DNA of 64,000 bases, from NCBI GenBank assembly GCA_006503475.1, contig RSEH01000065.1, positions 62,001 through 126,000 on the forward strand, in the 5' to 3' direction. The stretch is from Stentor roeselii. Its lineage: Eukaryota; Ciliophora; Heterotrichea; Heterotrichida; Stentoridae. A program made the translations under genes and the position numbers. The stretch's first letter is position 1; each line of letters starts with the position of its first letter. Below, in pieces: positions 1-64,000 of the stretch. Under the pieces are notes generated by a model, which did not search any database, had not been told where the DNA came from, and saw nothing but the letters and a program-made list of their open reading frames with translations.

Positions 1-1
1 T

Positions 2-3000
2 TTAAGAATTTATTGTGCGATTTTGCTTTGTATTCGATATGCTTTTCAGTTTTTGATTTACTTTGATGATTATTCAGTTCTTGATAAGGTTGGACTTGAG
101 GTTTATGATAAGACTTTCATGGTTTATTCTAATTTTGCAGTTGACTCGCTTTATGCTTTTGGTTGTATTAGGCTGTGGATTTCTTGTAAAAATGAAAATA
201 CTGGAATGAAGGAAGTGATTGATGGGGAGTTAAATGCTGAGAATATTGATAATAAGGAGAATAGCACAGAGAAAGGTATTGACTTAAAACATTATCAGAA
301 GAAATTTCGTAAGTTTTATGTTAAGTTCATTTTTTCTGTTTTGCATTTGATCATTTTTGTGGTTATTGCTTGGCTTGCTGTTTATTGGAAACTTTCCTTG
401 AGCATGGGGATGTACTTAGTGGTGGTTCTGGTTTATTGTACTCAATTGACTTTTTTTAGCTATACAACTATTAATGTATTAACGAAAATACTCAATGATA
501 ATCAAGATGAGATCATGGAACTAAAAAATGAACTAAACAATATAAATGTTTCAGAAAAAGATAAAAATTTATTGTTTCAAGAGTTAGCATCAAAGGAGAA
601 TGAACTTATCCAATTCAAAAAAATGTCTGAGGATCCGAAGTTTCAAGAAAATTATATGAGAATGGATTATATTAAAAACATTGAGGAAGAGATCATTCAA
701 CTTCAAACTAATAAGCAGGATCTTACTCATAAATTAAAAGAAAAAAAAAATTTTTTAAAGCAATTGAAACTTAAACAAGAAAATATTGAAAAAGATTACA
801 ATAATAAAATGAATAAAATAATTGAATTTGAATGGCATCTTAGAGTAAGACTCTGGAGACAACTCATGACGTTGAGTTTGATAAACATTTGTATGGGATA
901 TCTCAGATACTTCTGTTTAATGGAAATCAGCGAGTTTGACCCAATGATAGAAACTATTTACTTATGTCTGGGTTTCAGTAAATTTAAAAGTAGCCTTTTT
1001 ATTGACATTTACGGTTATTTGATAGTTTTTGTCTCTGTCATTGTTTTAAGGTTCGCGATAAGTGAAACGAAGCCTAAAGTAAGAGCCGCTAAAAGTAATA
1101 AGGATTATTGGGATCAGCAGATATCTTTAACTGGACAATTAAAAAGAGGAGACACTTTTGGGAAGAAATTAATTGAAAAGGCTGTCGAAAAAGGGATGAA
1201 AAATACAATAAGTAATTATTTCATTATTCGGAAAATTCAAAGGATCAAAAATAAACTTTCCAAATACAGGATGATTATTTTTTTCCAAGATTCTTTTAAA
1301 CAGCTTATTTATGTTTTGGTTTTTATTGTTGCTATACAAAGGTTTAGCTTGTTTTCAGTTATTGAGTTATTTATGATCACCATAGCATTTTGCTTTAAAT
1401 ATCCCAAAAGAGAAATATTGAGTGCCATTACTCTATTTTTTTCAATGATTACTCAGTATTTTATCTATATAATTTCTTTGAATTCTATAATTTCTCCTGA
1501 AATGATGCCAGATTATATAGCGAAAATATTAAAAAACTTTGGAATCTTGGAGTTTTTAGAAGGTCGGTCAGTAAACCAGCAAATGACAATATCTTTCTTG
1601 GGTTTAACAAAAATTCAGTTCAATTTGGTATTCTGGCAACTATTCACTTGCACAATGATCATGTTTTTATTGATTCATTTAAGTTGGACAAAGCAAAATG
1701 AAAAACTTTGCAATTTGATCTTACCGTCTCCACATTCAATTAAAAACAACGAATTAATCCCAAAAGAAGTGATAATAACAAAATCATTTATGTATACAGT
1801 CATAAGCTTAATATACAAATTTTCAAGATTCTTCTTGATTTTGCTTGCTTTTTTCATCAGTGTTTTATCAAAAAGTTTATTTTCAATCATTTACTTTGCA
1901 TGTTGCTCATACTTCTTATACACTGAGAATCTTTTAATATTGCATCAAGATGAAAAAAAGGAAAATAAAGATAAAATTTTGGTCAAAGTAAACGATGAGG
2001 ATAACCTTCCTGATGAAAAAAAACCTGAACCTCATAAATTAGTAACAAAATCACAAACTTTAACTTATGATAGAATCAAAAATGACGGTGAGCTTACTTC
2101 TCAAAACAACCCAGATGAAAAAACCATTATAAAAAAAGTCCTCAACGATAAAATCGGAAACTATCAGACCATTCTTAATATCTTTATCGCAATCAACTTC
2201 ATTGAAATTTGGTTCAATTTCAGTTATAACATTTATTCTTTTTATCTAAAGAAAAATAGTTGTTTACACCCTGAGGATAAATTTTGCAATTTAACTAACA
2301 CTGAAAACGCAATCTACAAGATATCTTTACAAGCAATAGTCCTTTGCATGGCAATGTTCATAAAATCTATGCTGAAAGACCCTTACTCAAGAGAATACCA
2401 GATCAACGAAATCTTTAGAATTAAACAAGAATCTCGAAAAATCTTCAAAAACATGACCTGGGTGTTTTACCGACTGATGCACAAAAGAAAAAAAGCAAAT
2501 CTCGCTAAAAAAGAGAAACTCGAGAAAAAAATGAGTGACTTAAACCCAGTGAAAGTTTCCTTCGAAGAATCAATTCGTCAAAACTGCCAACTTACCCCAT
2601 CCATGTCAAACCCTGAATCATTCAACAAGCTTCATTTCCCAAAAAAGACCTTCGAAAGTGAAAGTAACATTTTAAGCGAAGTTCTAATCTACTGTATAAA
2701 CTACTCTCTCTTCGATAAAAGAATGCAAAAATTCTTGATTCCAGGAATCGATTTAGAAAACAAAAGAGAAATTTCAAAAAAACATAAAGATTTAACAAAA
2801 TCTCGAGAAAATCTCTTTACAAAAGGAAAATTACGCTTAGAGTTAGACCTATTCAACATAACAAGACGTGTAAGTCTCACTTCATATGAACCCCTTGCAT
2901 CCGAAAGGCTTTCTCTACAGTCTCCCCGAGATCATCAAGTAAAATTAGACCCTCAGTCAAACCCTCCTCGTTTAGTACTTCACACTTCTTACCGAGTGAG

Positions 3001-5410
3001 TTGGAAGGACATTCCCGAGCTTCTTTGTTACGCCTTGATCAGTAACATGGACTACGTAGTTTACACTTCTTTCGTTATAAACCATATGCAATACGGTCGC
3101 ATTGAATCACTTATTTTTCCTTTGACTGTCTTCGCTTATGCAATTCTTGAATTTCCTCGTCCACCGATGAGGTATTTTCGAATAATGCTTCTTTATACCT
3201 TCGCTGTTATTCTTGGAAAACTCTTGTTTCAATTGGATATTCTTGAAAAAAATAAATGGGTTCAAGAGTTTCAAGATCCTTTTTATTTTGGATTTAGAAG
3301 GGTTAAAGATAATGAGTTTTTTGGGTATATCTTTTGGGATATTGTTGTTATTTTTAGCTTGCTTTGCAGGGAGTATTTTATTATTAGGATTGGAGTCTGG
3401 ACACGAAAAGAAATTGATGTTGATGCGTATAGTGAGGTTAAGGAATGGCTTACTAGAAGTCAGGAAGATTGGCAAGGTGCTAAATTTAGCTCCTCTTGGA
3501 GGGAGCAAGTTGAAAAATGGCTGGAGAGTATTGAAACTACTAGCTTTTTTAAGAGGCTTGTTCCTGAGGTTTCGTTTGTTAAACCTGGAACTGATTTATA
3601 TTTGTGTACTTATACTATGCAAGTAGTTATTTTTGTGTTTCTGATTGTTTGGTTCAATAAAATTGATGGATTTCATGAAGATATCTCAACTTCTATAAAA
3701 GCGAGTACTTTTCAAGGACGTATGGTCTTAGTTTTACTATTTATGATCTGCTTGATTGTTTTCGACCGGTATGTCTATTTGAAGCACTCTTCAATCGTGA
3801 CAGGAGAGGTTTCGCCATCAACCAAACCAAAAGATGGATGGAACCGTATGAAAAGTTTGAGGTCCAATGTATTTAAGCAAACTTCAAATATTTCTGAAAC
3901 TCAAAAACTTGATTACAACACAGAAAATAAAAAAAATATTGAAATGCTTCTTAAAATAAAACTTACTCTTCATTATTTACTTCTTATTTCAGTTCATATC
4001 GTCATTTTCTGGTATTTGCCTTATGAGACTCGAACAAAAGATGGTTACCAAAAAAATAACTATATTAAAGCTTTGTATTTACTTTTTATTATTTACATAG
4101 CCTTTCAGTCACTTCAGTTTAAACTTGGCCTTCCAACTTTTAGAAAATATTCTTTTCCACTGTTAAAAAAACCGACTGCATCTTCGAAAATGATGATAAA
4201 AATTTTTAGACTTTTACCATTTGTTTATGAAATTCGAACACTTATTGATTGGACCTTTACCAAAACCGCATTAAATCTCTTCCAATGGACAAAACTCGAA
4301 GAAATTCAATTCCGAATATTTTTCAACGAATGTACTCAAAACAGTTTAAAATACCGAAGACCAGGTGAAACAATCCAAATAAAAGAAAAGTGCATGTACG
4401 GAATAATCCCTCTAATAATAGTGATCCTAATAATCGTTCTTCCTCTCGTGATTTTCAGTACTTTAAACCCTTTAAGCTACCCAAACAAAATCCTCCAAGC
4501 AAGTCTAGAAGTGAAGCTTCTAATAAACGACCGTAGTTTTAACTTATACTCAGTAAACTCAGCAGACAGTATCATAAACGTCGACGAATTTTTATTCAAC
4601 AAAGAAGGATTCGACCAAAGCGTAGAAATGAACCCAGACGATTACACCCGAATGCAACAAATCAACATGCCCATCGGCCCTGACCTCAACTGGGAAGCGA
4701 CTGACTTGGCCGAGATTCGCATGAAAAAGCTGCTGAATGGTCATTTACATGAAGAAACTAATACAACTGTTAAAGCTCGACTTGAAATCAGTATTTTAAG
4801 GGAATACCCTAGAAAATATGAGAAATCGAAAATTATCAATGAAAAAGAACTGTCGAGAGAAAATTCTGAAAATCTTCTTGATGTACTTGAAAATCACTCG
4901 AATAAAGAGATTGTGGTGGAGTCTTTACTTTATACGGCTTTTAGATTACCTAGTGTTGGGACTGATATTAATTTTATCAGTTATTCTCAGGATGATTATA
5001 CGGCTCCTTTGAATATTTCTTTGTTTAGACATGAAAATGGAAGGTATTGGAAAGTTGCTTTTGATTGGGATGAAGGGGGAGAGATTGGGCCTAGGTTTTA
5101 TGTGATTTCGGATAATTATTATATTGGAGCTTTTAATTTCTCTGTTGTGACTTTTTATGTTTCTATTGTTTATTTACTTGCAAGAGTTATAAGGAATATC
5201 TTTTTTACTTATAGTATGAATATTGTTATGACTGATACTAAGAATTATGAATATTTACAGGCTTTGTGTTCTATGATATATGTCAGTAGGATGACAGGGA
5301 ATATCTATGAGGAAGAACTGTTTTATTATGAACTTATTGATGTGCTTAGAAGTCCTGAACTTATTAAAGTTATTACGAAAAGCTCAAAGTTGAAAGATAA
5401 ACTAGATTAA
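2..5410 (+). CDS. PIEZO: Piezo-type mechanosensitive ion channel (5' end outside window)
   Basis: A single frame is open from the window edge to a TAA, giving about 1800 residues, so the N-terminal part of the protein lies upstream; Piezo proteins usually exceed 2000 residues. The visible part has many hydrophobic segments in repeated blocks, a coiled stretch near residues 150-270, and a C-terminal region that fits the Piezo cap and pore: an extracellular domain (about 1490-1700) followed by the inner helix and the motif YVSIVYLLARVIRNIFF, then a cytosolic tail with the family-typical EEELFYYELIDVLRSPEL. Piezo forms trimeric, stretch-gated cation channels in the plasma membrane. In a contractile ciliate a role in touch or shape sensing is plausible but inferred. 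No intron is needed in the visible part. Confidence 0.93.
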   Translation, partial: LRIYCAILLCIRYAFQFLIYFDDYSVLDKVGLEVYDKTFMVYSNFAVDSLYAFGCIRLWISCKNENTGMKEVIDGELNAENIDNKENSTEKGIDLKHYQKKFRKFYVKFIFSVLHLIIFVVIAWLAVYWKLSLSMGMYLVVVLVYCTQLTFFSYTTINVLTKILNDNQDEIMELKNELNNINVSEKDKNLLFQELASKENELIQFKKMSEDPKFQENYMRMDYIKNIEEEIIQLQTNKQDLTHKLKEKKNFLKQLKLKQENIEKDYNNKMNKIIEFEWHLRVRLWRQLMTLSLINICMGYLRYFCLMEISEFDPMIETIYLCLGFSKFKSSLFIDIYGYLIVFVSVIVLRFAISETKPKVRAAKSNKDYWDQQISLTGQLKRGDTFGKKLIEKAVEKGMKNTISNYFIIRKIQRIKNKLSKYRMIIFFQDSFKQLIYVLVFIVAIQRFSLFSVIELFMITIAFCFKYPKREILSAITLFFSMITQYFIYIISLNSIISPEMMPDYIAKILKNFGILEFLEGRSVNQQMTISFLGLTKIQFNLVFWQLFTCTMIMFLLIHLSWTKQNEKLCNLILPSPHSIKNNELIPKEVIITKSFMYTVISLIYKFSRFFLILLAFFISVLSKSLFSIIYFACCSYFLYTENLLILHQDEKKENKDKILVKVNDEDNLPDEKKPEPHKLVTKSQTLTYDRIKNDGELTSQNNPDEKTIIKKVLNDKIGNYQTILNIFIAINFIEIWFNFSYNIYSFYLKKNSCLHPEDKFCNLTNTENAIYKISLQAIVLCMAMFIKSMLKDPYSREYQINEIFRIKQESRKIFKNMTWVFYRLMHKRKKANLAKKEKLEKKMSDLNPVKVSFEESIRQNCQLTPSMSNPESFNKLHFPKKTFESESNILSEVLIYCINYSLFDKRMQKFLIPGIDLENKREISKKHKDLTKSRENLFTKGKLRLELDLFNITRRVSLTSYEPLASERLSLQSPRDHQVKLDPQSNPPRLVLHTSYRVSWKDIPELLCYALISNMDYVVYTSFVINHMQYGRIESLIFPLTVFAYAILEFPRPPMRYFRIMLLYTFAVILGKLLFQLDILEKNKWVQEFQDPFYFGFRRVKDNEFFGYIFWDIVVIFSLLCREYFIIRIGVWTRKEIDVDAYSEVKEWLTRSQEDWQGAKFSSSWREQVEKWLESIETTSFFKRLVPEVSFVKPGTDLYLCTYTMQVVIFVFLIVWFNKIDGFHEDISTSIKASTFQGRMVLVLLFMICLIVFDRYVYLKHSSIVTGEVSPSTKPKDGWNRMKSLRSNVFKQTSNISETQKLDYNTENKKNIEMLLKIKLTLHYLLLISVHIVIFWYLPYETRTKDGYQKNNYIKALYLLFIIYIAFQSLQFKLGLPTFRKYSFPLLKKPTASSKMMIKIFRLLPFVYEIRTLIDWTFTKTALNLFQWTKLEEIQFRIFFNECTQNSLKYRRPGETIQIKEKCMYGIIPLIIVILIIVLPLVIFSTLNPLSYPNKILQASLEVKLLINDRSFNLYSVNSADSIINVDEFLFNKEGFDQSVEMNPDDYTRMQQINMPIGPDLNWEATDLAEIRMKKLLNGHLHEETNTTVKARLEISILREYPRKYEKSKIINEKELSRENSENLLDVLENHSNKEIVVESLLYTAFRLPSVGTDINFISYSQDDYTAPLNISLFRHENGRYWKVAFDWDEGGEIGPRFYVISDNYYIGAFNFSVVTFYVSIVYLLARVIRNIFFTYSMNIVMTDTKNYEYLQALCSMIYVSRMTGNIYEEELFYYELIDVLRSPELIKVITKSSKLKDKLD

Positions 5411-7684
5411 TTAGGTTAATTAGAACTTTAGAATTTATTTATTATGGAGTTTTAGATTATTGAACAAGGAAATAATTTGATATTATAGATTAGAAGTTGA
5501 GTAGCTTAATATGTTTAAATTAAGGAACTTAGTCAAGATATCAACTCTTTCCGTTGAAATAAAATTTTTTCCCAGTTCTCAGAATTTGATTTTGACTTAT
5601 ATTAAACTTACTCTAGAAATCAAATTCATATAGTTTCCTAATTATCACTCCTCTTTTAAAATTTAAGATACCCTCTTAAATAATAAAGATTATAGACCTA
5701 TATCCGATAATTTCAACTAGCTGTCAGTTTATCTAAGATATAAAGTGAAAATTTATAGCTGAGTCAAGGTTAATTCAGGAATCTATCAAAAAAGTAATTC
5801 AAACAACTACAGGATACTTTTAAGAGAAAAGTAATTAGTGTTATGATATTTAAAGAAAGTCAAATATGAATCAATATAATATAATTTTTCTTGGATTATT
5901 TAAGTAATGGGATTTAATATAAGATTAAATTACTTATATAGTGTGAATTAATAGTTTCGAAAAGCAAAAATAATTCAGTATATTAATAAAACATTACTTT
6001 TTGTTAGCCTTATGTCTTTTAATTAGTATTCTAACCGATTCTTACCCAAATTATTATCATTTCGATATCTGAATTAACTTAAAGTAATAACACATATCTA
6101 GTTATAGTTAGGATTTTTTTAGTCTAATGAATTAAGAAATAATTCTTAAAAGTGAATTATAACTGTGAGTCTTTCCGTTAAAAAAAATCAGCTAAGGATA
6201 TTCTTTATACCAAATGATTTAGGTGGTATTCAAAGATGATCACAGAAACTGGCTTGCAGCCGAGCCTTTTAATCAAGAAAAACAATTCAATAGCTTTAAA
6301 TTTATTATTCCTCAAGAAGAAGAGTGATCTTAGGCACTGCCTTTGTAGAGAAAGTAGAATAAGACCAATATTTGTCTTTGAATTAAGAAACAATTCTAAC
6401 TGCTGCTCATATTTTTAAAAATTTTATTGTTAAAAGACTAAGTGATTGCTTCCTTGGTTCTTTTACATTTGATATGAGATCTATTTAAAGGAAATCCAGT
6501 TGGAAAGATTAAATCAGATTTTTTAATGATCCATTAAATGAAGAAAGCATTTAAGTACCTGATGATTGGATTGTCTGTGAAAATATACATTGAATTAAAG
6601 AAGCATTTAAGTACCAAATGATTGGATTCTATGTGAAATTTGGATTCAATCTATATCAATTACTAAAAATCGCTAATTACTTCCTTATAAAGAATTAAGA
6701 TAATCTCCTGGTTATCCAAGAGAAGTTAAACGAGAAATTTGTGCTTTGAATTGATTATAAGGGAGACTTGACATTCTTGTATGATTTAGGATATTAATAA
6801 TTAAATTATTAAATTATAAACTATGTTATTACTTATCTGGGATTCTATTTGGATTATGCGATCTTGTGAACAATATAGAAATAAACTTATTAAAAGTTTA
6901 CGTTTAGAAGTACATTATGAGTGTGCTGTTCAAGTGCATTAAAGACTTTAGAATTTCAAGTGCTTATTAAAGTTTTACTTTTTAAAAATTCTCTAAACAA
7001 GTTTTGGGCTATTCAGTCAACTCAAATATTTTCTTTTATCTTTATGATATTAGTTATCAGTGAGATCCCCAGTGAATACATTTCATTTTTGAGAATCAAC
7101 ATCTCTGAAAATTTCTGAACTAGAATAGAACTCAATTTGAATTAAGACTTTCCAGATGCTTAAATTTTTTAGAAAATCTAAGTATTAATAGAAGATAATT
7201 ATGAAAATCAATAAACTGATAACAATTTTATTATTATTTCTTGAGAATTTTCAATTTATTGAATAGAGGTAATACATTAGTTCTATTAAGGGTTTTATTT
7301 GAATAGAATTAAGATATTATTTAAAGGTAAAGGATAAAATGTAATTATTGAAAAGGTAATTATAGTAAGCACAGCTACTTCTGATAATAAATTCCATCTC
7401 CTAGTACATTTATTTGGTTAAATTTAAAATCAATCATATTCTTTCGATATTAAAGCAGGAAATCTAGCTTAAAATTAATTATTATTTAATTCCAATAAAA
7501 TAATCAGAAAAACAATAACGTTCATTATTCACTGGCTAATTACTCAAAAATCCAACCTAATATAAATGAAGGATTTTAAATTTCCTTTGGGCTTGCAGAT
7601 AAACCTATAAATTTAAATGATTTAATTAAAATTCTAAAGCTACTTCTAAAGCTCATCTAATTCATTCCTTAATTAATCCACTAA
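5411..7684. other. 2.3 kb gene-free AT-rich stretch
   Basis: This is the longest spacer in the window, between the Piezo stop and the 3' end of the next minus-strand gene. Open frames here are at most about 65 codons, lack recognisable motifs and look like chance. No tRNA B-box was seen by eye. The only structure noticed is a 56-bp tandem duplication, listed separately. It may hold untranslated sequence, a decayed gene or a non-coding RNA that cannot be recognised from sequence alone. Confidence 0.6.
6547..6640. repeat. Imperfect tandem duplication, period 56 bp
   Basis: The segment beginning GCATTTAAGTACC at 6547 recurs at 6603. The two copies match with a handful of substitutions over about 38 bases, including the shared ATGATTGGATT. 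It lies in a gene-free region; no function is suggested by the sequence. Confidence 0.7.
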
Positions 7685-8434
7685 TTACATCTCCTCTCCC
7701 TTTATTTGCTTGAAAGAGCACACGACTTTATCAACACCCTTCATAAAAGCAACATGGTTAAATTTCCAGATTTTTTTTCCACTTCTTCTAAGTCCTTTGG
7801 TAATTTTAATAATATCGCTATCAGTGTATCGATCATCATCACAGTGTTCTTTGCATCTAGTTACGATTTCACTTTCTTCATCCTCAGTTTTAAGCTTCTT
7901 TGAAAGCCTTTCAAATTTGTTGATATTATTTCCTATCTGCACCTTGACTTCTTCCGATTCCGCATTCACGTCACTTTGTATTCCTTTGCATCTAAAAATA
8001 ATTTTATTTATTTTCCGAAGTCTCAAAGTTTTCGGAACTTTTTCCTCAAGTCCAATTTTCCCAGGAGACTCAAGAATTTCATTTGCAATTTTTTTGGATT
8101 CGCTGCTTTGAAGAGTAATTTTTTTCTTCTGGACTGCACCTAAAGAAGGAAAAACGTGAAAGTTTTTCTTTTGTCTGTTGCTTGAAGTGCTTGTATAAGC
8201 TGAACTTTTAGAAAGGTTTCCGTAACTTTTTGCCTTTTCAATTTCGCTGTCTATATCTGAACTAACAGCTAAAAAGTTTCGGCTACATCCTGTGGGAGAG
8301 AATTTATTGTAAAATGACCCAATTTCTTTGAAGATTTTGTGCATTTGTTCAGGGGAACGCTTTTTGTGGAGATTGTAAAAGTTTTCCTTTTGATATCGAA
8401 GAAAAATATCTCTGGATCTTTGACTAAATTCCAT
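7685..8434 (-). CDS. Hypothetical basic protein
   Basis: Open frame of 249 codons read from the ATG at 8434; the frame is open slightly further upstream but only from a TTG. No domain is recognised. The protein is rich in Lys, Ser and Glu, looks largely disordered, and has short charged stretches but no membrane segment or signal peptide. It is divergent from the next gene with only 48 bp between the two start codons, so the two probably share a promoter region. Third-position composition and the TAA stop are like those of neighbouring genes, which supports a real gene, but its role is unknown. Confidence 0.6.
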   Translation of the reverse strand: MEFSQRSRDIFLRYQKENFYNLHKKRSPEQMHKIFKEIGSFYNKFSPTGCSRNFLAVSSDIDSEIEKAKSYGNLSKSSAYTSTSSNRQKKNFHVFPSLGAVQKKKITLQSSESKKIANEILESPGKIGLEEKVPKTLRLRKINKIIFRCKGIQSDVNAESEEVKVQIGNNINKFERLSKKLKTEDEESEIVTRCKEHCDDDRYTDSDIIKITKGLRRSGKKIWKFNHVAFMKGVDKVVCSFKQIKGEEM

Positions 8435-8482
8435 TGAAAATATAAAATTGTAAATCAACTGTTTTTTTCTCTTTTATAAACA

Positions 8483-9547
8483 ATGTCAAGAGAGTCATCC
8501 TCCCTCAGCATCTTCCAATTAATTCATCAAGATCTCTTATCACTAATGCAGTTAAACAAGAACTATTCAAACTTCCATAAAACAATAATAACCGCTTTGC
8601 AAAAATCTGAATTTCTCAGTCCAAACCTGCAAAATTCCGAAGGTCCAAAAATAGTTTTAAACACGAGCACCTTGAATCTTCTAGTCGAATCAAGCAAATC
8701 TCTTCTCGAAACCGACCTACTCAATACAAAAACCCTGAAATCCTTAAGCCATTCATTCAAATCTCTCTCCAAGTCCTTACAGTTACCAACCTCCTTGAAA
8801 CAAGACCTAAACATCATGAAATCTTCATTAAAATCATTTGCTAGTTTTTTCTTTGAATCATGTGAAAAACTGAAGAACTTTATTGAAATCCTCAACTCGA
8901 ATCTTCTTGAGTCTCACAAGATGAAGATAGAAAAAATCAAGAACAACATTGAAAAATGTCTTCTTGGAGTACTTCCAAAGGGCATTCTTGAACTTAAACC
9001 GTTGAATTTCGATGAAATTTTAGTAAACCTTTTTCAGCCAGTCTTTCCAGAGACTTCAGCTCCTCAACTAAAAAAATTAAAAGATTATTCAAAGACTACT
9101 CAAGAGCAGCTGACTTGTTTAACTAAGAAACTTGCAGAGACTTACTGGGAACTCATTCCAAGACCTTTAAAAAAACGAACTTCCAGACAAAGTCTTGAAA
9201 AAGAACTAAAATCTTCTAAAACAACAGCAGAAAAGAAGACTGATAAAAACCTAACTAAAGAAGAAAACTTAATCAAAAAAGGGGTTAAAGCTGTTAGACC
9301 TTTAGAGTTAAAACAAATTTCTTTTACTAAGGAAGACTCTCTTTCTGAAGGCCCTGTTACTGAGACCCGGATCAAGCCAGGAGTCAATAAATCTTACTTC
9401 GGCCTCGGCTTGGACAAGCAAAAAGTAAACAAAAGTTACTCAAACCTCAAAAGAAAAAAATCCAGCACAAAAGCCCTTCCCCGTAACTCTTCAAATTCTC
9501 ACCTAAGGTCAAATCGTAGTTCCTCAAAAAAGGCGAAATTTGAATAA
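8483..9547 (+). CDS. Hypothetical Ser/Lys-rich protein with basic tail
   Basis: A 354-residue frame from ATG to TAA. The first 200 residues are predicted to be mainly helical, with leucine-rich amphipathic stretches (LSHSFKSLSKSLQLPTSLKQ). The rest is low-complexity and very basic, ending in SSSKKAKFE, which could act as a nuclear targeting sequence. A short repeated motif occurs near the C terminus (GVNKSYFGLG and KVNKSYSNLK). No known family is recognised. It is divergent from the preceding gene (48 bp) and convergent with the PHD gene (18 bp between stop codons), so the whole transcription unit is tightly boxed in. Confidence 0.65.
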   Translation: MSRESSSLSIFQLIHQDLLSLMQLNKNYSNFHKTIITALQKSEFLSPNLQNSEGPKIVLNTSTLNLLVESSKSLLETDLLNTKTLKSLSHSFKSLSKSLQLPTSLKQDLNIMKSSLKSFASFFFESCEKLKNFIEILNSNLLESHKMKIEKIKNNIEKCLLGVLPKGILELKPLNFDEILVNLFQPVFPETSAPQLKKLKDYSKTTQEQLTCLTKKLAETYWELIPRPLKKRTSRQSLEKELKSSKTTAEKKTDKNLTKEENLIKKGVKAVRPLELKQISFTKEDSLSEGPVTETRIKPGVNKSYFGLGLDKQKVNKSYSNLKRKKSSTKALPRNSSNSHLRSNRSSSKKAKFE

Positions 9548-9565
9548 TTCCACAAATTTAAATAC

Positions 9566-11668
9566 CTAACTTTTAGTCCTCCTTGAATTTTCCCTGCTTT
9601 CACATTTCTGACATTTCCATTCATTATCTTCTCTGGCCCTTTCAAGTGATCCGGAATAACCAATGCACTTTAAATGAAACCAGTTTTCACATTTCGTGCA
9701 TTCAATCATTTCATTTTCTTTTACTTTTTCTTCCCATTGTGCCTGGGTCCACTCAGCCATCCAAGGGATTTCATAGTAAAAAGGCTTGTTGCAAACGCAG
9801 TAAGTGTCAGAGCTGACTTGAAGGACTTTCTTCTTCTTGGGTCTCGGTTGCTTTACCTGAGGAAGACCTGCGCCGGAGTACAAAGAAATTTGCTTTCCAA
9901 GCAACATCATTTCATTTCTGATCTTGTTAAACAATGTGTCTTGATACCTCTTGAAACACTCTTCTGATGACCGTCGGTCAATCGAGATGCTTTCTTCAAG
10001 TAACACTGAAGGCGCGATTATTGAAAAGTACTCAGGACGACTTATGCTTACCTTTGAACAACGCGTGTTTCCTTTCAAGTTAATCGTTATCTGAAATGGA
10101 ACTTTTTGACTTCGGTTCAATTTATATAAAAACTGCTGAATTCGGTATTCAAGCAGCAAGTCTTCTTCACTTGAAAAAACTTTAAAAGACACTCCACGGG
10201 TCTTCCCAGTTCTCTTTTTTTTTACAAGTCTCGCTTGAGCCTTGCATTTATTAAAAAATTTTTCCATGGATTTGCAGAATTTCAGCAAATCTTCAGAAAT
10301 TTGTTTTTGTCGAAATTCTAAAATTTTTCTTAATTTTTGAGACTTGTGAAGGTCACAAAAGACTTTTTTTTCATTTGACTTGCTGGAGACGAACTGGTCT
10401 TTTCCGCATTCTGGGTGGAAAAACTTGTAACACTGGGGAAAAGAACATTGAATGCACATCCCGACCTTTGAAAAGCAGACCTCGCATTGAAAGCCGGACT
10501 TGCAGAGGTCGAGAGCGTATAATTCAACAGAGCCGTTTCGAAAACAGACTCCAGGTGTGTGAAGTGCACAGAAACAATGGACCCAGAGGCAGGTTTCAGA
10601 GTTTTTTACGTGATTTAAGACCTGAAAACGAGAGTCACAAGCTGAATGAGAAGTTTTACGAAAGATTCCTTCAGACTTGGAACAAAGAACACAGGTTTTT
10701 ATGGAATCTGGGTTTTCGCATTGGTCGCAGAGGAAGGAGGAGGAAGGTGCAGGACGATAACACTTGGCATGGACTGAAAGAGAACATTTGGAACATGTTA
10801 GAAGATGATCGTCGCTTGACTTGCAGATCTGGCAAAGGTTTTCTGTGGCACTTGAAGTGGAAGTATCGAGTTTTAAGGATGAATTTTTTACTTTTTCATT
10901 ATTTTTCTGGTTTTCTTCTAGTTTTATATTTCCTGGTTTTTTTTTCTTTTCGAGACTTTCCATTAGTTCCTTGATGAGTTTTTCGTTTCTTCTTGAACAG
11001 GACTCTAAAGACCATGACACTTGTGAGAGACTTGAAGAGATATAATCAGAGGACTCAGAAGACTCGTATTTCAACTCAAATTGCTTTGATAAGGGAAAAA
11101 CTGGAAAACGGGTCAAGTCGAACTCACTAGGAAAGTACTCAAGGCTGACAAGATTCCAAAAAATAAACCCGTTGCATTGATTTGCTGGAGAATCCTTATC
11201 TTTCAGTTCTTTTTCCCATAAAGGACTTGAGATAATCTTTCGACTCATTGATTTCAAATAACCTGTCTTCCAAGAGTCTTTCTTTTTAATACTTGAAGAG
11301 TGAATGTCGCAATAATTTGAATCGCTGTGAAGAAATGAGGAACACCACGGGTGGATCAGTCTTTGGCAGTCTTTGTATGTGCAACGGTAGCAGAGACCTA
11401 AAGATCCGCATTCGCAGCAGCCTTTGTTTTTTAGACATATTTCGTGAACATGGCCGGTTAAATTTATAAATATGCCTGAGGGAAGTTTTGTTAGAGGTGG
11501 TGATGTTCGTCTGCAGAAGATGCAAAAAGGAGGGTCGGGGTAAGTAATTGATGGTCGTGGGTCTTTACAGTCTGAAGATGTTTTAGCACTAGCATCAACC
11601 TTTTTTGACTTAGCCAAGGATCGTGAAGATCTTGATCGCTTTTTCTTAGCCTGAGGAGAACTTAGCAT
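9566..11668 (-). CDS. Multi-PHD-finger chromatin protein (PHD plus extended PHD)
   Basis: A 700-residue protein with several zinc modules. An extended-PHD-like cluster lies near residues 47-125 (FCIFCRRT... ending CDIH). A canonical PHD finger follows near 276-320 (CQICKSSDDHLLTCSKC). Directly after it is an extended PHD near 325-445 (CVLCSKSEGIF ... HPECG ... CDLHKS). A C-terminal PHD at about 623-690 starts YCVCNKP and carries an insert of about 25 residues between its first two cysteine pairs. PHD followed by ePHD is the arrangement of BRPF/JADE and MLL-type proteins, which read histone tails in acetyltransferase or methyltransferase complexes. No catalytic domain is visible. The N terminus is basic and Ser-rich. 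Nuclear function is inferred from the family. Confidence 0.85.
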   Translation of the reverse strand: MLSSPQAKKKRSRSSRSLAKSKKVDASAKTSSDCKDPRPSITYPDPPFCIFCRRTSPPLTKLPSGIFINLTGHVHEICLKNKGCCECGSLGLCYRCTYKDCQRLIHPWCSSFLHSDSNYCDIHSSSIKKKDSWKTGYLKSMSRKIISSPLWEKELKDKDSPANQCNGFIFWNLVSLEYFPSEFDLTRFPVFPLSKQFELKYESSESSDYISSSLSQVSWSLESCSRRNEKLIKELMESLEKKKKPGNIKLEENQKNNEKVKNSSLKLDTSTSSATENLCQICKSSDDHLLTCSKCSLSVHAKCYRPAPSSSFLCDQCENPDSIKTCVLCSKSEGIFRKTSHSACDSRFQVLNHVKNSETCLWVHCFCALHTPGVCFRNGSVELYALDLCKSGFQCEVCFSKVGMCIQCSFPQCYKFFHPECGKDQFVSSKSNEKKVFCDLHKSQKLRKILEFRQKQISEDLLKFCKSMEKFFNKCKAQARLVKKKRTGKTRGVSFKVFSSEEDLLLEYRIQQFLYKLNRSQKVPFQITINLKGNTRCSKVSISRPEYFSIIAPSVLLEESISIDRRSSEECFKRYQDTLFNKIRNEMMLLGKQISLYSGAGLPQVKQPRPKKKKVLQVSSDTYCVCNKPFYYEIPWMAEWTQAQWEEKVKENEMIECTKCENWFHLKCIGYSGSLERAREDNEWKCQKCESRENSRRTKS

Positions 11669-12030
11669 ATTTAGGATTATAAGATTGGACTCTTAAACAT
11701 TTTGTTAGGACTTTTGGAAGTTTTAGCTACCATTTATTATTATAAGTTTAGTATCATCAGGTTTCTTCTAATGGGAAAATCTAAGTAAGTTTAATTGTTT
11801 CAGTATATTCAATCCCAGAAGATTATCCAAACAACACCCTATAAAATTAACGAAGTTCCATTTTCAAGTTTTAATCATGTAATCTAAATTTCTTTAAAAT
11901 TTTCAAAATCTTTTCAAAACCTTCAAAAATTCATCAATCGAAAAACCACCTAAACCAATTCCCCATCATTTAAACCTCTCCCTCCAAAATCTAACCAAAA
12001 CCCCTAAAAATCCAAAATAAACCCAATTAA
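11669..12030. other. Spacer between PHD gene and RPB4
   Basis: This 362-bp non-coding stretch lies upstream of the PHD gene and downstream of RPB4, both on the minus strand. From about 11840 the plus strand becomes markedly C-rich and G-poor, and this bias continues into the 3' end of RPB4. No RNA gene or conserved site was recognised. Confidence 0.5.
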
Positions 12031-12408
12031 CTACTGAGAATTTTTCAACCTTGCAATTTCTTCTAAAATATGCCCTAAAAACGGTTCCTCATCTTCTTTA
12101 AACCTCATAAGTTCCGGTATCAAAGCCTTAGCCTCCTGGACAGTTTCAGGGCACAAGTTGATTAAAAGAGTGATTTCAGTTTGAGTGAATCCACTTTCAA
12201 CAAGTAAAGTTCTAACTTCACCAGCGATTTGCCCATCAGGGAACTTATTAAATCTTTTCGAGTAATTATAAATCTTTTCAAAGATCGAATTTTGCCCAGC
12301 AGCTTTTCCCTGATCTTTAAAGTACTGCAAGACGATGACGACTTCAGGGATGCTAAGAGCATTAGCACTTGCGAATTCAGGTCCGAGTTTTCCTGCAAGA
12401 TCTTCCAT
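12031..12408 (-). CDS. RPB4: RNA polymerase II subunit RPB4
   Basis: A 125-residue protein matching the Rpb4/RpoF family across its length. Conserved blocks visible are the helical middle (YNYSKRFNKFPDGQIAGEVR), the LINLCPETVQEAKALIPELM motif near residues 82-101, and the closing LGHILEEIARLK. In the enzyme this subunit pairs with RPB7 to form the stalk that contacts nascent RNA and initiation factors. The family usually has 120-220 residues; this copy lacks a long N-terminal extension. The start codon is 17 bp from that of the divergent gene at 12426, so the promoters must overlap. Confidence 0.92.
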   Translation of the reverse strand: MEDLAGKLGPEFASANALSIPEVVIVLQYFKDQGKAAGQNSIFEKIYNYSKRFNKFPDGQIAGEVRTLLVESGFTQTEITLLINLCPETVQEAKALIPELMRFKEDEEPFLGHILEEIARLKNSQ

Positions 12409-12425
12409 TTACATATCTTGTAATA
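12409..12425. promoter_or_regulatory. 17-bp spacer between divergent start codons
   Basis: Only TTACATATCTTGTAATA separates the ATG of RPB4 (minus) from the ATG of the next gene (plus). Core promoter elements and 5' UTRs of both genes must therefore be tiny or lie inside the opposing coding sequences. Confidence 0.6.
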
Positions 12426-12875
12426 ATGGAATATCAGAGCCGGATTTCAAATACCCCGATATACGACCAGGAGTCCTTAGACGATATTTATAAAGGGTTC
12501 ACCCCCGCAAGTGGCTCGAGAGACTCTTCTCCGTTTTACTCGTCACCAGGGACTAGAAGAGATGCGAATATTCGAACGTTTCAAACTAAGTACCTGACAA
12601 AAAGACATCGGTTTTTTAAGGTCACTGTCAAGGAGGACTCTGTGGAAGAAGCCTTGACTGCTGTGGAAAGAAAACTGAAAACACTTGTGGAAAGGTTTAA
12701 TGGAGATTTGCATGTTTGTAAGGTCTCTGGAGTTAGTGATATTACAGCTTATTTCATTGTTAATGAAGAGTTTAGCAGCTCTGCTTGGGCGAAGGAGTTG
12801 GAAGATTCGCTGGTTATGTTTATTAAACCGGGGTCGAAACCCAGCTTGTTGGAAATGGCGAACTTTAGGAATTAG
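12426..12875 (+). CDS. Hypothetical 149-residue protein
   Basis: The ATG at 12426 gives the start MEYQSRISNTPIYDQ; the frame is open a little further upstream but that would run into RPB4. The first 55 residues are Ser/Pro-rich. Residues about 60-145 look like a compact alpha/beta fold (HRFFKVTVKEDSVEEALTAV ... ITAYFIVNEEF). No family is recognised. It is divergent from RPB4 across 17 bp, and the kinase gene follows 98 bp downstream on the same strand. Balanced amino-acid content and the alternation of hydrophobic positions support a real protein. Confidence 0.7.
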   Translation: MEYQSRISNTPIYDQESLDDIYKGFTPASGSRDSSPFYSSPGTRRDANIRTFQTKYLTKRHRFFKVTVKEDSVEEALTAVERKLKTLVERFNGDLHVCKVSGVSDITAYFIVNEEFSSSAWAKELEDSLVMFIKPGSKPSLLEMANFRN

Positions 12876-12973
12876 ATATATCTGGATGTATTTTTTTTAG
12901 TTTCTTTAGAGTTTTTAGAAGGTTTAGAATTTATGTTTAATTTTGATGCTTTTCTTACACTTTGAATATTAAA

Positions 12974-14569
12974 ATGGGAGACTACCGTCCGTCCCCTGCC
13001 AGGTCCTCCAAGTTATCCTCAAAGCGAGGTTCAAAAGAATCAATCCAGATCCAAAAGCCAAAATCCAAAACTCGAATCTCATCTCCAGAAGCCTATTCAA
13101 AAGTCTCTCCAAGTTCCAACAAAAGTTCTAATTCCAACCTGAGTATTCAAGGCCAGGTCCTTGATTCCAAGTTTCTCGAACCGAAATACCGAGAACTACT
13201 TGCCAAGTACCTCGCAGCGAGTTCTCGGCAGAACTCTCCTCAAGAGACACACACAAGTCGCCCTAAGGTCGAAAAAAAAGTGGTTCATCGAAAGTCTGCA
13301 TCGAACCAGTCAAGTCCTTTGGTTCCTCGTCTTTCAATTGAACCTTTCAAGGTTGAATCTGGGAAAATTACGGAAAATTCGAATTTGTCTCAAGATAAAA
13401 CTGTCAGAAATGAATCTAGAAGACATGCTTCTGCGGAAGTTAAAAATTCTCATAGTTCTAGTGCCAAAAGCCTTGGAGGGCAACTTGATACTTGTCGGAA
13501 GGAACAGGAAGAGTCGAAACGGGAAAGATTGCTTCAGGGACTTGTTAATTCGGCTAGGAATGGAAATGTTTTGCTTACAACGTCAAGTTTTTATATGATT
13601 GGAAAACAGTTGGGGAAAGGAGCTTTTGGTAAAGTTTATCTTGGACTTCATCGAATCACTGGCCTTAAAGTCGCTATTAAAACCATTGACAAGTCCATTA
13701 TTGAAGATGAAAGAACTCGAAGAAAGGTATTTCAGGAAGTATATGTTATGAAAAGAGTCAACCATCAGAATGTCATCCGGCTATTAGAAGTCTTTGAATC
13801 AAGTAAACACTTGATGATCGTTTTAGAATATTCAGGAGGAGGCGATTTGTTGCAACTAGTGAAGTCTCGAGGTCATTTGACAGAAACTGAAGGTAAAAAT
13901 ATCTTCAGTCAAGTGATCGATGCAGTGAAAGCCTGTCACGATAAAAACATAATCCACCGAGACGTAAAACTAGACAACATCCTAATAACAACCGATTTCA
14001 CATGTGTAAAGCTCTGCGACTTCGGAGTAAGCCGTACAGTAAAGCCAAATGAAAAGATCTTCGACCAATGCGGTACTCCCGCATACCTCGCTCCAGAAAT
14101 AGTAGCAGACCGAGGATACGACCCTTTTTTTGTCGACATCTGGAGCATGGGTGTTCTTCTTTACGCGATTCTCTCAGGAACAGTTCCATTTCGAGCGAAA
14201 TCTTTGCAAGAGCTTCACAAGTTGATTCTTCGATGCAAGTACCAGATGCCTGAGAATGTCTCTGAAAATGCTCAGGACTTGATAAGAAGAATGCTGAATC
14301 CTATTCCTCATTTAAGGATTTCTTTGGAAGAAATGAAAAAACATCCTTGGTTTGAACAGTTTCTTGGAGACTCGGCTGTTGAGGACTCTATTGCGCCCAG
14401 GTTCCTTGGAAACTTTTGGGCTAGTGTTAGGAGATGTAGTGAAAAAGAGATTATTGGAAGGATGAGTGAAATGGGATTTGAAAGTGAATTTGTTTATGCC
14501 TCGCTGAGGAATAAGGAGATTAATCATGTTACTGCTACTTATTATTTGATGGAAATTGCGGGGGTGTAG
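12974..14569 (+). CDS. CAMK-group Ser/Thr protein kinase with C-terminal UBA-like domain
   Basis: A 531-residue protein read from the ATG at 12974. The first 200 residues are Ser/Lys-rich and probably disordered. The kinase domain spans about 206-460, with glycine loop LGKGAFGKVYLG, VAIK lysine, catalytic loop HRDVKLDN, magnesium loop CDFGVS, and GTPAYLAPEI, so it should be active. A helical segment near 490-528 (IIGRMSEMGFESEFVYASLR) resembles the UBA domain found after the catalytic domain in AMPK-related/MARK-type kinases. The pathway is not deducible. The frame contains GTAAAAATATCTTCAG at 13893-13908, an intron look-alike, but it encodes conserved kinase sequence and removing it would break the frame. 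Confidence 0.9.
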   Translation: MGDYRPSPARSSKLSSKRGSKESIQIQKPKSKTRISSPEAYSKVSPSSNKSSNSNLSIQGQVLDSKFLEPKYRELLAKYLAASSRQNSPQETHTSRPKVEKKVVHRKSASNQSSPLVPRLSIEPFKVESGKITENSNLSQDKTVRNESRRHASAEVKNSHSSSAKSLGGQLDTCRKEQEESKRERLLQGLVNSARNGNVLLTTSSFYMIGKQLGKGAFGKVYLGLHRITGLKVAIKTIDKSIIEDERTRRKVFQEVYVMKRVNHQNVIRLLEVFESSKHLMIVLEYSGGGDLLQLVKSRGHLTETEGKNIFSQVIDAVKACHDKNIIHRDVKLDNILITTDFTCVKLCDFGVSRTVKPNEKIFDQCGTPAYLAPEIVADRGYDPFFVDIWSMGVLLYAILSGTVPFRAKSLQELHKLILRCKYQMPENVSENAQDLIRRMLNPIPHLRISLEEMKKHPWFEQFLGDSAVEDSIAPRFLGNFWASVRRCSEKEIIGRMSEMGFESEFVYASLRNKEINHVTATYYLMEIAGV

Positions 14570-15245
14570 ATAGATAGTGTAATTTTTATAATTAGAGAAT
14601 TTTTTAAGTAGGAGGTTTTGGAGAGATCTTTTAGGAATGTTTATCCAAAATAAAAGAAGACCTACCAGATCCTATCTGCCCATTAGTGAAATAAATCAAA
14701 AGTTGTATAAGAAATCAATATCTAGAGAATTAAACACAATATCCTGATTGGTATATCATCATTGGGACTATCTTTGACCATTACCTCTTCTCCGCATCCT
14801 TAAAAACCTATCGAAACAGCTAGAAGGAATACTTTTCATCAACTCAAGACTATAATTTTTTAAATTTATCAATTAATTTACTTATTAATATTGAATGGTT
14901 GAGGTTTGAGTCAGAAATCCATTTCATTAACTATCGCGTATTGCTCTAATTCAATCCTCTAAGATAAATAATGTTGAAAGGCATCAAAAGAAGTAGTTGA
15001 AGTACTATTCTATTCAAATAATTATTGAAATGGTTTCTTGTAAAGTATGAAGTACCTTAGTCTCTAGAGTTCATATAAACTATTTCAATAATAAAGTACC
15101 TCGATAGAAAGTATATAAAAAAATCATCCTTAAGATATCTTCTTCAAATTTATTAAATAAATAACTAATCTAACTGCATCCTCAACCTAAAATATTCCCA
15201 AAAATCTAAAACTTAAACCAATAAAATCGAACACATTACTATTAC
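14570..15245. other. 676-bp spacer between convergent kinase and kinesin genes
   Basis: Both flanking genes end here, so the stretch must hold their 3' ends. Apart from an inverted repeat at 15022-15091 nothing was recognised. The plus strand is C-rich and G-poor towards the kinesin end. Confidence 0.5.
15022..15091. repeat. Inverted repeat able to form a 15-bp hairpin
   Basis: TTATTGAAATGGTTT at 15022-15036 is matched by AAACTATTTCAATAA at 15077-15091, leaving a 40-nt loop. The single non-Watson-Crick position would be a G-U wobble if the plus strand were transcribed. It lies between two convergent genes, so it could be a 3'-end signal, an RNA structure or the trace of a small inverted-repeat element. 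Confidence 0.55.
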
Positions 15246-18200
15246 CTAAAAAACATTGCAACAAGAACTACTTCTCTTAGCAGGAGGTTCAATATTAAGT
15301 TTCGCTTCCCTTTCCTGAAGTTCCTGAATCCTTTTATTATATTCAACTTCCTTCCTAAGTTGTTCAGCTTTCAACTTCTGCAACTGTTGTTCCTTAATTT
15401 CCAATTCCGCCCTAAGCGCATCAGTATCTTCACTAAGTGGATTAGCAAGTATACTAGGTCCAATATGACTACTAGAATGATCATTGACAGGTAAATGATT
15501 AATAGGCGAAATAGAGTCCATATCTTTAAAACTCTTTTTAAGGGACTTGGTATGACTGAAGTCTTTATTCGAAGCCTTGATTTTGCTCATTTCCCTTTCC
15601 TTCTTAGCAGCGCTCATATCTCCATAGATGCTGATAGTCAAAGCACGATTTAACAGATCATCTGCCATTTCCAAGTTAATCGGAAGTTTATGCATAGCTG
15701 AATAATTAAACTTGGGGTTAGTAGTAGTTTCATCAACCATGGGAGTTTTGAACTCTTCTCCTTGCAAGGCGTTTAAGGTATAAGCGCAGAAAGTTTTCGA
15801 TGAAAAGTTTTCAGGAATTCCGATGGCTTCATAGATCTTGATGTTCATTGAAAGCTCTTTTCCCAGCAGGTCTTTCAAAGTGTCGAAAGTTTCTAAGTCA
15901 AGTCCTTCAACTGAGATAAGGACTGAGACCTTCAAAGCACCTTGGTTATTGCCGTGGTCGTCGATGATGGCCATGGTATCGTCTTCGATTGGTTGAAGGT
16001 GAAAAACGGTATCAGTGTAGAAGTAAGCCTGGCCTATTAAGTGGTAAGTGTCGCTTAAACTTTCCACGTTATCAGTGAACGGGTCGTAGTCCAAGTCGAT
16101 TTCATTCAAATCGCCTCCTAAGTCAAGTTGATTGCAGATTTCTTGCATGTCAATCATTCTACCTTCGAGCTTATCAAAACTCCAGTGGATTTGAAAGTCT
16201 TCAGAGATATCTGGATAAATGACCTTTACCCTCACGTTCGTGTTTTGAAGACCTTTACCGATACCCCCGCCTTCTCTATACAGCTCTGGCTGGTACTTCA
16301 CATTTTTACCTAAGAGCAAAGCACGTTCATTTGCTTCATTTATCTGTTGAATAGCATGTGCCAGAAGCTTTTTAAGTCTTTCTAAAGCGTTGCGATTGTC
16401 TTCATGTTCTTTAAGCACCTGCTCCTTTCTTCTTAACTCGTCTTCCATCGCCCTTTGCCTTGCAAGAAGTTCTTGTTCTCGATCAGCGAGGGCCTTTTGA
16501 GCAGCTTTATCAGTCTTATTGCGATTTTTCATCATTTCTTCCAGTTGTTTTTTTTCTTCTTCCATTTTTTTCCGGGCTTCTTCGAATTCCGCTTCTAATT
16601 TTTTTTTGAGTTGCTCTTCTTTTGCTTTAAGTTCTTCGTCTTGGTTGCCTAGAAGACCTCGGACTTGGTCTTCATTTGCTTCTTTGACGGCATGTTCCCA
16701 GTCAAAGGTACTGCTGGATAGTTCTTCTGGGTCGATGTAAAGGAAATAGTTGTGGTTTCCGAAACGTAAACGAGTTTGGTTCTCTAAAACTGTTGGCTTT
16801 AGTAATGGCTTTCCGTTTAGAAGGGTCTTTGCTGATGGGTCTGAGGATGGGAAGATTGTGCAGGTATCGTTTTGGTACTCGACTACGCAGTGGTCTATCG
16901 CAATTCCGAGACCGTCTACTGTGATGTCTGGAGGGTTGTTTGGGTTTTTTTTACCGATTCGGTTTGTACCTTTTTTGAAACCGTGTTGGATGAAACCACT
17001 TAACAAAGGATCCTCATTCAAATTCGACAAATGTGGAGTTTTCAAATTCGCCTTCGACGTATCCGAATGTAAAGCCGGAGTTCTATGAGTTTCTTTAACC
17101 CTATCCTGATAAGTTCTCTCAGCTTCTTCCTTCTGCCTTTTAAGTTCTTCAATCTGCCTTTCATACTGTATCCTAAGTTCATCATTGGCTCTTGAATCTC
17201 CAACTCCTCCAGAGAACGACTTCCCTTCAAGCATTGCTTTAAGTTTTTCATTCTCTTCCTTGAGTTCCCTGATGAGTTTCTCCTGCGGAGTTTCATTAAC
17301 AATAGCTTGATTTTTGATAGACTTGACCTGATCAGCATATCTAAGAGTGCTGATAGTTTCCTCGAGGTTATAAGTAGCAGGACTAATGGCAGCAATCATT
17401 GTAGTCTTCGAGTTGCCTCCTAAAGCGTTTTGAAGAATTCTAGTCAAACTACTTTCTCTATAAGGAACCACTTCTTTACTTCCTCCAGTCGCTTTCTTCG
17501 CAAGAGCAGTGATGACTCTTCCTAAAGTCGACAAAGACTTATTAATATTCGCACCTTCTTTTAAAGTATCACCCGTGGCGCCTGTCTTTGCAGCACGTTC
17601 AGAGCCTGCCAAGTCAACAAGATTAATATTGCTGACTTTTCTATTAAGTGGCTTTCCAGTATCATCATACATTATCTGAGTGAAACAAATAGTAAGTACT
17701 GTATGTGCCCGAGAACTTGTCGCATTCATTTGAGTCGCAGCGACAGTCCGATTATTATTTCCTTTATCAAGAACAGCCGAGATTTCATCATAGTTCGAAC
17801 AAGGTGTTTTCGAGAGTCCTTCAACATAAACTCCAGATTTCGGGTCTTCTCTGACCTTGAGTCCACCTTTGACCCTGTCACTTGGAGGTTTTACCAGGTC
17901 TTGTATTTGTTCATTGTAAATTTCAAGCATGCTTGCCTGGACCTCACAGTGCAGGGTGTTACTTTCAACACTTGCTATTCTTTTAAAGATTTCTTCACAG
18001 ACTATCGGGATGATTCCTTTGTTTTTACCGTAGCCGACCATGGAGTAGGACTTGCCTGAACCTGTCTGTCCATAAGCGAAAAGACAGCAGTGGTAACCTT
18101 CGAAGGCGTTGTTTAAGACACCTACTCCGAGGTCGTTGTAGACAAGTCGCTGGTCGGCGTATCGGGAAGAGGGATTGTCTTTTACCATCATTCCACTGTC

Positions 18201-18386
18201 AGGGTCTTCGACGAAACCGTCGTGGGACCAGTAGCTGTAGTCGAAGAAGAACTCTTTGGTTAGCTCGGGACTGTAAACTTTAGTCATTTTACCTTGCATG
18301 TCTACGCATAAGACGGCGCCTTCGGATTTTTCACGGTTGTTGAATGGACGCACTCGTACTGCCACTTTAACTGAACTATCACTCAT
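15246..18386 (-). CDS. Kinesin-3 family motor with FHA domain and C-terminal CaaX-like box
   Basis: A 1046-residue protein. The motor domain fills residues 1-370 with P-loop GQTGSGKS at 106-113, switch I region NATSSRAHT and switch II DLAGSE. A forkhead-associated domain follows near 480-590, then coiled coil rich in Glu and Lys (about 590-690), then a region like the KIF1 stalk (HLQPIEDDTMAIIDDHGNNQ) and a C2-like segment near 850-920. These features mark kinesin-3 (KIF1/UNC104), plus-end motors that carry vesicles or ciliary cargo along microtubules. The usual C-terminal PH domain is absent. Instead the protein ends SSSCCNVF, which fits a CaaX box and suggests lipid anchoring; this is inference. 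Confidence 0.92.
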   Translation of the reverse strand: MSDSSVKVAVRVRPFNNREKSEGAVLCVDMQGKMTKVYSPELTKEFFFDYSYWSHDGFVEDPDSGMMVKDNPSSRYADQRLVYNDLGVGVLNNAFEGYHCCLFAYGQTGSGKSYSMVGYGKNKGIIPIVCEEIFKRIASVESNTLHCEVQASMLEIYNEQIQDLVKPPSDRVKGGLKVREDPKSGVYVEGLSKTPCSNYDEISAVLDKGNNNRTVAATQMNATSSRAHTVLTICFTQIMYDDTGKPLNRKVSNINLVDLAGSERAAKTGATGDTLKEGANINKSLSTLGRVITALAKKATGGSKEVVPYRESSLTRILQNALGGNSKTTMIAAISPATYNLEETISTLRYADQVKSIKNQAIVNETPQEKLIRELKEENEKLKAMLEGKSFSGGVGDSRANDELRIQYERQIEELKRQKEEAERTYQDRVKETHRTPALHSDTSKANLKTPHLSNLNEDPLLSGFIQHGFKKGTNRIGKKNPNNPPDITVDGLGIAIDHCVVEYQNDTCTIFPSSDPSAKTLLNGKPLLKPTVLENQTRLRFGNHNYFLYIDPEELSSSTFDWEHAVKEANEDQVRGLLGNQDEELKAKEEQLKKKLEAEFEEARKKMEEEKKQLEEMMKNRNKTDKAAQKALADREQELLARQRAMEDELRRKEQVLKEHEDNRNALERLKKLLAHAIQQINEANERALLLGKNVKYQPELYREGGGIGKGLQNTNVRVKVIYPDISEDFQIHWSFDKLEGRMIDMQEICNQLDLGGDLNEIDLDYDPFTDNVESLSDTYHLIGQAYFYTDTVFHLQPIEDDTMAIIDDHGNNQGALKVSVLISVEGLDLETFDTLKDLLGKELSMNIKIYEAIGIPENFSSKTFCAYTLNALQGEEFKTPMVDETTTNPKFNYSAMHKLPINLEMADDLLNRALTISIYGDMSAAKKEREMSKIKASNKDFSHTKSLKKSFKDMDSISPINHLPVNDHSSSHIGPSILANPLSEDTDALRAELEIKEQQLQKLKAEQLRKEVEYNKRIQELQEREAKLNIEPPAKRSSSCCNVF

Positions 18387-18621
18387 TTATAAAGGTTAGG
18401 ATTTTTGGGATTGGGAAAAGTTAGTTGGTTGGAAAGGTTTAGAAAAATTTGGAAATTTTGAAGTGCTTTGATGAAAATGGTTTATTTTAGAATTTGGTGA
18501 ATTTCATGGTTTTAAGTTAAAATCAAGAGATTCTTTTAAATTTTAAAATATTTTAATCATAGATAAATCTTCGATTTAATCAGCTAATATCCAGAAGTAC
18601 CCATAAAGAGAATATAAAATA
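18387..18621. promoter_or_regulatory. Divergent spacer between kinesin and coproporphyrinogen oxidase
   Basis: These 235 bp separate two start codons and must contain both promoters. The plus strand is G-rich next to the kinesin gene and flips to C-rich next to the oxidase gene. No specific element was recognised. Confidence 0.45.
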
Positions 18622-19554
18622 ATGGCAGAATTTCGTGAAAAAGTCATAAACCATATAAAATCCCTTCAACATCAGATCACCTCATCTCTAGAAGAACTAG
18701 AAGGTTCTCCATTCACCCACGAGTCATGGGTACGTGAAGACAATCACGGTAAAGGCCAAGTGAACATAATCCAAGACGGTCGAGTGATCGAAAAAGGTGG
18801 AGTCAACTACACAGAAATCGAGTTGCCCTTATCAAAGACCTTAGCAGCCTACATGGCAGAAAGAGGCAAAAGTATTGACTTGGCCTCTTCTTCTCTTTAC
18901 TCTCTTTTCGCAGTGGGGGTGTCTTTAGTGATCCACCCGAGGAACCCGAAAGTTCCAACGATTCACGCGAATTACAGGTACTTAGAAATCACTCAGGAAG
19001 GGGAAATGAAAGACTGGTGGTTTGCAGGAGGCACTGATTTAACTCCTTATTATTTAGATGAAGAGGATTGTAGACTTTTTCATAGGGTGCATAAAGAAGC
19101 TTGTGACTTTTTGAGTCCTGAATTTTATAAGAAGCATAAAAAAGAATGTGATGAGTATTTTTTTATTAAACATCGAAAAATGACTCGAGGTGTTGGAGGA
19201 ATTTTTTTTGATGATGTGAATGGATTTGATAGGGATCAACTTATTCAGTTTCAGAAAATGTGTGGAAATGCTTTTGTTGAGAGCTATCCTGTTATTTTTA
19301 GGAAACATTTGAATGATGAGTTTTGTAAGGAGGAGAGAAGGTGGCAGAAAATTAGAAGGGGACATTATATTGAGTTTAATATTGCTTATGATAGGGGGAC
19401 TAAGTTTGGACTTGTTACTCCTGATTCGAATATTGAAGCGATTTTAATGCCTTGTCCTTTAAAAGCCAGATGGGAGTACAAGTACAAAATCCAACCCGGT
19501 TCAGAAGAAGAAAGACTCGTTCAAGTCCTAACAACTCCTCGAGAATGGGTTTAA
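18622..19554 (+). CDS. CPOX: Oxygen-dependent coproporphyrinogen III oxidase
   Basis: A 310-residue protein matching the HemF/CPOX family from end to end. It decarboxylates coproporphyrinogen III to protoporphyrinogen IX in haem synthesis. Family blocks visible include GQVNIIQDGRVIEKGGVNYT at the start, HANYRYLEI, WWFAGGTDLTPYYLDEEDC, GVGGIFFDDVN and the closing RGTKFGLVTPDSNIEAILMP. No N-terminal targeting extension is obvious. The length is normal for the family. The TAA stop overlaps the stop codon of the convergent gene. The first 390 bases are strongly C-rich and G-poor, the next 420 the reverse, although the protein is conserved throughout. Confidence 0.96.
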   Translation: MAEFREKVINHIKSLQHQITSSLEELEGSPFTHESWVREDNHGKGQVNIIQDGRVIEKGGVNYTEIELPLSKTLAAYMAERGKSIDLASSSLYSLFAVGVSLVIHPRNPKVPTIHANYRYLEITQEGEMKDWWFAGGTDLTPYYLDEEDCRLFHRVHKEACDFLSPEFYKKHKKECDEYFFIKHRKMTRGVGGIFFDDVNGFDRDQLIQFQKMCGNAFVESYPVIFRKHLNDEFCKEERRWQKIRRGHYIEFNIAYDRGTKFGLVTPDSNIEAILMPCPLKARWEYKYKIQPGSEEERLVQVLTTPREWV

Positions 19555-20297
19555 TTACTAGTATTATTAGAAATTTCCACCAACAACTCTTCAATCTCTT
19601 CCAATTCTTCCTCAAGCGGCTCACTATCAAGCGCAGAGATCTATTTAAATCTTACACTCGCCAAAAGATACTTAAAATCTTCTCCAGTTTTCTTAAAATC
19701 CTTCAAAATTCCTTCAAATAACTCAACTGAAAGTTGATCTTCAAGACTTTTAACAGAAGATTCCCAGTAATCCGAAACTTTTTTCATCAAAAACTGAGCT
19801 TTTGCATAAAAATGAGGATTTGAAGTATTTTCTAATTCGAAAAGCATTTCTTGCAAATGATGCTTTTCTTTTAAAATTTCTCCTGATATGAAAAATTTTA
19901 ATATTTCTGAATCGTCTGGAGGAAGACAAGAAATTGCTGAGTCTAAATCGAGAAGGAGGAAATCGGAAGGCATTAAAAGAGACAGGTCGTCGAGAAGCTT
20001 TAGGATTTTTTCGGAGAAGGAGCAGAGGTACTCTGATGTTGCTTTTGAGAGGATTGGAATTGATTGGTTTTTTTGTTTTAGCTGGAGAACGAAAAGTGCA
20101 AAGTTGGTACTTAAGATGTCGCTCGATTGTTTTAGTTGTTCTTTTGTTGGGGATTTTGTCGAGTCAAGATAGAATAGATAGAGGATATCTTGAAATTGGT
20201 TGAGTTCGTAAGAAATAGGTTCAAGAGGCTCGAGATCAAGAGCTAGTAAAATTTCTTTTTGAAGTTGCATCAAAATCTCCATAAATTCATTATCCAT
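19551..20297 (-). CDS. Hypothetical helical protein, two exons
   Basis: The open frame from the ATG at 20297 would end at 19641 within GTAAGATTTAAATAG. Treating these 15 nt (19641-19655) as an intron restores an acidic C terminus that continues ISALDSEPLEEELEEIEELL to a TAA at 19551-19553. The product is then about 233 residues, all-helical by appearance, Leu/Glu-rich and without a signal peptide or a known domain. Its start codon is 19 bp from that of the divergent gene, and its stop overlaps that of coproporphyrinogen oxidase in a shared TTAA. Function unknown. Confidence 0.75.
19641..19655 (-). other. 15-nt spliceosomal intron
   Basis: GTAAGATTTAAATAG lies between codons and contains an in-frame TAG. 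It begins GTAA and ends TAG with A at position 10, exactly like the intron at 45525-45539. Fifteen-nt introns are known for Stentor. Removal extends the reading frame by 29 sensible acidic codons. Confidence 0.85.
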
Positions 20298-20316
20298 CTA
20301 TTATAATCCTTCTAAC
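20298..20316. promoter_or_regulatory. 19-bp spacer between divergent start codons
   Basis: The whole intergenic sequence is CTATTATAATCCTTCTAAC. It contains a TATAAT-like core, but no known heterotrich promoter consensus could be applied. Confidence 0.55.
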
Positions 20317-20742
20317 ATGGACCTCATCAGACTCTACCAAGGTTACCAATTAAACCGTAACCACTTTTTCGCTCCAAGCGAAACAAAGCGTAGCCAAAAC
20401 CTCCGACCCTTGAAACCCAAAAGACCAAAAGACTCAGGCCTATTAAAACGACTGGTAACTTCAAAGCCCCTTAGAAGAAGAGCAGAAAGTCCAGAAAAGT
20501 CGAATTTAATAACACCCTCCACCTTATCCTTCCACTTAAACCGCCTTTCCTCAACGCCGATTCCTCGAAAATCCACAAATTCCGCAGGAATCCAAACAAT
20601 AAAAGCAAGTCCAACCCTTCGTCAAGTGCATTTAAAGATAAATCTATTTAAAGACTCCTTCGACATGCAAGACTCTTCAAATGAAAACATTTTGTTTTCA
20701 AGAGTTTCCTTCGAGTCTCTTTCAAGTTCCTCACACAAGTGA
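20317..20742 (+). CDS. Hypothetical basic protein
   Basis: A 141-residue frame from ATG to TGA. It is rich in Arg, Lys, Ser and Pro (NLRPLKPKRPKDSGLLKRL) and probably disordered, with a more hydrophobic stretch near the end (LHLKINLFKDSF-like). No family is recognised. It is divergent from the preceding gene across 19 bp; the RING-CH gene starts 28 bp after its stop. If TGA were read as Trp it would extend by seven codons, but nothing else in the window supports that code. Confidence 0.6.
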   Translation: MDLIRLYQGYQLNRNHFFAPSETKRSQNLRPLKPKRPKDSGLLKRLVTSKPLRRRAESPEKSNLITPSTLSFHLNRLSSTPIPRKSTNSAGIQTIKASPTLRQVHLKINLFKDSFDMQDSSNENILFSRVSFESLSSSSHK

Positions 20743-20770
20743 TATGAAGATGACTATAAATAAACTATAA

Positions 20771-21613
20771 ATGGAAAAGACTTTAACTACAAAAGTAGCG
20801 ATAGAAATTCAATCAATTCCTAAAATTTCAATATCAAAAAATGAAGACTTGCAATGTCGGATCTGTTTCGAGTCAGAAAAAGGAAAAAACCGGCTGATTA
20901 GTCCTTGCAAATGTTCAGGGTCGATGAAATATGTGCATGAAGAATGTTTGAAACTGTGGATTTTATCTTCTAACATGGACGTTAAATCCAGTTCTTGTGA
21001 ACTATGCCGAGAACTCTTTTTAATGCATGTTCAACTATCCCGGGTATGCTCATTAAAAAACTTCAACCAAGAATGTTTCAATATTTTCATCTTCCCCGTG
21101 GTCATCATCATAATCGGAACGATTTTCGCAATAGTTTTACTTTACCTAGTCCGAGGTCTACAAGAAAAATCTCTTCAAAACGAAGAAAAAGCTTATTTTT
21201 CCTTAGTAATCTTCGCATGCAGTGCAATAATGACAACTTTATTTTTTATTTTCATCAAAACAATCTGCCGAGGTTGTTGTGTGATTAAAATGAAAACCTG
21301 GCACATTCAAAACCTTCCAGAAAAACCTTTAGACGAGACTTTCGAAGTGAATCACACAACAGAAATAAACGCGCAGTCTGAAAACAGGTCACAAAATGAA
21401 ATAACTACAAAGTCAGAAATAATCCTTCCTGTTCCCCATGCGCGATATCGAGGTCACAACGTGATAGTCCCAGCGATCAGTCCAGAAACAATCGCGCGGG
21501 TTAACCGAGAAGCTGCTGTGATTTCCAGACAACAGTCACATCGCTCTGGAAATAACACTTCCAGACGTCAGGACTTTTCCGAGTCAAGACCTGCTCAGTC
21601 CTCACGAGAGTGA
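20771..21613 (+). CDS. RING-CH (MARCH-type) membrane E3 ubiquitin ligase
   Basis: A 280-residue protein. A RING-CH finger lies at about residues 28-80: CRICFES, then CKCSGSMKYVHEECLKLW, then CELCRELF, giving the C4HC3 pattern of MARCH ligases. Two hydrophobic helices follow, near 110-133 (IFPVVIIIIGTIFAIVLLYL) and 145-170, after which comes a long polar tail. Proteins of this build sit in endomembranes and ubiquitinate membrane cargo. Substrates cannot be inferred. The C-terminal tail is Arg/Ser-rich and probably unstructured. The stop codon is TGA. Confidence 0.9.
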   Translation: MEKTLTTKVAIEIQSIPKISISKNEDLQCRICFESEKGKNRLISPCKCSGSMKYVHEECLKLWILSSNMDVKSSSCELCRELFLMHVQLSRVCSLKNFNQECFNIFIFPVVIIIIGTIFAIVLLYLVRGLQEKSLQNEEKAYFSLVIFACSAIMTTLFFIFIKTICRGCCVIKMKTWHIQNLPEKPLDETFEVNHTTEINAQSENRSQNEITTKSEIILPVPHARYRGHNVIVPAISPETIARVNREAAVISRQQSHRSGNNTSRRQDFSESRPAQSSRE

Positions 21614-21692
21614 TTTTTACTTGATTTAAATTCTGGAAAAACTCGTTAATCGAGGCTTCGTGAAGGTTATAATTTTTCATCTGGTATAATAA

Positions 21693-22796
21693 ATGGACCC
21701 AGGACAAACTCGTAGTCAAAGCGCTCCAACTGACTTACTTGTGAAAGATAAAACTGAAGCTTTAGCAGAAACTAATGAAGAAGTGATTTCTAAGAAAATC
21801 TCGAAATATGATGTGTTGAAAGTAAGAGTTTGGCTTGAAGATCATTTTTTCATCTTTTCTCGTTTCTTGGTCAGTCGCATCTTGACACTTAATAAAGTCC
21901 CTCCGAAGGACTCCATTCGAATCGCGATGGACTTGAAGAAACTTTTGGTGGAAGAAGAGAAGTTTGAGGTTAAACAGTCTGAAATGGAAAATTACTTGTT
22001 TCAGATCATGAGAGCTTATAATTATGGAGAGTCTTTTGTGAGAAGGTATCAGATGGTCAGTAGTTTTTATGCGCAAAGGGCTCCGCTTTTGATACTTGTC
22101 GCTGGACCTCCTGTTTGTGGAAAGTCGACTCTTGTTACTCAACTTGCTGATAGGGTCAATGTTGCTAATGTCCTGCAGACTAGTATTGTTACGTCTGTGA
22201 TGAAGAATATTTTAAATGATAGGAATACAAAACCTTTTTGGGGGTACTCTGAAAGTGAACAGTCAGGAATTTTGAACTATGAAAGCCAGGTTGTTAGGAA
22301 AGGAGTTCATACTGATATTTTAAAGTGTCTTCAGGAGGGAAAGTCTTTGATTATTGAAGGGTATGAACTTGACCCTATGCTTTACTTGCATCATCATGAA
22401 GATGCACCCAGGAAATTTAGGATTACTTTACCTGATAGTGAAGATTTGGAAGCTAGGAAATTGAAAAAACAACTTGATGATATGGATCAGGCTAATGCTG
22501 TTATTGTTCCTTTTCTACTTACGATTTCAGAAAAAGAACACGCTTATATAATCGAAAATTGGTTAATGTCCGTGTTACCCTCAGACATCCAAAACGAGGT
22601 TCAAGCCCTAGGAAAATTCCAAAAGCAACTAAAACACCTTCTAAAATGTTTCCAGCGAGTCCAGCAGAACCTTCTAGAATACAACGACATTTTGACAGTG
22701 ATTCCAATTAACACCCAGCACATAGACGAGACCCTAAACACGATGCACAACGTGATCCTTGCTCGGATAGAGGCATCATTTATAAATAAGCACTAG
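21693..22796 (+). CDS. 2-phosphoglycerate kinase-like P-loop protein (LPA1-type)
   Basis: A 367-residue protein. Residues about 40-110 resemble the ATP-cone-like N-terminal region of archaeal 2-phosphoglycerate kinases and plant LPA1 (FSRFLVSRILTLNKVPPKDS). A Walker A motif AGPPVCGKST lies near residue 135-144, followed by a nucleotide-kinase-like core with LIIEGYELDPMLYLH. Plant LPA1 proteins affect phytate levels; archaeal relatives phosphorylate 2-phosphoglycerate. Which substrate applies here is unknown. The last 300 bases are C-rich while the rest of the gene is G-rich. PEX11 begins 11 bp downstream. Confidence 0.78.
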   Translation: MDPGQTRSQSAPTDLLVKDKTEALAETNEEVISKKISKYDVLKVRVWLEDHFFIFSRFLVSRILTLNKVPPKDSIRIAMDLKKLLVEEEKFEVKQSEMENYLFQIMRAYNYGESFVRRYQMVSSFYAQRAPLLILVAGPPVCGKSTLVTQLADRVNVANVLQTSIVTSVMKNILNDRNTKPFWGYSESEQSGILNYESQVVRKGVHTDILKCLQEGKSLIIEGYELDPMLYLHHHEDAPRKFRITLPDSEDLEARKLKKQLDDMDQANAVIVPFLLTISEKEHAYIIENWLMSVLPSDIQNEVQALGKFQKQLKHLLKCFQRVQQNLLEYNDILTVIPINTQHIDETLNTMHNVILARIEASFINKH

Positions 22797-22807
22797 GTTT
22801 CTAATAA

Positions 22808-23701
22808 ATGAAAAGGTCTTACAGCTTCCAAGAGCTTCCTCGGCTCTTCAGTCAAATGGCGCCTGCAGGTCTTCTTGTAAGCGTGACGACCAACTCAATA
22901 AGCAACTTGATAAAAACCACCCGAGGAAAGGAAAAGCTTCTGGCATTATTTCAGTACTCCGCCGAGCTCTTTAAACTTACAATGCTCGACTATATCAATC
23001 GAAAAGAGTTAAAACAACACCCAATCCACCTGATAAACTCAATCCAAATCGAGAAGTCTATGAAAAACGGAAGAAAACTTATGAGAATTTTAATGTTTTT
23101 AGATGATTTCGCTTATATTGATAAAAGTTGCAGAAATTGGAAAGATTTCGATTTTTTAGAAGTTCTTCAAATTATGCTTAATTGTTCGAATATTGTTTAT
23201 TATTTACTTGATAATTTGGTTTGGTGCTCTGATATTGGAATTATTTCGAAAGTAATCGCTTATGCAAGTATCAAGTGGAAGGATACTAAAGATTTGAGTA
23301 GTCTTGCAAGGGCTTTTCTTGGACTTGTCATCAGTCTTGTCGCCGCTGGAAGGGCCTGGGAGAAGATTAAAGAATATCGGGCTTTTTTAGATGAGAAACT
23401 TGAGAAAAAAATCAATAAAAACTCGAAAAAGGTCATGAAAATTGAAAGTCTTATCAATGCTCGACGTGAGTATAGGTTTAAAATGATTGAGGTGGTCAAT
23501 ATGATTTTAAGACTTGTTATGATTGGACATGCTCTTGGGTTTCCTATTGTTAAACATACTAGTAAGGTTTTTATTGCGGCTTGTGGAATTTTAGCTACTT
23601 GTTTATCGATTTTTAATGTTTTGATTGGAGAGCAGGTTGTTACCATACAGGCTAAGCCTAAAGTCGGTTTGAAGACAAGTGATAACTCGAATGAAGAATA
23701 A
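22808..23701 (+). CDS. PEX11: Peroxin-11 family peroxisome membrane protein
   Basis: A 297-residue protein. It shows the PEX11 layout: TTRGKEKLLALFQYSAELF near residues 37-55, the SMKNGRKLMRILMFLDDF helix, the family-typical YYLLDNLVWCSDIGII near 138-153, and hydrophobic helices towards the C terminus (MILRLVMIGHALGFPIV and ACGILATCLSIFNVLIG). PEX11 proteins shape and elongate the peroxisomal membrane before division. The first 240 bases are C-rich and the rest G-rich. The next gene starts 5 bp after the stop. Confidence 0.85.
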   Translation: MKRSYSFQELPRLFSQMAPAGLLVSVTTNSISNLIKTTRGKEKLLALFQYSAELFKLTMLDYINRKELKQHPIHLINSIQIEKSMKNGRKLMRILMFLDDFAYIDKSCRNWKDFDFLEVLQIMLNCSNIVYYLLDNLVWCSDIGIISKVIAYASIKWKDTKDLSSLARAFLGLVISLVAAGRAWEKIKEYRAFLDEKLEKKINKNSKKVMKIESLINARREYRFKMIEVVNMILRLVMIGHALGFPIVKHTSKVFIAACGILATCLSIFNVLIGEQVVTIQAKPKVGLKTSDNSNEE

Positions 23702-23706
23702 TTTAA

Positions 23707-24345
23707 ATGGAAAACAATTCAGAACTATTTTACCAACTTGCTGCTGAAAAAACGATGAGAAATCGACTTGAAGAAGAACTTTCCAAAATGCAAAGTTTAA
23801 TAATTGTACTTGAAGGACAGTTAAAAAGTCGTAGTAGTGAAGTCTCTTATCTAAAAGTAGAACTTGAAAAATCAAATTCAGAATTACAGCAGCAAAGTCA
23901 AATCTTTAGAAATGATGTTAAAATCTTACAGGAAGAAAATGAGAAATTAAAAGAAAATTTAAAACAATTGAGGTCTGAATATTTCAGAGCTAGTGATCAA
24001 GATATTCAGAAAACTACTAAAATTGATGAACTTTATGGAAGTATTTCAGAGTTTCAAGATGATATAAGAGGACTTACTATACATATTGGAGGGTTGCAAA
24101 GGGAAATTGAACAGTTGAATGAGGAAAATAGAAGACTGGTTAATAGACTTGGAGTGAAAAAGGAAAGTAAGTTTGTGCAGGCTGATCCTTCACCTCTAAC
24201 ATCATCTATAGGTAGAGTTAAAAGTCCTTCAACGCACTCAACCAACATTCTATCTCTAACAAGAACCAAGTCCCAAATCCTTTCTCTCCAAAAAGAAAAG
24301 CAACGTCTAGACATGCAGATCCATCTCTTATCCAAATTTGCCTAA
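23707..24345 (+). CDS. Coiled-coil protein
   Basis: A 212-residue frame, 5 bp after the PEX11 stop. Residues 15-150 form a long predicted coiled coil with heptads of Leu and Ile and alternating charge (LEEELSKMQSLIIVLEGQL). The C-terminal part is Ser/Thr-rich, followed by a short second helix. No family is recognised. A second ATG 16 codons in would give a 53-bp spacer to PEX11; either start leaves the coiled coil intact. Confidence 0.7.
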   Translation: MENNSELFYQLAAEKTMRNRLEEELSKMQSLIIVLEGQLKSRSSEVSYLKVELEKSNSELQQQSQIFRNDVKILQEENEKLKENLKQLRSEYFRASDQDIQKTTKIDELYGSISEFQDDIRGLTIHIGGLQREIEQLNEENRRLVNRLGVKKESKFVQADPSPLTSSIGRVKSPSTHSTNILSLTRTKSQILSLQKEKQRLDMQIHLLSKFA

Positions 24346-24377
24346 AATTACGCCAATCCCTTAATGGCCAATAATAT

Positions 24378-25304
24378 ATGTCAGAGTACGTGAGTGCCGA
24401 AATCGCCGTAAACGTCGGAGAACTTCCAAACACTCCAGGTTTCAAGGTCTCAACCCGACTAGGCCTGGGAGCAGAGAACTCCGGAAACATCAGAAACACT
24501 TTCAGAGACAAGACAGCCAAAGACCTTGACGACCTGACTCTCTACCTGATAGTCGTTGCTAAGTCAGAAGAAGGAGCCGCTAACTTGCTGGAAGTGATAC
24601 AAAAACTCATCGCTAAACTTTTGTCTGATGAAGAGTTACAAGGACAGCTTCCTAGACTCAGAGAACTTATTGCTCGCAGTGATAGTGATGACTTTGAAGG
24701 CGCTCCGAAGTTTGTGGTGACTCCTTCAGTGCACAATAACCATGTCATTGTCCAGTTCAGGCCTATTGAACAAATGAGAGAACAACTTTCTGCTCAACTC
24801 GAAATGGTCACCGGCCTTGCCGGTGACGTCTTTGAACGCAAACAAGAAATTTACTTTGAGTTCGACCTAGGAAGGACTTTTGGAGATGTGGTTCACTCTG
24901 ATCATGCCTTGGTGGATCTTTTTGAATCAGTTTGCTTCAAACTTTGGATTCATCTTCATCCCCAGCTTTTCAATGATCTTGTTAATCTGGCGGAAAATCT
25001 TGGAGCACCTGAAACTGTTGGAATGATTTTGAAAAGTGCTAATTTGTTCAATAATGCAAACTTGACTCTTAATTTCAAGTCTGCTACTGAATTAGACTCG
25101 AACCTCAAGCAGGCCTTTGAAGGACCTAATAAGAGATTCCATGAAAATGTTTTACAGAAGAATGTTCCTGATGGGGTGAAGAGGTTCTTCAAGCATTTTG
25201 CTGATAATGGAACTGGAAATGTCCATTTGTTCGCTGGACATCCTAATATCGCCTTGTTTGTTGACTTGCATTTACCGGGAGTATCGCAGTTTCTGTCGGA
25301 GTAG
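24378..25304 (+). CDS. Hypothetical globular protein, unusually GC-rich codons
   Basis: A 308-residue frame from ATG to TAG, 32 bp after the previous stop. The composition is balanced, without low complexity, coiled coil or membrane segments, so a folded protein is likely. Notable stretches are the N-terminal strand-rich block AEIAVNVGELPNTPGFKVST, the middle HNNHVIVQFRPIEQMREQL, and LFESVCFKLWIHLHPQLFND. Codons are richer in G and C than in most neighbours, as often seen for abundantly expressed genes. No family is recognised. Confidence 0.75.
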   Translation: MSEYVSAEIAVNVGELPNTPGFKVSTRLGLGAENSGNIRNTFRDKTAKDLDDLTLYLIVVAKSEEGAANLLEVIQKLIAKLLSDEELQGQLPRLRELIARSDSDDFEGAPKFVVTPSVHNNHVIVQFRPIEQMREQLSAQLEMVTGLAGDVFERKQEIYFEFDLGRTFGDVVHSDHALVDLFESVCFKLWIHLHPQLFNDLVNLAENLGAPETVGMILKSANLFNNANLTLNFKSATELDSNLKQAFEGPNKRFHENVLQKNVPDGVKRFFKHFADNGTGNVHLFAGHPNIALFVDLHLPGVSQFLSE

Positions 25305-25340
25305 TTAGATAATGATTAGCTTGATGGAGGATGAGGGTTT

Positions 25341-25476
25341 GGGTGTTATTTTTTTGGCCAGGGTGTTATTTTTATGGAGTTTTTATCAGGGTGTTATTGG
25401 TTAGGGTGTTATTTTTTTTAGTTTGATTATTGATAGTGTTATTTTCTTTAAATGTTTTATTGATCAGGGTGTTATT
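25341..25476. repeat. Six dispersed copies of a telomere-like GGGTGTTATT motif
   Basis: GGGTGTTATT occurs at 25341, 25361, 25389, 25404 and 25467, and a degenerate copy AGTGTTATT at 25435. Spacing is irregular (15-32 bp). The fourth copy reads TTAGGGTGTTA, an 11-nt match to the G strand of the heterotrich telomere repeat (TGTTAGGG, as I recall it for Stentor and Blepharisma). The array sits between two convergent genes, and the last copy overlaps the stop codon of the minus-strand gene. Confidence 0.75.
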
Positions 25477-25990
25477 TTACTTTGAAATTATCGGAATTTA
25501 TTTCTTTTGCAGCTAGTTTGTATACTTGCCGCTTGATAAACTCTTTTCTCTCGATTTCTTCTACTTGCTTCCGAAGTTCGCAATTTTCCTGCAAAAGATC
25601 TTCGCTGCTACCTAAAGCTTTAATCTCTTCGTAAGTGTTGAAATATTTCAGTTTTGAAATCAAGGACGGATCGACTTTAAAAGAACTATTCGAGCGCTTC
25701 TTTGGAGATTTTGAATTTTTTAGTTTAGAGATCTGGAGACTTATAACTTCTGATTTTTTTTGAACTTTTGATTGAGGAATTGATGAAAGCTGCTCTTTTC
25801 GACTCAGATGAAGAAGATTTTTGAAAATGAAAGTAGAAAGTGTGGCTTCTTCCTTCGTTTCTGTTAATATTGACTGGACTTCTCTTGATGAGAATTTTGC
25901 TGTGTTTTTCAAATCTTTGGTTTCACAGATAGAGTCTACGTCGATCGAAGAAAATTTTGAAGAGTAAAGAGATTGAATGAATTGCGACAT
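25472..25990 (-). CDS. Hypothetical Ser/Lys-rich protein with short coiled coil
   Basis: A 172-residue frame. The N-terminal two thirds are Ser/Lys-rich and look disordered; residues about 128-165 form a short coiled coil (LQENCELRKQVEEIERKEFI). No family is recognised. The stop codon lies inside the last copy of the telomere-like repeat, so the end of the protein may have been set by the repeat. The start is 27 bp from the 3' end of the first zinc-finger gene, which lies on the same strand. Confidence 0.6.
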   Translation of the reverse strand: MSQFIQSLYSSKFSSIDVDSICETKDLKNTAKFSSREVQSILTETKEEATLSTFIFKNLLHLSRKEQLSSIPQSKVQKKSEVISLQISKLKNSKSPKKRSNSSFKVDPSLISKLKYFNTYEEIKALGSSEDLLQENCELRKQVEEIERKEFIKRQVYKLAAKEINSDNFKVK

Positions 25991-26017
25991 TAATGGTTTT
26001 ATGATGATGTTACTAAA

Positions 26018-27016
26018 CTAGTTTAATATTGAATCTTCATACTGGCAATTAAAGCAGTATCTATATTGAGCTATGCTTCCAGCTATTTCAGAGCAGTTGG
26101 GGCATTCAAAAAATATATACTTTATACCTTCGAAGTAAGAACTACAGCAGAGCACAAGTCTCCTAATATGTGAAGAATTTTTATACAAACTAAAAATATC
26201 TTCAATTAAACTAATATCAAATGGATAAATGTACTTAATACAGCATTTTTCTGGACATCTGAAGCAACAATCTTTTGAATAAATTTCTTTAAAGTTTTTT
26301 TCTAATAAAATACCTATAAATTGTTTCAAATCTTCTCTAAAACACATAACAATACAACCAAAGCAAAAAATATGTCCACACTCAAGTTTTTGTCCTGATC
26401 CGCCTCCACAAGTTTGACAACAATTCAAAGTTTGCAAATTTTTCTGATGAACTTTCGAGACATCATTCCTAATTGGTTCAATAACTTCTCTTGAAACATT
26501 TCTATCATCCTGACTCAGTGATTCTCGAATCATATCGCAATCAGCACAACGATTTTTCGATGAAACTAGCCGAACACAATCTCTGCAATAAATATGAGAC
26601 CTACAGTCTCTTTTAAAGAATCTTTCATTATCTTCAAGGATAACTGAGCATTCTCTACAACTTTTACTTAAAATTTCTCTGCATATCTTGCAAGGAACAT
26701 GAGAATTTATTTCTCTTGAGGGGTATGCTGCAGAAAGACAAGAAAAACATATTCTATGGTCATGACAAATAGAAATATAGTCTGGTTTTATCTCTCGACA
26801 AAATATGCAGCTTCTAAGGAACTTTTTAGCGTAACCCTCTATTGCAGATGGTCTTCTGTTGTAATGGTTTTCACATAATCTGCAATTTGATATAGATTCT
26901 TTTCTTGCTTTTAATATAGACCGGCACTTCAGGCAGTAATAGTGATCAAAGCATTTCTTACCCTTGATCAAGGATTCTTTATTGAAGTTGAACTTGCATC
27001 GGTTGCAGAAGAACAT
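26018..27016 (-). CDS. Array zinc-finger protein 1 (RING-like, unrecognised family)
   Basis: A 332-residue Cys/His-rich protein, the shortest member of the six-gene array. The N-terminal half holds several treble-clef-like clusters: CNRCKFNFNKES, then HYYCLKCRSIL, CRLCENHY, CIFCREIK with HRICFSCLSA, CKICREIL, CRECSVIL and HIYCRDCVRLV. A short linker leads to a C-terminal module: CQTCGGGSGQKLECGHIFCF, a 40-residue spacer, then FRCPEKC, IKYIYPFD, and a closing zinc-ribbon-like FECPNCSEIAGS ... CFNCQ. The H-x2-C-x2-C pattern followed by CP-x2-C recalls RING1 of RBR ubiquitin ligases. Ligase activity is inferred, not shown. Confidence 0.8.
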   Translation of the reverse strand: MFFCNRCKFNFNKESLIKGKKCFDHYYCLKCRSILKARKESISNCRLCENHYNRRPSAIEGYAKKFLRSCIFCREIKPDYISICHDHRICFSCLSAAYPSREINSHVPCKICREILSKSCRECSVILEDNERFFKRDCRSHIYCRDCVRLVSSKNRCADCDMIRESLSQDDRNVSREVIEPIRNDVSKVHQKNLQTLNCCQTCGGGSGQKLECGHIFCFGCIVMCFREDLKQFIGILLEKNFKEIYSKDCCFRCPEKCCIKYIYPFDISLIEDIFSLYKNSSHIRRLVLCCSSYFEGIKYIFFECPNCSEIAGSIAQYRYCFNCQYEDSILN

Positions 27017-27355
27017 TTTTTAATGGTTTATAGAATTACTTGATCTAGCAGATTCGATAGAGAAAAAAGATTTGAAAGAATTTGAATAAAGATTGGTTTT
27101 TTTAATTTAAACTCTGGATGAATTTATTTATGATGAATTGTTTATAAAGATCACTGCTGTTTAAGTATGTGAATTATTGGTAGATATGTTTTAAATCATA
27201 AAAGTTTCAGATCAATCTAATTAGGTAAGATTATTTAATATAGACTTCTTTATAAATTTTTTTTATCTTGATGTAATTTTTGTGGGTTTTTCTAAAGTTG
27301 AACGATTGCTAAAGTTTGATTTGATGATTAAACCTATCTTAACTATCCTATCTAA
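27017..27355. other. Spacer between array genes 1 and 2
   Basis: These 339 bp are AT-rich, upstream of array gene 1 and downstream of array gene 2. No gene, repeat or recognisable site was seen. Confidence 0.5.
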
Positions 27356-28705
27356 CTACTCTAAACTAAACCCACATTTAAAGCAAGTTGTTATATTTGA
27401 ATTGCATCCAACCACCGCTCGACAACTCTTACACTCTAAAAATTTAACCTTTATACCATCAAAATAATTACCAAATGTATATACAAGTCCTCGAGCATCA
27501 AATGAATAATTACTTGATATCAAAAGTTCTTCAACATAACCGATCATGAAAGGGCAAATAAACTTAGAACAACAATAAGTGTTCATTCCAGGACAATGAA
27601 TCCCAAAATCTTTTGAATTGACATCATCAAACCGTTTATTTTCAAGTAAGTTTAAAAAGACTAAAAAATTTTGTCTAAAATTAAAGTTGATGCAGGAAAT
27701 GCAAATTGGATGATTGCATTCTAATATATATGAGTAATTATTGTTACATTTTTGACATATAATCTGAGGAGGTGATGGTTCATTGAATACTAAACTTTGA
27801 TTATCGAATGTGACTGAATTGTATTGAGGTGTAAATCCTTGAGGTTGATTGAAACTATTCATTTCTTGTTGATTGAGTCCAGGATTAACTATGGATTTTG
27901 TACATGTTGAATATCCATCAATTTGAGGTTTATTATTATGGTCAGTCAACTGTGAAATACCTCCAAGAGGTGGGGGTGGGTTTTCTTGATGAGAATACTC
28001 TTTAAAGGAACTTTGTGAATGGATTGATTTGCTATTGCTTGAAGTTTCATAATGACCTTGATTCTTGGGTGAATAAAATTTACGAATTTCAATGGGATTA
28101 TTTAATTCATAGTCACCTGTAACCTCGAAAGTTCTTTTCGAATCAAAATTTATTTGAGTAGGACGATTTTTCTTATATTGTATGGTACGTGATGTATCTT
28201 CGATAGGTCTATAGTTTAGACAATCATTGCATTTGGTATAATCATTTTTTTTTGTAATGCAATCAGTGCAGTAAATATGAATAAAACATGGAGATCTGTA
28301 GTTGATGTCTTTTTCTGAAAGGATCAATGAACAAATACGACATGCTTTTGTCAAAACTTCAAGACAAACATAACACTGTTGAGTCTTGTTCGCTTCATAA
28401 GAAGGAAATGATTTATTTAAACAAAAGAAACAAATATTGTGTTTTTTACAAACTCTGGAGCATTTATTCTGTTTCTTTTTACACTCACTGCAGCTTTTAT
28501 CAAAATACTGACCAAATATCCCGAATCTTTCCTTAGTTTTGCTTTTGTAGTGGTTGTTGCAATCTTTGCAAGGTAGTAAATTTTCAGGATGTCTTGACTT
28601 GAGAAATGATCGGCACTTGATACAGTAAGAGTGCTGATTGCATTTCTTGCTTTTTAATAATCTGCTTTCATCAAAGTCTAGGTAACATAAATTGCATTTC
28701 GACAT
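27356..28705 (-). CDS. Array zinc-finger protein 2
   Basis: A 449-residue member of the array family. The N-terminal 165 residues carry the shared clusters (CNLCYLDFDES, HSYCIKCRSFL, CKDCNNHY, CSECKKKQNKC, HNICFFCLN, CYVCLEVL, CRICSLIL, HIYCTDCITK, CNDC). Residues about 165-320 are a Gln/Asn/Ser/Pro-rich linker. The C-terminal module has CQKCNNNYSYILECNHPICI, HCPGMNTYCCSKFICPF and the closing ECKSCRAVVGC ... CFKCG. Codons for roughly residues 65-205 are almost identical in DNA to array gene 3, while both C-terminal halves differ strongly. Function unknown. Confidence 0.82.
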   Translation of the reverse strand: MSKCNLCYLDFDESRLLKSKKCNQHSYCIKCRSFLKSRHPENLLPCKDCNNHYKSKTKERFGIFGQYFDKSCSECKKKQNKCSRVCKKHNICFFCLNKSFPSYEANKTQQCYVCLEVLTKACRICSLILSEKDINYRSPCFIHIYCTDCITKKNDYTKCNDCLNYRPIEDTSRTIQYKKNRPTQINFDSKRTFEVTGDYELNNPIEIRKFYSPKNQGHYETSSNSKSIHSQSSFKEYSHQENPPPPLGGISQLTDHNNKPQIDGYSTCTKSIVNPGLNQQEMNSFNQPQGFTPQYNSVTFDNQSLVFNEPSPPQIICQKCNNNYSYILECNHPICISCINFNFRQNFLVFLNLLENKRFDDVNSKDFGIHCPGMNTYCCSKFICPFMIGYVEELLISSNYSFDARGLVYTFGNYFDGIKVKFLECKSCRAVVGCNSNITTCFKCGFSLE

Positions 28706-29701
28706 TTTATAAATATAGACAAAAAGAATTTAAATATTCATGTTATAATAATTTATATTTGAAAGTGTTTAAATAATTGATTTAAAGGTAAAGTTTCATG
28801 ATATTGAATGTATTAAAGGATTTAAGTATTTATAAACGAGTGTTAATATCATAAAATGAATTTTTTCATGTGTCTAGATTAATGAAAGAGGTCAATCTTC
28901 AAACTTTCCGGAAAGGTTGAGAGTTGGGTTTTATATTTAATCAAATGATTATTTTTATAACTTCGACCTCTTCGTACTCACCCTTTGATATTCATATTAA
29001 AACATTAATCATTAAAATATAAAAACCCTCTAATTTTAATCAAGTTTAAATCGATTAAAAAATGATGCATAAGTCTTATTCAGTTATCAGCTAAAACATC
29101 TAATCGAAGTTCACTATAATTAGGATTTTAAACAGGCCGAAGATGAAATCTGGATTCTACAAACTTCTTTAAGTTATAATTCACGGAATTTCTTAAGAAA
29201 ATAATATAGTTTTTACTTGATTAAGAACTTTCGAGAGAGTTATATAAGTGTATCAAGTTATTCATTTTAACTACAACCTGTAAAAGTACAAATATTATGA
29301 ACTGATAGAAAAAACTTAATAATTATAGATAATTTTAAATGAGTTTCGTTTGGTAAATTTATAATAAGCAGCAGCAGTAAGGAATTTAAGATATCTCTTG
29401 GAATTTCAGGTTTCAGTTGAATTTCGTATTTCTTATATCCATGATATTCACTATGAATATTTATCTCAAACGAAATATTGAATATAATTCTATTTCATTT
29501 AAAAATTCAAGAAATTCCTAGTTCAATCTTAGAATTCAAGTATTCAATATCTAACTAAAATAATCCCATATTATACTTTTTAGTTTAATAATTTTTCCAT
29601 TTTTAGGTAAAATATTCTACATTTTTCAAATGTAAAATTATCTACAGACCTAATATCATCTAATATGATCTTATACATAAAATATAATAAATAATTTGAT
29701 C
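28706..29701. other. 1-kb spacer upstream of the lysozyme-fusion gene
   Basis: This AT-rich stretch lies between the start of array gene 2 (minus) and the start of the lysozyme-fusion gene (plus). A GC-richer palindrome at about 28897-28930 is the only structure noticed; no gene or RNA was recognised. Confidence 0.5.
28897..28930. repeat. Palindrome centred on CTTTCCGGAAAG
   Basis: CTTTCCGGAAAG (28904-28915) is a perfect 12-bp palindrome within an imperfect inverted repeat of about 17 bp per arm. It stands out in otherwise AT-rich spacer DNA upstream of two divergent genes, so a protein-binding site is possible. Confidence 0.4.
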
Positions 29702-31588
29702 ATGAGTATGAAAAAATCTTTCAAACAGAGGATGAGAGAGAATGAAAATGACCAAAAAAAAGGATACGATCCAGTAACAAATACTTGGAAACCCCATAAA
29801 TCTGTTGAAAAAGGAACAGATACTATTGCATATGGCCATAAACTGAAATATCACGGAGAAATCACAAGTCTTACCGAAAATCAAGCTATTGAGTTATTCA
29901 ACAAAGACTATTCCATACATGAAAAGAATGCTGCTAAAATTTATGATGATTTTACTGGAAAAAAAGAAAGCTTTAAAAAATTAGAAACATATAAAAAGGA
30001 AGTTTTCACAGATATTACATTTAATGTCGGAAATAATGCGGAAAATTTCAAAAAATTTATGACGGCAATGAGAGATAATGATAAGAATAAAATGATAGAA
30101 GAGTCAAAAACTTATGTAAATCTTGAAGGCAAAATGAAACTTCTTGAAAGAAGATGGAAAATGAGAGCAGAGGAAATTAATAATAGCTGGAGGTTAAATT
30201 CTCAGGAAAATCAAAATATCAATGGAGTTGACCTTTCTTATACTTTAAATCATGACAAAATCATCGGATTTTCATATTTCAATGATGCAATGAGTTTGAT
30301 ATATAGTAAAGATCCTCGTAATTTATTTGATATAAAACTTTCATATCTAGCCGCTGCTCTGTGGGTAGAATATAAAGAAGATGTTCTCGATTCAAACATC
30401 AGATTTTCACTTGATCCAGTCGGTTCAGTCCATATGAAAAAGTTTTACCCTGAGTGCATTAAAGATACAGACCTAGGCCAAGTTTTATTCAAAAGTGACT
30501 TCATCATGAAAATGCTGTCCCTTGACACCAGAAACAATCAACAAAAATCCATCATTATTTCTAAAAGATTAAGAAAATTAGGTCTTCAACCAATACATGA
30601 ATATGAGAAAAATCTTCCTAATAATTCATTTTTTTCTGCAAGATTGTGGCTTAAATTAAAAAATGCGGATTTTTCTTTTGAAGAAGGAAGATTTTATGTA
30701 AATTCTGTGGATATTGAAGTCCAAGCCCGAGAAACAGTTAGGGAACATGGGGATATTTTTATTGATAAACCAGTTCAAAATGTAAATTCTGGAGCTTTTA
30801 CTTTTGCAGTTAATTTTACAAGACTTTATGATGAAATTGCTGAAGAATTTCCTGTTTTTCATAAACTTAAGCAAGTTTGCAAAGCTATAGTTTTAGCGAG
30901 ACATATAAAAGAAAGGAATATTCCTGTTGATGTTACTAAGATTCTTGATTGTATAAATTGGAAACTGAATAAACCTGAAAGTATCACAGAAATTATGAAT
31001 AAACATGAAAAAACATTAGGAAATATAAAATCGACTTTAACAGTTAGTGGAGGGGTTGATTTGAGTACAAATGATTTATTATTTAATCTTTTATCATTTC
31101 AAGAGGAGACTAAAGAGATATTTCAAGTAAGAAAAAGTCATTTTAATCATTCAAGAATTGATATTAATCAGGGTCATTTTATTTTTCAACTTGAAAAGTT
31201 CTGTGTCGAATGTAAAACAATGATCAATCCAAAGCTGTTGCATATATATATTGCTGAAAGTATATCAGAATATCGGTTTCTTTGCAAATATCATTCAGAT
31301 TTTACATGCAAAAAGTGTTTTGATGTATTAGAAGGATCTTTTTGCATAATAAATGGCATTTCGGTACATAAGAACTGTCTTAATTGTTATTTTTGTGGAG
31401 GTTTGATTAATGATCAGTATATTGAATATTCGAACAATATTTTTCATCCTGAATGCAGATTTCCTACAACCCCTACTTTACATGAATATGATGAAATAGA
31501 TGATTTTATGATTGAGGATTCATTGATGCAAAATATTATTTTTGAGTCTTGCGTGGATAGAATAAATCAGAGAAGGGATTTCAAGTAG
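29702..31588 (+). CDS. T4-type lysozyme domain fused to an uncharacterised domain and a LIM-like domain
   Basis: A 628-residue protein read from the ATG at 29702. Residues about 8-160 match glycoside hydrolase family 24 (phage T4-type lysozyme, cleaving peptidoglycan): TDTIAYGHKL corresponds to the TIGxGH block, SLTENQAIELFNKD to the next helix, and FTDITFNVG and LLERRWKMRAEE to later blocks; an upstream Glu is available as catalytic acid. Residues about 170-440 form a separate domain (RFSLDPVGSVHMKKFYPE, DTDLGQVLFKSDFIMKMLSL, EEFPVFHKLKQVCKAIVLAR). I recall similar strings in unnamed bacterial and protist proteins but cannot name the family. Residues about 490-600 have CVECKTM, HSDFTCKKCFDVL, HKNCLNCYFCGGL and HPEC, a LIM-like zinc module. 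There is no signal peptide. Confidence 0.8.
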   Translation: MSMKKSFKQRMRENENDQKKGYDPVTNTWKPHKSVEKGTDTIAYGHKLKYHGEITSLTENQAIELFNKDYSIHEKNAAKIYDDFTGKKESFKKLETYKKEVFTDITFNVGNNAENFKKFMTAMRDNDKNKMIEESKTYVNLEGKMKLLERRWKMRAEEINNSWRLNSQENQNINGVDLSYTLNHDKIIGFSYFNDAMSLIYSKDPRNLFDIKLSYLAAALWVEYKEDVLDSNIRFSLDPVGSVHMKKFYPECIKDTDLGQVLFKSDFIMKMLSLDTRNNQQKSIIISKRLRKLGLQPIHEYEKNLPNNSFFSARLWLKLKNADFSFEEGRFYVNSVDIEVQARETVREHGDIFIDKPVQNVNSGAFTFAVNFTRLYDEIAEEFPVFHKLKQVCKAIVLARHIKERNIPVDVTKILDCINWKLNKPESITEIMNKHEKTLGNIKSTLTVSGGVDLSTNDLLFNLLSFQEETKEIFQVRKSHFNHSRIDINQGHFIFQLEKFCVECKTMINPKLLHIYIAESISEYRFLCKYHSDFTCKKCFDVLEGSFCIINGISVHKNCLNCYFCGGLINDQYIEYSNNIFHPECRFPTTPTLHEYDEIDDFMIEDSLMQNIIFESCVDRINQRRDFK

Positions 31589-32279
31589 TAGCTGATTAAT
31601 AATTTAGAATATTTAGGAATAATCTGAGTAAAAATAAAGATATTTATTTGTAAAATTTATTTAAGGACTTTTATTTACAATAAGTATGAGTTTGTCTCAA
31701 TATCATACATAAAATTTCTCATCAAATAAATGATAAATTGAAATATTAGATTCCAAATTGATAATATATGGCATTATATTTAGCAAATGATAATCGATAG
31801 CACACAATAGGTGATTGTGTTCTGTTTAATATTCATGAATATGTTAAAATGAGTAGACTTTAAATAAAATGACCTGATGCTGCAAAATTTATAAAGATCA
31901 TTTTATAGTAAATCTTCTTCGATTATGATGAAATGTTTCTATCAAGAAATATAGAATTGATTTTTTGAAGCATGAAGTAATTTCTCATATGAAGCTCTTT
32001 GAAATACAAGAATTAGAAATAAATTGGTTTCTTGATCTAATCTTATCTCTAAGAGAATTTTACCTGAGTGTTTGATTATCAATAATAAAATTTCTTCTAA
32101 TAAGATATAATATTTTAATAGTGTTGAAATAAATCATCTTAGCAATCAGATCAATTTTTTTAAATTTAACACACAATGATTCTAGATTGTTTGAAAATGA
32201 CCTAAATATATTATACATAAAACTATAAAAATCAGAGATAAAAAACAAATTCAAATCTATCTAATCATCTAATTACTAT
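31589..32279. other. Spacer between convergent lysozyme-fusion and array gene 3
   Basis: These 691 bp contain the 3' ends of two convergent genes. The stretch is very AT-rich; the longest frame (64 codons) has no recognisable motif and is taken as chance. Confidence 0.5.
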
Positions 32280-33644
32280 CTAACTATCTAGAGACACTCC
32301 ACATTTATAGCAATTTCTCAAGGTTGATGAAAACCCAGTAATTGCTCTACAATATCGGCACTCAAGAAACTTAAACTTGGCTCCATAAAAAATTGAACAA
32401 AAGTTGTAAAAGAATTCCCTTGCATTAAAATTATAACCGAGATTCAAAACATCATCAAAATACTCGAATATGAAAGGACATAAATATGCTGGACCACAGA
32501 TTTTATTAATTCCAGGACATCTTATACTAATATCTAACATATCAATTTCTTGGAACTGTCTATTTTCAATTAAATCTAAAAATACTTCAAGGTCTTTTTT
32601 AAATTTGATGTAAAGGCAAAGTACACAAATATTATGACCACATTCAAGTTTAATTACATTTGGTCTTTCGCATAGTTGACAGTTGTTTGGAGGTAGTATC
32701 TGTTCTGAATGTTTCAAATTTTGATCACTCTTAATCTCTTGATTTTGATTAATAATGTGTCCAGGATTTGAAAAGTTATAAGTGTTAGTCAAATTTTCTT
32801 GATAAGGAATTCTTGCATAATTAACAGAAGAATAATTTAGTTCATTTTTTCTATGGTAGGATGGATTATCTAATATATTTGCCTCTTCTTTGATTTTTAC
32901 ATTCATAAGAAATTGAATATTCTCGTGATTAACTTCTGAAAAATCTTCATGTTTTGAATGGATTTCTTTGCTATTGATTAAACCTTCAGGATAATTTTGA
33001 ATTTTTGGTGAATAAAATTTAGGAATTTTAATGGGATTATTTAATTCATAGTCACCTGTAACCTCGAAAGTTCTTTTCGAATCAAAATTTATTTGAGTAG
33101 GACGATTTTTCTTATATTGTATGGTACGTGATGTATCTTCGATAGGTCTATAGTTTAGACAATCATTGCATTTGGTATAATCATTTTTTTTTGTAATGCA
33201 ATCAATGCAGTAAATATGAATAAAACATGGAGATCTGTAGTGGATGTCTTTTTCTGAAAGGATCAATGAACAAATACGGCATGCTTTTGTCAAAACTTCA
33301 AGACAAACATAACACTGTTGAGTCTTATTCGCTTCATAAGAAGGAAATGATTTATTTAAACAAACGAAACAAATATTGTGTTTTTTACAAACTCTGGAGC
33401 ATTTATTCTGTTTCTTTTTACACTCAATGCAGCTTTTATCAAAATACTGACAAATTACGCTGAATCTTTCTTTCGTTTTTTTTTTGAATTTTTTGTTGCA
33501 ATCTTTGCAAGTTAGTAAATTTTCAGGATGTCTTGACTTGAGAAATGATCGGCACTTGATACAGTAAGAGTGAAGATTGCATTTCTTGCTTTTGATTAAT
33601 CTGCTTTCATCAAAGTCTTGGTAGCACAAATGGCATTTAAACAT
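32280..33644 (-). CDS. Array zinc-finger protein 3
   Basis: A 454-residue array member read from the ATG at 33644, which gives MFKCHLCYQDFDES, matching the start of array gene 2; the frame extends a few codons upstream without a conserved start. The N-terminal Cys/His clusters follow array gene 2 closely, with about 420 bp nearly identical in DNA. The linker (about 200-355) is Asn/Gln/Ser-rich but different. The C-terminal module has CQLCERPNVIKLECGHNICV, IRCPGINKICGPAYLCPF, and ECRYCRAITGFSSTLRNCYK. The mosaic similarity points to exchange between the two genes. Function unknown. Confidence 0.82.
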   Translation of the reverse strand: MFKCHLCYQDFDESRLIKSKKCNLHSYCIKCRSFLKSRHPENLLTCKDCNKKFKKKTKERFSVICQYFDKSCIECKKKQNKCSRVCKKHNICFVCLNKSFPSYEANKTQQCYVCLEVLTKACRICSLILSEKDIHYRSPCFIHIYCIDCITKKNDYTKCNDCLNYRPIEDTSRTIQYKKNRPTQINFDSKRTFEVTGDYELNNPIKIPKFYSPKIQNYPEGLINSKEIHSKHEDFSEVNHENIQFLMNVKIKEEANILDNPSYHRKNELNYSSVNYARIPYQENLTNTYNFSNPGHIINQNQEIKSDQNLKHSEQILPPNNCQLCERPNVIKLECGHNICVLCLYIKFKKDLEVFLDLIENRQFQEIDMLDISIRCPGINKICGPAYLCPFIFEYFDDVLNLGYNFNAREFFYNFCSIFYGAKFKFLECRYCRAITGFSSTLRNCYKCGVSLDS

Positions 33645-33822
33645 TTTATAACATATAGAATAACCACTTAACAGCAAATAGAATGCAAATTTAGAATTTG
33701 AATGTTTTCTGAGATTTAATGTTTGATAAACAATAAAGTCTTATGATAATAATATAAACAAATTATAAGGTATCTACTAATTCTTATAATAGTTTTCACA
33801 ATCAAAATCACCATTATTCTTT

Positions 33823-35001
33823 CTAATAACTATCTAATCTAAATTTCTTGCATTGATGCGATGATTTTTTTCCAACAGGAGATCCCACCAGCTTTCGGCA
33901 ATATAAACATTCATAAAACTCAAACTTGACTCCTTCAAAAAACGTACAGCATTCAAAAGCGAGTTCTTTTAATTCATCCCTAATTCCTAATTCAATAAAA
34001 AAGTTTAGAAAATACTTTAAATCCAAAGGCAACACATATTTTAAAGAGCAGTAATATTTTTTCCCAGGACATCTGATGCAAAATTCTTTATTCTTAAGAT
34101 CATTAAACATTTTCCTCTCAATCAAACTAAAGAAGTTCTTCAAGTCTTCTTGAAAATTAAGAAATATGCATTTTAAACAAAAAGAATGACTACATTCAAA
34201 TTGAAGTTCATTTGGTCCAAAGCAGGATTCACAAGAATTTCTAAAAATCGTTGAAGGAACTGGTAAGGATTTTTTACAGTCAGAATTGAAACCTTGATTG
34301 AAGGCATTTGATTGAAGGTAAACTCCTTGAGATGAAGAATGATCTAAAATTGGTTGATTTTGAGTTGAAACTGAAGGTGAAGATTGATGCATTTGGATTT
34401 CAGTATAATTAAATTCTGGTAATGATTGGTTTCGTCTTATTCTATTCTCTCGAGATTGTTTTTTATCATTTGAAAAATTAGAACTTGTTTCTATCTTGAG
34501 GGAATTTTCTGGTGTTTTAGGAGTTTTAAGATTACCTTCGCTACATTTAATACAAATTTCTTTTTCAGGTTGCTTTGAGACACATTCAGAGCAGTAGAAA
34601 TGAAGATTACACCCATTTTTGTAGCATTTTTCAGAGGTTGTTAAGATGAGTGAACATATTCTACAACTATTTGATATAATCTCAGAGCAAAATTTACAGC
34701 TTTGAGGAAGATTAGCTTCTGATGATTGAAGAGAAACACATGATAAACAAATTTTGTGTGAAGGGCAAAGAGAGAAGTATTGTTTCTTTCTTTTCCTGCA
34801 AATACTGCAGGTTTTTTTAAAGAAGTTTTTTCCTATGGGCTTTGTATCCTTGAAGTAATTTTTACATTTTGAGCAATTTTCGATTATAATTGTTTTTGTC
34901 TTTAGTTGAGATAAGCATTTAATGCAGTATGAGTGCATTTTACACTGTTTAATCTTGATAAGTAGATCACATACTCGCTGACAATTATTGCAATTATTCA
35001 T
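33823..35001 (-). CDS. Array zinc-finger protein 4
   Basis: A 392-residue array member, clearly paralogous but more distant from genes 2 and 3. The N-terminal clusters are CNNCQRVCD, HSYCIKCLS, CSKCKNYF, CSICRKRKKQYFSLC, HKICLSCVS, CKFCSEII, CRICSLIL and HFYCSECVS. The linker (about 160-255) is Ser/Gln-rich. The C-terminal module reads CESCFGPNELQFECSHSFCL, FCIRCPGKKYYCSLKYVLPLD and FYECLYCRKLVGSP. Spacing of the Cys/His residues is conserved with the other copies, whereas intervening residues vary, as expected for a diversifying gene family. Confidence 0.8.
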   Translation of the reverse strand: MNNCNNCQRVCDLLIKIKQCKMHSYCIKCLSQLKTKTIIIENCSKCKNYFKDTKPIGKNFFKKTCSICRKRKKQYFSLCPSHKICLSCVSLQSSEANLPQSCKFCSEIISNSCRICSLILTTSEKCYKNGCNLHFYCSECVSKQPEKEICIKCSEGNLKTPKTPENSLKIETSSNFSNDKKQSRENRIRRNQSLPEFNYTEIQMHQSSPSVSTQNQPILDHSSSQGVYLQSNAFNQGFNSDCKKSLPVPSTIFRNSCESCFGPNELQFECSHSFCLKCIFLNFQEDLKNFFSLIERKMFNDLKNKEFCIRCPGKKYYCSLKYVLPLDLKYFLNFFIELGIRDELKELAFECCTFFEGVKFEFYECLYCRKLVGSPVGKKSSHQCKKFRLDSY

Positions 35002-35224
35002 TATAGTATAAATGAATTCAATATTGATTATTACTACAATTTTGATTTTTTATGGAAGTGATTTCTTAAGTTTTATAAGAATGGAATTTTTGAAGACTTT
35101 TACATGATGAACATAAAAACCTTATAATTTAATGAATTTGAAATAAAAGGTACAATATCAAAACCTTATAATAAAAGTTATACTTAAACCCCTACTAATT
35201 CAATTAACCTCAAATCTAATCAAA

Positions 35225-36304
35225 CTAAACTATTCTAAAGTTACAGTTGTAGCAGTAATTCATCATCAAAGGACATCCAGCCACAGCTCCACACTTTAAA
35301 CAAATAAAAAATCTATACCTAACCCCATCAAAAAAAGCAGAACATTCCTTAATAAATCTCCAATTAACTCTTTCAAACTGCCCCGTCTGACTCATGAAAA
35401 TTTTAAATATTTCAAATTGAAAAGGAATAATAAATTTACTGAAACAATTATATTCTGCAGGACATTTGAAGCAAAAATTTTTACTTTCAATTTCATTAAA
35501 TTTATGATTTTGTATCATCATCAAAAATTCCTGAAAGTCCTTCTTGAAATAATTAAAAATGCACTGAAGACAGAAAGAATGAGAACATTCTAAATTAATT
35601 GAATCACTTGAAGAGCAGCTATTACAATTTGAATAAGTTATCGAATTGTTTTGAGGAATTGATTGAATTTGGGGGAAAAAATTCTGATGTTCTTGGTTGA
35701 ATGGATAATTGAATTCGGGATTTTGAGGAATTGAATGAATTGTGAAATTTGAGATTTGATTTCTTGGTGGATTTGTTACAATTTGCATTGTATAAGATGG
35801 ATAAGTTTGAGAAAATTCATCTGGCATTGAGCAGGCTAAGCATTTTTTTGGATCTATTGAAGATCTTCTACATTTTTCACAGAATATGTGTAAACTGCAA
35901 TTAGTTTTTGTTACCTTTTCAGAGTTCTCTAGGATAATAAAGCATTCGCGACAACTGCTTGCGTATATTTCTAGACAAATGAGGCATTTTTCATCTTCCA
36001 TATTACCTATGTAGCTCGCGTGTTTTTTATACAGGCATGCACTACATATAAAATGTTCATCACATATATAGCATAGCTTAGTTTCATTAGAAGTTTTAGA
36101 GCAAATTTTGCACTTGGTTGATGATCCAAATAATTTACTTAATAGTCCTCGTTTCCTGACATTTTTTAGTTCATCACACTTTTCGCATTCTGATGGAATA
36201 TAGCCTGCTTGTAACTTTGAGAAACATTTGAGACAGTATACATGATCATCATGGAGGTTTTTGACTATCGTTAAATCATTGTGACATAAGAAACACTTTT
36301 TCAT
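35225..36304 (-). CDS. Array zinc-finger protein 5
   Basis: A 359-residue array member. The N-terminal clusters are CFLCHNDL, HVYCLKCFSKL, CEKCDEL, CKICSKTSNETKLCYIC, HFICSACLYK, CLICLEIY, CRECFIIL, HIFCEKCRR and CLAC. The linker (about 160-225) is Pro/Gln/Asn-rich with short PQNPEF and PQIQSIPQN motifs. The C-terminal module is CNSCSSSDSINLECSHSFCL, FCFKCPAEYNCFSKFIIPF and FFICLKCGAVAGCPLMMNYC. A basic insert (KRGLLSKLFGSS) near residue 55 is specific to this copy. Function unknown. Confidence 0.8.
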   Translation of the reverse strand: MKKCFLCHNDLTIVKNLHDDHVYCLKCFSKLQAGYIPSECEKCDELKNVRKRGLLSKLFGSSTKCKICSKTSNETKLCYICDEHFICSACLYKKHASYIGNMEDEKCLICLEIYASSCRECFIILENSEKVTKTNCSLHIFCEKCRRSSIDPKKCLACSMPDEFSQTYPSYTMQIVTNPPRNQISNFTIHSIPQNPEFNYPFNQEHQNFFPQIQSIPQNNSITYSNCNSCSSSDSINLECSHSFCLQCIFNYFKKDFQEFLMMIQNHKFNEIESKNFCFKCPAEYNCFSKFIIPFQFEIFKIFMSQTGQFERVNWRFIKECSAFFDGVRYRFFICLKCGAVAGCPLMMNYCYNCNFRIV

Positions 36305-36502
36305 TTTATAGATGAAATTAAATTTCTCCTATGCGTTTTTATCCAATCTAAATTGAAATCACCCTTAATCTTACATCAAAAATTCTTCCAAATACAAAAC
36401 TTATCTAAAAATAATTCAATCATCCAACTTCCTTATTCCTAAACTCATCTCAACCAAAACCTTCCCAAACCATCTAAAAACAATCTAAACAATATCCATA
36501 AC

Positions 36503-37585
36503 CTATCTAACTTCAGGCCTACAAAAGAAACACACCATCTTATCCCAATTGCCATTAAACATTCCACAAGATGAGCATTTCTTAAATCTAAAAGAAACTC
36601 CATCAAAAAAGGGAGAATAATGATTCACCCACTCTTGGCTAAGGCGATAATATCTGACATAATCCTCCACCCATTGACTGTCAAAAGGAAAAACGTATTT
36701 GACGCCGCATTGATAACTCAAAGGGCACTTTATGCAAACTTCAGCTTTATTCAAAATACTTTCTTTTCTATTTCGAATATTTTCTATGAATTCAATGAAA
36801 TCTTTGATGAAATTGTACTTCATACACACAAAACATGAGAAATGTCCACATTCAAGATAGATTACTTCTCTTTTCTTGCAGAAAAAACAAAGATTATTTT
36901 GTGTTGAGTAAAAATTTGAAGTTATTGAAGAGGTTGCAGGAAGACTCTCGTAAGAACTTTCCGCTGAAATAGATTTAAAGCTTTTTGTGTTTCTGAGAGT
37001 TGGTGACTGGGGAATGATGGAATCATATGATGAATTTTGATGAGGTGAATTTAATGTTTTTGATGGAGATTCATTGGTTTCTGGGTTTTGAGTCTCTTCC
37101 TTGTGATTTTTTTCAGGAATCTCCAATTTATATTGCCTCTTGAAATATTCAATTTTATTTTTGCATATTTTAGAGCACTCCTGACAATATATCTGACAAG
37201 GTGATTCTTCATAAATAATCTTTTCATTATCTCGAAGGATCCGTAAACAGTTTCTGCAGCAGCTGTTAAAGATCAAAGGACAATATTGGCAAGTATTAGA
37301 GCAGCTCTCACTTGACGAAAAAAAGCATTTTTTGCATTTTTTAGATCTCGGACAGAGCTTATTTAAGATCTCATCCGTTGCATTATTACAACTTTTGCAA
37401 TAACCTACTCTAAGATTTCCTGTAGTTCTTAGGGTAACTGAATTCTTTTTTTCAAGAATAGCATTTATTTTAAGGGTTTCTCTTGAGAAGCAGTCGCTAC
37501 AGTAATTGAAAGGAGATGATGAGTTCATCGTGGTGATCTCAAAGCTAGTTTTTGGTTCTTTACACATGAAACAAAATGTCTGCAT
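36503..37585 (-). CDS. Array zinc-finger protein 6
   Basis: A 360-residue member at the end of the array and the most diverged in the N-terminal half: CFMCKEPK, NYCSDCFSR, YCKSCNNA, CPRSKKCKKCFF, CQYCPLIF, CRNCLRIL and IYCQECSKIC. The linker (about 155-230) is Ser/Pro-rich. The C-terminal module keeps the family pattern: CFFCKKREVIYLECGHFSCF, VCIKCPLSYQCGVKYVFPFD, then FFDGVSFRFKKCSSCGMFNG and CFFC. A broken ABCG copy begins about 115 bp beyond its start. Function unknown. Confidence 0.8.
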   Translation of the reverse strand: MQTFCFMCKEPKTSFEITTMNSSSPFNYCSDCFSRETLKINAILEKKNSVTLRTTGNLRVGYCKSCNNATDEILNKLCPRSKKCKKCFFSSSESCSNTCQYCPLIFNSCCRNCLRILRDNEKIIYEESPCQIYCQECSKICKNKIEYFKRQYKLEIPEKNHKEETQNPETNESPSKTLNSPHQNSSYDSIIPQSPTLRNTKSFKSISAESSYESLPATSSITSNFYSTQNNLCFFCKKREVIYLECGHFSCFVCMKYNFIKDFIEFIENIRNRKESILNKAEVCIKCPLSYQCGVKYVFPFDSQWVEDYVRYYRLSQEWVNHYSPFFDGVSFRFKKCSSCGMFNGNWDKMVCFFCRPEVR

Positions 37586-37700
37586 TTACAAATATGGAAT
37601 AGGTGAATTTTATAAGGTTTGAATTTAAAGATGATGTAAATTTTCTGAACTGAATATGTATAGGATATAATTATTATTGTTAATTATAAGTAAAATTTCA

Positions 37701-38219
37701 CCACTCGTTACCTATCAAACTGTGGGCCACATGAGAAATTTTAAACTTTTCTAAGATTTCAGAGACTTTCGAATTAATTTCTGAAGTAGAAAGATGAAAA
37801 TGGAAACTTGCTGAAAATTAGAGAGATTCATATGGTGTCAAAGTTGGAATAAGTAGAGAACTAGCCATCACATATTTGATGAAATTTGATCGATTTTGTG
37901 AATTTATAGGAGTTGAGTTTAATTTTATCGTTCCAGAGCTTTGAAATTTCGATGATAAAATTTTTCTTGAGGATAGGACATTAAGAAGTGAGGTTTTTCC
38001 ACAGCCAGATGGTCCCATAATAGCATTCAACTCTCCTGGCTGGGCTATTCCAGTCACACCTCTGAGGATCTTTTTCGTTCTAAATTTCAATCTTAGATTA
38101 TCCCAGGATAAAGAAAGTTCATTATTGTGATAATTAGAATGAAAAACATCATTGAGTTCAGTATAATGCTCTGGAGATGTCATCATCACTTCCTCTACTC
38201 GAACTTTAGCTGAAAGCAT
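37701..38219 (-). pseudogene. Truncated, broken copy of the neighbouring ABCG transporter gene
   Basis: The first 133 codons (ending LTPYESL) are homologous to the start of the full ABCG gene at 38529-40355, including Walker [10 protein letters not shown]. Homology continues in the same frame past a TAA at 37818-37820: FSASFHFHL ... KVSEILEKFKISHVAHSLIG aligns with FSARFKFSI ... KIAEILQKFKIENVAHCLIG of the intact gene. It then stops abruptly before the ABC signature, and no Walker B or membrane domain follows. This is a partial tandem duplicate that no longer encodes a transporter; a short translated fragment is possible but unlikely to function. Confidence 0.85.
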
Positions 38220-38528
38220 GGCTATTATTAAACATCATCTGAGTGAATAATCATTTTTCTAAGAAAATCGTTGAGAATTTAGAAAAAATATAAATTTATA
38301 AATCTTAGAATGGTAAGTGGAATTTCTTTTTTATTGAAAAAGTGAATTTTATATGAAGATGCTATAGACTTAGTTTTATTATTCGAAAATAGGATTCATA
38401 TTTGGGAAGTAGAAGATTTTATTAGTATGAAAGATTATTTTCACATCACACTTTTCCCTTTCACTTATTAGCACTGTGCAGCTTCAATACTATCTAAACT
38501 GTTTAATCTTAAGAAAAATCTCTAAATT
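38220..38528. other. Spacer between ABCG gene and its truncated copy
   Basis: These 309 bp separate the stop of the intact ABCG gene from the start of the broken copy. No gene or recognisable site was seen. Confidence 0.5.
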
Positions 38529-40355
38529 TTAATAAAAATTAATACCTTTCCTTAGTGTATATAATTTCAAAGAAGATAGAGAAAGTACTGATAAAATAAG
38601 ATAAATGATAATCAGTCCCCCACACTTTTCCCAAATTTCTCCTTTGACACCTATTTCCTCTAAAGGACTACTCTCGCCATATTCCTTATGATCAACCTCG
38701 AAATCTCTAAACTCATTAATAACAAAAGCTTCATAAGCATAAGTATAAGGAGTCATAAACGAAATCCAACGAAAAGCCTTATTCAAATTTTCCTTCTTAC
38801 AAAAATACCCTCCAAACAACATTAAAGTAGAAGTCGAGCTATACCCAATAGCAGCAGCAGTCTCTTCATTAAAAGCCAAGATTCCAGATAAGAACCCAAA
38901 ACTCATTCCAACAAAGTGTATCAAGATTTGAATAAAAAGAAAGGTCAAGTAATGTCCAGCAGTTAAAGAAAGACTTGTAGCGAAATAAGTGAAGATGCTA
39001 TTCATTAAGTTCAAGATCATTCCTTCCAAAGCCCCTGCAATCATTTTAGACAAGAAATAAGGAATGACTCCATAAAGTCCTTCACTGTGTTCCTTTAAAA
39101 AAAGTGTTCTTTCAACAGGGAAAATCAAAGCATTTGACATGCACCCGAACATCAAAGTATTGACAGAGACAAAAAAAAGCAACCCTTTCCTATTTTCCAC
39201 CCCTTCTCGGTCATGTCCTAGGTTAAAATAAAGCATTCCTAAAAAAATACTTACAAGAACTGCATGTGCCACGTTAACCTTCAACAACAAAGGATTTCTT
39301 TTCGCTAAAATAAGAGACTTTTTTATGCAAAGTAACAAGACTTGAAAGCGACTTGGACGAAAATTCAAGTTTGGCATGCGAAGAGGTTCTGTATTTGTGT
39401 TAAAGTCGATGTTTTTTTCTAGTTCTTTGTAAGAATTTATGATTTTTTTTAAGTTTCCTGGAATTTTCAGCATTTTTGAACTGAGAACTCGGAAAAAATA
39501 GTCACCTGATGAAAATCGGTCACTTACTTCAAAGCCGATGGTTTTGAAGTAATGCTCTACATCAGTTCTTGGACCTTGGAACATGAATCTTCCTTGAGTC
39601 ATTAGCATTAGAGTGTCAATCATTCCATAAATGTCTTGTCCGGGCTGATGAATCGTCATTAATATTGTCTTTCCTGCGTTGCAGTAGTCTCGTAATATTT
39701 GAACTATTGATAACGCAGAACTGCTGTCTAGACCGGATGTTGGCTCATCTAGAATTAATATTGAAGGATCTGAAATCATTTCGAGACCTATTGAAAGTCT
39801 TTTTTTTTCACCCCCGGACAAACCCCTGGAAGACTTCCCACCAATTAAACAATGAGCAACATTTTCAATTTTAAACTTCTGAAGAATCTCCGCAATTTTC
39901 AAGTCAATCTCCATGTTTGAAATCGAGAATTTAAACCTAGCAGAAAAACTCAAAACCTCATAAGGAGTCAAACTTTCCAATAATAAAGAATCAACCATGA
40001 CAGATTTCAAATGATTTGAAGCAGAAGTCGAAGTCATCGGCTTTGAGTTAATTTTCACTATTCCCGAAGATTGAAAGTTGGAAAATGCAAAAGGACGACG
40101 TGATAAAAAATTAAGCAAAGAAGTCTTTCCACATCCTGAAGCGCCAATAATTGCAGAAAGTTGACCAGGCTTTGCAATGCCTGATAAGTTTCTAAGAATT
40201 TTAGTGTTTCCACATTTTAATTTGATTTTTTCCCAAGATAAGGAAATTTCTGAGTAGTTTATTTGAGAATGAAAGAAATCGCTTGGCTCGGTTACGTGTT
40301 GTTGCGACATCATCATCACTTCTTCAACATGGACTTTTCCTGTACGCTTTGACAT
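38529..40355 (-). CDS. ABCG-family half transporter
   Basis: A 608-residue protein with the reverse order typical of ABCG/White transporters: nucleotide-binding domain first (about 35-270), then a six-helix membrane domain (about 350-600). Visible motifs are Walker A GASGCGKTS, signature LSGGEKKRLSIG, Walker B ILILDEPTSGLDSSSA and the H-loop TIHQPGQDI, so ATP hydrolysis should be intact. Half transporters dimerise and export lipids, sterols or xenobiotics; the substrate is unknown. The N terminus carries a short extension VEEVMMMSQQH, which is also kept in the truncated copy next door. Confidence 0.93.
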   Translation of the reverse strand: MSKRTGKVHVEEVMMMSQQHVTEPSDFFHSQINYSEISLSWEKIKLKCGNTKILRNLSGIAKPGQLSAIIGASGCGKTSLLNFLSRRPFAFSNFQSSGIVKINSKPMTSTSASNHLKSVMVDSLLLESLTPYEVLSFSARFKFSISNMEIDLKIAEILQKFKIENVAHCLIGGKSSRGLSGGEKKRLSIGLEMISDPSILILDEPTSGLDSSSALSIVQILRDYCNAGKTILMTIHQPGQDIYGMIDTLMLMTQGRFMFQGPRTDVEHYFKTIGFEVSDRFSSGDYFFRVLSSKMLKIPGNLKKIINSYKELEKNIDFNTNTEPLRMPNLNFRPSRFQVLLLCIKKSLILAKRNPLLLKVNVAHAVLVSIFLGMLYFNLGHDREGVENRKGLLFFVSVNTLMFGCMSNALIFPVERTLFLKEHSEGLYGVIPYFLSKMIAGALEGMILNLMNSIFTYFATSLSLTAGHYLTFLFIQILIHFVGMSFGFLSGILAFNEETAAAIGYSSTSTLMLFGGYFCKKENLNKAFRWISFMTPYTYAYEAFVINEFRDFEVDHKEYGESSPLEEIGVKGEIWEKCGGLIIIYLILSVLSLSSLKLYTLRKGINFY

Positions 40356-41197
40356 GTATTTTATGGGTATTTTGAGTGGATTATATTTTAAGGAAATTAA
40401 TTGGGTTATGATTGATTATATCATAGAAGACTAGGATTTTGTTTTAGACTTTAGGAAAGGTTTGGAAGGGTGAAGATTTGACTTTGTGATGGTAAATGTT
40501 GAAGAATTTTAGGAAGTTTCAACTTTTTAGATGAAATTTTTGAATTTTAGTCATTTTTTGGTTAATTTGAAAAATTTTAAATTTTGATGATGGTTGTTTG
40601 GGTTTAGTTAGTTTAAAGGTTGATTTGATTGAATTTTGGAAGATTATGAAAAGGTCTTTATGTGATTTGAAGTTATGGTTGGGAGTTTTACTCAAATTTA
40701 AATTTTTGAATTTTTTTGAGAGATTGAAGCAATTAGAAAAATGATATATTAATTTACATTTGGATAATTGGATGTATTCATTATTATTTCAATGAATTGA
40801 GTTGAAAATGATGATTAAGTTGTTTGGATGCTTTTGCGATTTCTGTATGATTAAACATATCAAAAGATCAAAGTAAATAATTTTAAGAGAAACTCCACAA
40901 AATCTCCAATTAAAGACGCCCTTATCTATAAACAAAATCTAAAACTCAATAAAATTTCTCCAGAACCCAGAAAAAAAAATTCTCTACTTTCCTAAGATTA
41001 ACCCAAAACCTCTCCTATTCTTAACAAATCAAAAAATAACTCTAAAACCAATGAATATAAATAAAACTAAAAAATTCACTAAGAAATAATTAGACCTTCG
41101 ATGAAAAACTAATTTAAATGAGACTTATCCAAATACACATAATTATGATTAACAATTCAATAAATATCTCTGAACTAACGATAAACCATCTAATTAT
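40356..41197. other. 842-bp spacer between ABCG and CSN6
   Basis: This non-coding stretch shows the strand-composition flip with no coding constraint: 40441-40500 has 19 G and 2 C on the plus strand, whereas 40921-40980 has 2 G and 12 C (hand counts). No gene, RNA or repeat was recognised. Confidence 0.55.
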
Positions 41198-42034
41198 CTA
41201 CTCAAGAGCCTGAATTTTCTGAAACTTATCAACAAGTTCTCCTAAATGATACGACCCTTTAGTCATAACACTAGCCAAAACAACTAACAATTCTTCATTA
41301 ATTTCCCTATGAAAGTTTTTTTCAATGTTAAAAGCAGGACTAACAGGAATCCTGTTACAAATTTCATTAAATTTTCTCATAATTCTTCGATCATTCCTTA
41401 CCTTTTCGTTATTTTCTACAAGTTGTGCTAAAAGTGCAAGTCTTCCTTTGAATAATCGAGAAGCGCTGACGAAATTATTGATTTCGCCTTGATATTGTGA
41501 GGTTTCTCCAGTGCCAGAACCTTTTTTTGATACGAAGTCGACGCTTATCCTTTCTGAGTCAGTAGTTTCTATTGAGTACTGGGCCTTGCGGTACTCATAA
41601 TTAGTTGAATTCTCAGTGACAGTGACATGAGTTTCATAAATATCAACTGGAAGAGTTTCTTCTGAGGTGACGATGGTCGTGTTGAAGTTCAAATACAAGA
41701 TATTCTCTGAAAAGTTCGTCAAAGTCTTTTGAATGTCCATGTCTGAAGGATGATACTGTCCTGTCGAGTACCACCCGAGGAACTCATATGTTGGGAAAAT
41801 CTGAAGAACCATCCCCAAACGAGTTTGAATGAAATTCAGGTCTAATTGGTCACAGCCTTCTAATGGCTCTGATGGAGCTTCGAATGAGTTTTGGATGTGA
41901 ATACTTCTTTCTTTTATACTTCCTACGAGGATTCCGTAGGTTCGGTTCCGGACACCTGTTGCTGCTAGTTGTCGTGTGAACTGGTCTGATATGTTCAGCA
42001 ATACTAAAGGATGAAGACTGATATTGACTGCCAT
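41198..42034 (-). CDS. CSN6: COP9 signalosome subunit 6 (MPN-domain protein)
   Basis: A 278-residue protein starting with an MPN domain: VNISLHPLVLLNISDQFTRQ, YGILVGS and EFLGWYSTGQYHPSDMDIQ. The metal-binding HxH of catalytic JAMM proteins is absent, as in CSN6, RPN8 and eIF3f. ISVDFVSK and GSGTGE followed by a helical tail (RLFKGRLALLAQLVEN ... SYHLGELVDKFQKIQ) fits CSN6 best. CSN6 pairs with the catalytic CSN5 in the complex that removes NEDD8 from cullins. RPN8 and eIF3f are less likely alternatives. Its start codon is 15 bp from that of the divergent gene. Confidence 0.82.
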   Translation of the reverse strand: MAVNISLHPLVLLNISDQFTRQLAATGVRNRTYGILVGSIKERSIHIQNSFEAPSEPLEGCDQLDLNFIQTRLGMVLQIFPTYEFLGWYSTGQYHPSDMDIQKTLTNFSENILYLNFNTTIVTSEETLPVDIYETHVTVTENSTNYEYRKAQYSIETTDSERISVDFVSKKGSGTGETSQYQGEINNFVSASRLFKGRLALLAQLVENNEKVRNDRRIMRKFNEICNRIPVSPAFNIEKNFHREINEELLVVLASVMTKGSYHLGELVDKFQKIQALE

Positions 42035-42049
42035 TTATATCAAAACTAA
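42035..42049. promoter_or_regulatory. 15-bp spacer between divergent start codons
   Basis: TTATATCAAAACTAA is the entire sequence between the ATG of CSN6 and that of the plus-strand neighbour. It contains a TATA-like core on both strands. Confidence 0.6.
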
Positions 42050-43342
42050 ATGTTCGAAGTTAAATCATACTGTTGGCTTTTACAAGAGCTAGCCAGGACA
42101 AAGTCTAAACTAAAAATCTTAGAAATTGCATTTGTTAGAGGTCAAGAAATTTCTGAAGTTTTTCATACTTCCTTCGATGGTTCAATTGAAATAACAGGTA
42201 AAAAATTAACATTAAGTGCAACCCTGGAGTCTTTTTTACAGAGATCTCAGATGCAGAATAAGAACTACGAGGAAAAGGCAGCAATATACGCCTGCAGTGA
42301 AACAAGTGCACGGATATTGAATGGAAAGGAACTAAAAGCAAGTATAAAAAAACCATCAAAACTCTTCAACATTCGAGAAATCATAAAATTTCAAGAACAT
42401 TTACATGAAAGCAAAACTTTCTTCTCGATGCAGGTTCATTTCAATGGAAACGAATTGGAAAGTAGATTATTTAGAAAGGAAATTGACTCGAAAGATGAAA
42501 TTAATGATACGAGTTTTATGTACCTTGCGCTGAATATAATGAAACATCTGGTTGAAATGGTTGAAAACTTTACGAAAAAAAACGTGGTTAGGTTGAAATT
42601 TCACTTTATAATTGATAAGCACTATACACTTTATATCATTCATACAGCTCTTATCAAACTTGTACATCCTAAAGTCCTTCTCACTTACAAATCTTTAGAC
42701 GTCGAACGACTAGAAAACCTTATATCTTTAAAAAACGAATTCAAAGGACCTGCTATTTTCATAAAATCTCGCTTTAAAGAGCCAGATATCGACCCTTTAA
42801 CACCTAAACCTTCAGCCATGCATCCAAATCTAAACATTTTCGCTACTTTTGTATCAAGTTTCTTGCAAATAAGAAAAACTGACAGGAAAAACACTTGGAG
42901 AAGTTCAAGTATCGGCTTGGTTGAAGATGGACCTGGTTCACGAAATGAATCTTGCATGAAAATAGAAACCCCTGGTTTAAGTGAGTTTTTATCTGAATCC
43001 CCTTCACCAATCGAATTAAAAAATGCTGGAAGAGTCATAAAAGTCCTGAAATTACCTAAAATTAAAAGCCAAAATTCAATAAAAGGAAAAGTTTCAATGG
43101 TTAAAGACTTGTTTCCTAGTCTTCAGCCTAGTCCTACTCTTGGAATTCTTCTGAAAAGTGAAGAACTTAGAATTAAAGAAAGTCAGGATCGCAGACTTGC
43201 ACATTCTGGAAATTTGGAAAAGTTTTTCCCCAAGATTGGGAAAAAAAAAAGGTTGAGAAAAGTTAAGAAAAAAGTGAAAAGTTTTAAGGATGAGACTGGG
43301 AAGAAGAAGTCAGCTTCGCCTTATTGCATTAAGAACTTTTGA
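42050..43342 (+). CDS. Hypothetical protein with conserved-looking N-terminal domain
   Basis: A 430-residue frame from ATG to TGA. Residues 1-230 look like a folded alpha/beta domain (KSKLKILEIAFVRGQEISEV, IYACSETSARILNGKELKAS, FMYLALNIMKHLVEMVENF). Residues 250-430 are Ser/Pro-rich and end in a strongly basic cluster (KIGKKKRLRKVKKKVKSFKD) that could be a nuclear signal or bind microtubules or nucleic acid. No family is recognised. It is divergent from CSN6 across 15 bp, so the two are probably expressed from the same open site. Confidence 0.7.
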   Translation: MFEVKSYCWLLQELARTKSKLKILEIAFVRGQEISEVFHTSFDGSIEITGKKLTLSATLESFLQRSQMQNKNYEEKAAIYACSETSARILNGKELKASIKKPSKLFNIREIIKFQEHLHESKTFFSMQVHFNGNELESRLFRKEIDSKDEINDTSFMYLALNIMKHLVEMVENFTKKNVVRLKFHFIIDKHYTLYIIHTALIKLVHPKVLLTYKSLDVERLENLISLKNEFKGPAIFIKSRFKEPDIDPLTPKPSAMHPNLNIFATFVSSFLQIRKTDRKNTWRSSSIGLVEDGPGSRNESCMKIETPGLSEFLSESPSPIELKNAGRVIKVLKLPKIKSQNSIKGKVSMVKDLFPSLQPSPTLGILLKSEELRIKESQDRRLAHSGNLEKFFPKIGKKKRLRKVKKKVKSFKDETGKKKSASPYCIKNF

Positions 43343-44393
43343 AAAAATTATTCGTTAATTAATGGAAAATTGGAAGTTTGGAACGTAGAATGGGATTAAA
43401 GTAAGATGTATAAATGGCTGGAATTTCATCAAGGATAGAGCTTATTTTTATGTTGATTTATGAAAATGACTGCATTTAGATCCTTTTATATCTAGATGTT
43501 TTATAGACGTAATTATTTAAACTAGTTGTGGCGACCTATAGTTCTTTGTAAAATCTTCTGTTTATAAATAGAAAGCCATTCAGAAAATCTATCTCAGTTT
43601 AAACAAATACAGTATTCTTTTAGCCACTAAAAATCACAATCAACTAAGTAACTTAAGTGAAAATCTTTAAAAGGCCTTGGCGAGAGTTGATTAATGCTGG
43701 AGATGGATCATAAGATATAAATACATAATTGTTAAATAGATAAATATTGATGAAAAGAAAATAAAGTAATATGGCTATGGATTTTTTGGATTCTTGGAGG
43801 AGTGGAAAAACAAACACAAGGAAATAATTTTAGAATATTTAAAAAAATCTTGAATTCTTAGATTTATGACGGAGAGTATAAAAAATATTAATTATTTATG
43901 CTGATATGAGAAGCTTTGGCAAGATTCATGAAAACCTAGGCCTTAAACATCACCCTTTCAATCATATTGAAAAACTTAAAGGATCTAATTATTAGTTTAC
44001 TCAAATATTATTGAAGACTATCGGAATGGAGAGGCAAAGCATGCAAGTAGAAATAAATCCTAGACAAAATGATGATTTTTTAATATTTTTCTATGAAAAT
44101 GGTAAATAGTTAAAATAATGATCATACTTAAAAGGCACTTAAAATATCAAGAAATTAGATAAAAAATAGTGTAACATATAAAATATCAACTAAAAATGAA
44201 TGATTATCTTCAGTTAAAGTCATATTTTAAAACTCCAATCATCCAAACCTAAATAATTTAAATTCTTCAATAAATCTTCAAAAAATTCCTACTTTAACTA
44301 AATCCTTCTAACAATTATTCTAAATTCCTTAAAACAACAATACCCTTTTTAACTACCCAAAAGCCTGACATAATTCGTTAATCTTAAATTAAA
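43343..44393. other. 1.05-kb gene-free spacer
   Basis: This AT-rich stretch lies between two plus-strand genes. No open frame of note, RNA gene or repeat was recognised. The promoter of the downstream coiled-coil gene should be at its 3' end. Confidence 0.5.
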
Positions 44394-45290
44394 ATGAACA
44401 CATCAACCCCAACTCCCGAAGAAACTCTAGAAGAAAAGCTAGATCGTTTAAACCTCGCCCTAAAAAACACAGTTCAAAGTCTTGACAACTCATTCATATC
44501 AAAACGCATTCCGTCTCCTTCATCATTTTTAAATTCAAAAGCGACATCCTTCTGCCTTTCCGAGGCCTTCGAGCAAGAAAACCGAAGCATTCAAATATTC
44601 GAAGAAAACATTGAAAATATGTTAAGAACTCTTGACAGGTCTCAAATGCAATCCGAGGACTTTTGGAGTGACGCAGTGAGATCAGAAGAAAAACAGGAAA
44701 AATTCAAAATCATTGAAAATTCAAAAAAAATTTCAGCTGAAAAGAGACTTATTGACCTTGAAACTCTTTTAAAATCGCTGAGTGATGAACAAAATACTTT
44801 AAAAGATTTAGGAGATAAACTCAAATTTAAAGAAATTCAACTCAACAAAAGGGAAAAAAAAGTCAAAGAACTTGAAAAAAAATTTAAAAATAATGAAATT
44901 TTTGAATCTGATACGAAAAAACATGATGATTTTTTGCAGAATAATGGTAGGTATTTAGATATTTTACAGGAAATCAATTTTAATAGAGATGAACAGTCTC
45001 AAAGTGATTTAATTGTTCAGGAACTTAGGAATAAGGTTAAAATGCTTGAAGAACTTCTGGGGGAAACTAGAAATAGCTTGGAAAGAACTAAGATTTTAAA
45101 GGAAATTGCAACAGCTAAAAATCAAATACACATTATCAGGGCTGAACTTGTCTTAAAAGCTTGTGCAAAGGGCAAAGAAAATCCAGGAAACTTAAAAATT
45201 TCAGATAAACTTGAAGTACAAAAAAATCGAGAAAATATTAGTTTTACTCCGAGCAACTTTACCAAGTCTTTAAAGCGATTTGCATTTTAA
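44394..45290 (+). CDS. Coiled-coil protein
   Basis: A 298-residue frame from ATG to TAA. The N-terminal third is Ser/Pro-rich; residues about 105-170 and 205-255 form coiled coils with Leu/Glu/Lys heptads (LIDLETLLKSLSDEQNTLKD and VQELRNKVKMLEELLGETRN). The C terminus is basic and Asn-rich. Such proteins are common in the ciliate cortex and basal-body apparatus, but nothing here assigns it. No family is recognised. Confidence 0.7.
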   Translation: MNTSTPTPEETLEEKLDRLNLALKNTVQSLDNSFISKRIPSPSSFLNSKATSFCLSEAFEQENRSIQIFEENIENMLRTLDRSQMQSEDFWSDAVRSEEKQEKFKIIENSKKISAEKRLIDLETLLKSLSDEQNTLKDLGDKLKFKEIQLNKREKKVKELEKKFKNNEIFESDTKKHDDFLQNNGRYLDILQEINFNRDEQSQSDLIVQELRNKVKMLEELLGETRNSLERTKILKEIATAKNQIHIIRAELVLKACAKGKENPGNLKISDKLEVQKNRENISFTPSNFTKSLKRFAF

Positions 45291-45464
45291 CAAATCCCTT
45301 AATCCTAACTTCAAGTTTTCATAAATTTCCAAATCTTTACTGAACTTTTCACTTAATTTCTAATTTTTTTTAAATATACATCCACAAAAATATTAGAAAA
45401 AGGTAAACTGTTCTTTAATCCGTAAACCCTGCAACAACCTTCCAACAACTTATTTAAATAATAA

Positions 45465-46706
45465 ATGGTTACTTGCCCAGTCACAGTATCTCCACTCATC
45501 GACATCACTATTTTCCTGGGGCTTGTAAGGAACACTTAGATAGGACTCAGTCTAATGGAAGCCGGGATCTCTCGCAAGGGAGACGCAGGTCATTTGATTG
45601 TCAAGAACTTTGTCCAATTTTCAACTGCAATTATTTCTTATTGGCTCATCGGATATGGTTTTTCTTTCGGATCCTCTGATAGCACCTTCATTGGAGAAGA
45701 GTATTTTGGAGGGGATGAGTGGATTGAAGATAAACAGTTCCGTTGTTTCTCTTATAGCGGACTTGTTGGAGTTTTTGTTATTTTTATCATTAATGGGGCT
45801 GTTAGTGATAAGATCGGGTATGTTGGGTCTGTGGTTTTTTCTATTTTTGTTATGATTTTTGTTTGGCCAGTTATCGTTTCCTGGATATGGGGTGACGGTT
45901 GGTTAACCTCTGAAATGGACGAGAGCGTTCAAGACGAAGGAGGCAGCATAACAGTCTACACCTTCGCAGGTGCATTCGGTTTAATCGGAGCGATTCTAAC
46001 AGGTCACCGTTCAGGTAGATTTGAAAGTTCAAGATCCAATGATTTTTCACTTTTACATCACGAGCTTTACTTAACCGGAAGCATGTTAACCATTCTCGGT
46101 TGCTTCGGCATCGGCTTCGCTCAATGGAAACTCGATTTTTACGGCTTCGCTCTGGGAAACATGTGGATTTGTGGAGCAGTCTCATCTCTTCTCAGCTTAA
46201 AATTACTCACTTTCTGGGAAGAAAGTCTATACAGACACTATTTGTCTGTATATCAAGGATTCATCGCTGGCATTGTCTGCATCGCTTCTTCGGCTGGCGA
46301 TACTTCGCCTTGGGAATCGGGAATTCATGGAATTCTTGCAGGACTCGCTTTTGCTTTCGGGTTTAAAGTTGTGGAATGGATGAAAATTGATGATCCTTTA
46401 AATGTTACAGCTACTTTTTTAATGCCGGGATTTTGTGGAGGGATCTTACCTGGGTTTATTGATAGTGTCAGAGGAGCGTTTTGGGGAGGGTGGAAAAGTT
46501 GTCAGTTTCTTGGAACTCAAACTGTTGCCACTACAGTAGTACTTTTTTGGAGTCTTTTCTGGGGATTCATAACATTTGGGTTGCTGTGGGTATCAGGGTA
46601 TCTAAACCTAGACAGAAACCTCAGAATAATCGGTTTAGGCAAGTCAGTGCTGACCCAGAAAGGTTACACCCTCCGAAGATGGTTCAACGCCGATGAGTTG
46701 ATTTAG
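45465..46706 (+). CDS. Ammonium transporter (AMT)-family protein lacking both pore histidines
   Basis: With the 15-nt intron removed, the ATG at 45465 gives MVTCPVTVSPLIDITIFLGL joined to IGLSLMEAG, restoring the first helix of AMT proteins; the product has about 408 residues and some ten membrane helices. Family blocks are clear: VKNFVQFSTAIISYWLIGYG, NGAVSDKIGYVGSVVFS, GLIGAILTGHRSGRF and WMKIDDPLNV. The two pore histidines (H168 and H318 of E. coli AmtB) are not present: the first site reads ITVYTFAGAFG, and the DDPLNVTATFLMPGFCGG segment contains no His. Ammonium conduction of the usual type is therefore doubtful. RICTOR starts 19 bp downstream. Confidence 0.88.
45525..45539 (+). other. 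15-nt spliceosomal intron in the AMT-family gene
   Basis: GTAAGGAACACTTAG interrupts the frame between codons 20 and 21 and carries an in-frame stop. Removing it joins FLGL to IGLSLMEAG, the expected AMT helix. It shares GTAA at the start, A at position 10 and TAG at the end with the intron at 19641-19655. Confidence 0.92.
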
Positions 46707-46725
46707 TTAGTTAAACATCTAAAAA

Positions 46726-49700
46726 ATGGAAAAACCTAAGAATCATGAAAAGATGTGTAAAGAAGTAATCAAGCTCTGCTCAGACTTGACTTTTCCCGCA
46801 AAAGCGACAGTTCTAAGCCACTTATACAAGCGCACCAAGCTTCTCAACGAGTGCTCTTCAGAGTACTTAAAAGACCTCTCATGTCCGTCAATCTTCAAGA
46901 CTATTCGCCTTTTCCTATCAGCAAAGGAAAAGGACAGCAGAACCACAGCGTTGAAGGTCTTTAGATACCTCTGCTCCTGCCCACAAAGCTTTGACACTCT
47001 GCAACAGTCACACATTGACCACTTCTTAGTTAGGGCCTTCGAACTCGAAGGCCGGGGTGAGGAGCGCATGGAGGCATGCAAGTTGATCAGGAAGTGGCTT
47101 GAAGTCGCCCCTGAGACTTTTCCTAAAAGTCTATGTAGCAGTCTTGTATCACTTGGGGATTGTGAACAGGATGATTTGAAAGAATTTAGCATCGAGGCTC
47201 TGAGGTACTTAACTAGTCAAAATTTGGAACTTGTTGCGTGGAGTGGAGGACTCAGGGTGTTAATTTTAAGTGCTTTGGATCTTAAGTGCACACAACATTT
47301 AAGTGAAAATATCGTCTTGACCATCAACTTTTTGATAAATGAAGCTGAGTCAAGAGCGTTTTTGAAGAATGGAAAGGAAATTGGAAGGATTTTTTCTGTT
47401 TTTACTGATTATGAAGCAGGTTTGAAAGAAAATGAACTCGAAGCTGCCATCAAACTTGCCAGGAAGTTCTTGGTTGGTATGGTTAAAGCTTGGCCTGGAC
47501 TGATTTATTTGGTTTCTTGTGGGTTTGAACAAGTTGTTAATATGCTCGGATTCCCGGTTAAGCCCATCATTAAGGAAGGAATTCTTGAAACTTTAATGGA
47601 AATGGTCTGTGTTCCAGTTGATAGCTCAGTTAAGTATTTCAATATACTTAATAATTATTTGGCTTTACTTGTTAAGGGACTCTTGCATTGTGGACTTTAT
47701 AATGCACTTAGTCATTGTGCACTTGATAAAAATACTAGAATCGCTCATCGAGCTCGTAATTTGTTGAAAGTGGTCACTAAAGTCGCAAGCGACCTACTCC
47801 CTGAATCCCCACAAGTAAGTCTAAACCTAATCTCCGGAAACGAAGGAAAAACAGCAGAGCTCGTAGCAGAAATAGCAAACTCAGCTCGAATCACTAACAT
47901 TCTAAGCGATTCCAACATGTTAAAACTTTCCTGTGATTTTATCTCCTCAGATTCAGGAAGTTCAACAACATCGAGCGTGATTTTAGTAAACCTTTTAAAG
48001 CAGCACATTTTGAACAGTTTAGACGACACTCAATACTTAAACCTAATCAACAGAAGTCAAGTATCAAAAGAAGTAGCGAAATGGGAATGGCCAATAATCC
48101 ACGAAATAATATCAGGACCAATCTCGACCCCTCTTCGCTTCATCCACCCTCAAAGCCAGAAGTTCTTAAAAAACCTTGTCGGTTACTTCATGCCTTCCAA
48201 AGGTCTCTTCTCAAGTCTTCCATGGCACCCTTGCAATTTTATCAAGTCTCGAGTAGGCTGGTTGTTAATAACTCTTCTTCTTTCCCAAGAAGAAGGAATT
48301 TCTCTTCTTTCAACAACTTACTCTGAAAGTTTCTTCGTAGTCCGCAAGTCATACATGGGAGAATTATCAGATGCTTTAGAAGAAGAAGTAAAATTTGAAG
48401 AGTCTCAAAATAACTCAAATTCACGAGTTTTTCCTTCAGAAAAAGTAAAAAAATGCATGGCTCGGGAGTACTTTCGATGGATCGGGATCTTTCTCAGTAG
48501 CAGGTCAGGAAAAAAACTGCTGAAAACTTATAACATTGACTCAAAAATCATGAAACTTGCGACAGTTGAACACCTTGCACCTGTTTTACTTACAGTTTTA
48601 GATTTTAAAGAAGAAAATTCTCAGCAGTTTTTAAATTTGATGCTGCAGTCTAAAAGTAAACTGCTGAGGTTGAAAGCGATTGAGTGCTTGAGAGGGATTT
48701 ATCGTTCTGGAAGTTTTAACTTGTCATGGGCTATCTGGGGATTGAAAAGTCTTTTACATTCGACTGATGTGGACTCGGTGACTTCTTCGATTTGCTTGTT
48801 GGATGAACTTTGCCAGTTTAAGGAGAATTTGTTGACTTTGATTGATACTGGTCCACAGATTTTGCTGAAATTAGGAGAATTGGGAAATCAGGTCTTGATT
48901 AGGTTCTTGTCTAGTTCAAAAGGGGTTCAGTACTTGGCTCAGATGGATTATATACAGGATGAACTGGAAAGGTGGAATGGTTTCGCGAATCAGGAATATA
49001 CACAGATTATTGAGGAAAAAGTACAACATGGACTCACTGCGCCTAAGAAAATGTTTGCTTTGGTTGTTCATGTTCCTAAACCTTTTCAACTATCGGATAG
49101 ACTTCAGCTTAATTGGATTTCGAAATTGCCTTTGAATATGATTGTTAATTGGCATGGAGGGAAAGTTGAAGTGGATTGTCTTGTTGAACTTGATAAAGAA
49201 GATGCTTATCTCACCAGTTACTTCGATCACTTCGACATCACTAACTTCGAAGGTCTCTCCGCTTCCCTTCTGCTCGGGCAAAGCAGTATCGATTCAAAAG
49301 GTTCAGAAACCCGAGAAGCCCTTCCAGTGAAATGTCCTCGAGAAGCTTCATCATCTCCAAAATCCGATTCCCATCATTTCGAGTCCTCAGGTGTTATTTT
49401 TTCTCTATCATCAGGTCGTCTTCTAAAAATTTCCTTCCGTCTTCAAATCCTTCCAAAAGGAGTTCCATCTCTTCAAATCCCCAGACACTTCTTCGGAGAA
49501 TTAGCAAAAACTTCTTCAGGAATCGAGTTTCTTTCAAGTTCCAAGCACATCGAAAGTTACTTAAAGAAACTATCAGAGCCTCACCCAATAATATCGAAGC
49601 GTGCATGGATTTGGGCTTTAGGTCATACAGGGGCAAGTAATACAGGAGCTAGTTATCTTTTAAGTCATTCTGGAATTGACTTACTTGTTAAAACTGCGGA

Positions 49701-50202
49701 AAATTCAAAGGTCTTGTCATTGAGAGGAACTGCTGCACAAGCCTTGTCTCTTATTGCTAGGTCACCTCTGGGTAGGACTGAGTTGAGGAAGTATTGTTGG
49801 GTCTCAAGTCAGGCTTATTCTTCTTCGATTGCTGTTCCTGATAGGGCTGAAAAGTTTTTTTGGGTCGAAAGGAATGAAAAGGTTTTTCCTTTTGAACAGA
49901 GATGTGAAAAAATTGAAAGGATTTTTGATGGGCTTAAGATGAGTGAGGTAGAAAAAGAAATTTTTAGACATGTTTGTCTTCTTGGAAGTCTAATGAATAA
50001 AACGGCAAGTGAACAGTTTTTAAGGAATTTAAGGAATAATGCCCCGTCAACATTTGCATCAGCTCCATTATTCCACGCTGTGATGAGTGCCTTGGCTGGT
50101 TTCAACTTTAAAATGAGTACTCGTAGGATTATTCATAAGTTATTTGAAAGGGCTTATCGCATGGAAAATTTCAAAGAAATGGATGAATTTGAGTTTATTT
50201 AA
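46726..50202 (+). CDS. RICTOR: RICTOR/Pianissimo, TORC2 scaffold subunit
   Basis: A 1158-residue helical-repeat protein. The diagnostic region lies near residues 925-1050: RHFFGELAKTSSGIEFLSSS, then RAWIWALGHTGASNTGASYL and KVLSLRGTAAQALSLIARSP, matching the conserved RICTOR domain (human ...WALGNIGSSNWG... and ...LSIRGTCVYVLGLIAKT...). The N-terminal 600 residues are armadillo-like. RICTOR defines TOR complex 2, which controls AGC kinases, cell polarity and the cortex. The gene is single-exon and sits 19 bp after the AMT-family gene and 9 bp from the convergent PKG gene. Five or more strand-composition blocks alternate along it without disturbing the protein. Confidence 0.9.
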   Translation: MEKPKNHEKMCKEVIKLCSDLTFPAKATVLSHLYKRTKLLNECSSEYLKDLSCPSIFKTIRLFLSAKEKDSRTTALKVFRYLCSCPQSFDTLQQSHIDHFLVRAFELEGRGEERMEACKLIRKWLEVAPETFPKSLCSSLVSLGDCEQDDLKEFSIEALRYLTSQNLELVAWSGGLRVLILSALDLKCTQHLSENIVLTINFLINEAESRAFLKNGKEIGRIFSVFTDYEAGLKENELEAAIKLARKFLVGMVKAWPGLIYLVSCGFEQVVNMLGFPVKPIIKEGILETLMEMVCVPVDSSVKYFNILNNYLALLVKGLLHCGLYNALSHCALDKNTRIAHRARNLLKVVTKVASDLLPESPQVSLNLISGNEGKTAELVAEIANSARITNILSDSNMLKLSCDFISSDSGSSTTSSVILVNLLKQHILNSLDDTQYLNLINRSQVSKEVAKWEWPIIHEIISGPISTPLRFIHPQSQKFLKNLVGYFMPSKGLFSSLPWHPCNFIKSRVGWLLITLLLSQEEGISLLSTTYSESFFVVRKSYMGELSDALEEEVKFEESQNNSNSRVFPSEKVKKCMAREYFRWIGIFLSSRSGKKLLKTYNIDSKIMKLATVEHLAPVLLTVLDFKEENSQQFLNLMLQSKSKLLRLKAIECLRGIYRSGSFNLSWAIWGLKSLLHSTDVDSVTSSICLLDELCQFKENLLTLIDTGPQILLKLGELGNQVLIRFLSSSKGVQYLAQMDYIQDELERWNGFANQEYTQIIEEKVQHGLTAPKKMFALVVHVPKPFQLSDRLQLNWISKLPLNMIVNWHGGKVEVDCLVELDKEDAYLTSYFDHFDITNFEGLSASLLLGQSSIDSKGSETREALPVKCPREASSSPKSDSHHFESSGVIFSLSSGRLLKISFRLQILPKGVPSLQIPRHFFGELAKTSSGIEFLSSSKHIESYLKKLSEPHPIISKRAWIWALGHTGASNTGASYLLSHSGIDLLVKTAENSKVLSLRGTAAQALSLIARSPLGRTELRKYCWVSSQAYSSSIAVPDRAEKFFWVERNEKVFPFEQRCEKIERIFDGLKMSEVEKEIFRHVCLLGSLMNKTASEQFLRNLRNNAPSTFASAPLFHAVMSALAGFNFKMSTRRIIHKLFERAYRMENFKEMDEFEFI

Positions 50203-50211
50203 TAATCAATG

Positions 50212-52890
50212 CTAAAAATCAATGTCCCAGTTTTCGGTGTAGTTGCTGTGACGCTTTGTTTTTGGAATGGTTTCTTTTTCCTCGATTTTTGTTATCACTT
50301 CGTTTAGACTTTTACCGTTTCTTACTGCGTTTTCTATGTCGGCTTCTAAGCTGTTGCATTGAGGCGTGAATGGGGGTTTCAGGTCTTTACTTGCAAGTTT
50401 ATCCCAGTTGAAACCGATGAACCAGGGATTGGCTTTGAAATTTTCGATAGACCCAGCAGTTCTAACAGCCGGATTTTTACTTAAAAGTTGATTGATGAAC
50501 TCTTTGACCTTATTTTTATTATCAACCCATTTAGGAAAAACAAGTCGTCTCTCCTGAACCTTTTCATAAATCGTATAAGGATTACTTTCATCTTCCCCAA
50601 ACGGTACATTTCCAAACAAAAATTCAAAAACCATGACTCCAAGACTCCAAAAGTCAGCACTAAGTCCATATCCATGTCCAGTGATGACTTCGGGTGCCAT
50701 ATAATGCGGAGTTCCAACAATAGTATAAGTCCTTCCATTGACAAACTTAGCAGTTCCAAAGTCAATCAACTTGGGATACCCTTCAGCATCAATCACAACA
50801 TTTTCAGGTTTCAAGTCTCTAAAAATAATATTCCTTTCATGAAGATGTTCTAAAATAAGACTAATACACCCAGTGTAAAACCTGGCATCACATTCTTTCA
50901 ACAAGTTAAGTTCCCGAAGCACATCAAACAAGTCCATGCCTCGAATGAACTCAACTAAAAAATAAACTCTTTTCGAATCTTTAAATGTTTTTACAAGTTT
51001 CATGATCATCATATGATCAAGTTGCAAAAGAATTTTCCTTTCCAAGACAATATTTTCCTCGATTTCATAAGCTTCGACTTTTCGTCGATCAACAGTTTTC
51101 AAAGCGTACATCGTTCTTTTAACTTTATGCATTGTTAAAAAGACGTTGCCGAACATTCCACTTCCGAGTTTTTTGATTATTAGTAAGTCAGTTAGTTGAA
51201 TGCTGTCGTCTTGTAGGTCGATTCGCGTCATTAGAAGCTTTTTTGAGCCTTCGCTGACGAATTGAAGAAAGTCTTTCTTGAAGATCACCCAGCACTCGAC
51301 TTTTTTGCGGGCGATGACTGAGGCTGTTCGGATGTTGTTGAATAAAAGACTTCTTTCGCCGAAGTAGTCGTGTTTTGTTATGCTTCGGATTGATTGGCCG
51401 TCTTTTATTATGTCTACTTTACCGGATTTCACGATGAATAAACAGTCTCCTGGGTTGTTTTGCTCTACGATTGTGTCTCCATCGTTGAATTCTTTTATTT
51501 TTAGGTGAGTTGCTAGTTGAGTTAGTTGGTCTTGTGATAGCCCTCGCAGAAGTTGGACTCGTTTTAGCAGGTTTATTACTTCGTTGTTTGATGTTACCTC
51601 TTTGAAACTTCCTCCAATAGCATTAAAAAACCCAGAACTCGAAATCATTGCAACATCAGTTTCACAAACAGCCACAAAATTATCACTAAAAATATCACTG
51701 ATTTCATTGATAACTTCTTCAGCTCCAACAACATCAAACAATTTAAAAGTAATATCTCGAATTTTGAATCTCTTGACTTCTCCTTTGACAACAACGATCA
51801 AATTTTCACTTTTTTCAGACCCCGCTGGAATAACGATTTCTCCCTTTTTAAAAGATTTGACTTGCATGAAATTGATGATGTTTTCAGTTTGTTGCTTGTC
51901 AAGTTTTTTAAGAAGAAGATTTTTTTCAAATGCGATTTTTATGGAATTTTTGTAGATGATTTGTCTGATTGATGTTCCGAAACATCGGGATAACTCTTCA
52001 CTACTTAGACCTAAACAAACCACGTCTTCTAAGGCGACTACTGAGGCGGTTCTTGCTGAACCGTAGAGTAAGGCCTGGTCGCCGAAATAGTCACCTTTTT
52101 CCATTCTTCGTATCACTTTTCCTTGCTGGGTGCAATTGACTGAACCCTCTTTTATTATGTATAACAAGTCGCCTGGGTCTCCTTCATTAACAATCTTTAC
52201 CCCCGATCTATAATTAAAAATAGTCAAGCAATGAAGCAAACTTTCTTTCAAATCATCACTCAAAATATCAAACAAGGCAATCGAGTTAATGAAAGATTTA
52301 TTTTCCTGATAATTCTTAACATTCAAGTCCTGCAAAATGCTTCTAAAAGCAGTTCTATCCAAAGTCCAAAAAGAACTATTAATGATCGACTTAACAGTAG
52401 CACTTCTCGGAGTATCATGAATCAAAGCCAGTTCACCGAAGCTGTCTCCAGGTTTCAAACTATTAACTTTAACTTCATTAACAATCACATCAACCCTTCC
52501 AGTTGAAATAATAAAAAATGCGCTTCCTTTCGACCCTTGATTAAAAATGACTTCATTTGAATGAACTGCAAAAAGCCTCATCTTGTCAATGATCAAAAAT
52601 TTCTGATTTTCTGTCATTGTTGAGAAAATGAAGTGCTTTTGAAGGCAGAGGTTTATTAGTTTTATATCTGATGAAGATTTCACCTTCTCTATTTCAATTG
52701 CGCCTGGAAGGTCCCCTGATTCTACTGGACGGATTCGGTGGTCTACTACTGCTCGCTTTTGTTTTAGGTTTTTACGGTTTTGAGATGATATGTCTTGAAA
52801 TGGTTTTTCTTCTGGCTTTGATTGAAGTTTACTTGGTTTTCCAGATATCGGGTGCTCTAGACCTGATTTTTTACTTAAGCAGCCTCCCAT
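50212..52890 (-). CDS. PKG: cGMP-dependent protein kinase with four cyclic-nucleotide sites, acylated N terminus
   Basis: Read from the ATG at 52890 the protein starts MGGCLSKKSG, a classic N-myristoylation plus palmitoylation signal; an ATG six codons upstream would hide it. Four cyclic-nucleotide-binding domains lie in series: phosphate-binding cassettes FGELALIHDTPRSATV, FGDQALLYGSARTASV, a third without a recognisable cassette, and FGERSLLFNNIRTASV. The AGC kinase domain (about 565-830) has LGSGMFGNV, FRDLKPEN, IDFGTAKF and APEVI. Three intact sites plus a degenerate third is the arrangement of apicomplexan PKG. Membrane-bound cGMP signalling is the likely role. Confidence 0.93.
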   Translation of the reverse strand: MGGCLSKKSGLEHPISGKPSKLQSKPEEKPFQDISSQNRKNLKQKRAVVDHRIRPVESGDLPGAIEIEKVKSSSDIKLINLCLQKHFIFSTMTENQKFLIIDKMRLFAVHSNEVIFNQGSKGSAFFIISTGRVDVIVNEVKVNSLKPGDSFGELALIHDTPRSATVKSIINSSFWTLDRTAFRSILQDLNVKNYQENKSFINSIALFDILSDDLKESLLHCLTIFNYRSGVKIVNEGDPGDLLYIIKEGSVNCTQQGKVIRRMEKGDYFGDQALLYGSARTASVVALEDVVCLGLSSEELSRCFGTSIRQIIYKNSIKIAFEKNLLLKKLDKQQTENIINFMQVKSFKKGEIVIPAGSEKSENLIVVVKGEVKRFKIRDITFKLFDVVGAEEVINEISDIFSDNFVAVCETDVAMISSSGFFNAIGGSFKEVTSNNEVINLLKRVQLLRGLSQDQLTQLATHLKIKEFNDGDTIVEQNNPGDCLFIVKSGKVDIIKDGQSIRSITKHDYFGERSLLFNNIRTASVIARKKVECWVIFKKDFLQFVSEGSKKLLMTRIDLQDDSIQLTDLLIIKKLGSGMFGNVFLTMHKVKRTMYALKTVDRRKVEAYEIEENIVLERKILLQLDHMMIMKLVKTFKDSKRVYFLVEFIRGMDLFDVLRELNLLKECDARFYTGCISLILEHLHERNIIFRDLKPENVVIDAEGYPKLIDFGTAKFVNGRTYTIVGTPHYMAPEVITGHGYGLSADFWSLGVMVFEFLFGNVPFGEDESNPYTIYEKVQERRLVFPKWVDNKNKVKEFINQLLSKNPAVRTAGSIENFKANPWFIGFNWDKLASKDLKPPFTPQCNSLEADIENAVRNGKSLNEVITKIEEKETIPKTKRHSNYTENWDIDF

Positions 52891-53205
52891 TTTTGTAACG
52901 AGTTTCATAAAGTGGGTTTAGTGAGGTTGGGAAAAAATTAGTAATGGAATGTTTTAGTTGGTTTGTTAAATAATATTAGTTTGATTCTTTTTTTCACTAT
53001 AATGTATTAATTCGAGGTAATGATTTAAAGCATTTTCGTGAAAAATTGAATTTCTGTAACATATCTACTTGTAAAATATTAGGTTTCTTCTTTATTTAGA
53101 ATACCAAAAGGAAACTCTAAAGGTGTTAAGTAATATTCAAAATTTAGATGGGATATAATTTAACCTAATCAAACCCTTCATAAGTACAAATCCAAATACA
53201 TAAAA
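52891..53205. promoter_or_regulatory. Divergent spacer between PKG and a small gene
   Basis: These 315 bp separate two start codons and must include both promoters. AT-rich; no specific element was recognised. Confidence 0.45.
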
Positions 53206-53460
53206 ATGCTAATTCAAAGCAGAAACAGGTCAAGTCTAAACAAAACTCAAAGAATCATCTCAAGAACCCGAACAGTAAGCGCCGCATCTCGAGCCCAAGG
53301 GCGTCTTCACCTATTCAACAAGCAGCTTCCAAAATTTGCCCAAGTAAACATGAACGACATCAAAGAAATCTACTCAAAGCAAGAACTCGAGGTGACAATA
53401 AGCGTTCCATTAGTGTCTCACAAGTCGAAAAGATTAAGTGGAAGTAATAAACCTAACTAA
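53206..53460 (+). CDS. Small basic hypothetical protein
   Basis: An 84-residue frame from ATG to TAA. It is rich in Arg, Lys, Ser and Asn (RNRSSLNKTQRIISRTRTVS) and has a more ordered second half (PKFAQVNMNDIKEIYSKQEL). No family is recognised. The gene is supported by C-rich third positions and by its exact fit between the PKG promoter region and the convergent thioredoxin-fold gene, whose stop codon overlaps its own. It could still be a chance frame. Confidence 0.5.
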   Translation: MLIQSRNRSSLNKTQRIISRTRTVSAASRAQGRLHLFNKQLPKFAQVNMNDIKEIYSKQELEVTISVPLVSHKSKRLSGSNKPN

Positions 53461-55388
53461 AGTTCTTGTCGTTCAATACGACTACAGCTCTTATCCTCAA
53501 ATACTAAAGTACTTGTGTTAAAATCATTGAAATCGACGTCACGTTTAAGAACTTTAAAGACAAAATCGCCGATATTGAAAAGATTTTCCTTCGCATCAAA
53601 AAAAGCAAGTTTTTTCCTTTCTGAGTCGAGAGCAATCACGACAGGCTTTTCATTCTCAATTCCAAGAGACTGAAAAAATTCTTCATGGCAGGTCTGGTTA
53701 AAACTAAAAACTTTCGCATAAAAGTTCCTCTTCGCAATGACTGCTTGGACCATCTTCACATTATCAATCATTTTCAAGTCATCAGGACTTTTTGCGATTT
53801 TTCTCGACTGTTTAAAAGTTACTGAAAAAGTCTCTGGAAATAAAAAACATAAGTGAGAACTGGTCAAACATGACTTGGAAAGTGCTGAAAAAGTCTTTAT
53901 TTCTTTCACAGGGTCCAAGTCTTCTAAGTCGTCAAGTTGATGAAAAGTTTGGTTTAAAGGAACCAGCAATTTTTCTAAAGCGATTTTTTCGACGAAGTAA
54001 TAAAGTGACGTAAAATCATTCAACTTTCCTTGAAACTCTAAAATTCGAAGACCACTCTTTTTTTTCACAAAAGCGAAAAAACTTGGGTATCTGTCGATGT
54101 CGAATTTTTTTAAAACCTGGTCTTTTGAAAGGTTTGTGAAACCGATTTTTATGAAGTGCTGGAAAATGGGGACTTTTCCTAAGGCTTTTATTTGGATTGG
54201 TACTTTGTTTTGACTGACTAGGAAAAAGCCTACCTTTGACTGGGTGTCGAGGGTGTTGATGAATGAGGTGATTGAGCTGTCGTGAAGAACGGAGACTTCT
54301 GATTTTAATGCTAAAGAAAGTTCTTTTTCTAGGTCCTGAAGATTTTCACTTGTTAAAATCATTCCTCGTGTTTTTTTCGAAGGAAGAAGTTTAATAAAAG
54401 GCAGTTTCTGGTTCCCCAAGTCGATCAAAGAGCTATCTTCTGACCTAAGATCATAAAACTTAACGACTCCTTTATACTCCTTCAAAACTTCCTCCCAAAT
54501 AGGACTAGGTCTATCTTTATGCACATGAATCACTGAAAATTCCTCATTTTTCCCAACAACTTCTGAAAAATTCACCGAACTTACAGGAATCACTGGAAAT
54601 TCCGGTAAAAAAGCCAGCTGATCAGGGTCAAAAAACTCATTCAAGAACCTTCTAGGCCTAAGCTTTTGTTTTTCCGCAGCCGCAAAAGGACTTAAAAATT
54701 TTACCAGGTCTTCAAAAATAAAAACTCCTTCAAACCAGGTGTTTTTTTCATTCTCCACAACTAAAATGCTAGGAAATCGATAAACTTGAAACTTGTCTAA
54801 AATTTCAGTCTGGTTGATAAAAACGACTCCGAATTCGAGTCTTCCTCTGAATTTTGATGAAAGGGCTTTGAGGTCGTTGTCGATCTCCTCGTCTCGAAGG
54901 AAAATAAAGACTTTTCTCATTGGGAGAGATAAAAACTCTTCGATGTAGTCCTTTCCGACGAAGTCTCCGAGGTATGGAACGTTTTCTGTGATAAATTTGT
55001 TTAGGTGGAATGGGTGAAAGTCTTCTGTGAAGATCTTTTCTGATATTAAGGGGCTTCCTGTCAAAGGACTTATCCCTCGAGGGATGAAGGACTGGACTGC
55101 TGGAAGGTTTTCTTTCATGTCGACTGTGCAGAATTCTGGATCGTTTTCGCAGCTTATTGCGAAGATTTTTATTAGATGATTCAGTCTTGGAAGGAGGGGA
55201 AGGAGGGATTCTCCGAGAAATATTGACTTGTAGTTTAGAAGGTCGTAGATTATCACGATTGTCTGGTAGTCAGGCCGCTCAATGTAGAAGTTGATTTCGC
55301 TTGATTTTATCTGAGATACGTACTTTGGGTCGAAATAACTGTCGATTGAAAGGACTGATTTGATTATCAAAAAGAAAAGAGCTCTCAT
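53457..55388 (-). CDS. Secretory-pathway protein with thioredoxin-like folds, no CxxC
   Basis: A 643-residue protein with a hydrophobic N-terminal signal sequence (LFFLIIKSVLSIDS). Several segments resemble thioredoxin folds as in protein disulphide isomerase: FGVVFINQTEILDKFQVYRF followed by PSILVVEN, IKIGFTNLSKDQVLKKFDID followed by RYPSFFAFV, and LEKLLVPLNQTFHQ. None carries a CxxC active site, so it is unlikely to be an oxidoreductase. The C terminus RQEL resembles KDEL-type ER retrieval signals. It may be an ER chaperone or redox-inactive PDI relative; this is inferred. The stop codon overlaps that of the small convergent gene. Confidence 0.7.
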   Translation of the reverse strand: MRALFFLIIKSVLSIDSYFDPKYVSQIKSSEINFYIERPDYQTIVIIYDLLNYKSIFLGESLLPLLPRLNHLIKIFAISCENDPEFCTVDMKENLPAVQSFIPRGISPLTGSPLISEKIFTEDFHPFHLNKFITENVPYLGDFVGKDYIEEFLSLPMRKVFIFLRDEEIDNDLKALSSKFRGRLEFGVVFINQTEILDKFQVYRFPSILVVENEKNTWFEGVFIFEDLVKFLSPFAAAEKQKLRPRRFLNEFFDPDQLAFLPEFPVIPVSSVNFSEVVGKNEEFSVIHVHKDRPSPIWEEVLKEYKGVVKFYDLRSEDSSLIDLGNQKLPFIKLLPSKKTRGMILTSENLQDLEKELSLALKSEVSVLHDSSITSFINTLDTQSKVGFFLVSQNKVPIQIKALGKVPIFQHFIKIGFTNLSKDQVLKKFDIDRYPSFFAFVKKKSGLRILEFQGKLNDFTSLYYFVEKIALEKLLVPLNQTFHQLDDLEDLDPVKEIKTFSALSKSCLTSSHLCFLFPETFSVTFKQSRKIAKSPDDLKMIDNVKMVQAVIAKRNFYAKVFSFNQTCHEEFFQSLGIENEKPVVIALDSERKKLAFFDAKENLFNIGDFVFKVLKRDVDFNDFNTSTLVFEDKSCSRIERQEL

Positions 55389-55734
55389 TTTTGATTAAAT
55401 TTAGTCAAGATCATGAGTATTTAGTGTTGATTAGACTTTGTTTTTAGAATAATTAATTATCAATTTATAGTTTTACAAGGAAAATCATACTTTTATGAGA
55501 AGTTGATTCTTAATGTCTTTGATTTTTATAGCCTTGTGCTTTTTCTCTTAAAAATTTTCTACAAGAATGATAATTGCTAAGTCTTCAAATTAATAAGATC
55601 TAACAATAAAATAACCAATTCCCAACTGATAAATTCAAGAATCCCTGACAACCCCAAATTTTTCTTATCACATTAAAAACCCTTTCCCTTTAAACCTCTA
55701 ATAATCCCTGTAGAGATAATGACATAAATAAAAC
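55389..55734. promoter_or_regulatory. Divergent spacer between thioredoxin-fold gene and CLN3
   Basis: These 346 bp separate two start codons and should contain both promoters. The plus strand becomes C-rich near CLN3. No specific element was recognised. Confidence 0.45.
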
Positions 55735-56946
55735 ATGGAAGGATTTTTCAAGTTCTTCATCGTTTTATTCCTAGTAGGTCTAATAAACAACTTCAGCTAC
55801 GTGCTAATCTCTGTAGGAGCTCAAGCCCTCTCAGCTCAATTCGGCGAGAAAGACCTGATGCCTCTTTTTACATTTATGTTAGTATCCTTCAACATTCCGA
55901 TGCTGATACTGAACTTCAGGTACCTTGCAGGTGTGAATAGTTTGATTCGAATAGTATCAGTTTGCATAATCACCTTGTTAGCTTTCATAGCAATGGCCGC
56001 TTGCACATCAATCTCGGGAAGCTGGGGCTTCCCAGTGGCCCTTCTAGCGTCACTCGTGATGGGCATGGCTCAAAGCATCGGAGAATGCGTAAATCTCGGC
56101 TTCCTAAAAGCCTTCCCTTCCGACTACATCGTAGGCTTCACATCAGGGACAGGCTTTGCAGGAATTGCAGGTTCAGGTGCATGGCTGATTTGTAATGCAA
56201 TCGGCCTTCACGGTTACCAAGTCTTTTTATTATTTTCTCCTCTGATCATCGTTTACTTCTTCAGCTTTCTCTGGGTTTACAGAAGAGGGAAGAATTTTGT
56301 GAATGTCCAAAAGTACTCAATGGTTGAAGGGCCTATTTTAAATGAGGAGTCTTATTCAAAGTCACTTGAATTAATGAAGGAAGAAGAGAAAAAAGAAGAT
56401 ATTTCGAATACAGGAAATTCTGCTTTTTCAATGGAACTTTTGAAGAAGGTCTGGAAAAAAATGTGGTTTTGGGGAATGAACTTGTGCGCTGTTTATTTTT
56501 TAGAATATTGCATCATTACTGGCTTCGCTGATCGCGCCACGCTTAAGTACTCGGATCATAGTTCGTTCGTTAAGGAAAATGCTTTTGTTATTATTCAGTT
56601 TTGTTATCAGTTTGGAGTTTGGATGAGTCGATCTAGTTTAAAGGTTTTTAAGGTTCAAAGAGTTTGGATTGTCACTGTTTTGCAACTTATTAATTGGGTC
56701 GTTTGGTGGTTTGAGGCTGAATTTTTGTTTTTGAGTGAGTGGGGAGAGTTTGTGTTGACTGTTTGGGTTGGGTTGATGGGAGGACTTGCTTATGTTAATA
56801 CTGGGTACCTTATATTAAATTCTGATGATATACCTAAAGAACACAAGGAAGCTTCTATGAATGTAGTCCTAGCTTTGAATAATCTTGGGGTTCTTGCAAG
56901 CACTATCTTTTGTCTGATTTTAGATAATTTTATAATGAAAGTTTAA
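55735..56946 (+). CDS. CLN3: CLN3/battenin lysosomal membrane protein
   Basis: A 403-residue protein with about eleven membrane helices. Family blocks: GLINNFSYVLISVGAQ at the start, SIGECVNLGFLKAFP, GFTSGTGFAGIAGSGAWL near residues 137-155, VYFLEYCIITGFADRAT, and LMGGLAYVNTGYLIL near the end, all typical of CLN3. CLN3 resides in lysosomes and related vacuoles; its human orthologue is mutated in Batten disease and it belongs to the major-facilitator-like transporters. Length is close to the human protein (438). Single exon. Confidence 0.93.
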   Translation: MEGFFKFFIVLFLVGLINNFSYVLISVGAQALSAQFGEKDLMPLFTFMLVSFNIPMLILNFRYLAGVNSLIRIVSVCIITLLAFIAMAACTSISGSWGFPVALLASLVMGMAQSIGECVNLGFLKAFPSDYIVGFTSGTGFAGIAGSGAWLICNAIGLHGYQVFLLFSPLIIVYFFSFLWVYRRGKNFVNVQKYSMVEGPILNEESYSKSLELMKEEEKKEDISNTGNSAFSMELLKKVWKKMWFWGMNLCAVYFLEYCIITGFADRATLKYSDHSSFVKENAFVIIQFCYQFGVWMSRSSLKVFKVQRVWIVTVLQLINWVVWWFEAEFLFLSEWGEFVLTVWVGLMGGLAYVNTGYLILNSDDIPKEHKEASMNVVLALNNLGVLASTIFCLILDNFIMKV

Positions 56947-57061
56947 GTAATGAGCTTTAATTTTTTATTTAATAAAGACCTTGATCTATAAAAAACCTTC
57001 ATAATCTCTAATTTTAATTTTCTTATCATCCCATTTACCCTCATCTGAAAGCTTACTTAAC

Positions 57062-59400
57062 CTATTCAGTTTTTCCCTTGCCCAAATATACATTCCTTGC
57101 ATATCTCCGAACATGTCTCCACTTAATAAGATTACGATACTTTTCAGGGTTATCATAAATATAAGCCGCTTTCAAAATAGCTCTCTCCTTCTCCTCAGGA
57201 CTAAGCCAAACTCTAACCTCACTATCAGTTTGCGGTAACTCCGAAGAAACAGTAGCCCTTCTATCAATCCACTTATGCACAGGCTGTGTAATAACCGGTT
57301 CCGGGTTGCCTTCAAGTTTATTTTTTCTCTGCAAGTTCATAAAAGCATTAGGATAATTCAAGAACTTATCCAAAAACGCATTAATAGGAGTGAGTTGATA
57401 TCGAATGAACCCAATATCAGTTCCTTTTCCATAGCTTTCAAAGATAATCTTCCCTGAATGCGGGTCAATAAATTCAGGGTAAAAAATTCCAGGGTCGCTT
57501 CTCTTTCCAGCGAGTGGATCATAAATATCAGCATCCCAATCGGCCATATTTTTCGCATCATAATAACTACTGTAAATGTTCCTATCCAAGTTCTCATCCA
57601 TTCCTTTCGTGTGGATTCCTTTCGTCAAGGTCCAGACACGAAAAGCGATTTTTTCGCTGAGAGTCATTTTTTTGATGGCTTGTTTATAATATTTTTCGAA
57701 GAACTTGCTGTGAATTTTCAAACAGTAAAGGTAAGAATTGTGCTTTTGTGGGTATAAAAGACCTAGTTCAATAAATACACGGATTATTGACTTTTGCTTG
57801 ATTTCTTCACCGATCGGACCCATGACCATGATGACAGGTGATTTGAAAAAATTACTTAAAACGTCAAGAATTGCAAAGTTCAAAGTACCGTTGTTGAGAA
57901 GGTACTCGACTTCAGGTCTGTCGTACATCGAGTTGATCTTATAACAGAACTTTTGGTATTCCTTGTCCCATTCAGGGCCGTTACAGTCAAGCAACTTGTA
58001 AAAGTCTGGGTTTTTATCTTGAATATGGATCAAGTTGTCTGTGAACACTCTCCAATAATGAAGATTTTTTCCGATATTTCTAGAAATCAACTGGATATGG
58101 TCTTTATTATAGATGTGACTGAAAAGGTCTTCCATTTCTTTCAGACTTTCAGCTCCTTCCCACTCTAAGGTAGGAAAAGCAGTTTCTAGTAGATTTAAGT
58201 CATCATAAATCTGAGTGTTGAAGTAAAAACTTCCACCTTCCAAGATGATTGGCATGTGATTCCTCCAAGCGAAGTCATTCTATTTACTTTTACGAATTGT
58301 CTCAATGCAAGAGCTTCTAACCAACTCACAGGCCTGTCTTCGTTTGTTTCGATTTCTAATAATTTTCCAGCTTTTTCTGCATAAAGGTTACCTAAGACTA
58401 GTAACAGATGAGGATATTCCAAGTCTTTTATGTTTAACTCGTGAAAACCTGATATCAAGTCGAGAAGGTCAAGTAAAAACCAGGTTGTTTTTAAACCGCT
58501 ACGGAAAATACCGACGAAATTCTCCTTTGGGCAACTTGAGGCTTCCTCGTTTCGGTAGAAAGTTAAACATAGGTCTAGTGCTGCTTGAACCATTGCTTTT
58601 GATGAACTTTGAGGGTCTTGGGAATTTACTTTGACTCGATCTTTTGAGATTATTTTTAGAATTTCTTTTAAGGAATCTACGATTGGGGTTGATTGAGGTA
58701 GTCGATCTTCAAATTCAGCTAAAAACTTAGCCAACTCTTTTTTCTGATCATTTCCCAATCTTAAAAACTCATCACTCTTAATATTCCTCCTCAATATTTC
58801 ATTTAACTTTACATCCAAGTAAAGCCTTTCATGATTCGCAACGAGTAGATCAACAATCATTTCCCATCGAGTCATATACACCGATGCGAATTTAACATCA
58901 GCATGTTTAACCAAGAACTTCACGATTTTAGCTTCAAAAAGGTCTAAAAATGATTCAAAGTTCAAAGAGTTGACCTCGCCAAGGTCAACATGTATTAAAA
59001 ATGTTCCACTTTTGACATTGGCGAATTTTTCAAGGTTTGACTTAAGAAACCAACTTTTTCCTGAAGATTCAGGACCAGTGATGAACATCAAGTTGTTTAT
59101 GTTACGATTCGTGCTTGACTCTTCTCTGAATGAAAACATGAACTTGGTTATCTCACGGTTATAACGAGCGTTTGAGTAGAATGGCCAGGAATATGATGTT
59201 ACTGGCTTGAATGGCTCTTCTTCGAATGGCCGGACCCAAGAGGAACGGAAAAAAGTCATGATGTATCTGTCGTAGTTTATGAAAGTGTGTTTTGTCCATC
59301 TTCTGACTCGGTCTGATTTTTTGAACTTATCCCAGGCAGGATGCTTTAGACTGAATCTTGCCCATTGACGCTTTGCTGCGTTAATCCAGGCAGTCAACAT
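57062..59400 (-). CDS. P-loop ATPase-like protein, two exons joined by a 14-nt intron
   Basis: Two overlapping frames (59400 downwards and the frame ending at 57062) belong to one gene. Exon 1 has 369 codons: a basic N terminus, then Walker A GPESSGKSW near residue 110 and LDLLDLISGFHE in the later core. It continues as RQF, then jumps by removal of 14 nt to NDFAWRNHMPIILEGGSFYF, the hydrophobic strand expected next in STAND/archaeal-type ATPases. Exon 2 adds 405 residues with no known domain (LNFAILDVLSNFFKSPVIMV; RRYARNVYLGKG at the end). The product has about 774 residues. Mitochondrial location is possible given the basic, Trp-rich N terminus. Function unknown. Confidence 0.75.
58280..58293 (-). 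other. Candidate 14-nt intron
   Basis: GTAAAAGTAAATAG has GTAA at its start and A..TAG at its end, like the two 15-nt introns in this window, but is one base shorter. Joining the flanking frames needs removal of 2 mod 3 bases, so neither 15 nor 16 fits here. A lost base in the A run during sequencing or assembly would explain it equally well. Confidence 0.6.
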
Positions 59401-60554
59401 TAATTTGAGTAAATTGGTTAAATAAGCTAAAGATATTAGATTTGAGATTTTGTTTCTTAGTTTTTGAGTTATCTTAGCCTAATCTAATAATTACAGCATT
59501 TCGATGAACAAGTATGATAAGCCTATCTTTTATAATTTTAGCTAAAAATCCAGCAGTTTATGCTAATTGTGATTCAAATGGTATTAAAATGAATATAAAA
59601 AATCGAGTTTTTTACTTTAATAGCAAAATTTGTTTGAATGTTCAGTTAATGCTATAATAAGATAAATAAAGTTCAATTAAATCATTCTCTAAATCTTGAT
59701 TAATTCATATTTCAGTGATCTTCAATTAACTCAAGAGACATCAATTTAACTGATTGATCAATTAAGTATATGAATAAAACTAGTTTATACAAAGCACTTT
59801 TGATTTTCCTGAAAGATAAGTTCCATTACCAAATAAAGCTAAAATTGGCAAAGATAGTAATCTAGAATTTTTTGATATACTATTAATAGAAGATTAGATT
59901 TTGAGAACTTTAATGTTTGTAAAATTCTAAATTTGTAGAAAAGAAATATTTTTTATTTACATTCAATAATTATTTACACATAAATGTGAGCCGAATAAGG
60001 TTTATTGAAAAACTTGAGTTGAATGCGCAAGTATTTGAAGAATTATAATAAATATCTTGAATGTAAACTGGCCAAAGTATCGGTAATGTTTATAGGAGTA
60101 GAAAAAATCAAGAACGATAAGCTTAAATTTTCGTGTTGGATATTAAAAGTCAAATTTATAATTTTTATAGCTAATCTAACTCGGGAATTTCCCTCTAATA
60201 GTAGACTTGATGATCATTCAAAATTCATAAATTTTTGAAAGGTTTATATAACTTTTAGTTTGTATTTAAAATATTATAACTTATTGATATTGAATCTTAA
60301 TAAACAAAATCTCATAGATAATTATACCATTTTATAGAAATTAATTCTAAAACCTCATATCACAAGAATTCTTATCAATTATATTACTTTAATATCCAGC
60401 AATCACTATGATAAGTTAATGATTTAAACAATTTATCCTTCACTACCAAATCTCCATAAAAAAAATAAAAACTTCTCTTAAATTCTCTTCACCATCATTA
60501 AAACCCAGAGTAATCTAAATCCATTCTCTATGACAGTAAAGACACTTAAAAATC
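59401..60554. other. 1.15-kb gene-free spacer
   Basis: This stretch lies between the start of the ATPase-like gene and the 3' end of the voltage-sensor-like gene. A 71-codon frame at 60023-60238 is Lys/Asn/Ile-rich without motif and is taken as chance. No RNA gene or repeat was seen. Confidence 0.5.
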
Positions 60555-61193
60555 CTAACTACTTCCCGAGTCCTTAATACCTTTCCAAGCATTCGAGGTA
60601 CTATAAAAGCTATCATCCTCATCCTCCTCAATCAAAACTTCCATATTAGGTCTATACTTGCCAAAAATCCTCAATTCATTATTTTTCTTCAATCCATTAC
60701 TACCAGGTTTGTGAATCAAGTTGACAGCGATAACATTCGTTTGTTTCTGATGCTTAAAGACAAGTACAAGTCTAGCCAAAAAAACAATATTTCTGATGAC
60801 AAGTAAAACATCGATGGTCGTATTTTCAAAGTTCTTCAACAACCTGTTTTGAAGAGATAAGACTATTCCAACAATGCACAAAAGCGTGACAAGAACGTCA
60901 AAAAAATTACTCAACGAGCAGCAGGATGATGGACCTTGCAAGTAAATCCTTATTGATATCTCTGTAACGATGATAATACAAATCAAGATCTCTAATACTA
61001 CCAAAGCACTGTGAGCTGATTGGATAATACCTGAAACGTTTGCCTGGATCAGAAAGTTTAGGACTATACTTGCAATGCAGAGAAGAATTAGGGATAAGTA
61101 CATCATCTGCATGATTCTGGAGAAGTATATTCGACTTAAGATGATTCTGCATTTTGAGGATTGCTTTCGACTAGGACTTTGAACTTCGAACAT
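60555..61193 (-). CDS. Voltage-sensor-domain-like four-helix membrane protein
   Basis: A 212-residue protein with four hydrophobic helices and no pore. Helix 2 contains LEILICIIIVTEISIRIYLQ, with the acidic and Arg positions of voltage-sensor S2; helix 3 starts NFFDVLVTLL, like the N-x-x-D of S3; helix 4 reads IRNIVFLARLVLVFKHQKQT with spaced basic residues, though not the strict every-third-residue pattern of S4. The tail is acidic (EEDEDDS). This resembles Hv1/TMEM266-type sensor-only proteins. Proton conduction cannot be concluded, since the S4 arginines are sparse. Confidence 0.7.
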   Translation of the reverse strand: MFEVQSPSRKQSSKCRIILSRIYFSRIMQMMYLSLILLCIASIVLNFLIQANVSGIIQSAHSALVVLEILICIIIVTEISIRIYLQGPSSCCSLSNFFDVLVTLLCIVGIVLSLQNRLLKNFENTTIDVLLVIRNIVFLARLVLVFKHQKQTNVIAVNLIHKPGSNGLKKNNELRIFGKYRPNMEVLIEEDEDDSFYSTSNAWKGIKDSGSS

Positions 61194-61267
61194 TGCAATT
61201 CTTAAATATTAGAATGGGTTATTTTATTAAATCACCTATTTTTGTTTTCTCTTGATTGATTAGATGA

Positions 61268-62566
61268 TTATTTGCAGTAATCATGAAACCCGAAATCAAC
61301 ATCGTCTCGACTGGCAGAGTCATAAATACCGTAAACTAGAGATACGATTCCGGATAAGACTTGAAATACGCCAAGGGTCAGAGTGATCAAGGAGCTTCTT
61401 TTATACTTCTCTACAAAGCTTTTAATACCAAAAACTCCTAAAGCTGAGCCTAGCAAAGAAAATACGAGAGTCCAAAGTCCATAGTCTAGTCTTATCTTCC
61501 CTGCAATCATGAATTGCAATGCTGAAACAGTTGATGTAAAAACAATCATAAATGAAGTAGTCGCTGTCATCACCTCCGGCCGTACATTGTAAGTCATAAG
61601 CGTAGGAGATAAGATTAAAGCCCCACCCACACCAACTATTGCTCCTAAAAATCCGGCTAGGAACCCTGCAACATTAAGCTTAAAACAAGGCTTTATCTCC
61701 CATCTTATATCTCCAGAGTCGAAGTTATATCCTGCAGCTACTTTCTTCTTATATTTTGATATAATTGTCTTAGAACAGAATACAGACAAAATTCCTAGAA
61801 AAATAAGCAGCACTGAAGTTAGTAGCCAATATTCTAAAGAGCAGAACTCAATATTAAAAACAGATTTAAACTTCGAACTTCCTCTACTCAATGAAGCTAA
61901 AATGATAATAACCCAAACCACCAAAATCCAAATCAAAGAGTCCCTGGGAAACAATCGTTTTTCTTGATCAAGTATAATTTGCAGATCTTGACTAACTGGT
62001 TGAGATTCAGTACTAACAATAATCTTCTCATCAAACACTCGAAGACTCTCTTTCTTAAAAATTTTAATTCCTGACTTGAATGTTTTGATTGATAGAAAAG
62101 CCAATAAAAATACAAGTGACAAAGTGATGATCCAATAAGGAAGGACAATATTCATGATTACTCCTGTCGTTGTTCCAATCATTAGAGGGCTGATAACAAC
62201 AGCATTGACATCGAATTCGATTTGTGGCTTGTTATGAGCAGGATGCTTGAGGAATAGTTTGATTAAAGAAGGCATCACTGAAGCTCCAACAATAGTAAAA
62301 TGACTCAAAGCTACTGCATTGCTAGAGTTATAAAAGAATAAAGTGATGTAAATCACTACATATAAAGCTCCGCCTCCTACACCTGAAGCTCCTGCCAATC
62401 CACTTGAAAAAAAAACCAAACAGGTTCCGAGGATCTCGTAACCTGTTAATGGGAATAAAGGCTTTTGGACGCATTCATTGTTTCTGCAAATTTTTCCTGA
62501 TGAGCAGTCGTTGTCGGATGTGCATGCGGATGCACAAAGAAAAAGAAAAAACAATGGAGCAATCAT
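61268..62566 (-). CDS. TauE/SafE-family membrane transporter
   Basis: A 432-residue protein with a signal sequence and a small Cys-rich extracytoplasmic segment (CTSDNDCSSGKICRNNECVQ), followed by two repeated membrane halves. The glycine-rich family motif occurs in both: SGLAGASGVGGGALYVVIYI near residue 55 and AGFLGAIVGVGGALILSPTL near 305. Bacterial relatives export sulfite or organosulfonates and plant and protist members are uncharacterised anion carriers. Substrate is unknown. The N-terminal cysteine module is an addition to the basic family build. Confidence 0.88.
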   Translation of the reverse strand: MIAPLFFLFLCASACTSDNDCSSGKICRNNECVQKPLFPLTGYEILGTCLVFFSSGLAGASGVGGGALYVVIYITLFFYNSSNAVALSHFTIVGASVMPSLIKLFLKHPAHNKPQIEFDVNAVVISPLMIGTTTGVIMNIVLPYWIITLSLVFLLAFLSIKTFKSGIKIFKKESLRVFDEKIIVSTESQPVSQDLQIILDQEKRLFPRDSLIWILVVWVIIILASLSRGSSKFKSVFNIEFCSLEYWLLTSVLLIFLGILSVFCSKTIISKYKKKVAAGYNFDSGDIRWEIKPCFKLNVAGFLAGFLGAIVGVGGALILSPTLMTYNVRPEVMTATTSFMIVFTSTVSALQFMIAGKIRLDYGLWTLVFSLLGSALGVFGIKSFVEKYKRSSLITLTLGVFQVLSGIVSLVYGIYDSASRDDVDFGFHDYCK

Positions 62567-62686
62567 TTTATACTATTAGATATGAAAAAAAAGGGATAAT
62601 TCTAGTGTATTTTCTAAGTGAGTATTAAATAACTTCAACAAAAAATGTTTGTATCCTTAACAATTAACATAATTAATTCACTCCTT

Positions 62687-63628
62687 CTATTCATTAATCC
62701 ACTCTACCCTTTTCCCCTTATTCCACCTTCCCTTCTTCTGTGAATTTCCAATCCTCGTAACTCCAACTCCATGTTTTTTTCCATTAAGCCAGTTACCCTG
62801 AAAGACTTTTCCATTTCCCTTAACAAGAGTTCCCAGTCCATTTTTTTTATCACATTTATACATGCCTTCATAGACCCTTCCATCAGGCCAAGTGAATTTT
62901 CCATTTCCATGCATTTTATTTTCAAGCCAATCTCCAGTATAGCTTCTTCCATCACTCCAAACATAAAGTCCTTTTCCTTCAATGTTATTTTTGCAGAACT
63001 CTCCAGTATAGCTGCTTCCATCAATCCATTTGAAGATTCCATGTCCATGTTTGCACCCGTCTTTAAATTCTCCTGAATATTCGGCTCCATCAGGCCACCT
63101 TTCAATGCCCATGCCGTGTTGTTTTTCATTTAACCATTGACCTTCGTATCTGGCTCCGGATTCACTTACTAAGAAACCCAACCCATTCACTTTACCATTT
63201 TTGAATGTTCCTTGAAAGTACTCGCCGTTCGCGTATATCACACGGCAGAGACCTTCTAACTTTCCGTTTAGCCAGTGACCTTCAGCTAAACTACCATCTT
63301 CGAAGGCCTGGACTCCTCTACCTTGCGGAAGAATCCCGTCAAATTCTCCTTGGTAAATTGAATTATCTGCTAGTTTCATGTTCTTCCACTTTACCTCATC
63401 TCCAAAGTTAGAATACGGAAAAGGTGGTAATGAGTTCCACACACTTATTACTTTTTGAGAAATTGGAAGCAATGCAATATTTATCGCAAACGGTAAACAA
63501 GGCATATCGATTGTGTTTTCAAAAGGAACGGAAGGAGCTCTGGTTAATTTCGACTTTCCGATAGACTCAACTTCGACATGAGTCTCTGAACTTTGTTCAC
63601 TCATACATTGACAGCTCAAATTTCCCAT
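62687..63628 (-). CDS. MORN-repeat protein with dual-acylation N terminus
   Basis: A 313-residue protein starting MGNLSCQCMS, with Gly2 for N-myristoylation and nearby Cys for palmitoylation. Residues about 85-300 contain around nine MORN repeats of about 23 residues (YQGEFDGILPQGRGVQAFED, YEGQWLNEKQHGMGIERWPD, YTGDWLENKMHGNGKFTWPD). MORN proteins bind membranes and scaffold cortical or ciliary structures in protists. Membrane anchoring at the cell cortex is a reasonable inference. The rhomboid-like gene upstream on the same strand ends 13 bp before its start codon. Confidence 0.88.
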   Translation of the reverse strand: MGNLSCQCMSEQSSETHVEVESIGKSKLTRAPSVPFENTIDMPCLPFAINIALLPISQKVISVWNSLPPFPYSNFGDEVKWKNMKLADNSIYQGEFDGILPQGRGVQAFEDGSLAEGHWLNGKLEGLCRVIYANGEYFQGTFKNGKVNGLGFLVSESGARYEGQWLNEKQHGMGIERWPDGAEYSGEFKDGCKHGHGIFKWIDGSSYTGEFCKNNIEGKGLYVWSDGRSYTGDWLENKMHGNGKFTWPDGRVYEGMYKCDKKNGLGTLVKGNGKVFQGNWLNGKKHGVGVTRIGNSQKKGRWNKGKRVEWINE

Positions 63629-63641
63629 TTATTCAAACTTA

Positions 63642-64000
63642 CTATCTTTTAAGCAAAGTGAGCAATCTAAAAGCGGCAGCTCCACCCATTCCAAAAAGTT
63701 CAGAATCCTTCTCATTGCTATTTCTGCTTGTAACCAACAACAAAAATCCAACAAGTACAGCAGGAACAGGGAAAATAACCAAATAAATAGTATCCCAGGG
63801 TCTTTTCATGATAAAATAAGCTAAAACAGCAGCAACAGATGCTCTCTGAGAGTTAAAACTCGGCAAATTGCTCCTATACCTATTCGCCAAGTAATAATTC
63901 CCAGCGAAATTAGATGCAGCTCCAGCAAAATAAAGAGTATAAAGTCCAGTCCCTCCGACCATCGACGCGACTTGTGTTCCAAAGAAATAAAGAGTCAAAC
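63642..64000 (-). CDS. Rhomboid-like membrane protein, C-terminal part only
   Basis: The frame is open to the window edge; about 119 C-terminal residues are seen. The start GGTGLYTLYFAGAASNFAGN resembles the stretch before the catalytic serine helix in mitochondrial-type rhomboids. The GxSG position reads QRASVAAV and the His-bearing last helix (HxGG) reads FGMGGAAAF, so neither the Gly before Ser nor the catalytic His is visible. It may be an inactive rhomboid. Because the N-terminal half is missing, family assignment is tentative. Confidence 0.55.
   Translation of the reverse strand, partial: LTLYFFGTQVASMVGGTGLYTLYFAGAASNFAGNYYLANRYRSNLPSFNSQRASVAAVLAYFIMKRPWDTIYLVIFPVPAVLVGFLLLVTSRNSNEKDSELFGMGGAAAFRLLTLLKR

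What the first reader, a model, noticed from the sequence alone, without database searches (positions are those of the whole stretch)
1..64000. Strand composition alternates between G/T-rich and C/A-rich blocks regardless of genes
Reading the plus strand, G-over-C and C-over-G blocks of about 0.3-1.5 kb alternate throughout the housekeeping parts. Approximate blocks read by eye: C-rich 1.7-3.2 kb, G-rich 3.24-3.65, C-rich 3.9-4.68, G-rich 4.74-5.4; G-rich 18.0-18.5, C-rich 18.56-19.0, G-rich 19.02-19.44, C-rich 19.45-19.88, G-rich 19.9-20.23, C-rich 20.26-20.74; G-rich 21.78-22.5, C-rich 22.5-23.05, G-rich 23.1-23.7. Hand counts inside coproporphyrinogen oxidase: 6 G/21 C at 18661-18720, but 15 G/5 C at 19261-19320. 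Blocks cross gene ends: 49.63-50.46 kb is G-rich through the end of RICTOR (plus) and the end of PKG (minus). Non-coding DNA does it too: 19 G/2 C at 40441-40500, 2 G/12 C at 40921-40980. Neither codon preference nor transcription direction explains this. A strand-asymmetric mutation or repair process with local switch points is one idea. I know of no description of it.
Basis: seen in the sequence. Interest (0 to 1): 0.78.

Follow-up and report, generated by a model that had tools for sequence, protein, structure and literature searches.

The report
DNA strand bias flips every half-kilobase
In this ciliate's genome, first one DNA strand and then the other has lost its cytosines in stretches of about 500 bases, which looks like an inherited scar of DNA breaks at preferred spots, and might let breakage sites be read straight from the sequence.

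Summary
Synonymous-site strand skew in the window lies 48 SD above codon-shuffled genes, reverses at 400-600 bp, and strand blocks recur in 280 kb from 11 contigs. It is mutational: non-coding DNA shows it fully, codon positions 1-2 and amino-acid content weakly. Each block has lost C to T on one strand, most before G (ACG 7- to 17-fold in odds), hardly in GCT.

Correction: blocks are not independent of genes. G/T|C/A switches are enriched in non-coding DNA (160 of 307, against 72 of 300 for the reverse switch) and are sharper, near step-like; C/A|G/T switches resemble ramps. A model centred on G/T|C/A beats its mirror by 105 log units.

That polarity fits 5'-to-3' resection at recurrent germline breaks, leaving 3' single strands that deaminate, as reported around human meiotic breaks. 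Breakage is inferred, not shown. Dense replication origins would give the same polarity and shape; spacing (1.06 kb) and amplitude argue against them. Telomere repeats suggest a heterotrich ciliate; a Spo11/Top6A-family match is present, no C5-methyltransferase match was found. My literature searches (open-access library, listings partly capped) showed no description.

The parts
3148..3826 (+). G/T-rich block (plus-strand C lost) inside the Piezo-like gene
   Evidence: HMM block; Piezo domains of ORF 2-5407
4237..4720 (-). C/A-rich block (minus-strand C lost) inside the same gene
   Evidence: HMM block
4726..5534 (+). G/T-rich block crossing the 3' end of the Piezo-like gene; ends at a G/T|C/A switch in non-coding DNA near 5534
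   Evidence: HMM block; switch listed
17844..18542 (+). G/T-rich block over the start of the minus-strand kinesin gene and its upstream DNA
   Evidence: HMM block; kinesin domain of ORF 15249-18386
18541..18542 (.). G/T|C/A switch point between divergent genes (kinesin, minus; ORF 18622-19551, plus)
   Evidence: 66 bp posterior interval
18543..18894 (-). C/A-rich block over the start of the plus-strand ORF 18622-19551
   Evidence: HMM block
18897..19458 (+). G/T-rich block, later part of the same ORF
   Evidence: HMM block
19464..19830 (-). C/A-rich block crossing from the end of the plus ORF into the minus ORF 19644-20297
   Evidence: HMM block; in-gene switch near 19460
19836..20253 (+). G/T-rich block over the first part of the minus ORF
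   Evidence: HMM block
20256..21526 (-). C/A-rich block
   Evidence: HMM block
21532..22529 (+). G/T-rich block
   Evidence: HMM block
22532..23080 (-). C/A-rich block, begins at a sharp in-gene switch near 22529
   Evidence: HMM block; switch (63 bp interval)
23098..23769 (+). G/T-rich block
   Evidence: HMM block
14641..14642 (.). sharpest of the non-coding G/T|C/A switches listed for the window (16 bp posterior interval)
40143..40852 (+). G/T-rich block, largely non-coding
   Evidence: HMM block; ORFs
40853..41372 (-). C/A-rich block, largely non-coding, after a sharp switch near 40851
   Evidence: HMM block; switch (24 bp interval)
49596..50440 (+). G/T-rich block spanning the 3' ends of two convergent ORFs (46726-50199 plus, 50215-52908 minus)
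   Evidence: HMM block; ORFs
50443..51070 (-). C/A-rich block, begins at an in-gene switch near 50440
   Evidence: HMM block; switch (45 bp interval)

Best explanation
The blocks are the equilibrium footprint of recurrent germline DNA breaks at preferred sites, about one per kilobase. At each site the 5' ends are resected by some 500 bp on both sides, leaving 3'-ended single strands: the plus strand to the left, the minus strand to the right. Cytosines on the exposed strand turn to T more often, especially before G or A and rarely after G, so the left flank becomes G/T-rich and the right flank C/A-rich on the plus strand. Where flanks of neighbouring sites meet, the sign changes back gradually (C/A|G/T). 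The breaks are most likely meiotic (Spo11) breaks in the micronucleus. A ciliate may show this so strongly because its silent germline mutates very little between sexual cycles. SHOWN: alternation, strand-specific C deficit with sequence context, mutational nature, sharper G/T|C/A than C/A|G/T, preference of G/T|C/A for non-coding DNA, polarity. INFERRED: breaks, resection, deamination, meiosis.
For: (1) Mutation, not selection on codons: in non-coding DNA near genes C falls from 18.5% to 6.0% and G rises from 7.5% to 17.9% between C/A and G/T blocks; codon positions 1-2 and amino acids shift too. (2) One-strand C deficit with context: ln odds ratio -2.87 in ACG, -0.05 in GCT among confidently called sites; -1.88 and -0.04 in the joint fit. 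(3) Polarity and focus: the signed lag correlation peaks with G loss 450-600 bp downstream of C loss (9.2 against 4.6 in the mirror bin, all 29 sources; 8.3 against 1.6 in the 8 held-out ones; 20 of 29 sources positive, p 0.002). In-gene G/T|C/A switches are sharper (median 93 against 144 bp, n=123 and 192, p 1.7e-5). Simulated perfect steps give 123-126 bp; C/A|G/T (150 bp, n=77) resembles simulated ramps of 120-240 bp. A break-centred model beats its mirror by 104.9 log units, better in 21 of 29 sources and in 16 of the 22 outside the tuning set, and beats a symmetric model by 48.7. (4) 160 of 307 G/T|C/A switches have non-coding DNA within 25 bp, against 72 of 300 C/A|G/T (genome 0.296). 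(5) Precedent: around human meiotic breaks, C>N and A>N on the forward strand and their complements on the reverse strand, single-stranded DNA left of the break on the forward strand and right of it on the reverse strand, and C>T raised at CpG (PMC7615360, passages, section 8). (6) Matches to the Spo11/Top6A family and to Mnd1 in this genome. (7) Tetrahymena germline rate 7.61e-12 per site per division (PMC5585995 abstract).
Against: No break, ssDNA or recombination map is held; breakage is inferred from polarity and shape. Dense origins with the yeast skew direction would give the same polarity and a similar step-and-ramp shape. The decay of the asymmetry does not itself single out G/T|C/A: within 100 bp it is 0.172 there and 0.150 at C/A|G/T, and both fade by about 500 bp. 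In human the central +-100 bp of a break shows no asymmetry and resection is 1-2 kb a side; here the asymmetry reaches the switch and tracts are shorter. 147 of 307 G/T|C/A switches lie deep in genes and no shared motif was found, so the site preference is unexplained; enrichment within 120 bp of start codons is slight (0.140 against 0.116 random). Convergent pairs alone show no significant excess (9 against 4 of 31, p 0.27), and among held-out loci no pair type is significant alone (tandem 12 against 4, divergent 3 against 1, convergent 4 against 0). The upper quartile of observed in-gene G/T|C/A widths (189 bp) is no sharper than simulated steps (177 bp). In intervals over 2 kb (n=18) the asymmetry extends beyond 500 bp. 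The CpG context is odd for a genome with no C5-methyltransferase match. Whether this organism has sex is unknown.
Confidence: 0.47

Rival explanations
1. Replication: G/T|C/A switches are very dense, fixed replication origins, and C/A|G/T ramps are diffuse termination zones, with the leading strand enriched in A and C as in yeasts.
For: In S. cerevisiae and K. [quoted passage not shown] Step-and-ramp shape and non-coding preference here match.
Against: Mean spacing of G/T|C/A switches is 1.06 kb (n=278), so forks would have to start at the same points every kilobase in nearly every S phase. The mean all-base GC-skew jump across inferred switches is about 0.42 between the 50-bp bins on either side (computed; alignment on inferred switches inflates it), against 9% reported at yeast origins (much wider windows). 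In intervals of 1.4-2 kb (n=52) the asymmetry falls to about half by 500-600 bp, as in 1-1.4 kb intervals (n=63), rather than stretching to the midpoint; but intervals over 2 kb (n=18) do stretch.
Confidence: 0.18
2. Selection on translation: T- and G-ending (wobble-read) codons alternate with C- and A-ending ones to pace ribosomes or co-translational folding.
For: Synonymous third positions carry the strongest coding signal, and genes begin C/A and end G/T in sense orientation.
Against: Non-coding DNA shows it fully; codon positions 1-2 and amino-acid content shift the same way. Homologous positions of old paralogs do not share block state consistently: agreement 0.60 (<35% identity, 43 pairs) and 0.415 (35-50%, 6 pairs); young ones do (0.889, 8 pairs; 1.0, 1 pair).
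Confidence: 0.04
3. Transcription-coupled mutation or R-loops.
For: Gene starts and ends carry opposite sense-strand signs; the excess of G/T|C/A is stronger at promoter-bearing (tandem, divergent) than at convergent spaces (52 of 102 against 9 of 31, p 0.04).
Against: Both signs occur along single genes, and alternation persists more than 600 bp from ORF ends. Downstream of starts the template strand, not the exposed non-template strand, has the C deficit. The ciliate germline nucleus is described as transcriptionally silent (PMC5585995 abstract).
Confidence: 0.07
4. A processive enzyme (AID/APOBEC-like deaminase, or RIP-like methylation and deamination) acts on one strand in patches not anchored to breaks.
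For: Strong sequence context; strand-coordinated tracts are known for such enzymes (recalled).
Against: Unanchored patches give no preferred order of signs; order and sharpness are asymmetric. No C5-methyltransferase match. 5' T is not favoured as for APOBEC3 (motif recalled). An APOBEC-like model (NAD1) gave no match, but that search rang in none of the 14 controls, so it is uninformative. Such an enzyme may still act on break-derived ssDNA.
Confidence: 0.1

Closest known systems
Strand-asymmetric mutation around meiotic double-strand breaks in human (PMC7615360; passages and section 8 seen)
   Same: Polarity (forward-strand C changes where the forward strand is single, left of the break; complements right), CpG-enriched C>T.
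   Different: There rare de novo mutations around PRDM9 hotspots, 1-2 kb of resection a side, no asymmetry in the central +-100 bp; here the standing base composition of a compact genome, half-kilobase tracts, about one site per kilobase, asymmetry up to the switch.
Strand-coordinated mutation clusters (kataegis) in ssDNA at breaks, yeast and cancer (search listing only; the rest recalled)
   Same: Strand-coordinated C>T, sign switching at a break.
   Different: Single events in one genome, TC context for APOBEC (recalled); here recurrent, germline, context (A/C)C(G/A).
Replication-origin skew jumps in yeasts (PMC3459929; passages seen)
   Same: Polarity, intergenic preference, sharp origin and diffuse end.
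   Different: Far closer spacing and larger jump here.
Large skew jump at Candida albicans centromeres, judged not replicative (PMC3459929; passages seen)
   Same: A strong local skew jump (74%) not due to replication.
   Different: Reported at centromeres only.
Subtelomeric purine skew of ciliate nanochromosomes (Nyctotherus, PMC2633312; passages seen)
   Same: Ciliate, strand-asymmetric composition.
   Different: Purine/pyrimidine skew in the first ~130 or last ~70 nt of chromosomes and in coding strands; here keto/amino alternation throughout.

Membership tests
Meiotic-break-associated strand-asymmetric mutagenesis | C changes on the plus strand left of a focus and on the minus strand right of it | tested here: met
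Meiotic-break-associated strand-asymmetric mutagenesis | C>T raised in CpG context | tested here: met
   (from composition, not observed mutations)
Meiotic-break-associated strand-asymmetric mutagenesis | Symmetric centre of about +-100 bp between asymmetric flanks, as in human | tested here: inconclusive
   asymmetry reaches the inferred switch, but switch positions are resolved only to about 50-190 bp in genes
Meiotic-break-associated strand-asymmetric mutagenesis | Focus coincides with mapped breaks or DMC1-bound ssDNA | not testable with these tools
   no such map held
Meiotic-break-associated strand-asymmetric mutagenesis | Genome encodes meiotic break machinery | tested here: met
   TP6A_N (shared by Spo11 and Top6A) E 3.9e-18; Mnd1 E 2.3e-19 (one TAG inside the frame)
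Replication-origin skew | Polarity as known for yeasts | tested here: met
Replication-origin skew | Skew extends to the midpoint between foci | tested here: inconclusive
Replication-origin skew | Replicon-scale spacing and modest amplitude | tested here: not met
   1.06 kb mean spacing; jump about 0.42,
Transcription-associated skew | Sign follows the transcribed strand through the gene | tested here: not met
Translational codon selection | Restricted to synonymous sites of coding DNA | tested here: not met
APOBEC3-type kataegis | Preference for 5' T (recalled) | tested here: not met
   ln odds ratio for 5' T -1.38, 5' A -1.67, 5' C -1.77
RIP / 5-methylcytosine decay | C5-methyltransferase in the genome | tested here: not met
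   0 candidates for PF00145; the same search rings in 10 of 14 controls; the genome may be incomplete

The most novel reading that the evidence does not exclude
The break sites are specific, programmed germline break points, for instance where internal eliminated sequences or MITE-like elements sit or sat, about one per kilobase and half of them inside genes. The somatic genome would then carry in its base composition a readable map of programmed germline breaks across the whole genome. Switch density here is 0.89 per kb; Blepharisma stoltei, another heterotrich, has about 40,000 such elements (PMC9942856 abstract) in a somatic genome of roughly 41 Mb (recalled). Nothing here tests this link.
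Probability: 0.13. Interest if true: 0.92.

Novelty: new variant of a known kind. Interest (0 to 1): 0.76.

Why it matters
If the reading is right, meiotic (or other programmed) breaks are the main source of germline substitutions in this lineage, strong enough to shape codon use and protein composition, and the genome sequence alone yields a map of recurrent break sites where I know of no such map. It would make testable whether silent ciliate germlines mutate mainly during sex. It also warns that codon-usage, selection and phylogenetic analyses in such genomes face strand-switching mutation bias at the half-kilobase scale.

Tried and rejected
Simple GC variation (isochore-like): not enough; C/T and A/G sites correlate oppositely, and a two-state model started from AT-rich/GC-rich states moved to a similar strand-asymmetric solution, at lower likelihood. 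GC variation exists too: a four-state model with added AT-rich and GC-rich states fits better still (+2219 against +1354 log units over one state). Sequencing or assembly artefact: rejected; the effect is largest at synonymous and non-coding sites and small at codon position 2, and long reading frames are intact. Wobble/translation rhythm: entertained, dropped. A motif at G/T|C/A switches: none found; in-gene posteriors span about 50-190 positions (5-75% quantiles), too coarse for a base-level motif. Plain windowed correlation of C and G fractions gave only weak values (Spearman +0.03 to -0.19) because codon-family baselines were not removed. Dating through paralog substitutions was not pursued. 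Relatives: no heterotrich genome was reachable. An 18S search failed (tool error). The four PF00383 deaminase-family matches could not be read further. Odds: on rereading, the decay profile does not by itself separate the two switch types and the human centre lacks asymmetry, so I lowered the best explanation from 0.50 to 0.47 and raised replication from 0.17 to 0.18.

Data used: and the window part of 42: the window alone; the window + L001-L020 (264 kb); the window + L001-L020 + L027-L034 (29 sources, 344 kb). L021-L026 (telomere, UDG and Spo11-family loci) were not used in statistics. One search tuned rates on 7 of the 29 sources. In one search the codon-family means for the lag test came from all 29 sources, held-out ones included; the HMM parameters did not. 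One search used the 157 switches with coding DNA 450 bp to each side and got widths for 150. ORFs were called mechanically (at least 100 aa, no introns), so some non-coding DNA may hold short or split genes; non-coding DNA gives denser observations, which affects both switch types. Gene-end tests dropped pairs overlapping by more than 30 bp or more than 600 or 500 bp apart.
Full report
WHAT WAS GIVEN. The window is part of a 44.4 Mb, 522-contig genome (G000:C440:62001-126000). The genome holds CCCTAACA telomere-type repeats (220 forward and 327 reverse matches, none for the reversed control; the first 100 places were listed, several of them at the first bases of contigs). That repeat is known from heterotrich ciliates (recalled). 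Long ORFs, up to 1159 aa, are open under the standard code, so a Stentor-like heterotrich is likely (recalled: Blepharisma reads UGA as Trp). 40 mechanical ORFs cover 81% of the window. Pfam matches were found for 6 of the 8 ORFs tested, among them Piezo, kinesin, a protein kinase and an ABC transporter.

All four hand counts are exact and all 14 named blocks have the stated sign. For each synonymous site I took the deviation from its codon family's mean. In the window, sites of the same class (both C/T or both A/G on the plus strand) correlate at about +0.12 within 60 bp, sites of opposite class at about -0.05, and both reverse sign at 400-600 bp. The rest of the contig (100 kb) behaves alike. 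In 100 kb from ten other contigs the short-range signal is present (+0.09 to +0.10; opposite class +0.006 to -0.025), the opposite-class term turns positive, but the same-class term only falls to about zero. Against within-gene synonymous shuffles the window lies at z 48.5 (near) and -23.6 (400-600 bp); all 29 sources at 89 and -45.7 (20 shuffles). A two-state strand-asymmetric HMM gains about 1350 log units over one state; a start from AT-rich/GC-rich states ends in a similar solution; four states, adding AT-rich and GC-rich ones, gain 2219. On eight stretches not used for fitting (L027-L034), linkage between sites gains 640 log units.

IT IS MUTATIONAL. States were called from third positions only. 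In G/T against C/A blocks the non-coding DNA within 150 bp of a synonymous site goes from C 18.5%, G 7.5% to C 6.0%, G 17.9%. Codon positions 1 and 2 move the same way in GC skew, more weakly. In sense-G/T blocks Trp, Val and Gly rise; Pro, Ser and Thr fall. So the process acts on DNA and selection filters it. Relative to the other strand, the affected strand lacks C mainly before G (ACG ln odds ratio -2.87, CCG -2.66, TCG -2.18), then before A; a preceding G protects (GCT -0.05). These come from confidently called sites; a joint fit gives smaller values with the same extremes (ACG -1.88, GCT -0.04). The genome has no match to C5-methyltransferases and one to uracil-DNA glycosylase, so decay of methyl-CpG is not an obvious cause.

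THE TWO SWITCHES DIFFER. On the plus strand a change from G/T-rich to C/A-rich (G/T|C/A) is its own reverse complement, and so is C/A|G/T; any difference between them is independent of strand choice. G loss lies preferentially 450-600 bp to the right of C loss (signed lag 9.2 against 4.6 in the mirror bin; held-out 8.3 against 1.6; 20 of 29 sources, Wilcoxon p 0.002). Within single genes G/T|C/A switches are sharper: median 93 bp (n=123) against 144 bp (n=192), p 1.7e-5. Simulated perfect steps give 123-126 bp and cannot be told from 60-bp ramps; the observed G/T|C/A median (93 bp, n=73) is below both, its upper quartile (189 bp) is not; C/A|G/T (150 bp, n=77) looks like ramps of 120-240 bp. 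The asymmetry within 100 bp is 0.172 at G/T|C/A and 0.150 at C/A|G/T and fades by about 500 bp around both, so decay alone does not name the centre. A model in which G/T passes directly to C/A and returns through a neutral state beats its mirror by 104.9 log units (21 of 29 sources; 16 of 22 and 71.5 units outside the tuning set) and a symmetric model by 48.7.

RELATION TO GENES. In sense orientation ORFs begin C/A-rich and end G/T-rich, each for about 300-375 bp. In plus-strand terms the spaces between genes tend to be G/T|C/A whatever the gene orientation. With states read 120 bp inside each flanking gene: tandem 40 G/T|C/A against 9 C/A|G/T of 76; divergent 12 against 3 of 26; convergent 9 against 4 of 31 (not significant); random points 280 against 245 of 1137. 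In the held-out loci alone the counts are 12 against 4 of 20, 3 against 1 of 10 and 4 against 0 of 13, none significant. A reading at 150 bp on the window + L001-L020 gave 6 against 5 of 18 for convergent pairs. 160 of 307 G/T|C/A switches and 72 of 300 C/A|G/T switches have non-coding DNA within 25 bp (genome 0.296; Fisher p 8.5e-13). 147 of 307 G/T|C/A switches are deep in genes, and the signed asymmetry (7.9 against 2.6) is present more than 600 bp from the ends of ORFs of at least 2 kb. No motif was found at them.

MECHANISM. 5'-to-3' resection from a break leaves the plus strand single to the left and the minus strand single to the right. Extra C>T on those strands makes the left flank G/T-rich and the right flank C/A-rich, exactly the polarity of the focal switch. 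In human meiosis the same polarity (put together from two passages) and a CpG-enriched C>T are reported, with longer tracts and a symmetric centre (PMC7615360, passages and section 8). The genome holds matches to the Spo11/Top6A family and to Mnd1. Tetrahymena's germline rate is 7.61e-12 per site per division, and its authors suggest that a silent germline with asexual reproduction allows such low rates (PMC5585995, abstract and outline); that would let break-associated mutation dominate. This last step is my inference.

THE SERIOUS RIVAL. [quoted passage not shown] Polarity and shape therefore do not decide. Spacing (mean 1.06 kb) and jump size (about 0.42 between the 50-bp bins beside inferred switches, against 9% in yeast over wider windows) make origins unlikely. 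In intervals of 1.4-2 kb (n=52) the asymmetry halves by about 500-600 bp, as in 1-1.4 kb intervals (n=63), which suits a fixed tract; but the 18 intervals over 2 kb extend further, so this test is inconclusive.

NOVELTY. Of ten searches of the open-access library, those on skew or strand asymmetry listed no paper whose title or abstract start describes half-kilobase strand alternation; the others served methylation, mutation rate and meiosis. Some listings were capped (20 of 64, 12 of 25, 10 of 385), and most subscription journals are not in that library. The underlying process, if right, is a known one in an extreme form.

Noticed in passing
window 25475-37585 (mostly minus-strand ORFs): A run of Cys-rich repeat-like genes; by eye, ORFs 27359-28705 and 32283-33644 share a nearly identical stretch of about 600 bp (around 28100-28700 and 33020-33640). 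ORF 32283-33644 matched no Pfam family at E 0.001.
   Followed up: partly
window 29702-31585: ORF with a Phage_lysozyme Pfam match near its N-terminus (E 4.1e-6), set within that gene run.
   Followed up: no
window 5410-7680, 28710-29700, 31590-32280: AT-rich stretches without ORFs of 100 aa or more in my calls, where many model blocks are short.
   Followed up: no
G000 whole genome: No PF00145 C5-methyltransferase match although CpG is the most depleted context on the affected strand.
   Followed up: partly
G000:C94:62921-63112: Mnd1-family match with one TAG inside the frame, perhaps a tiny intron.
   Followed up: no
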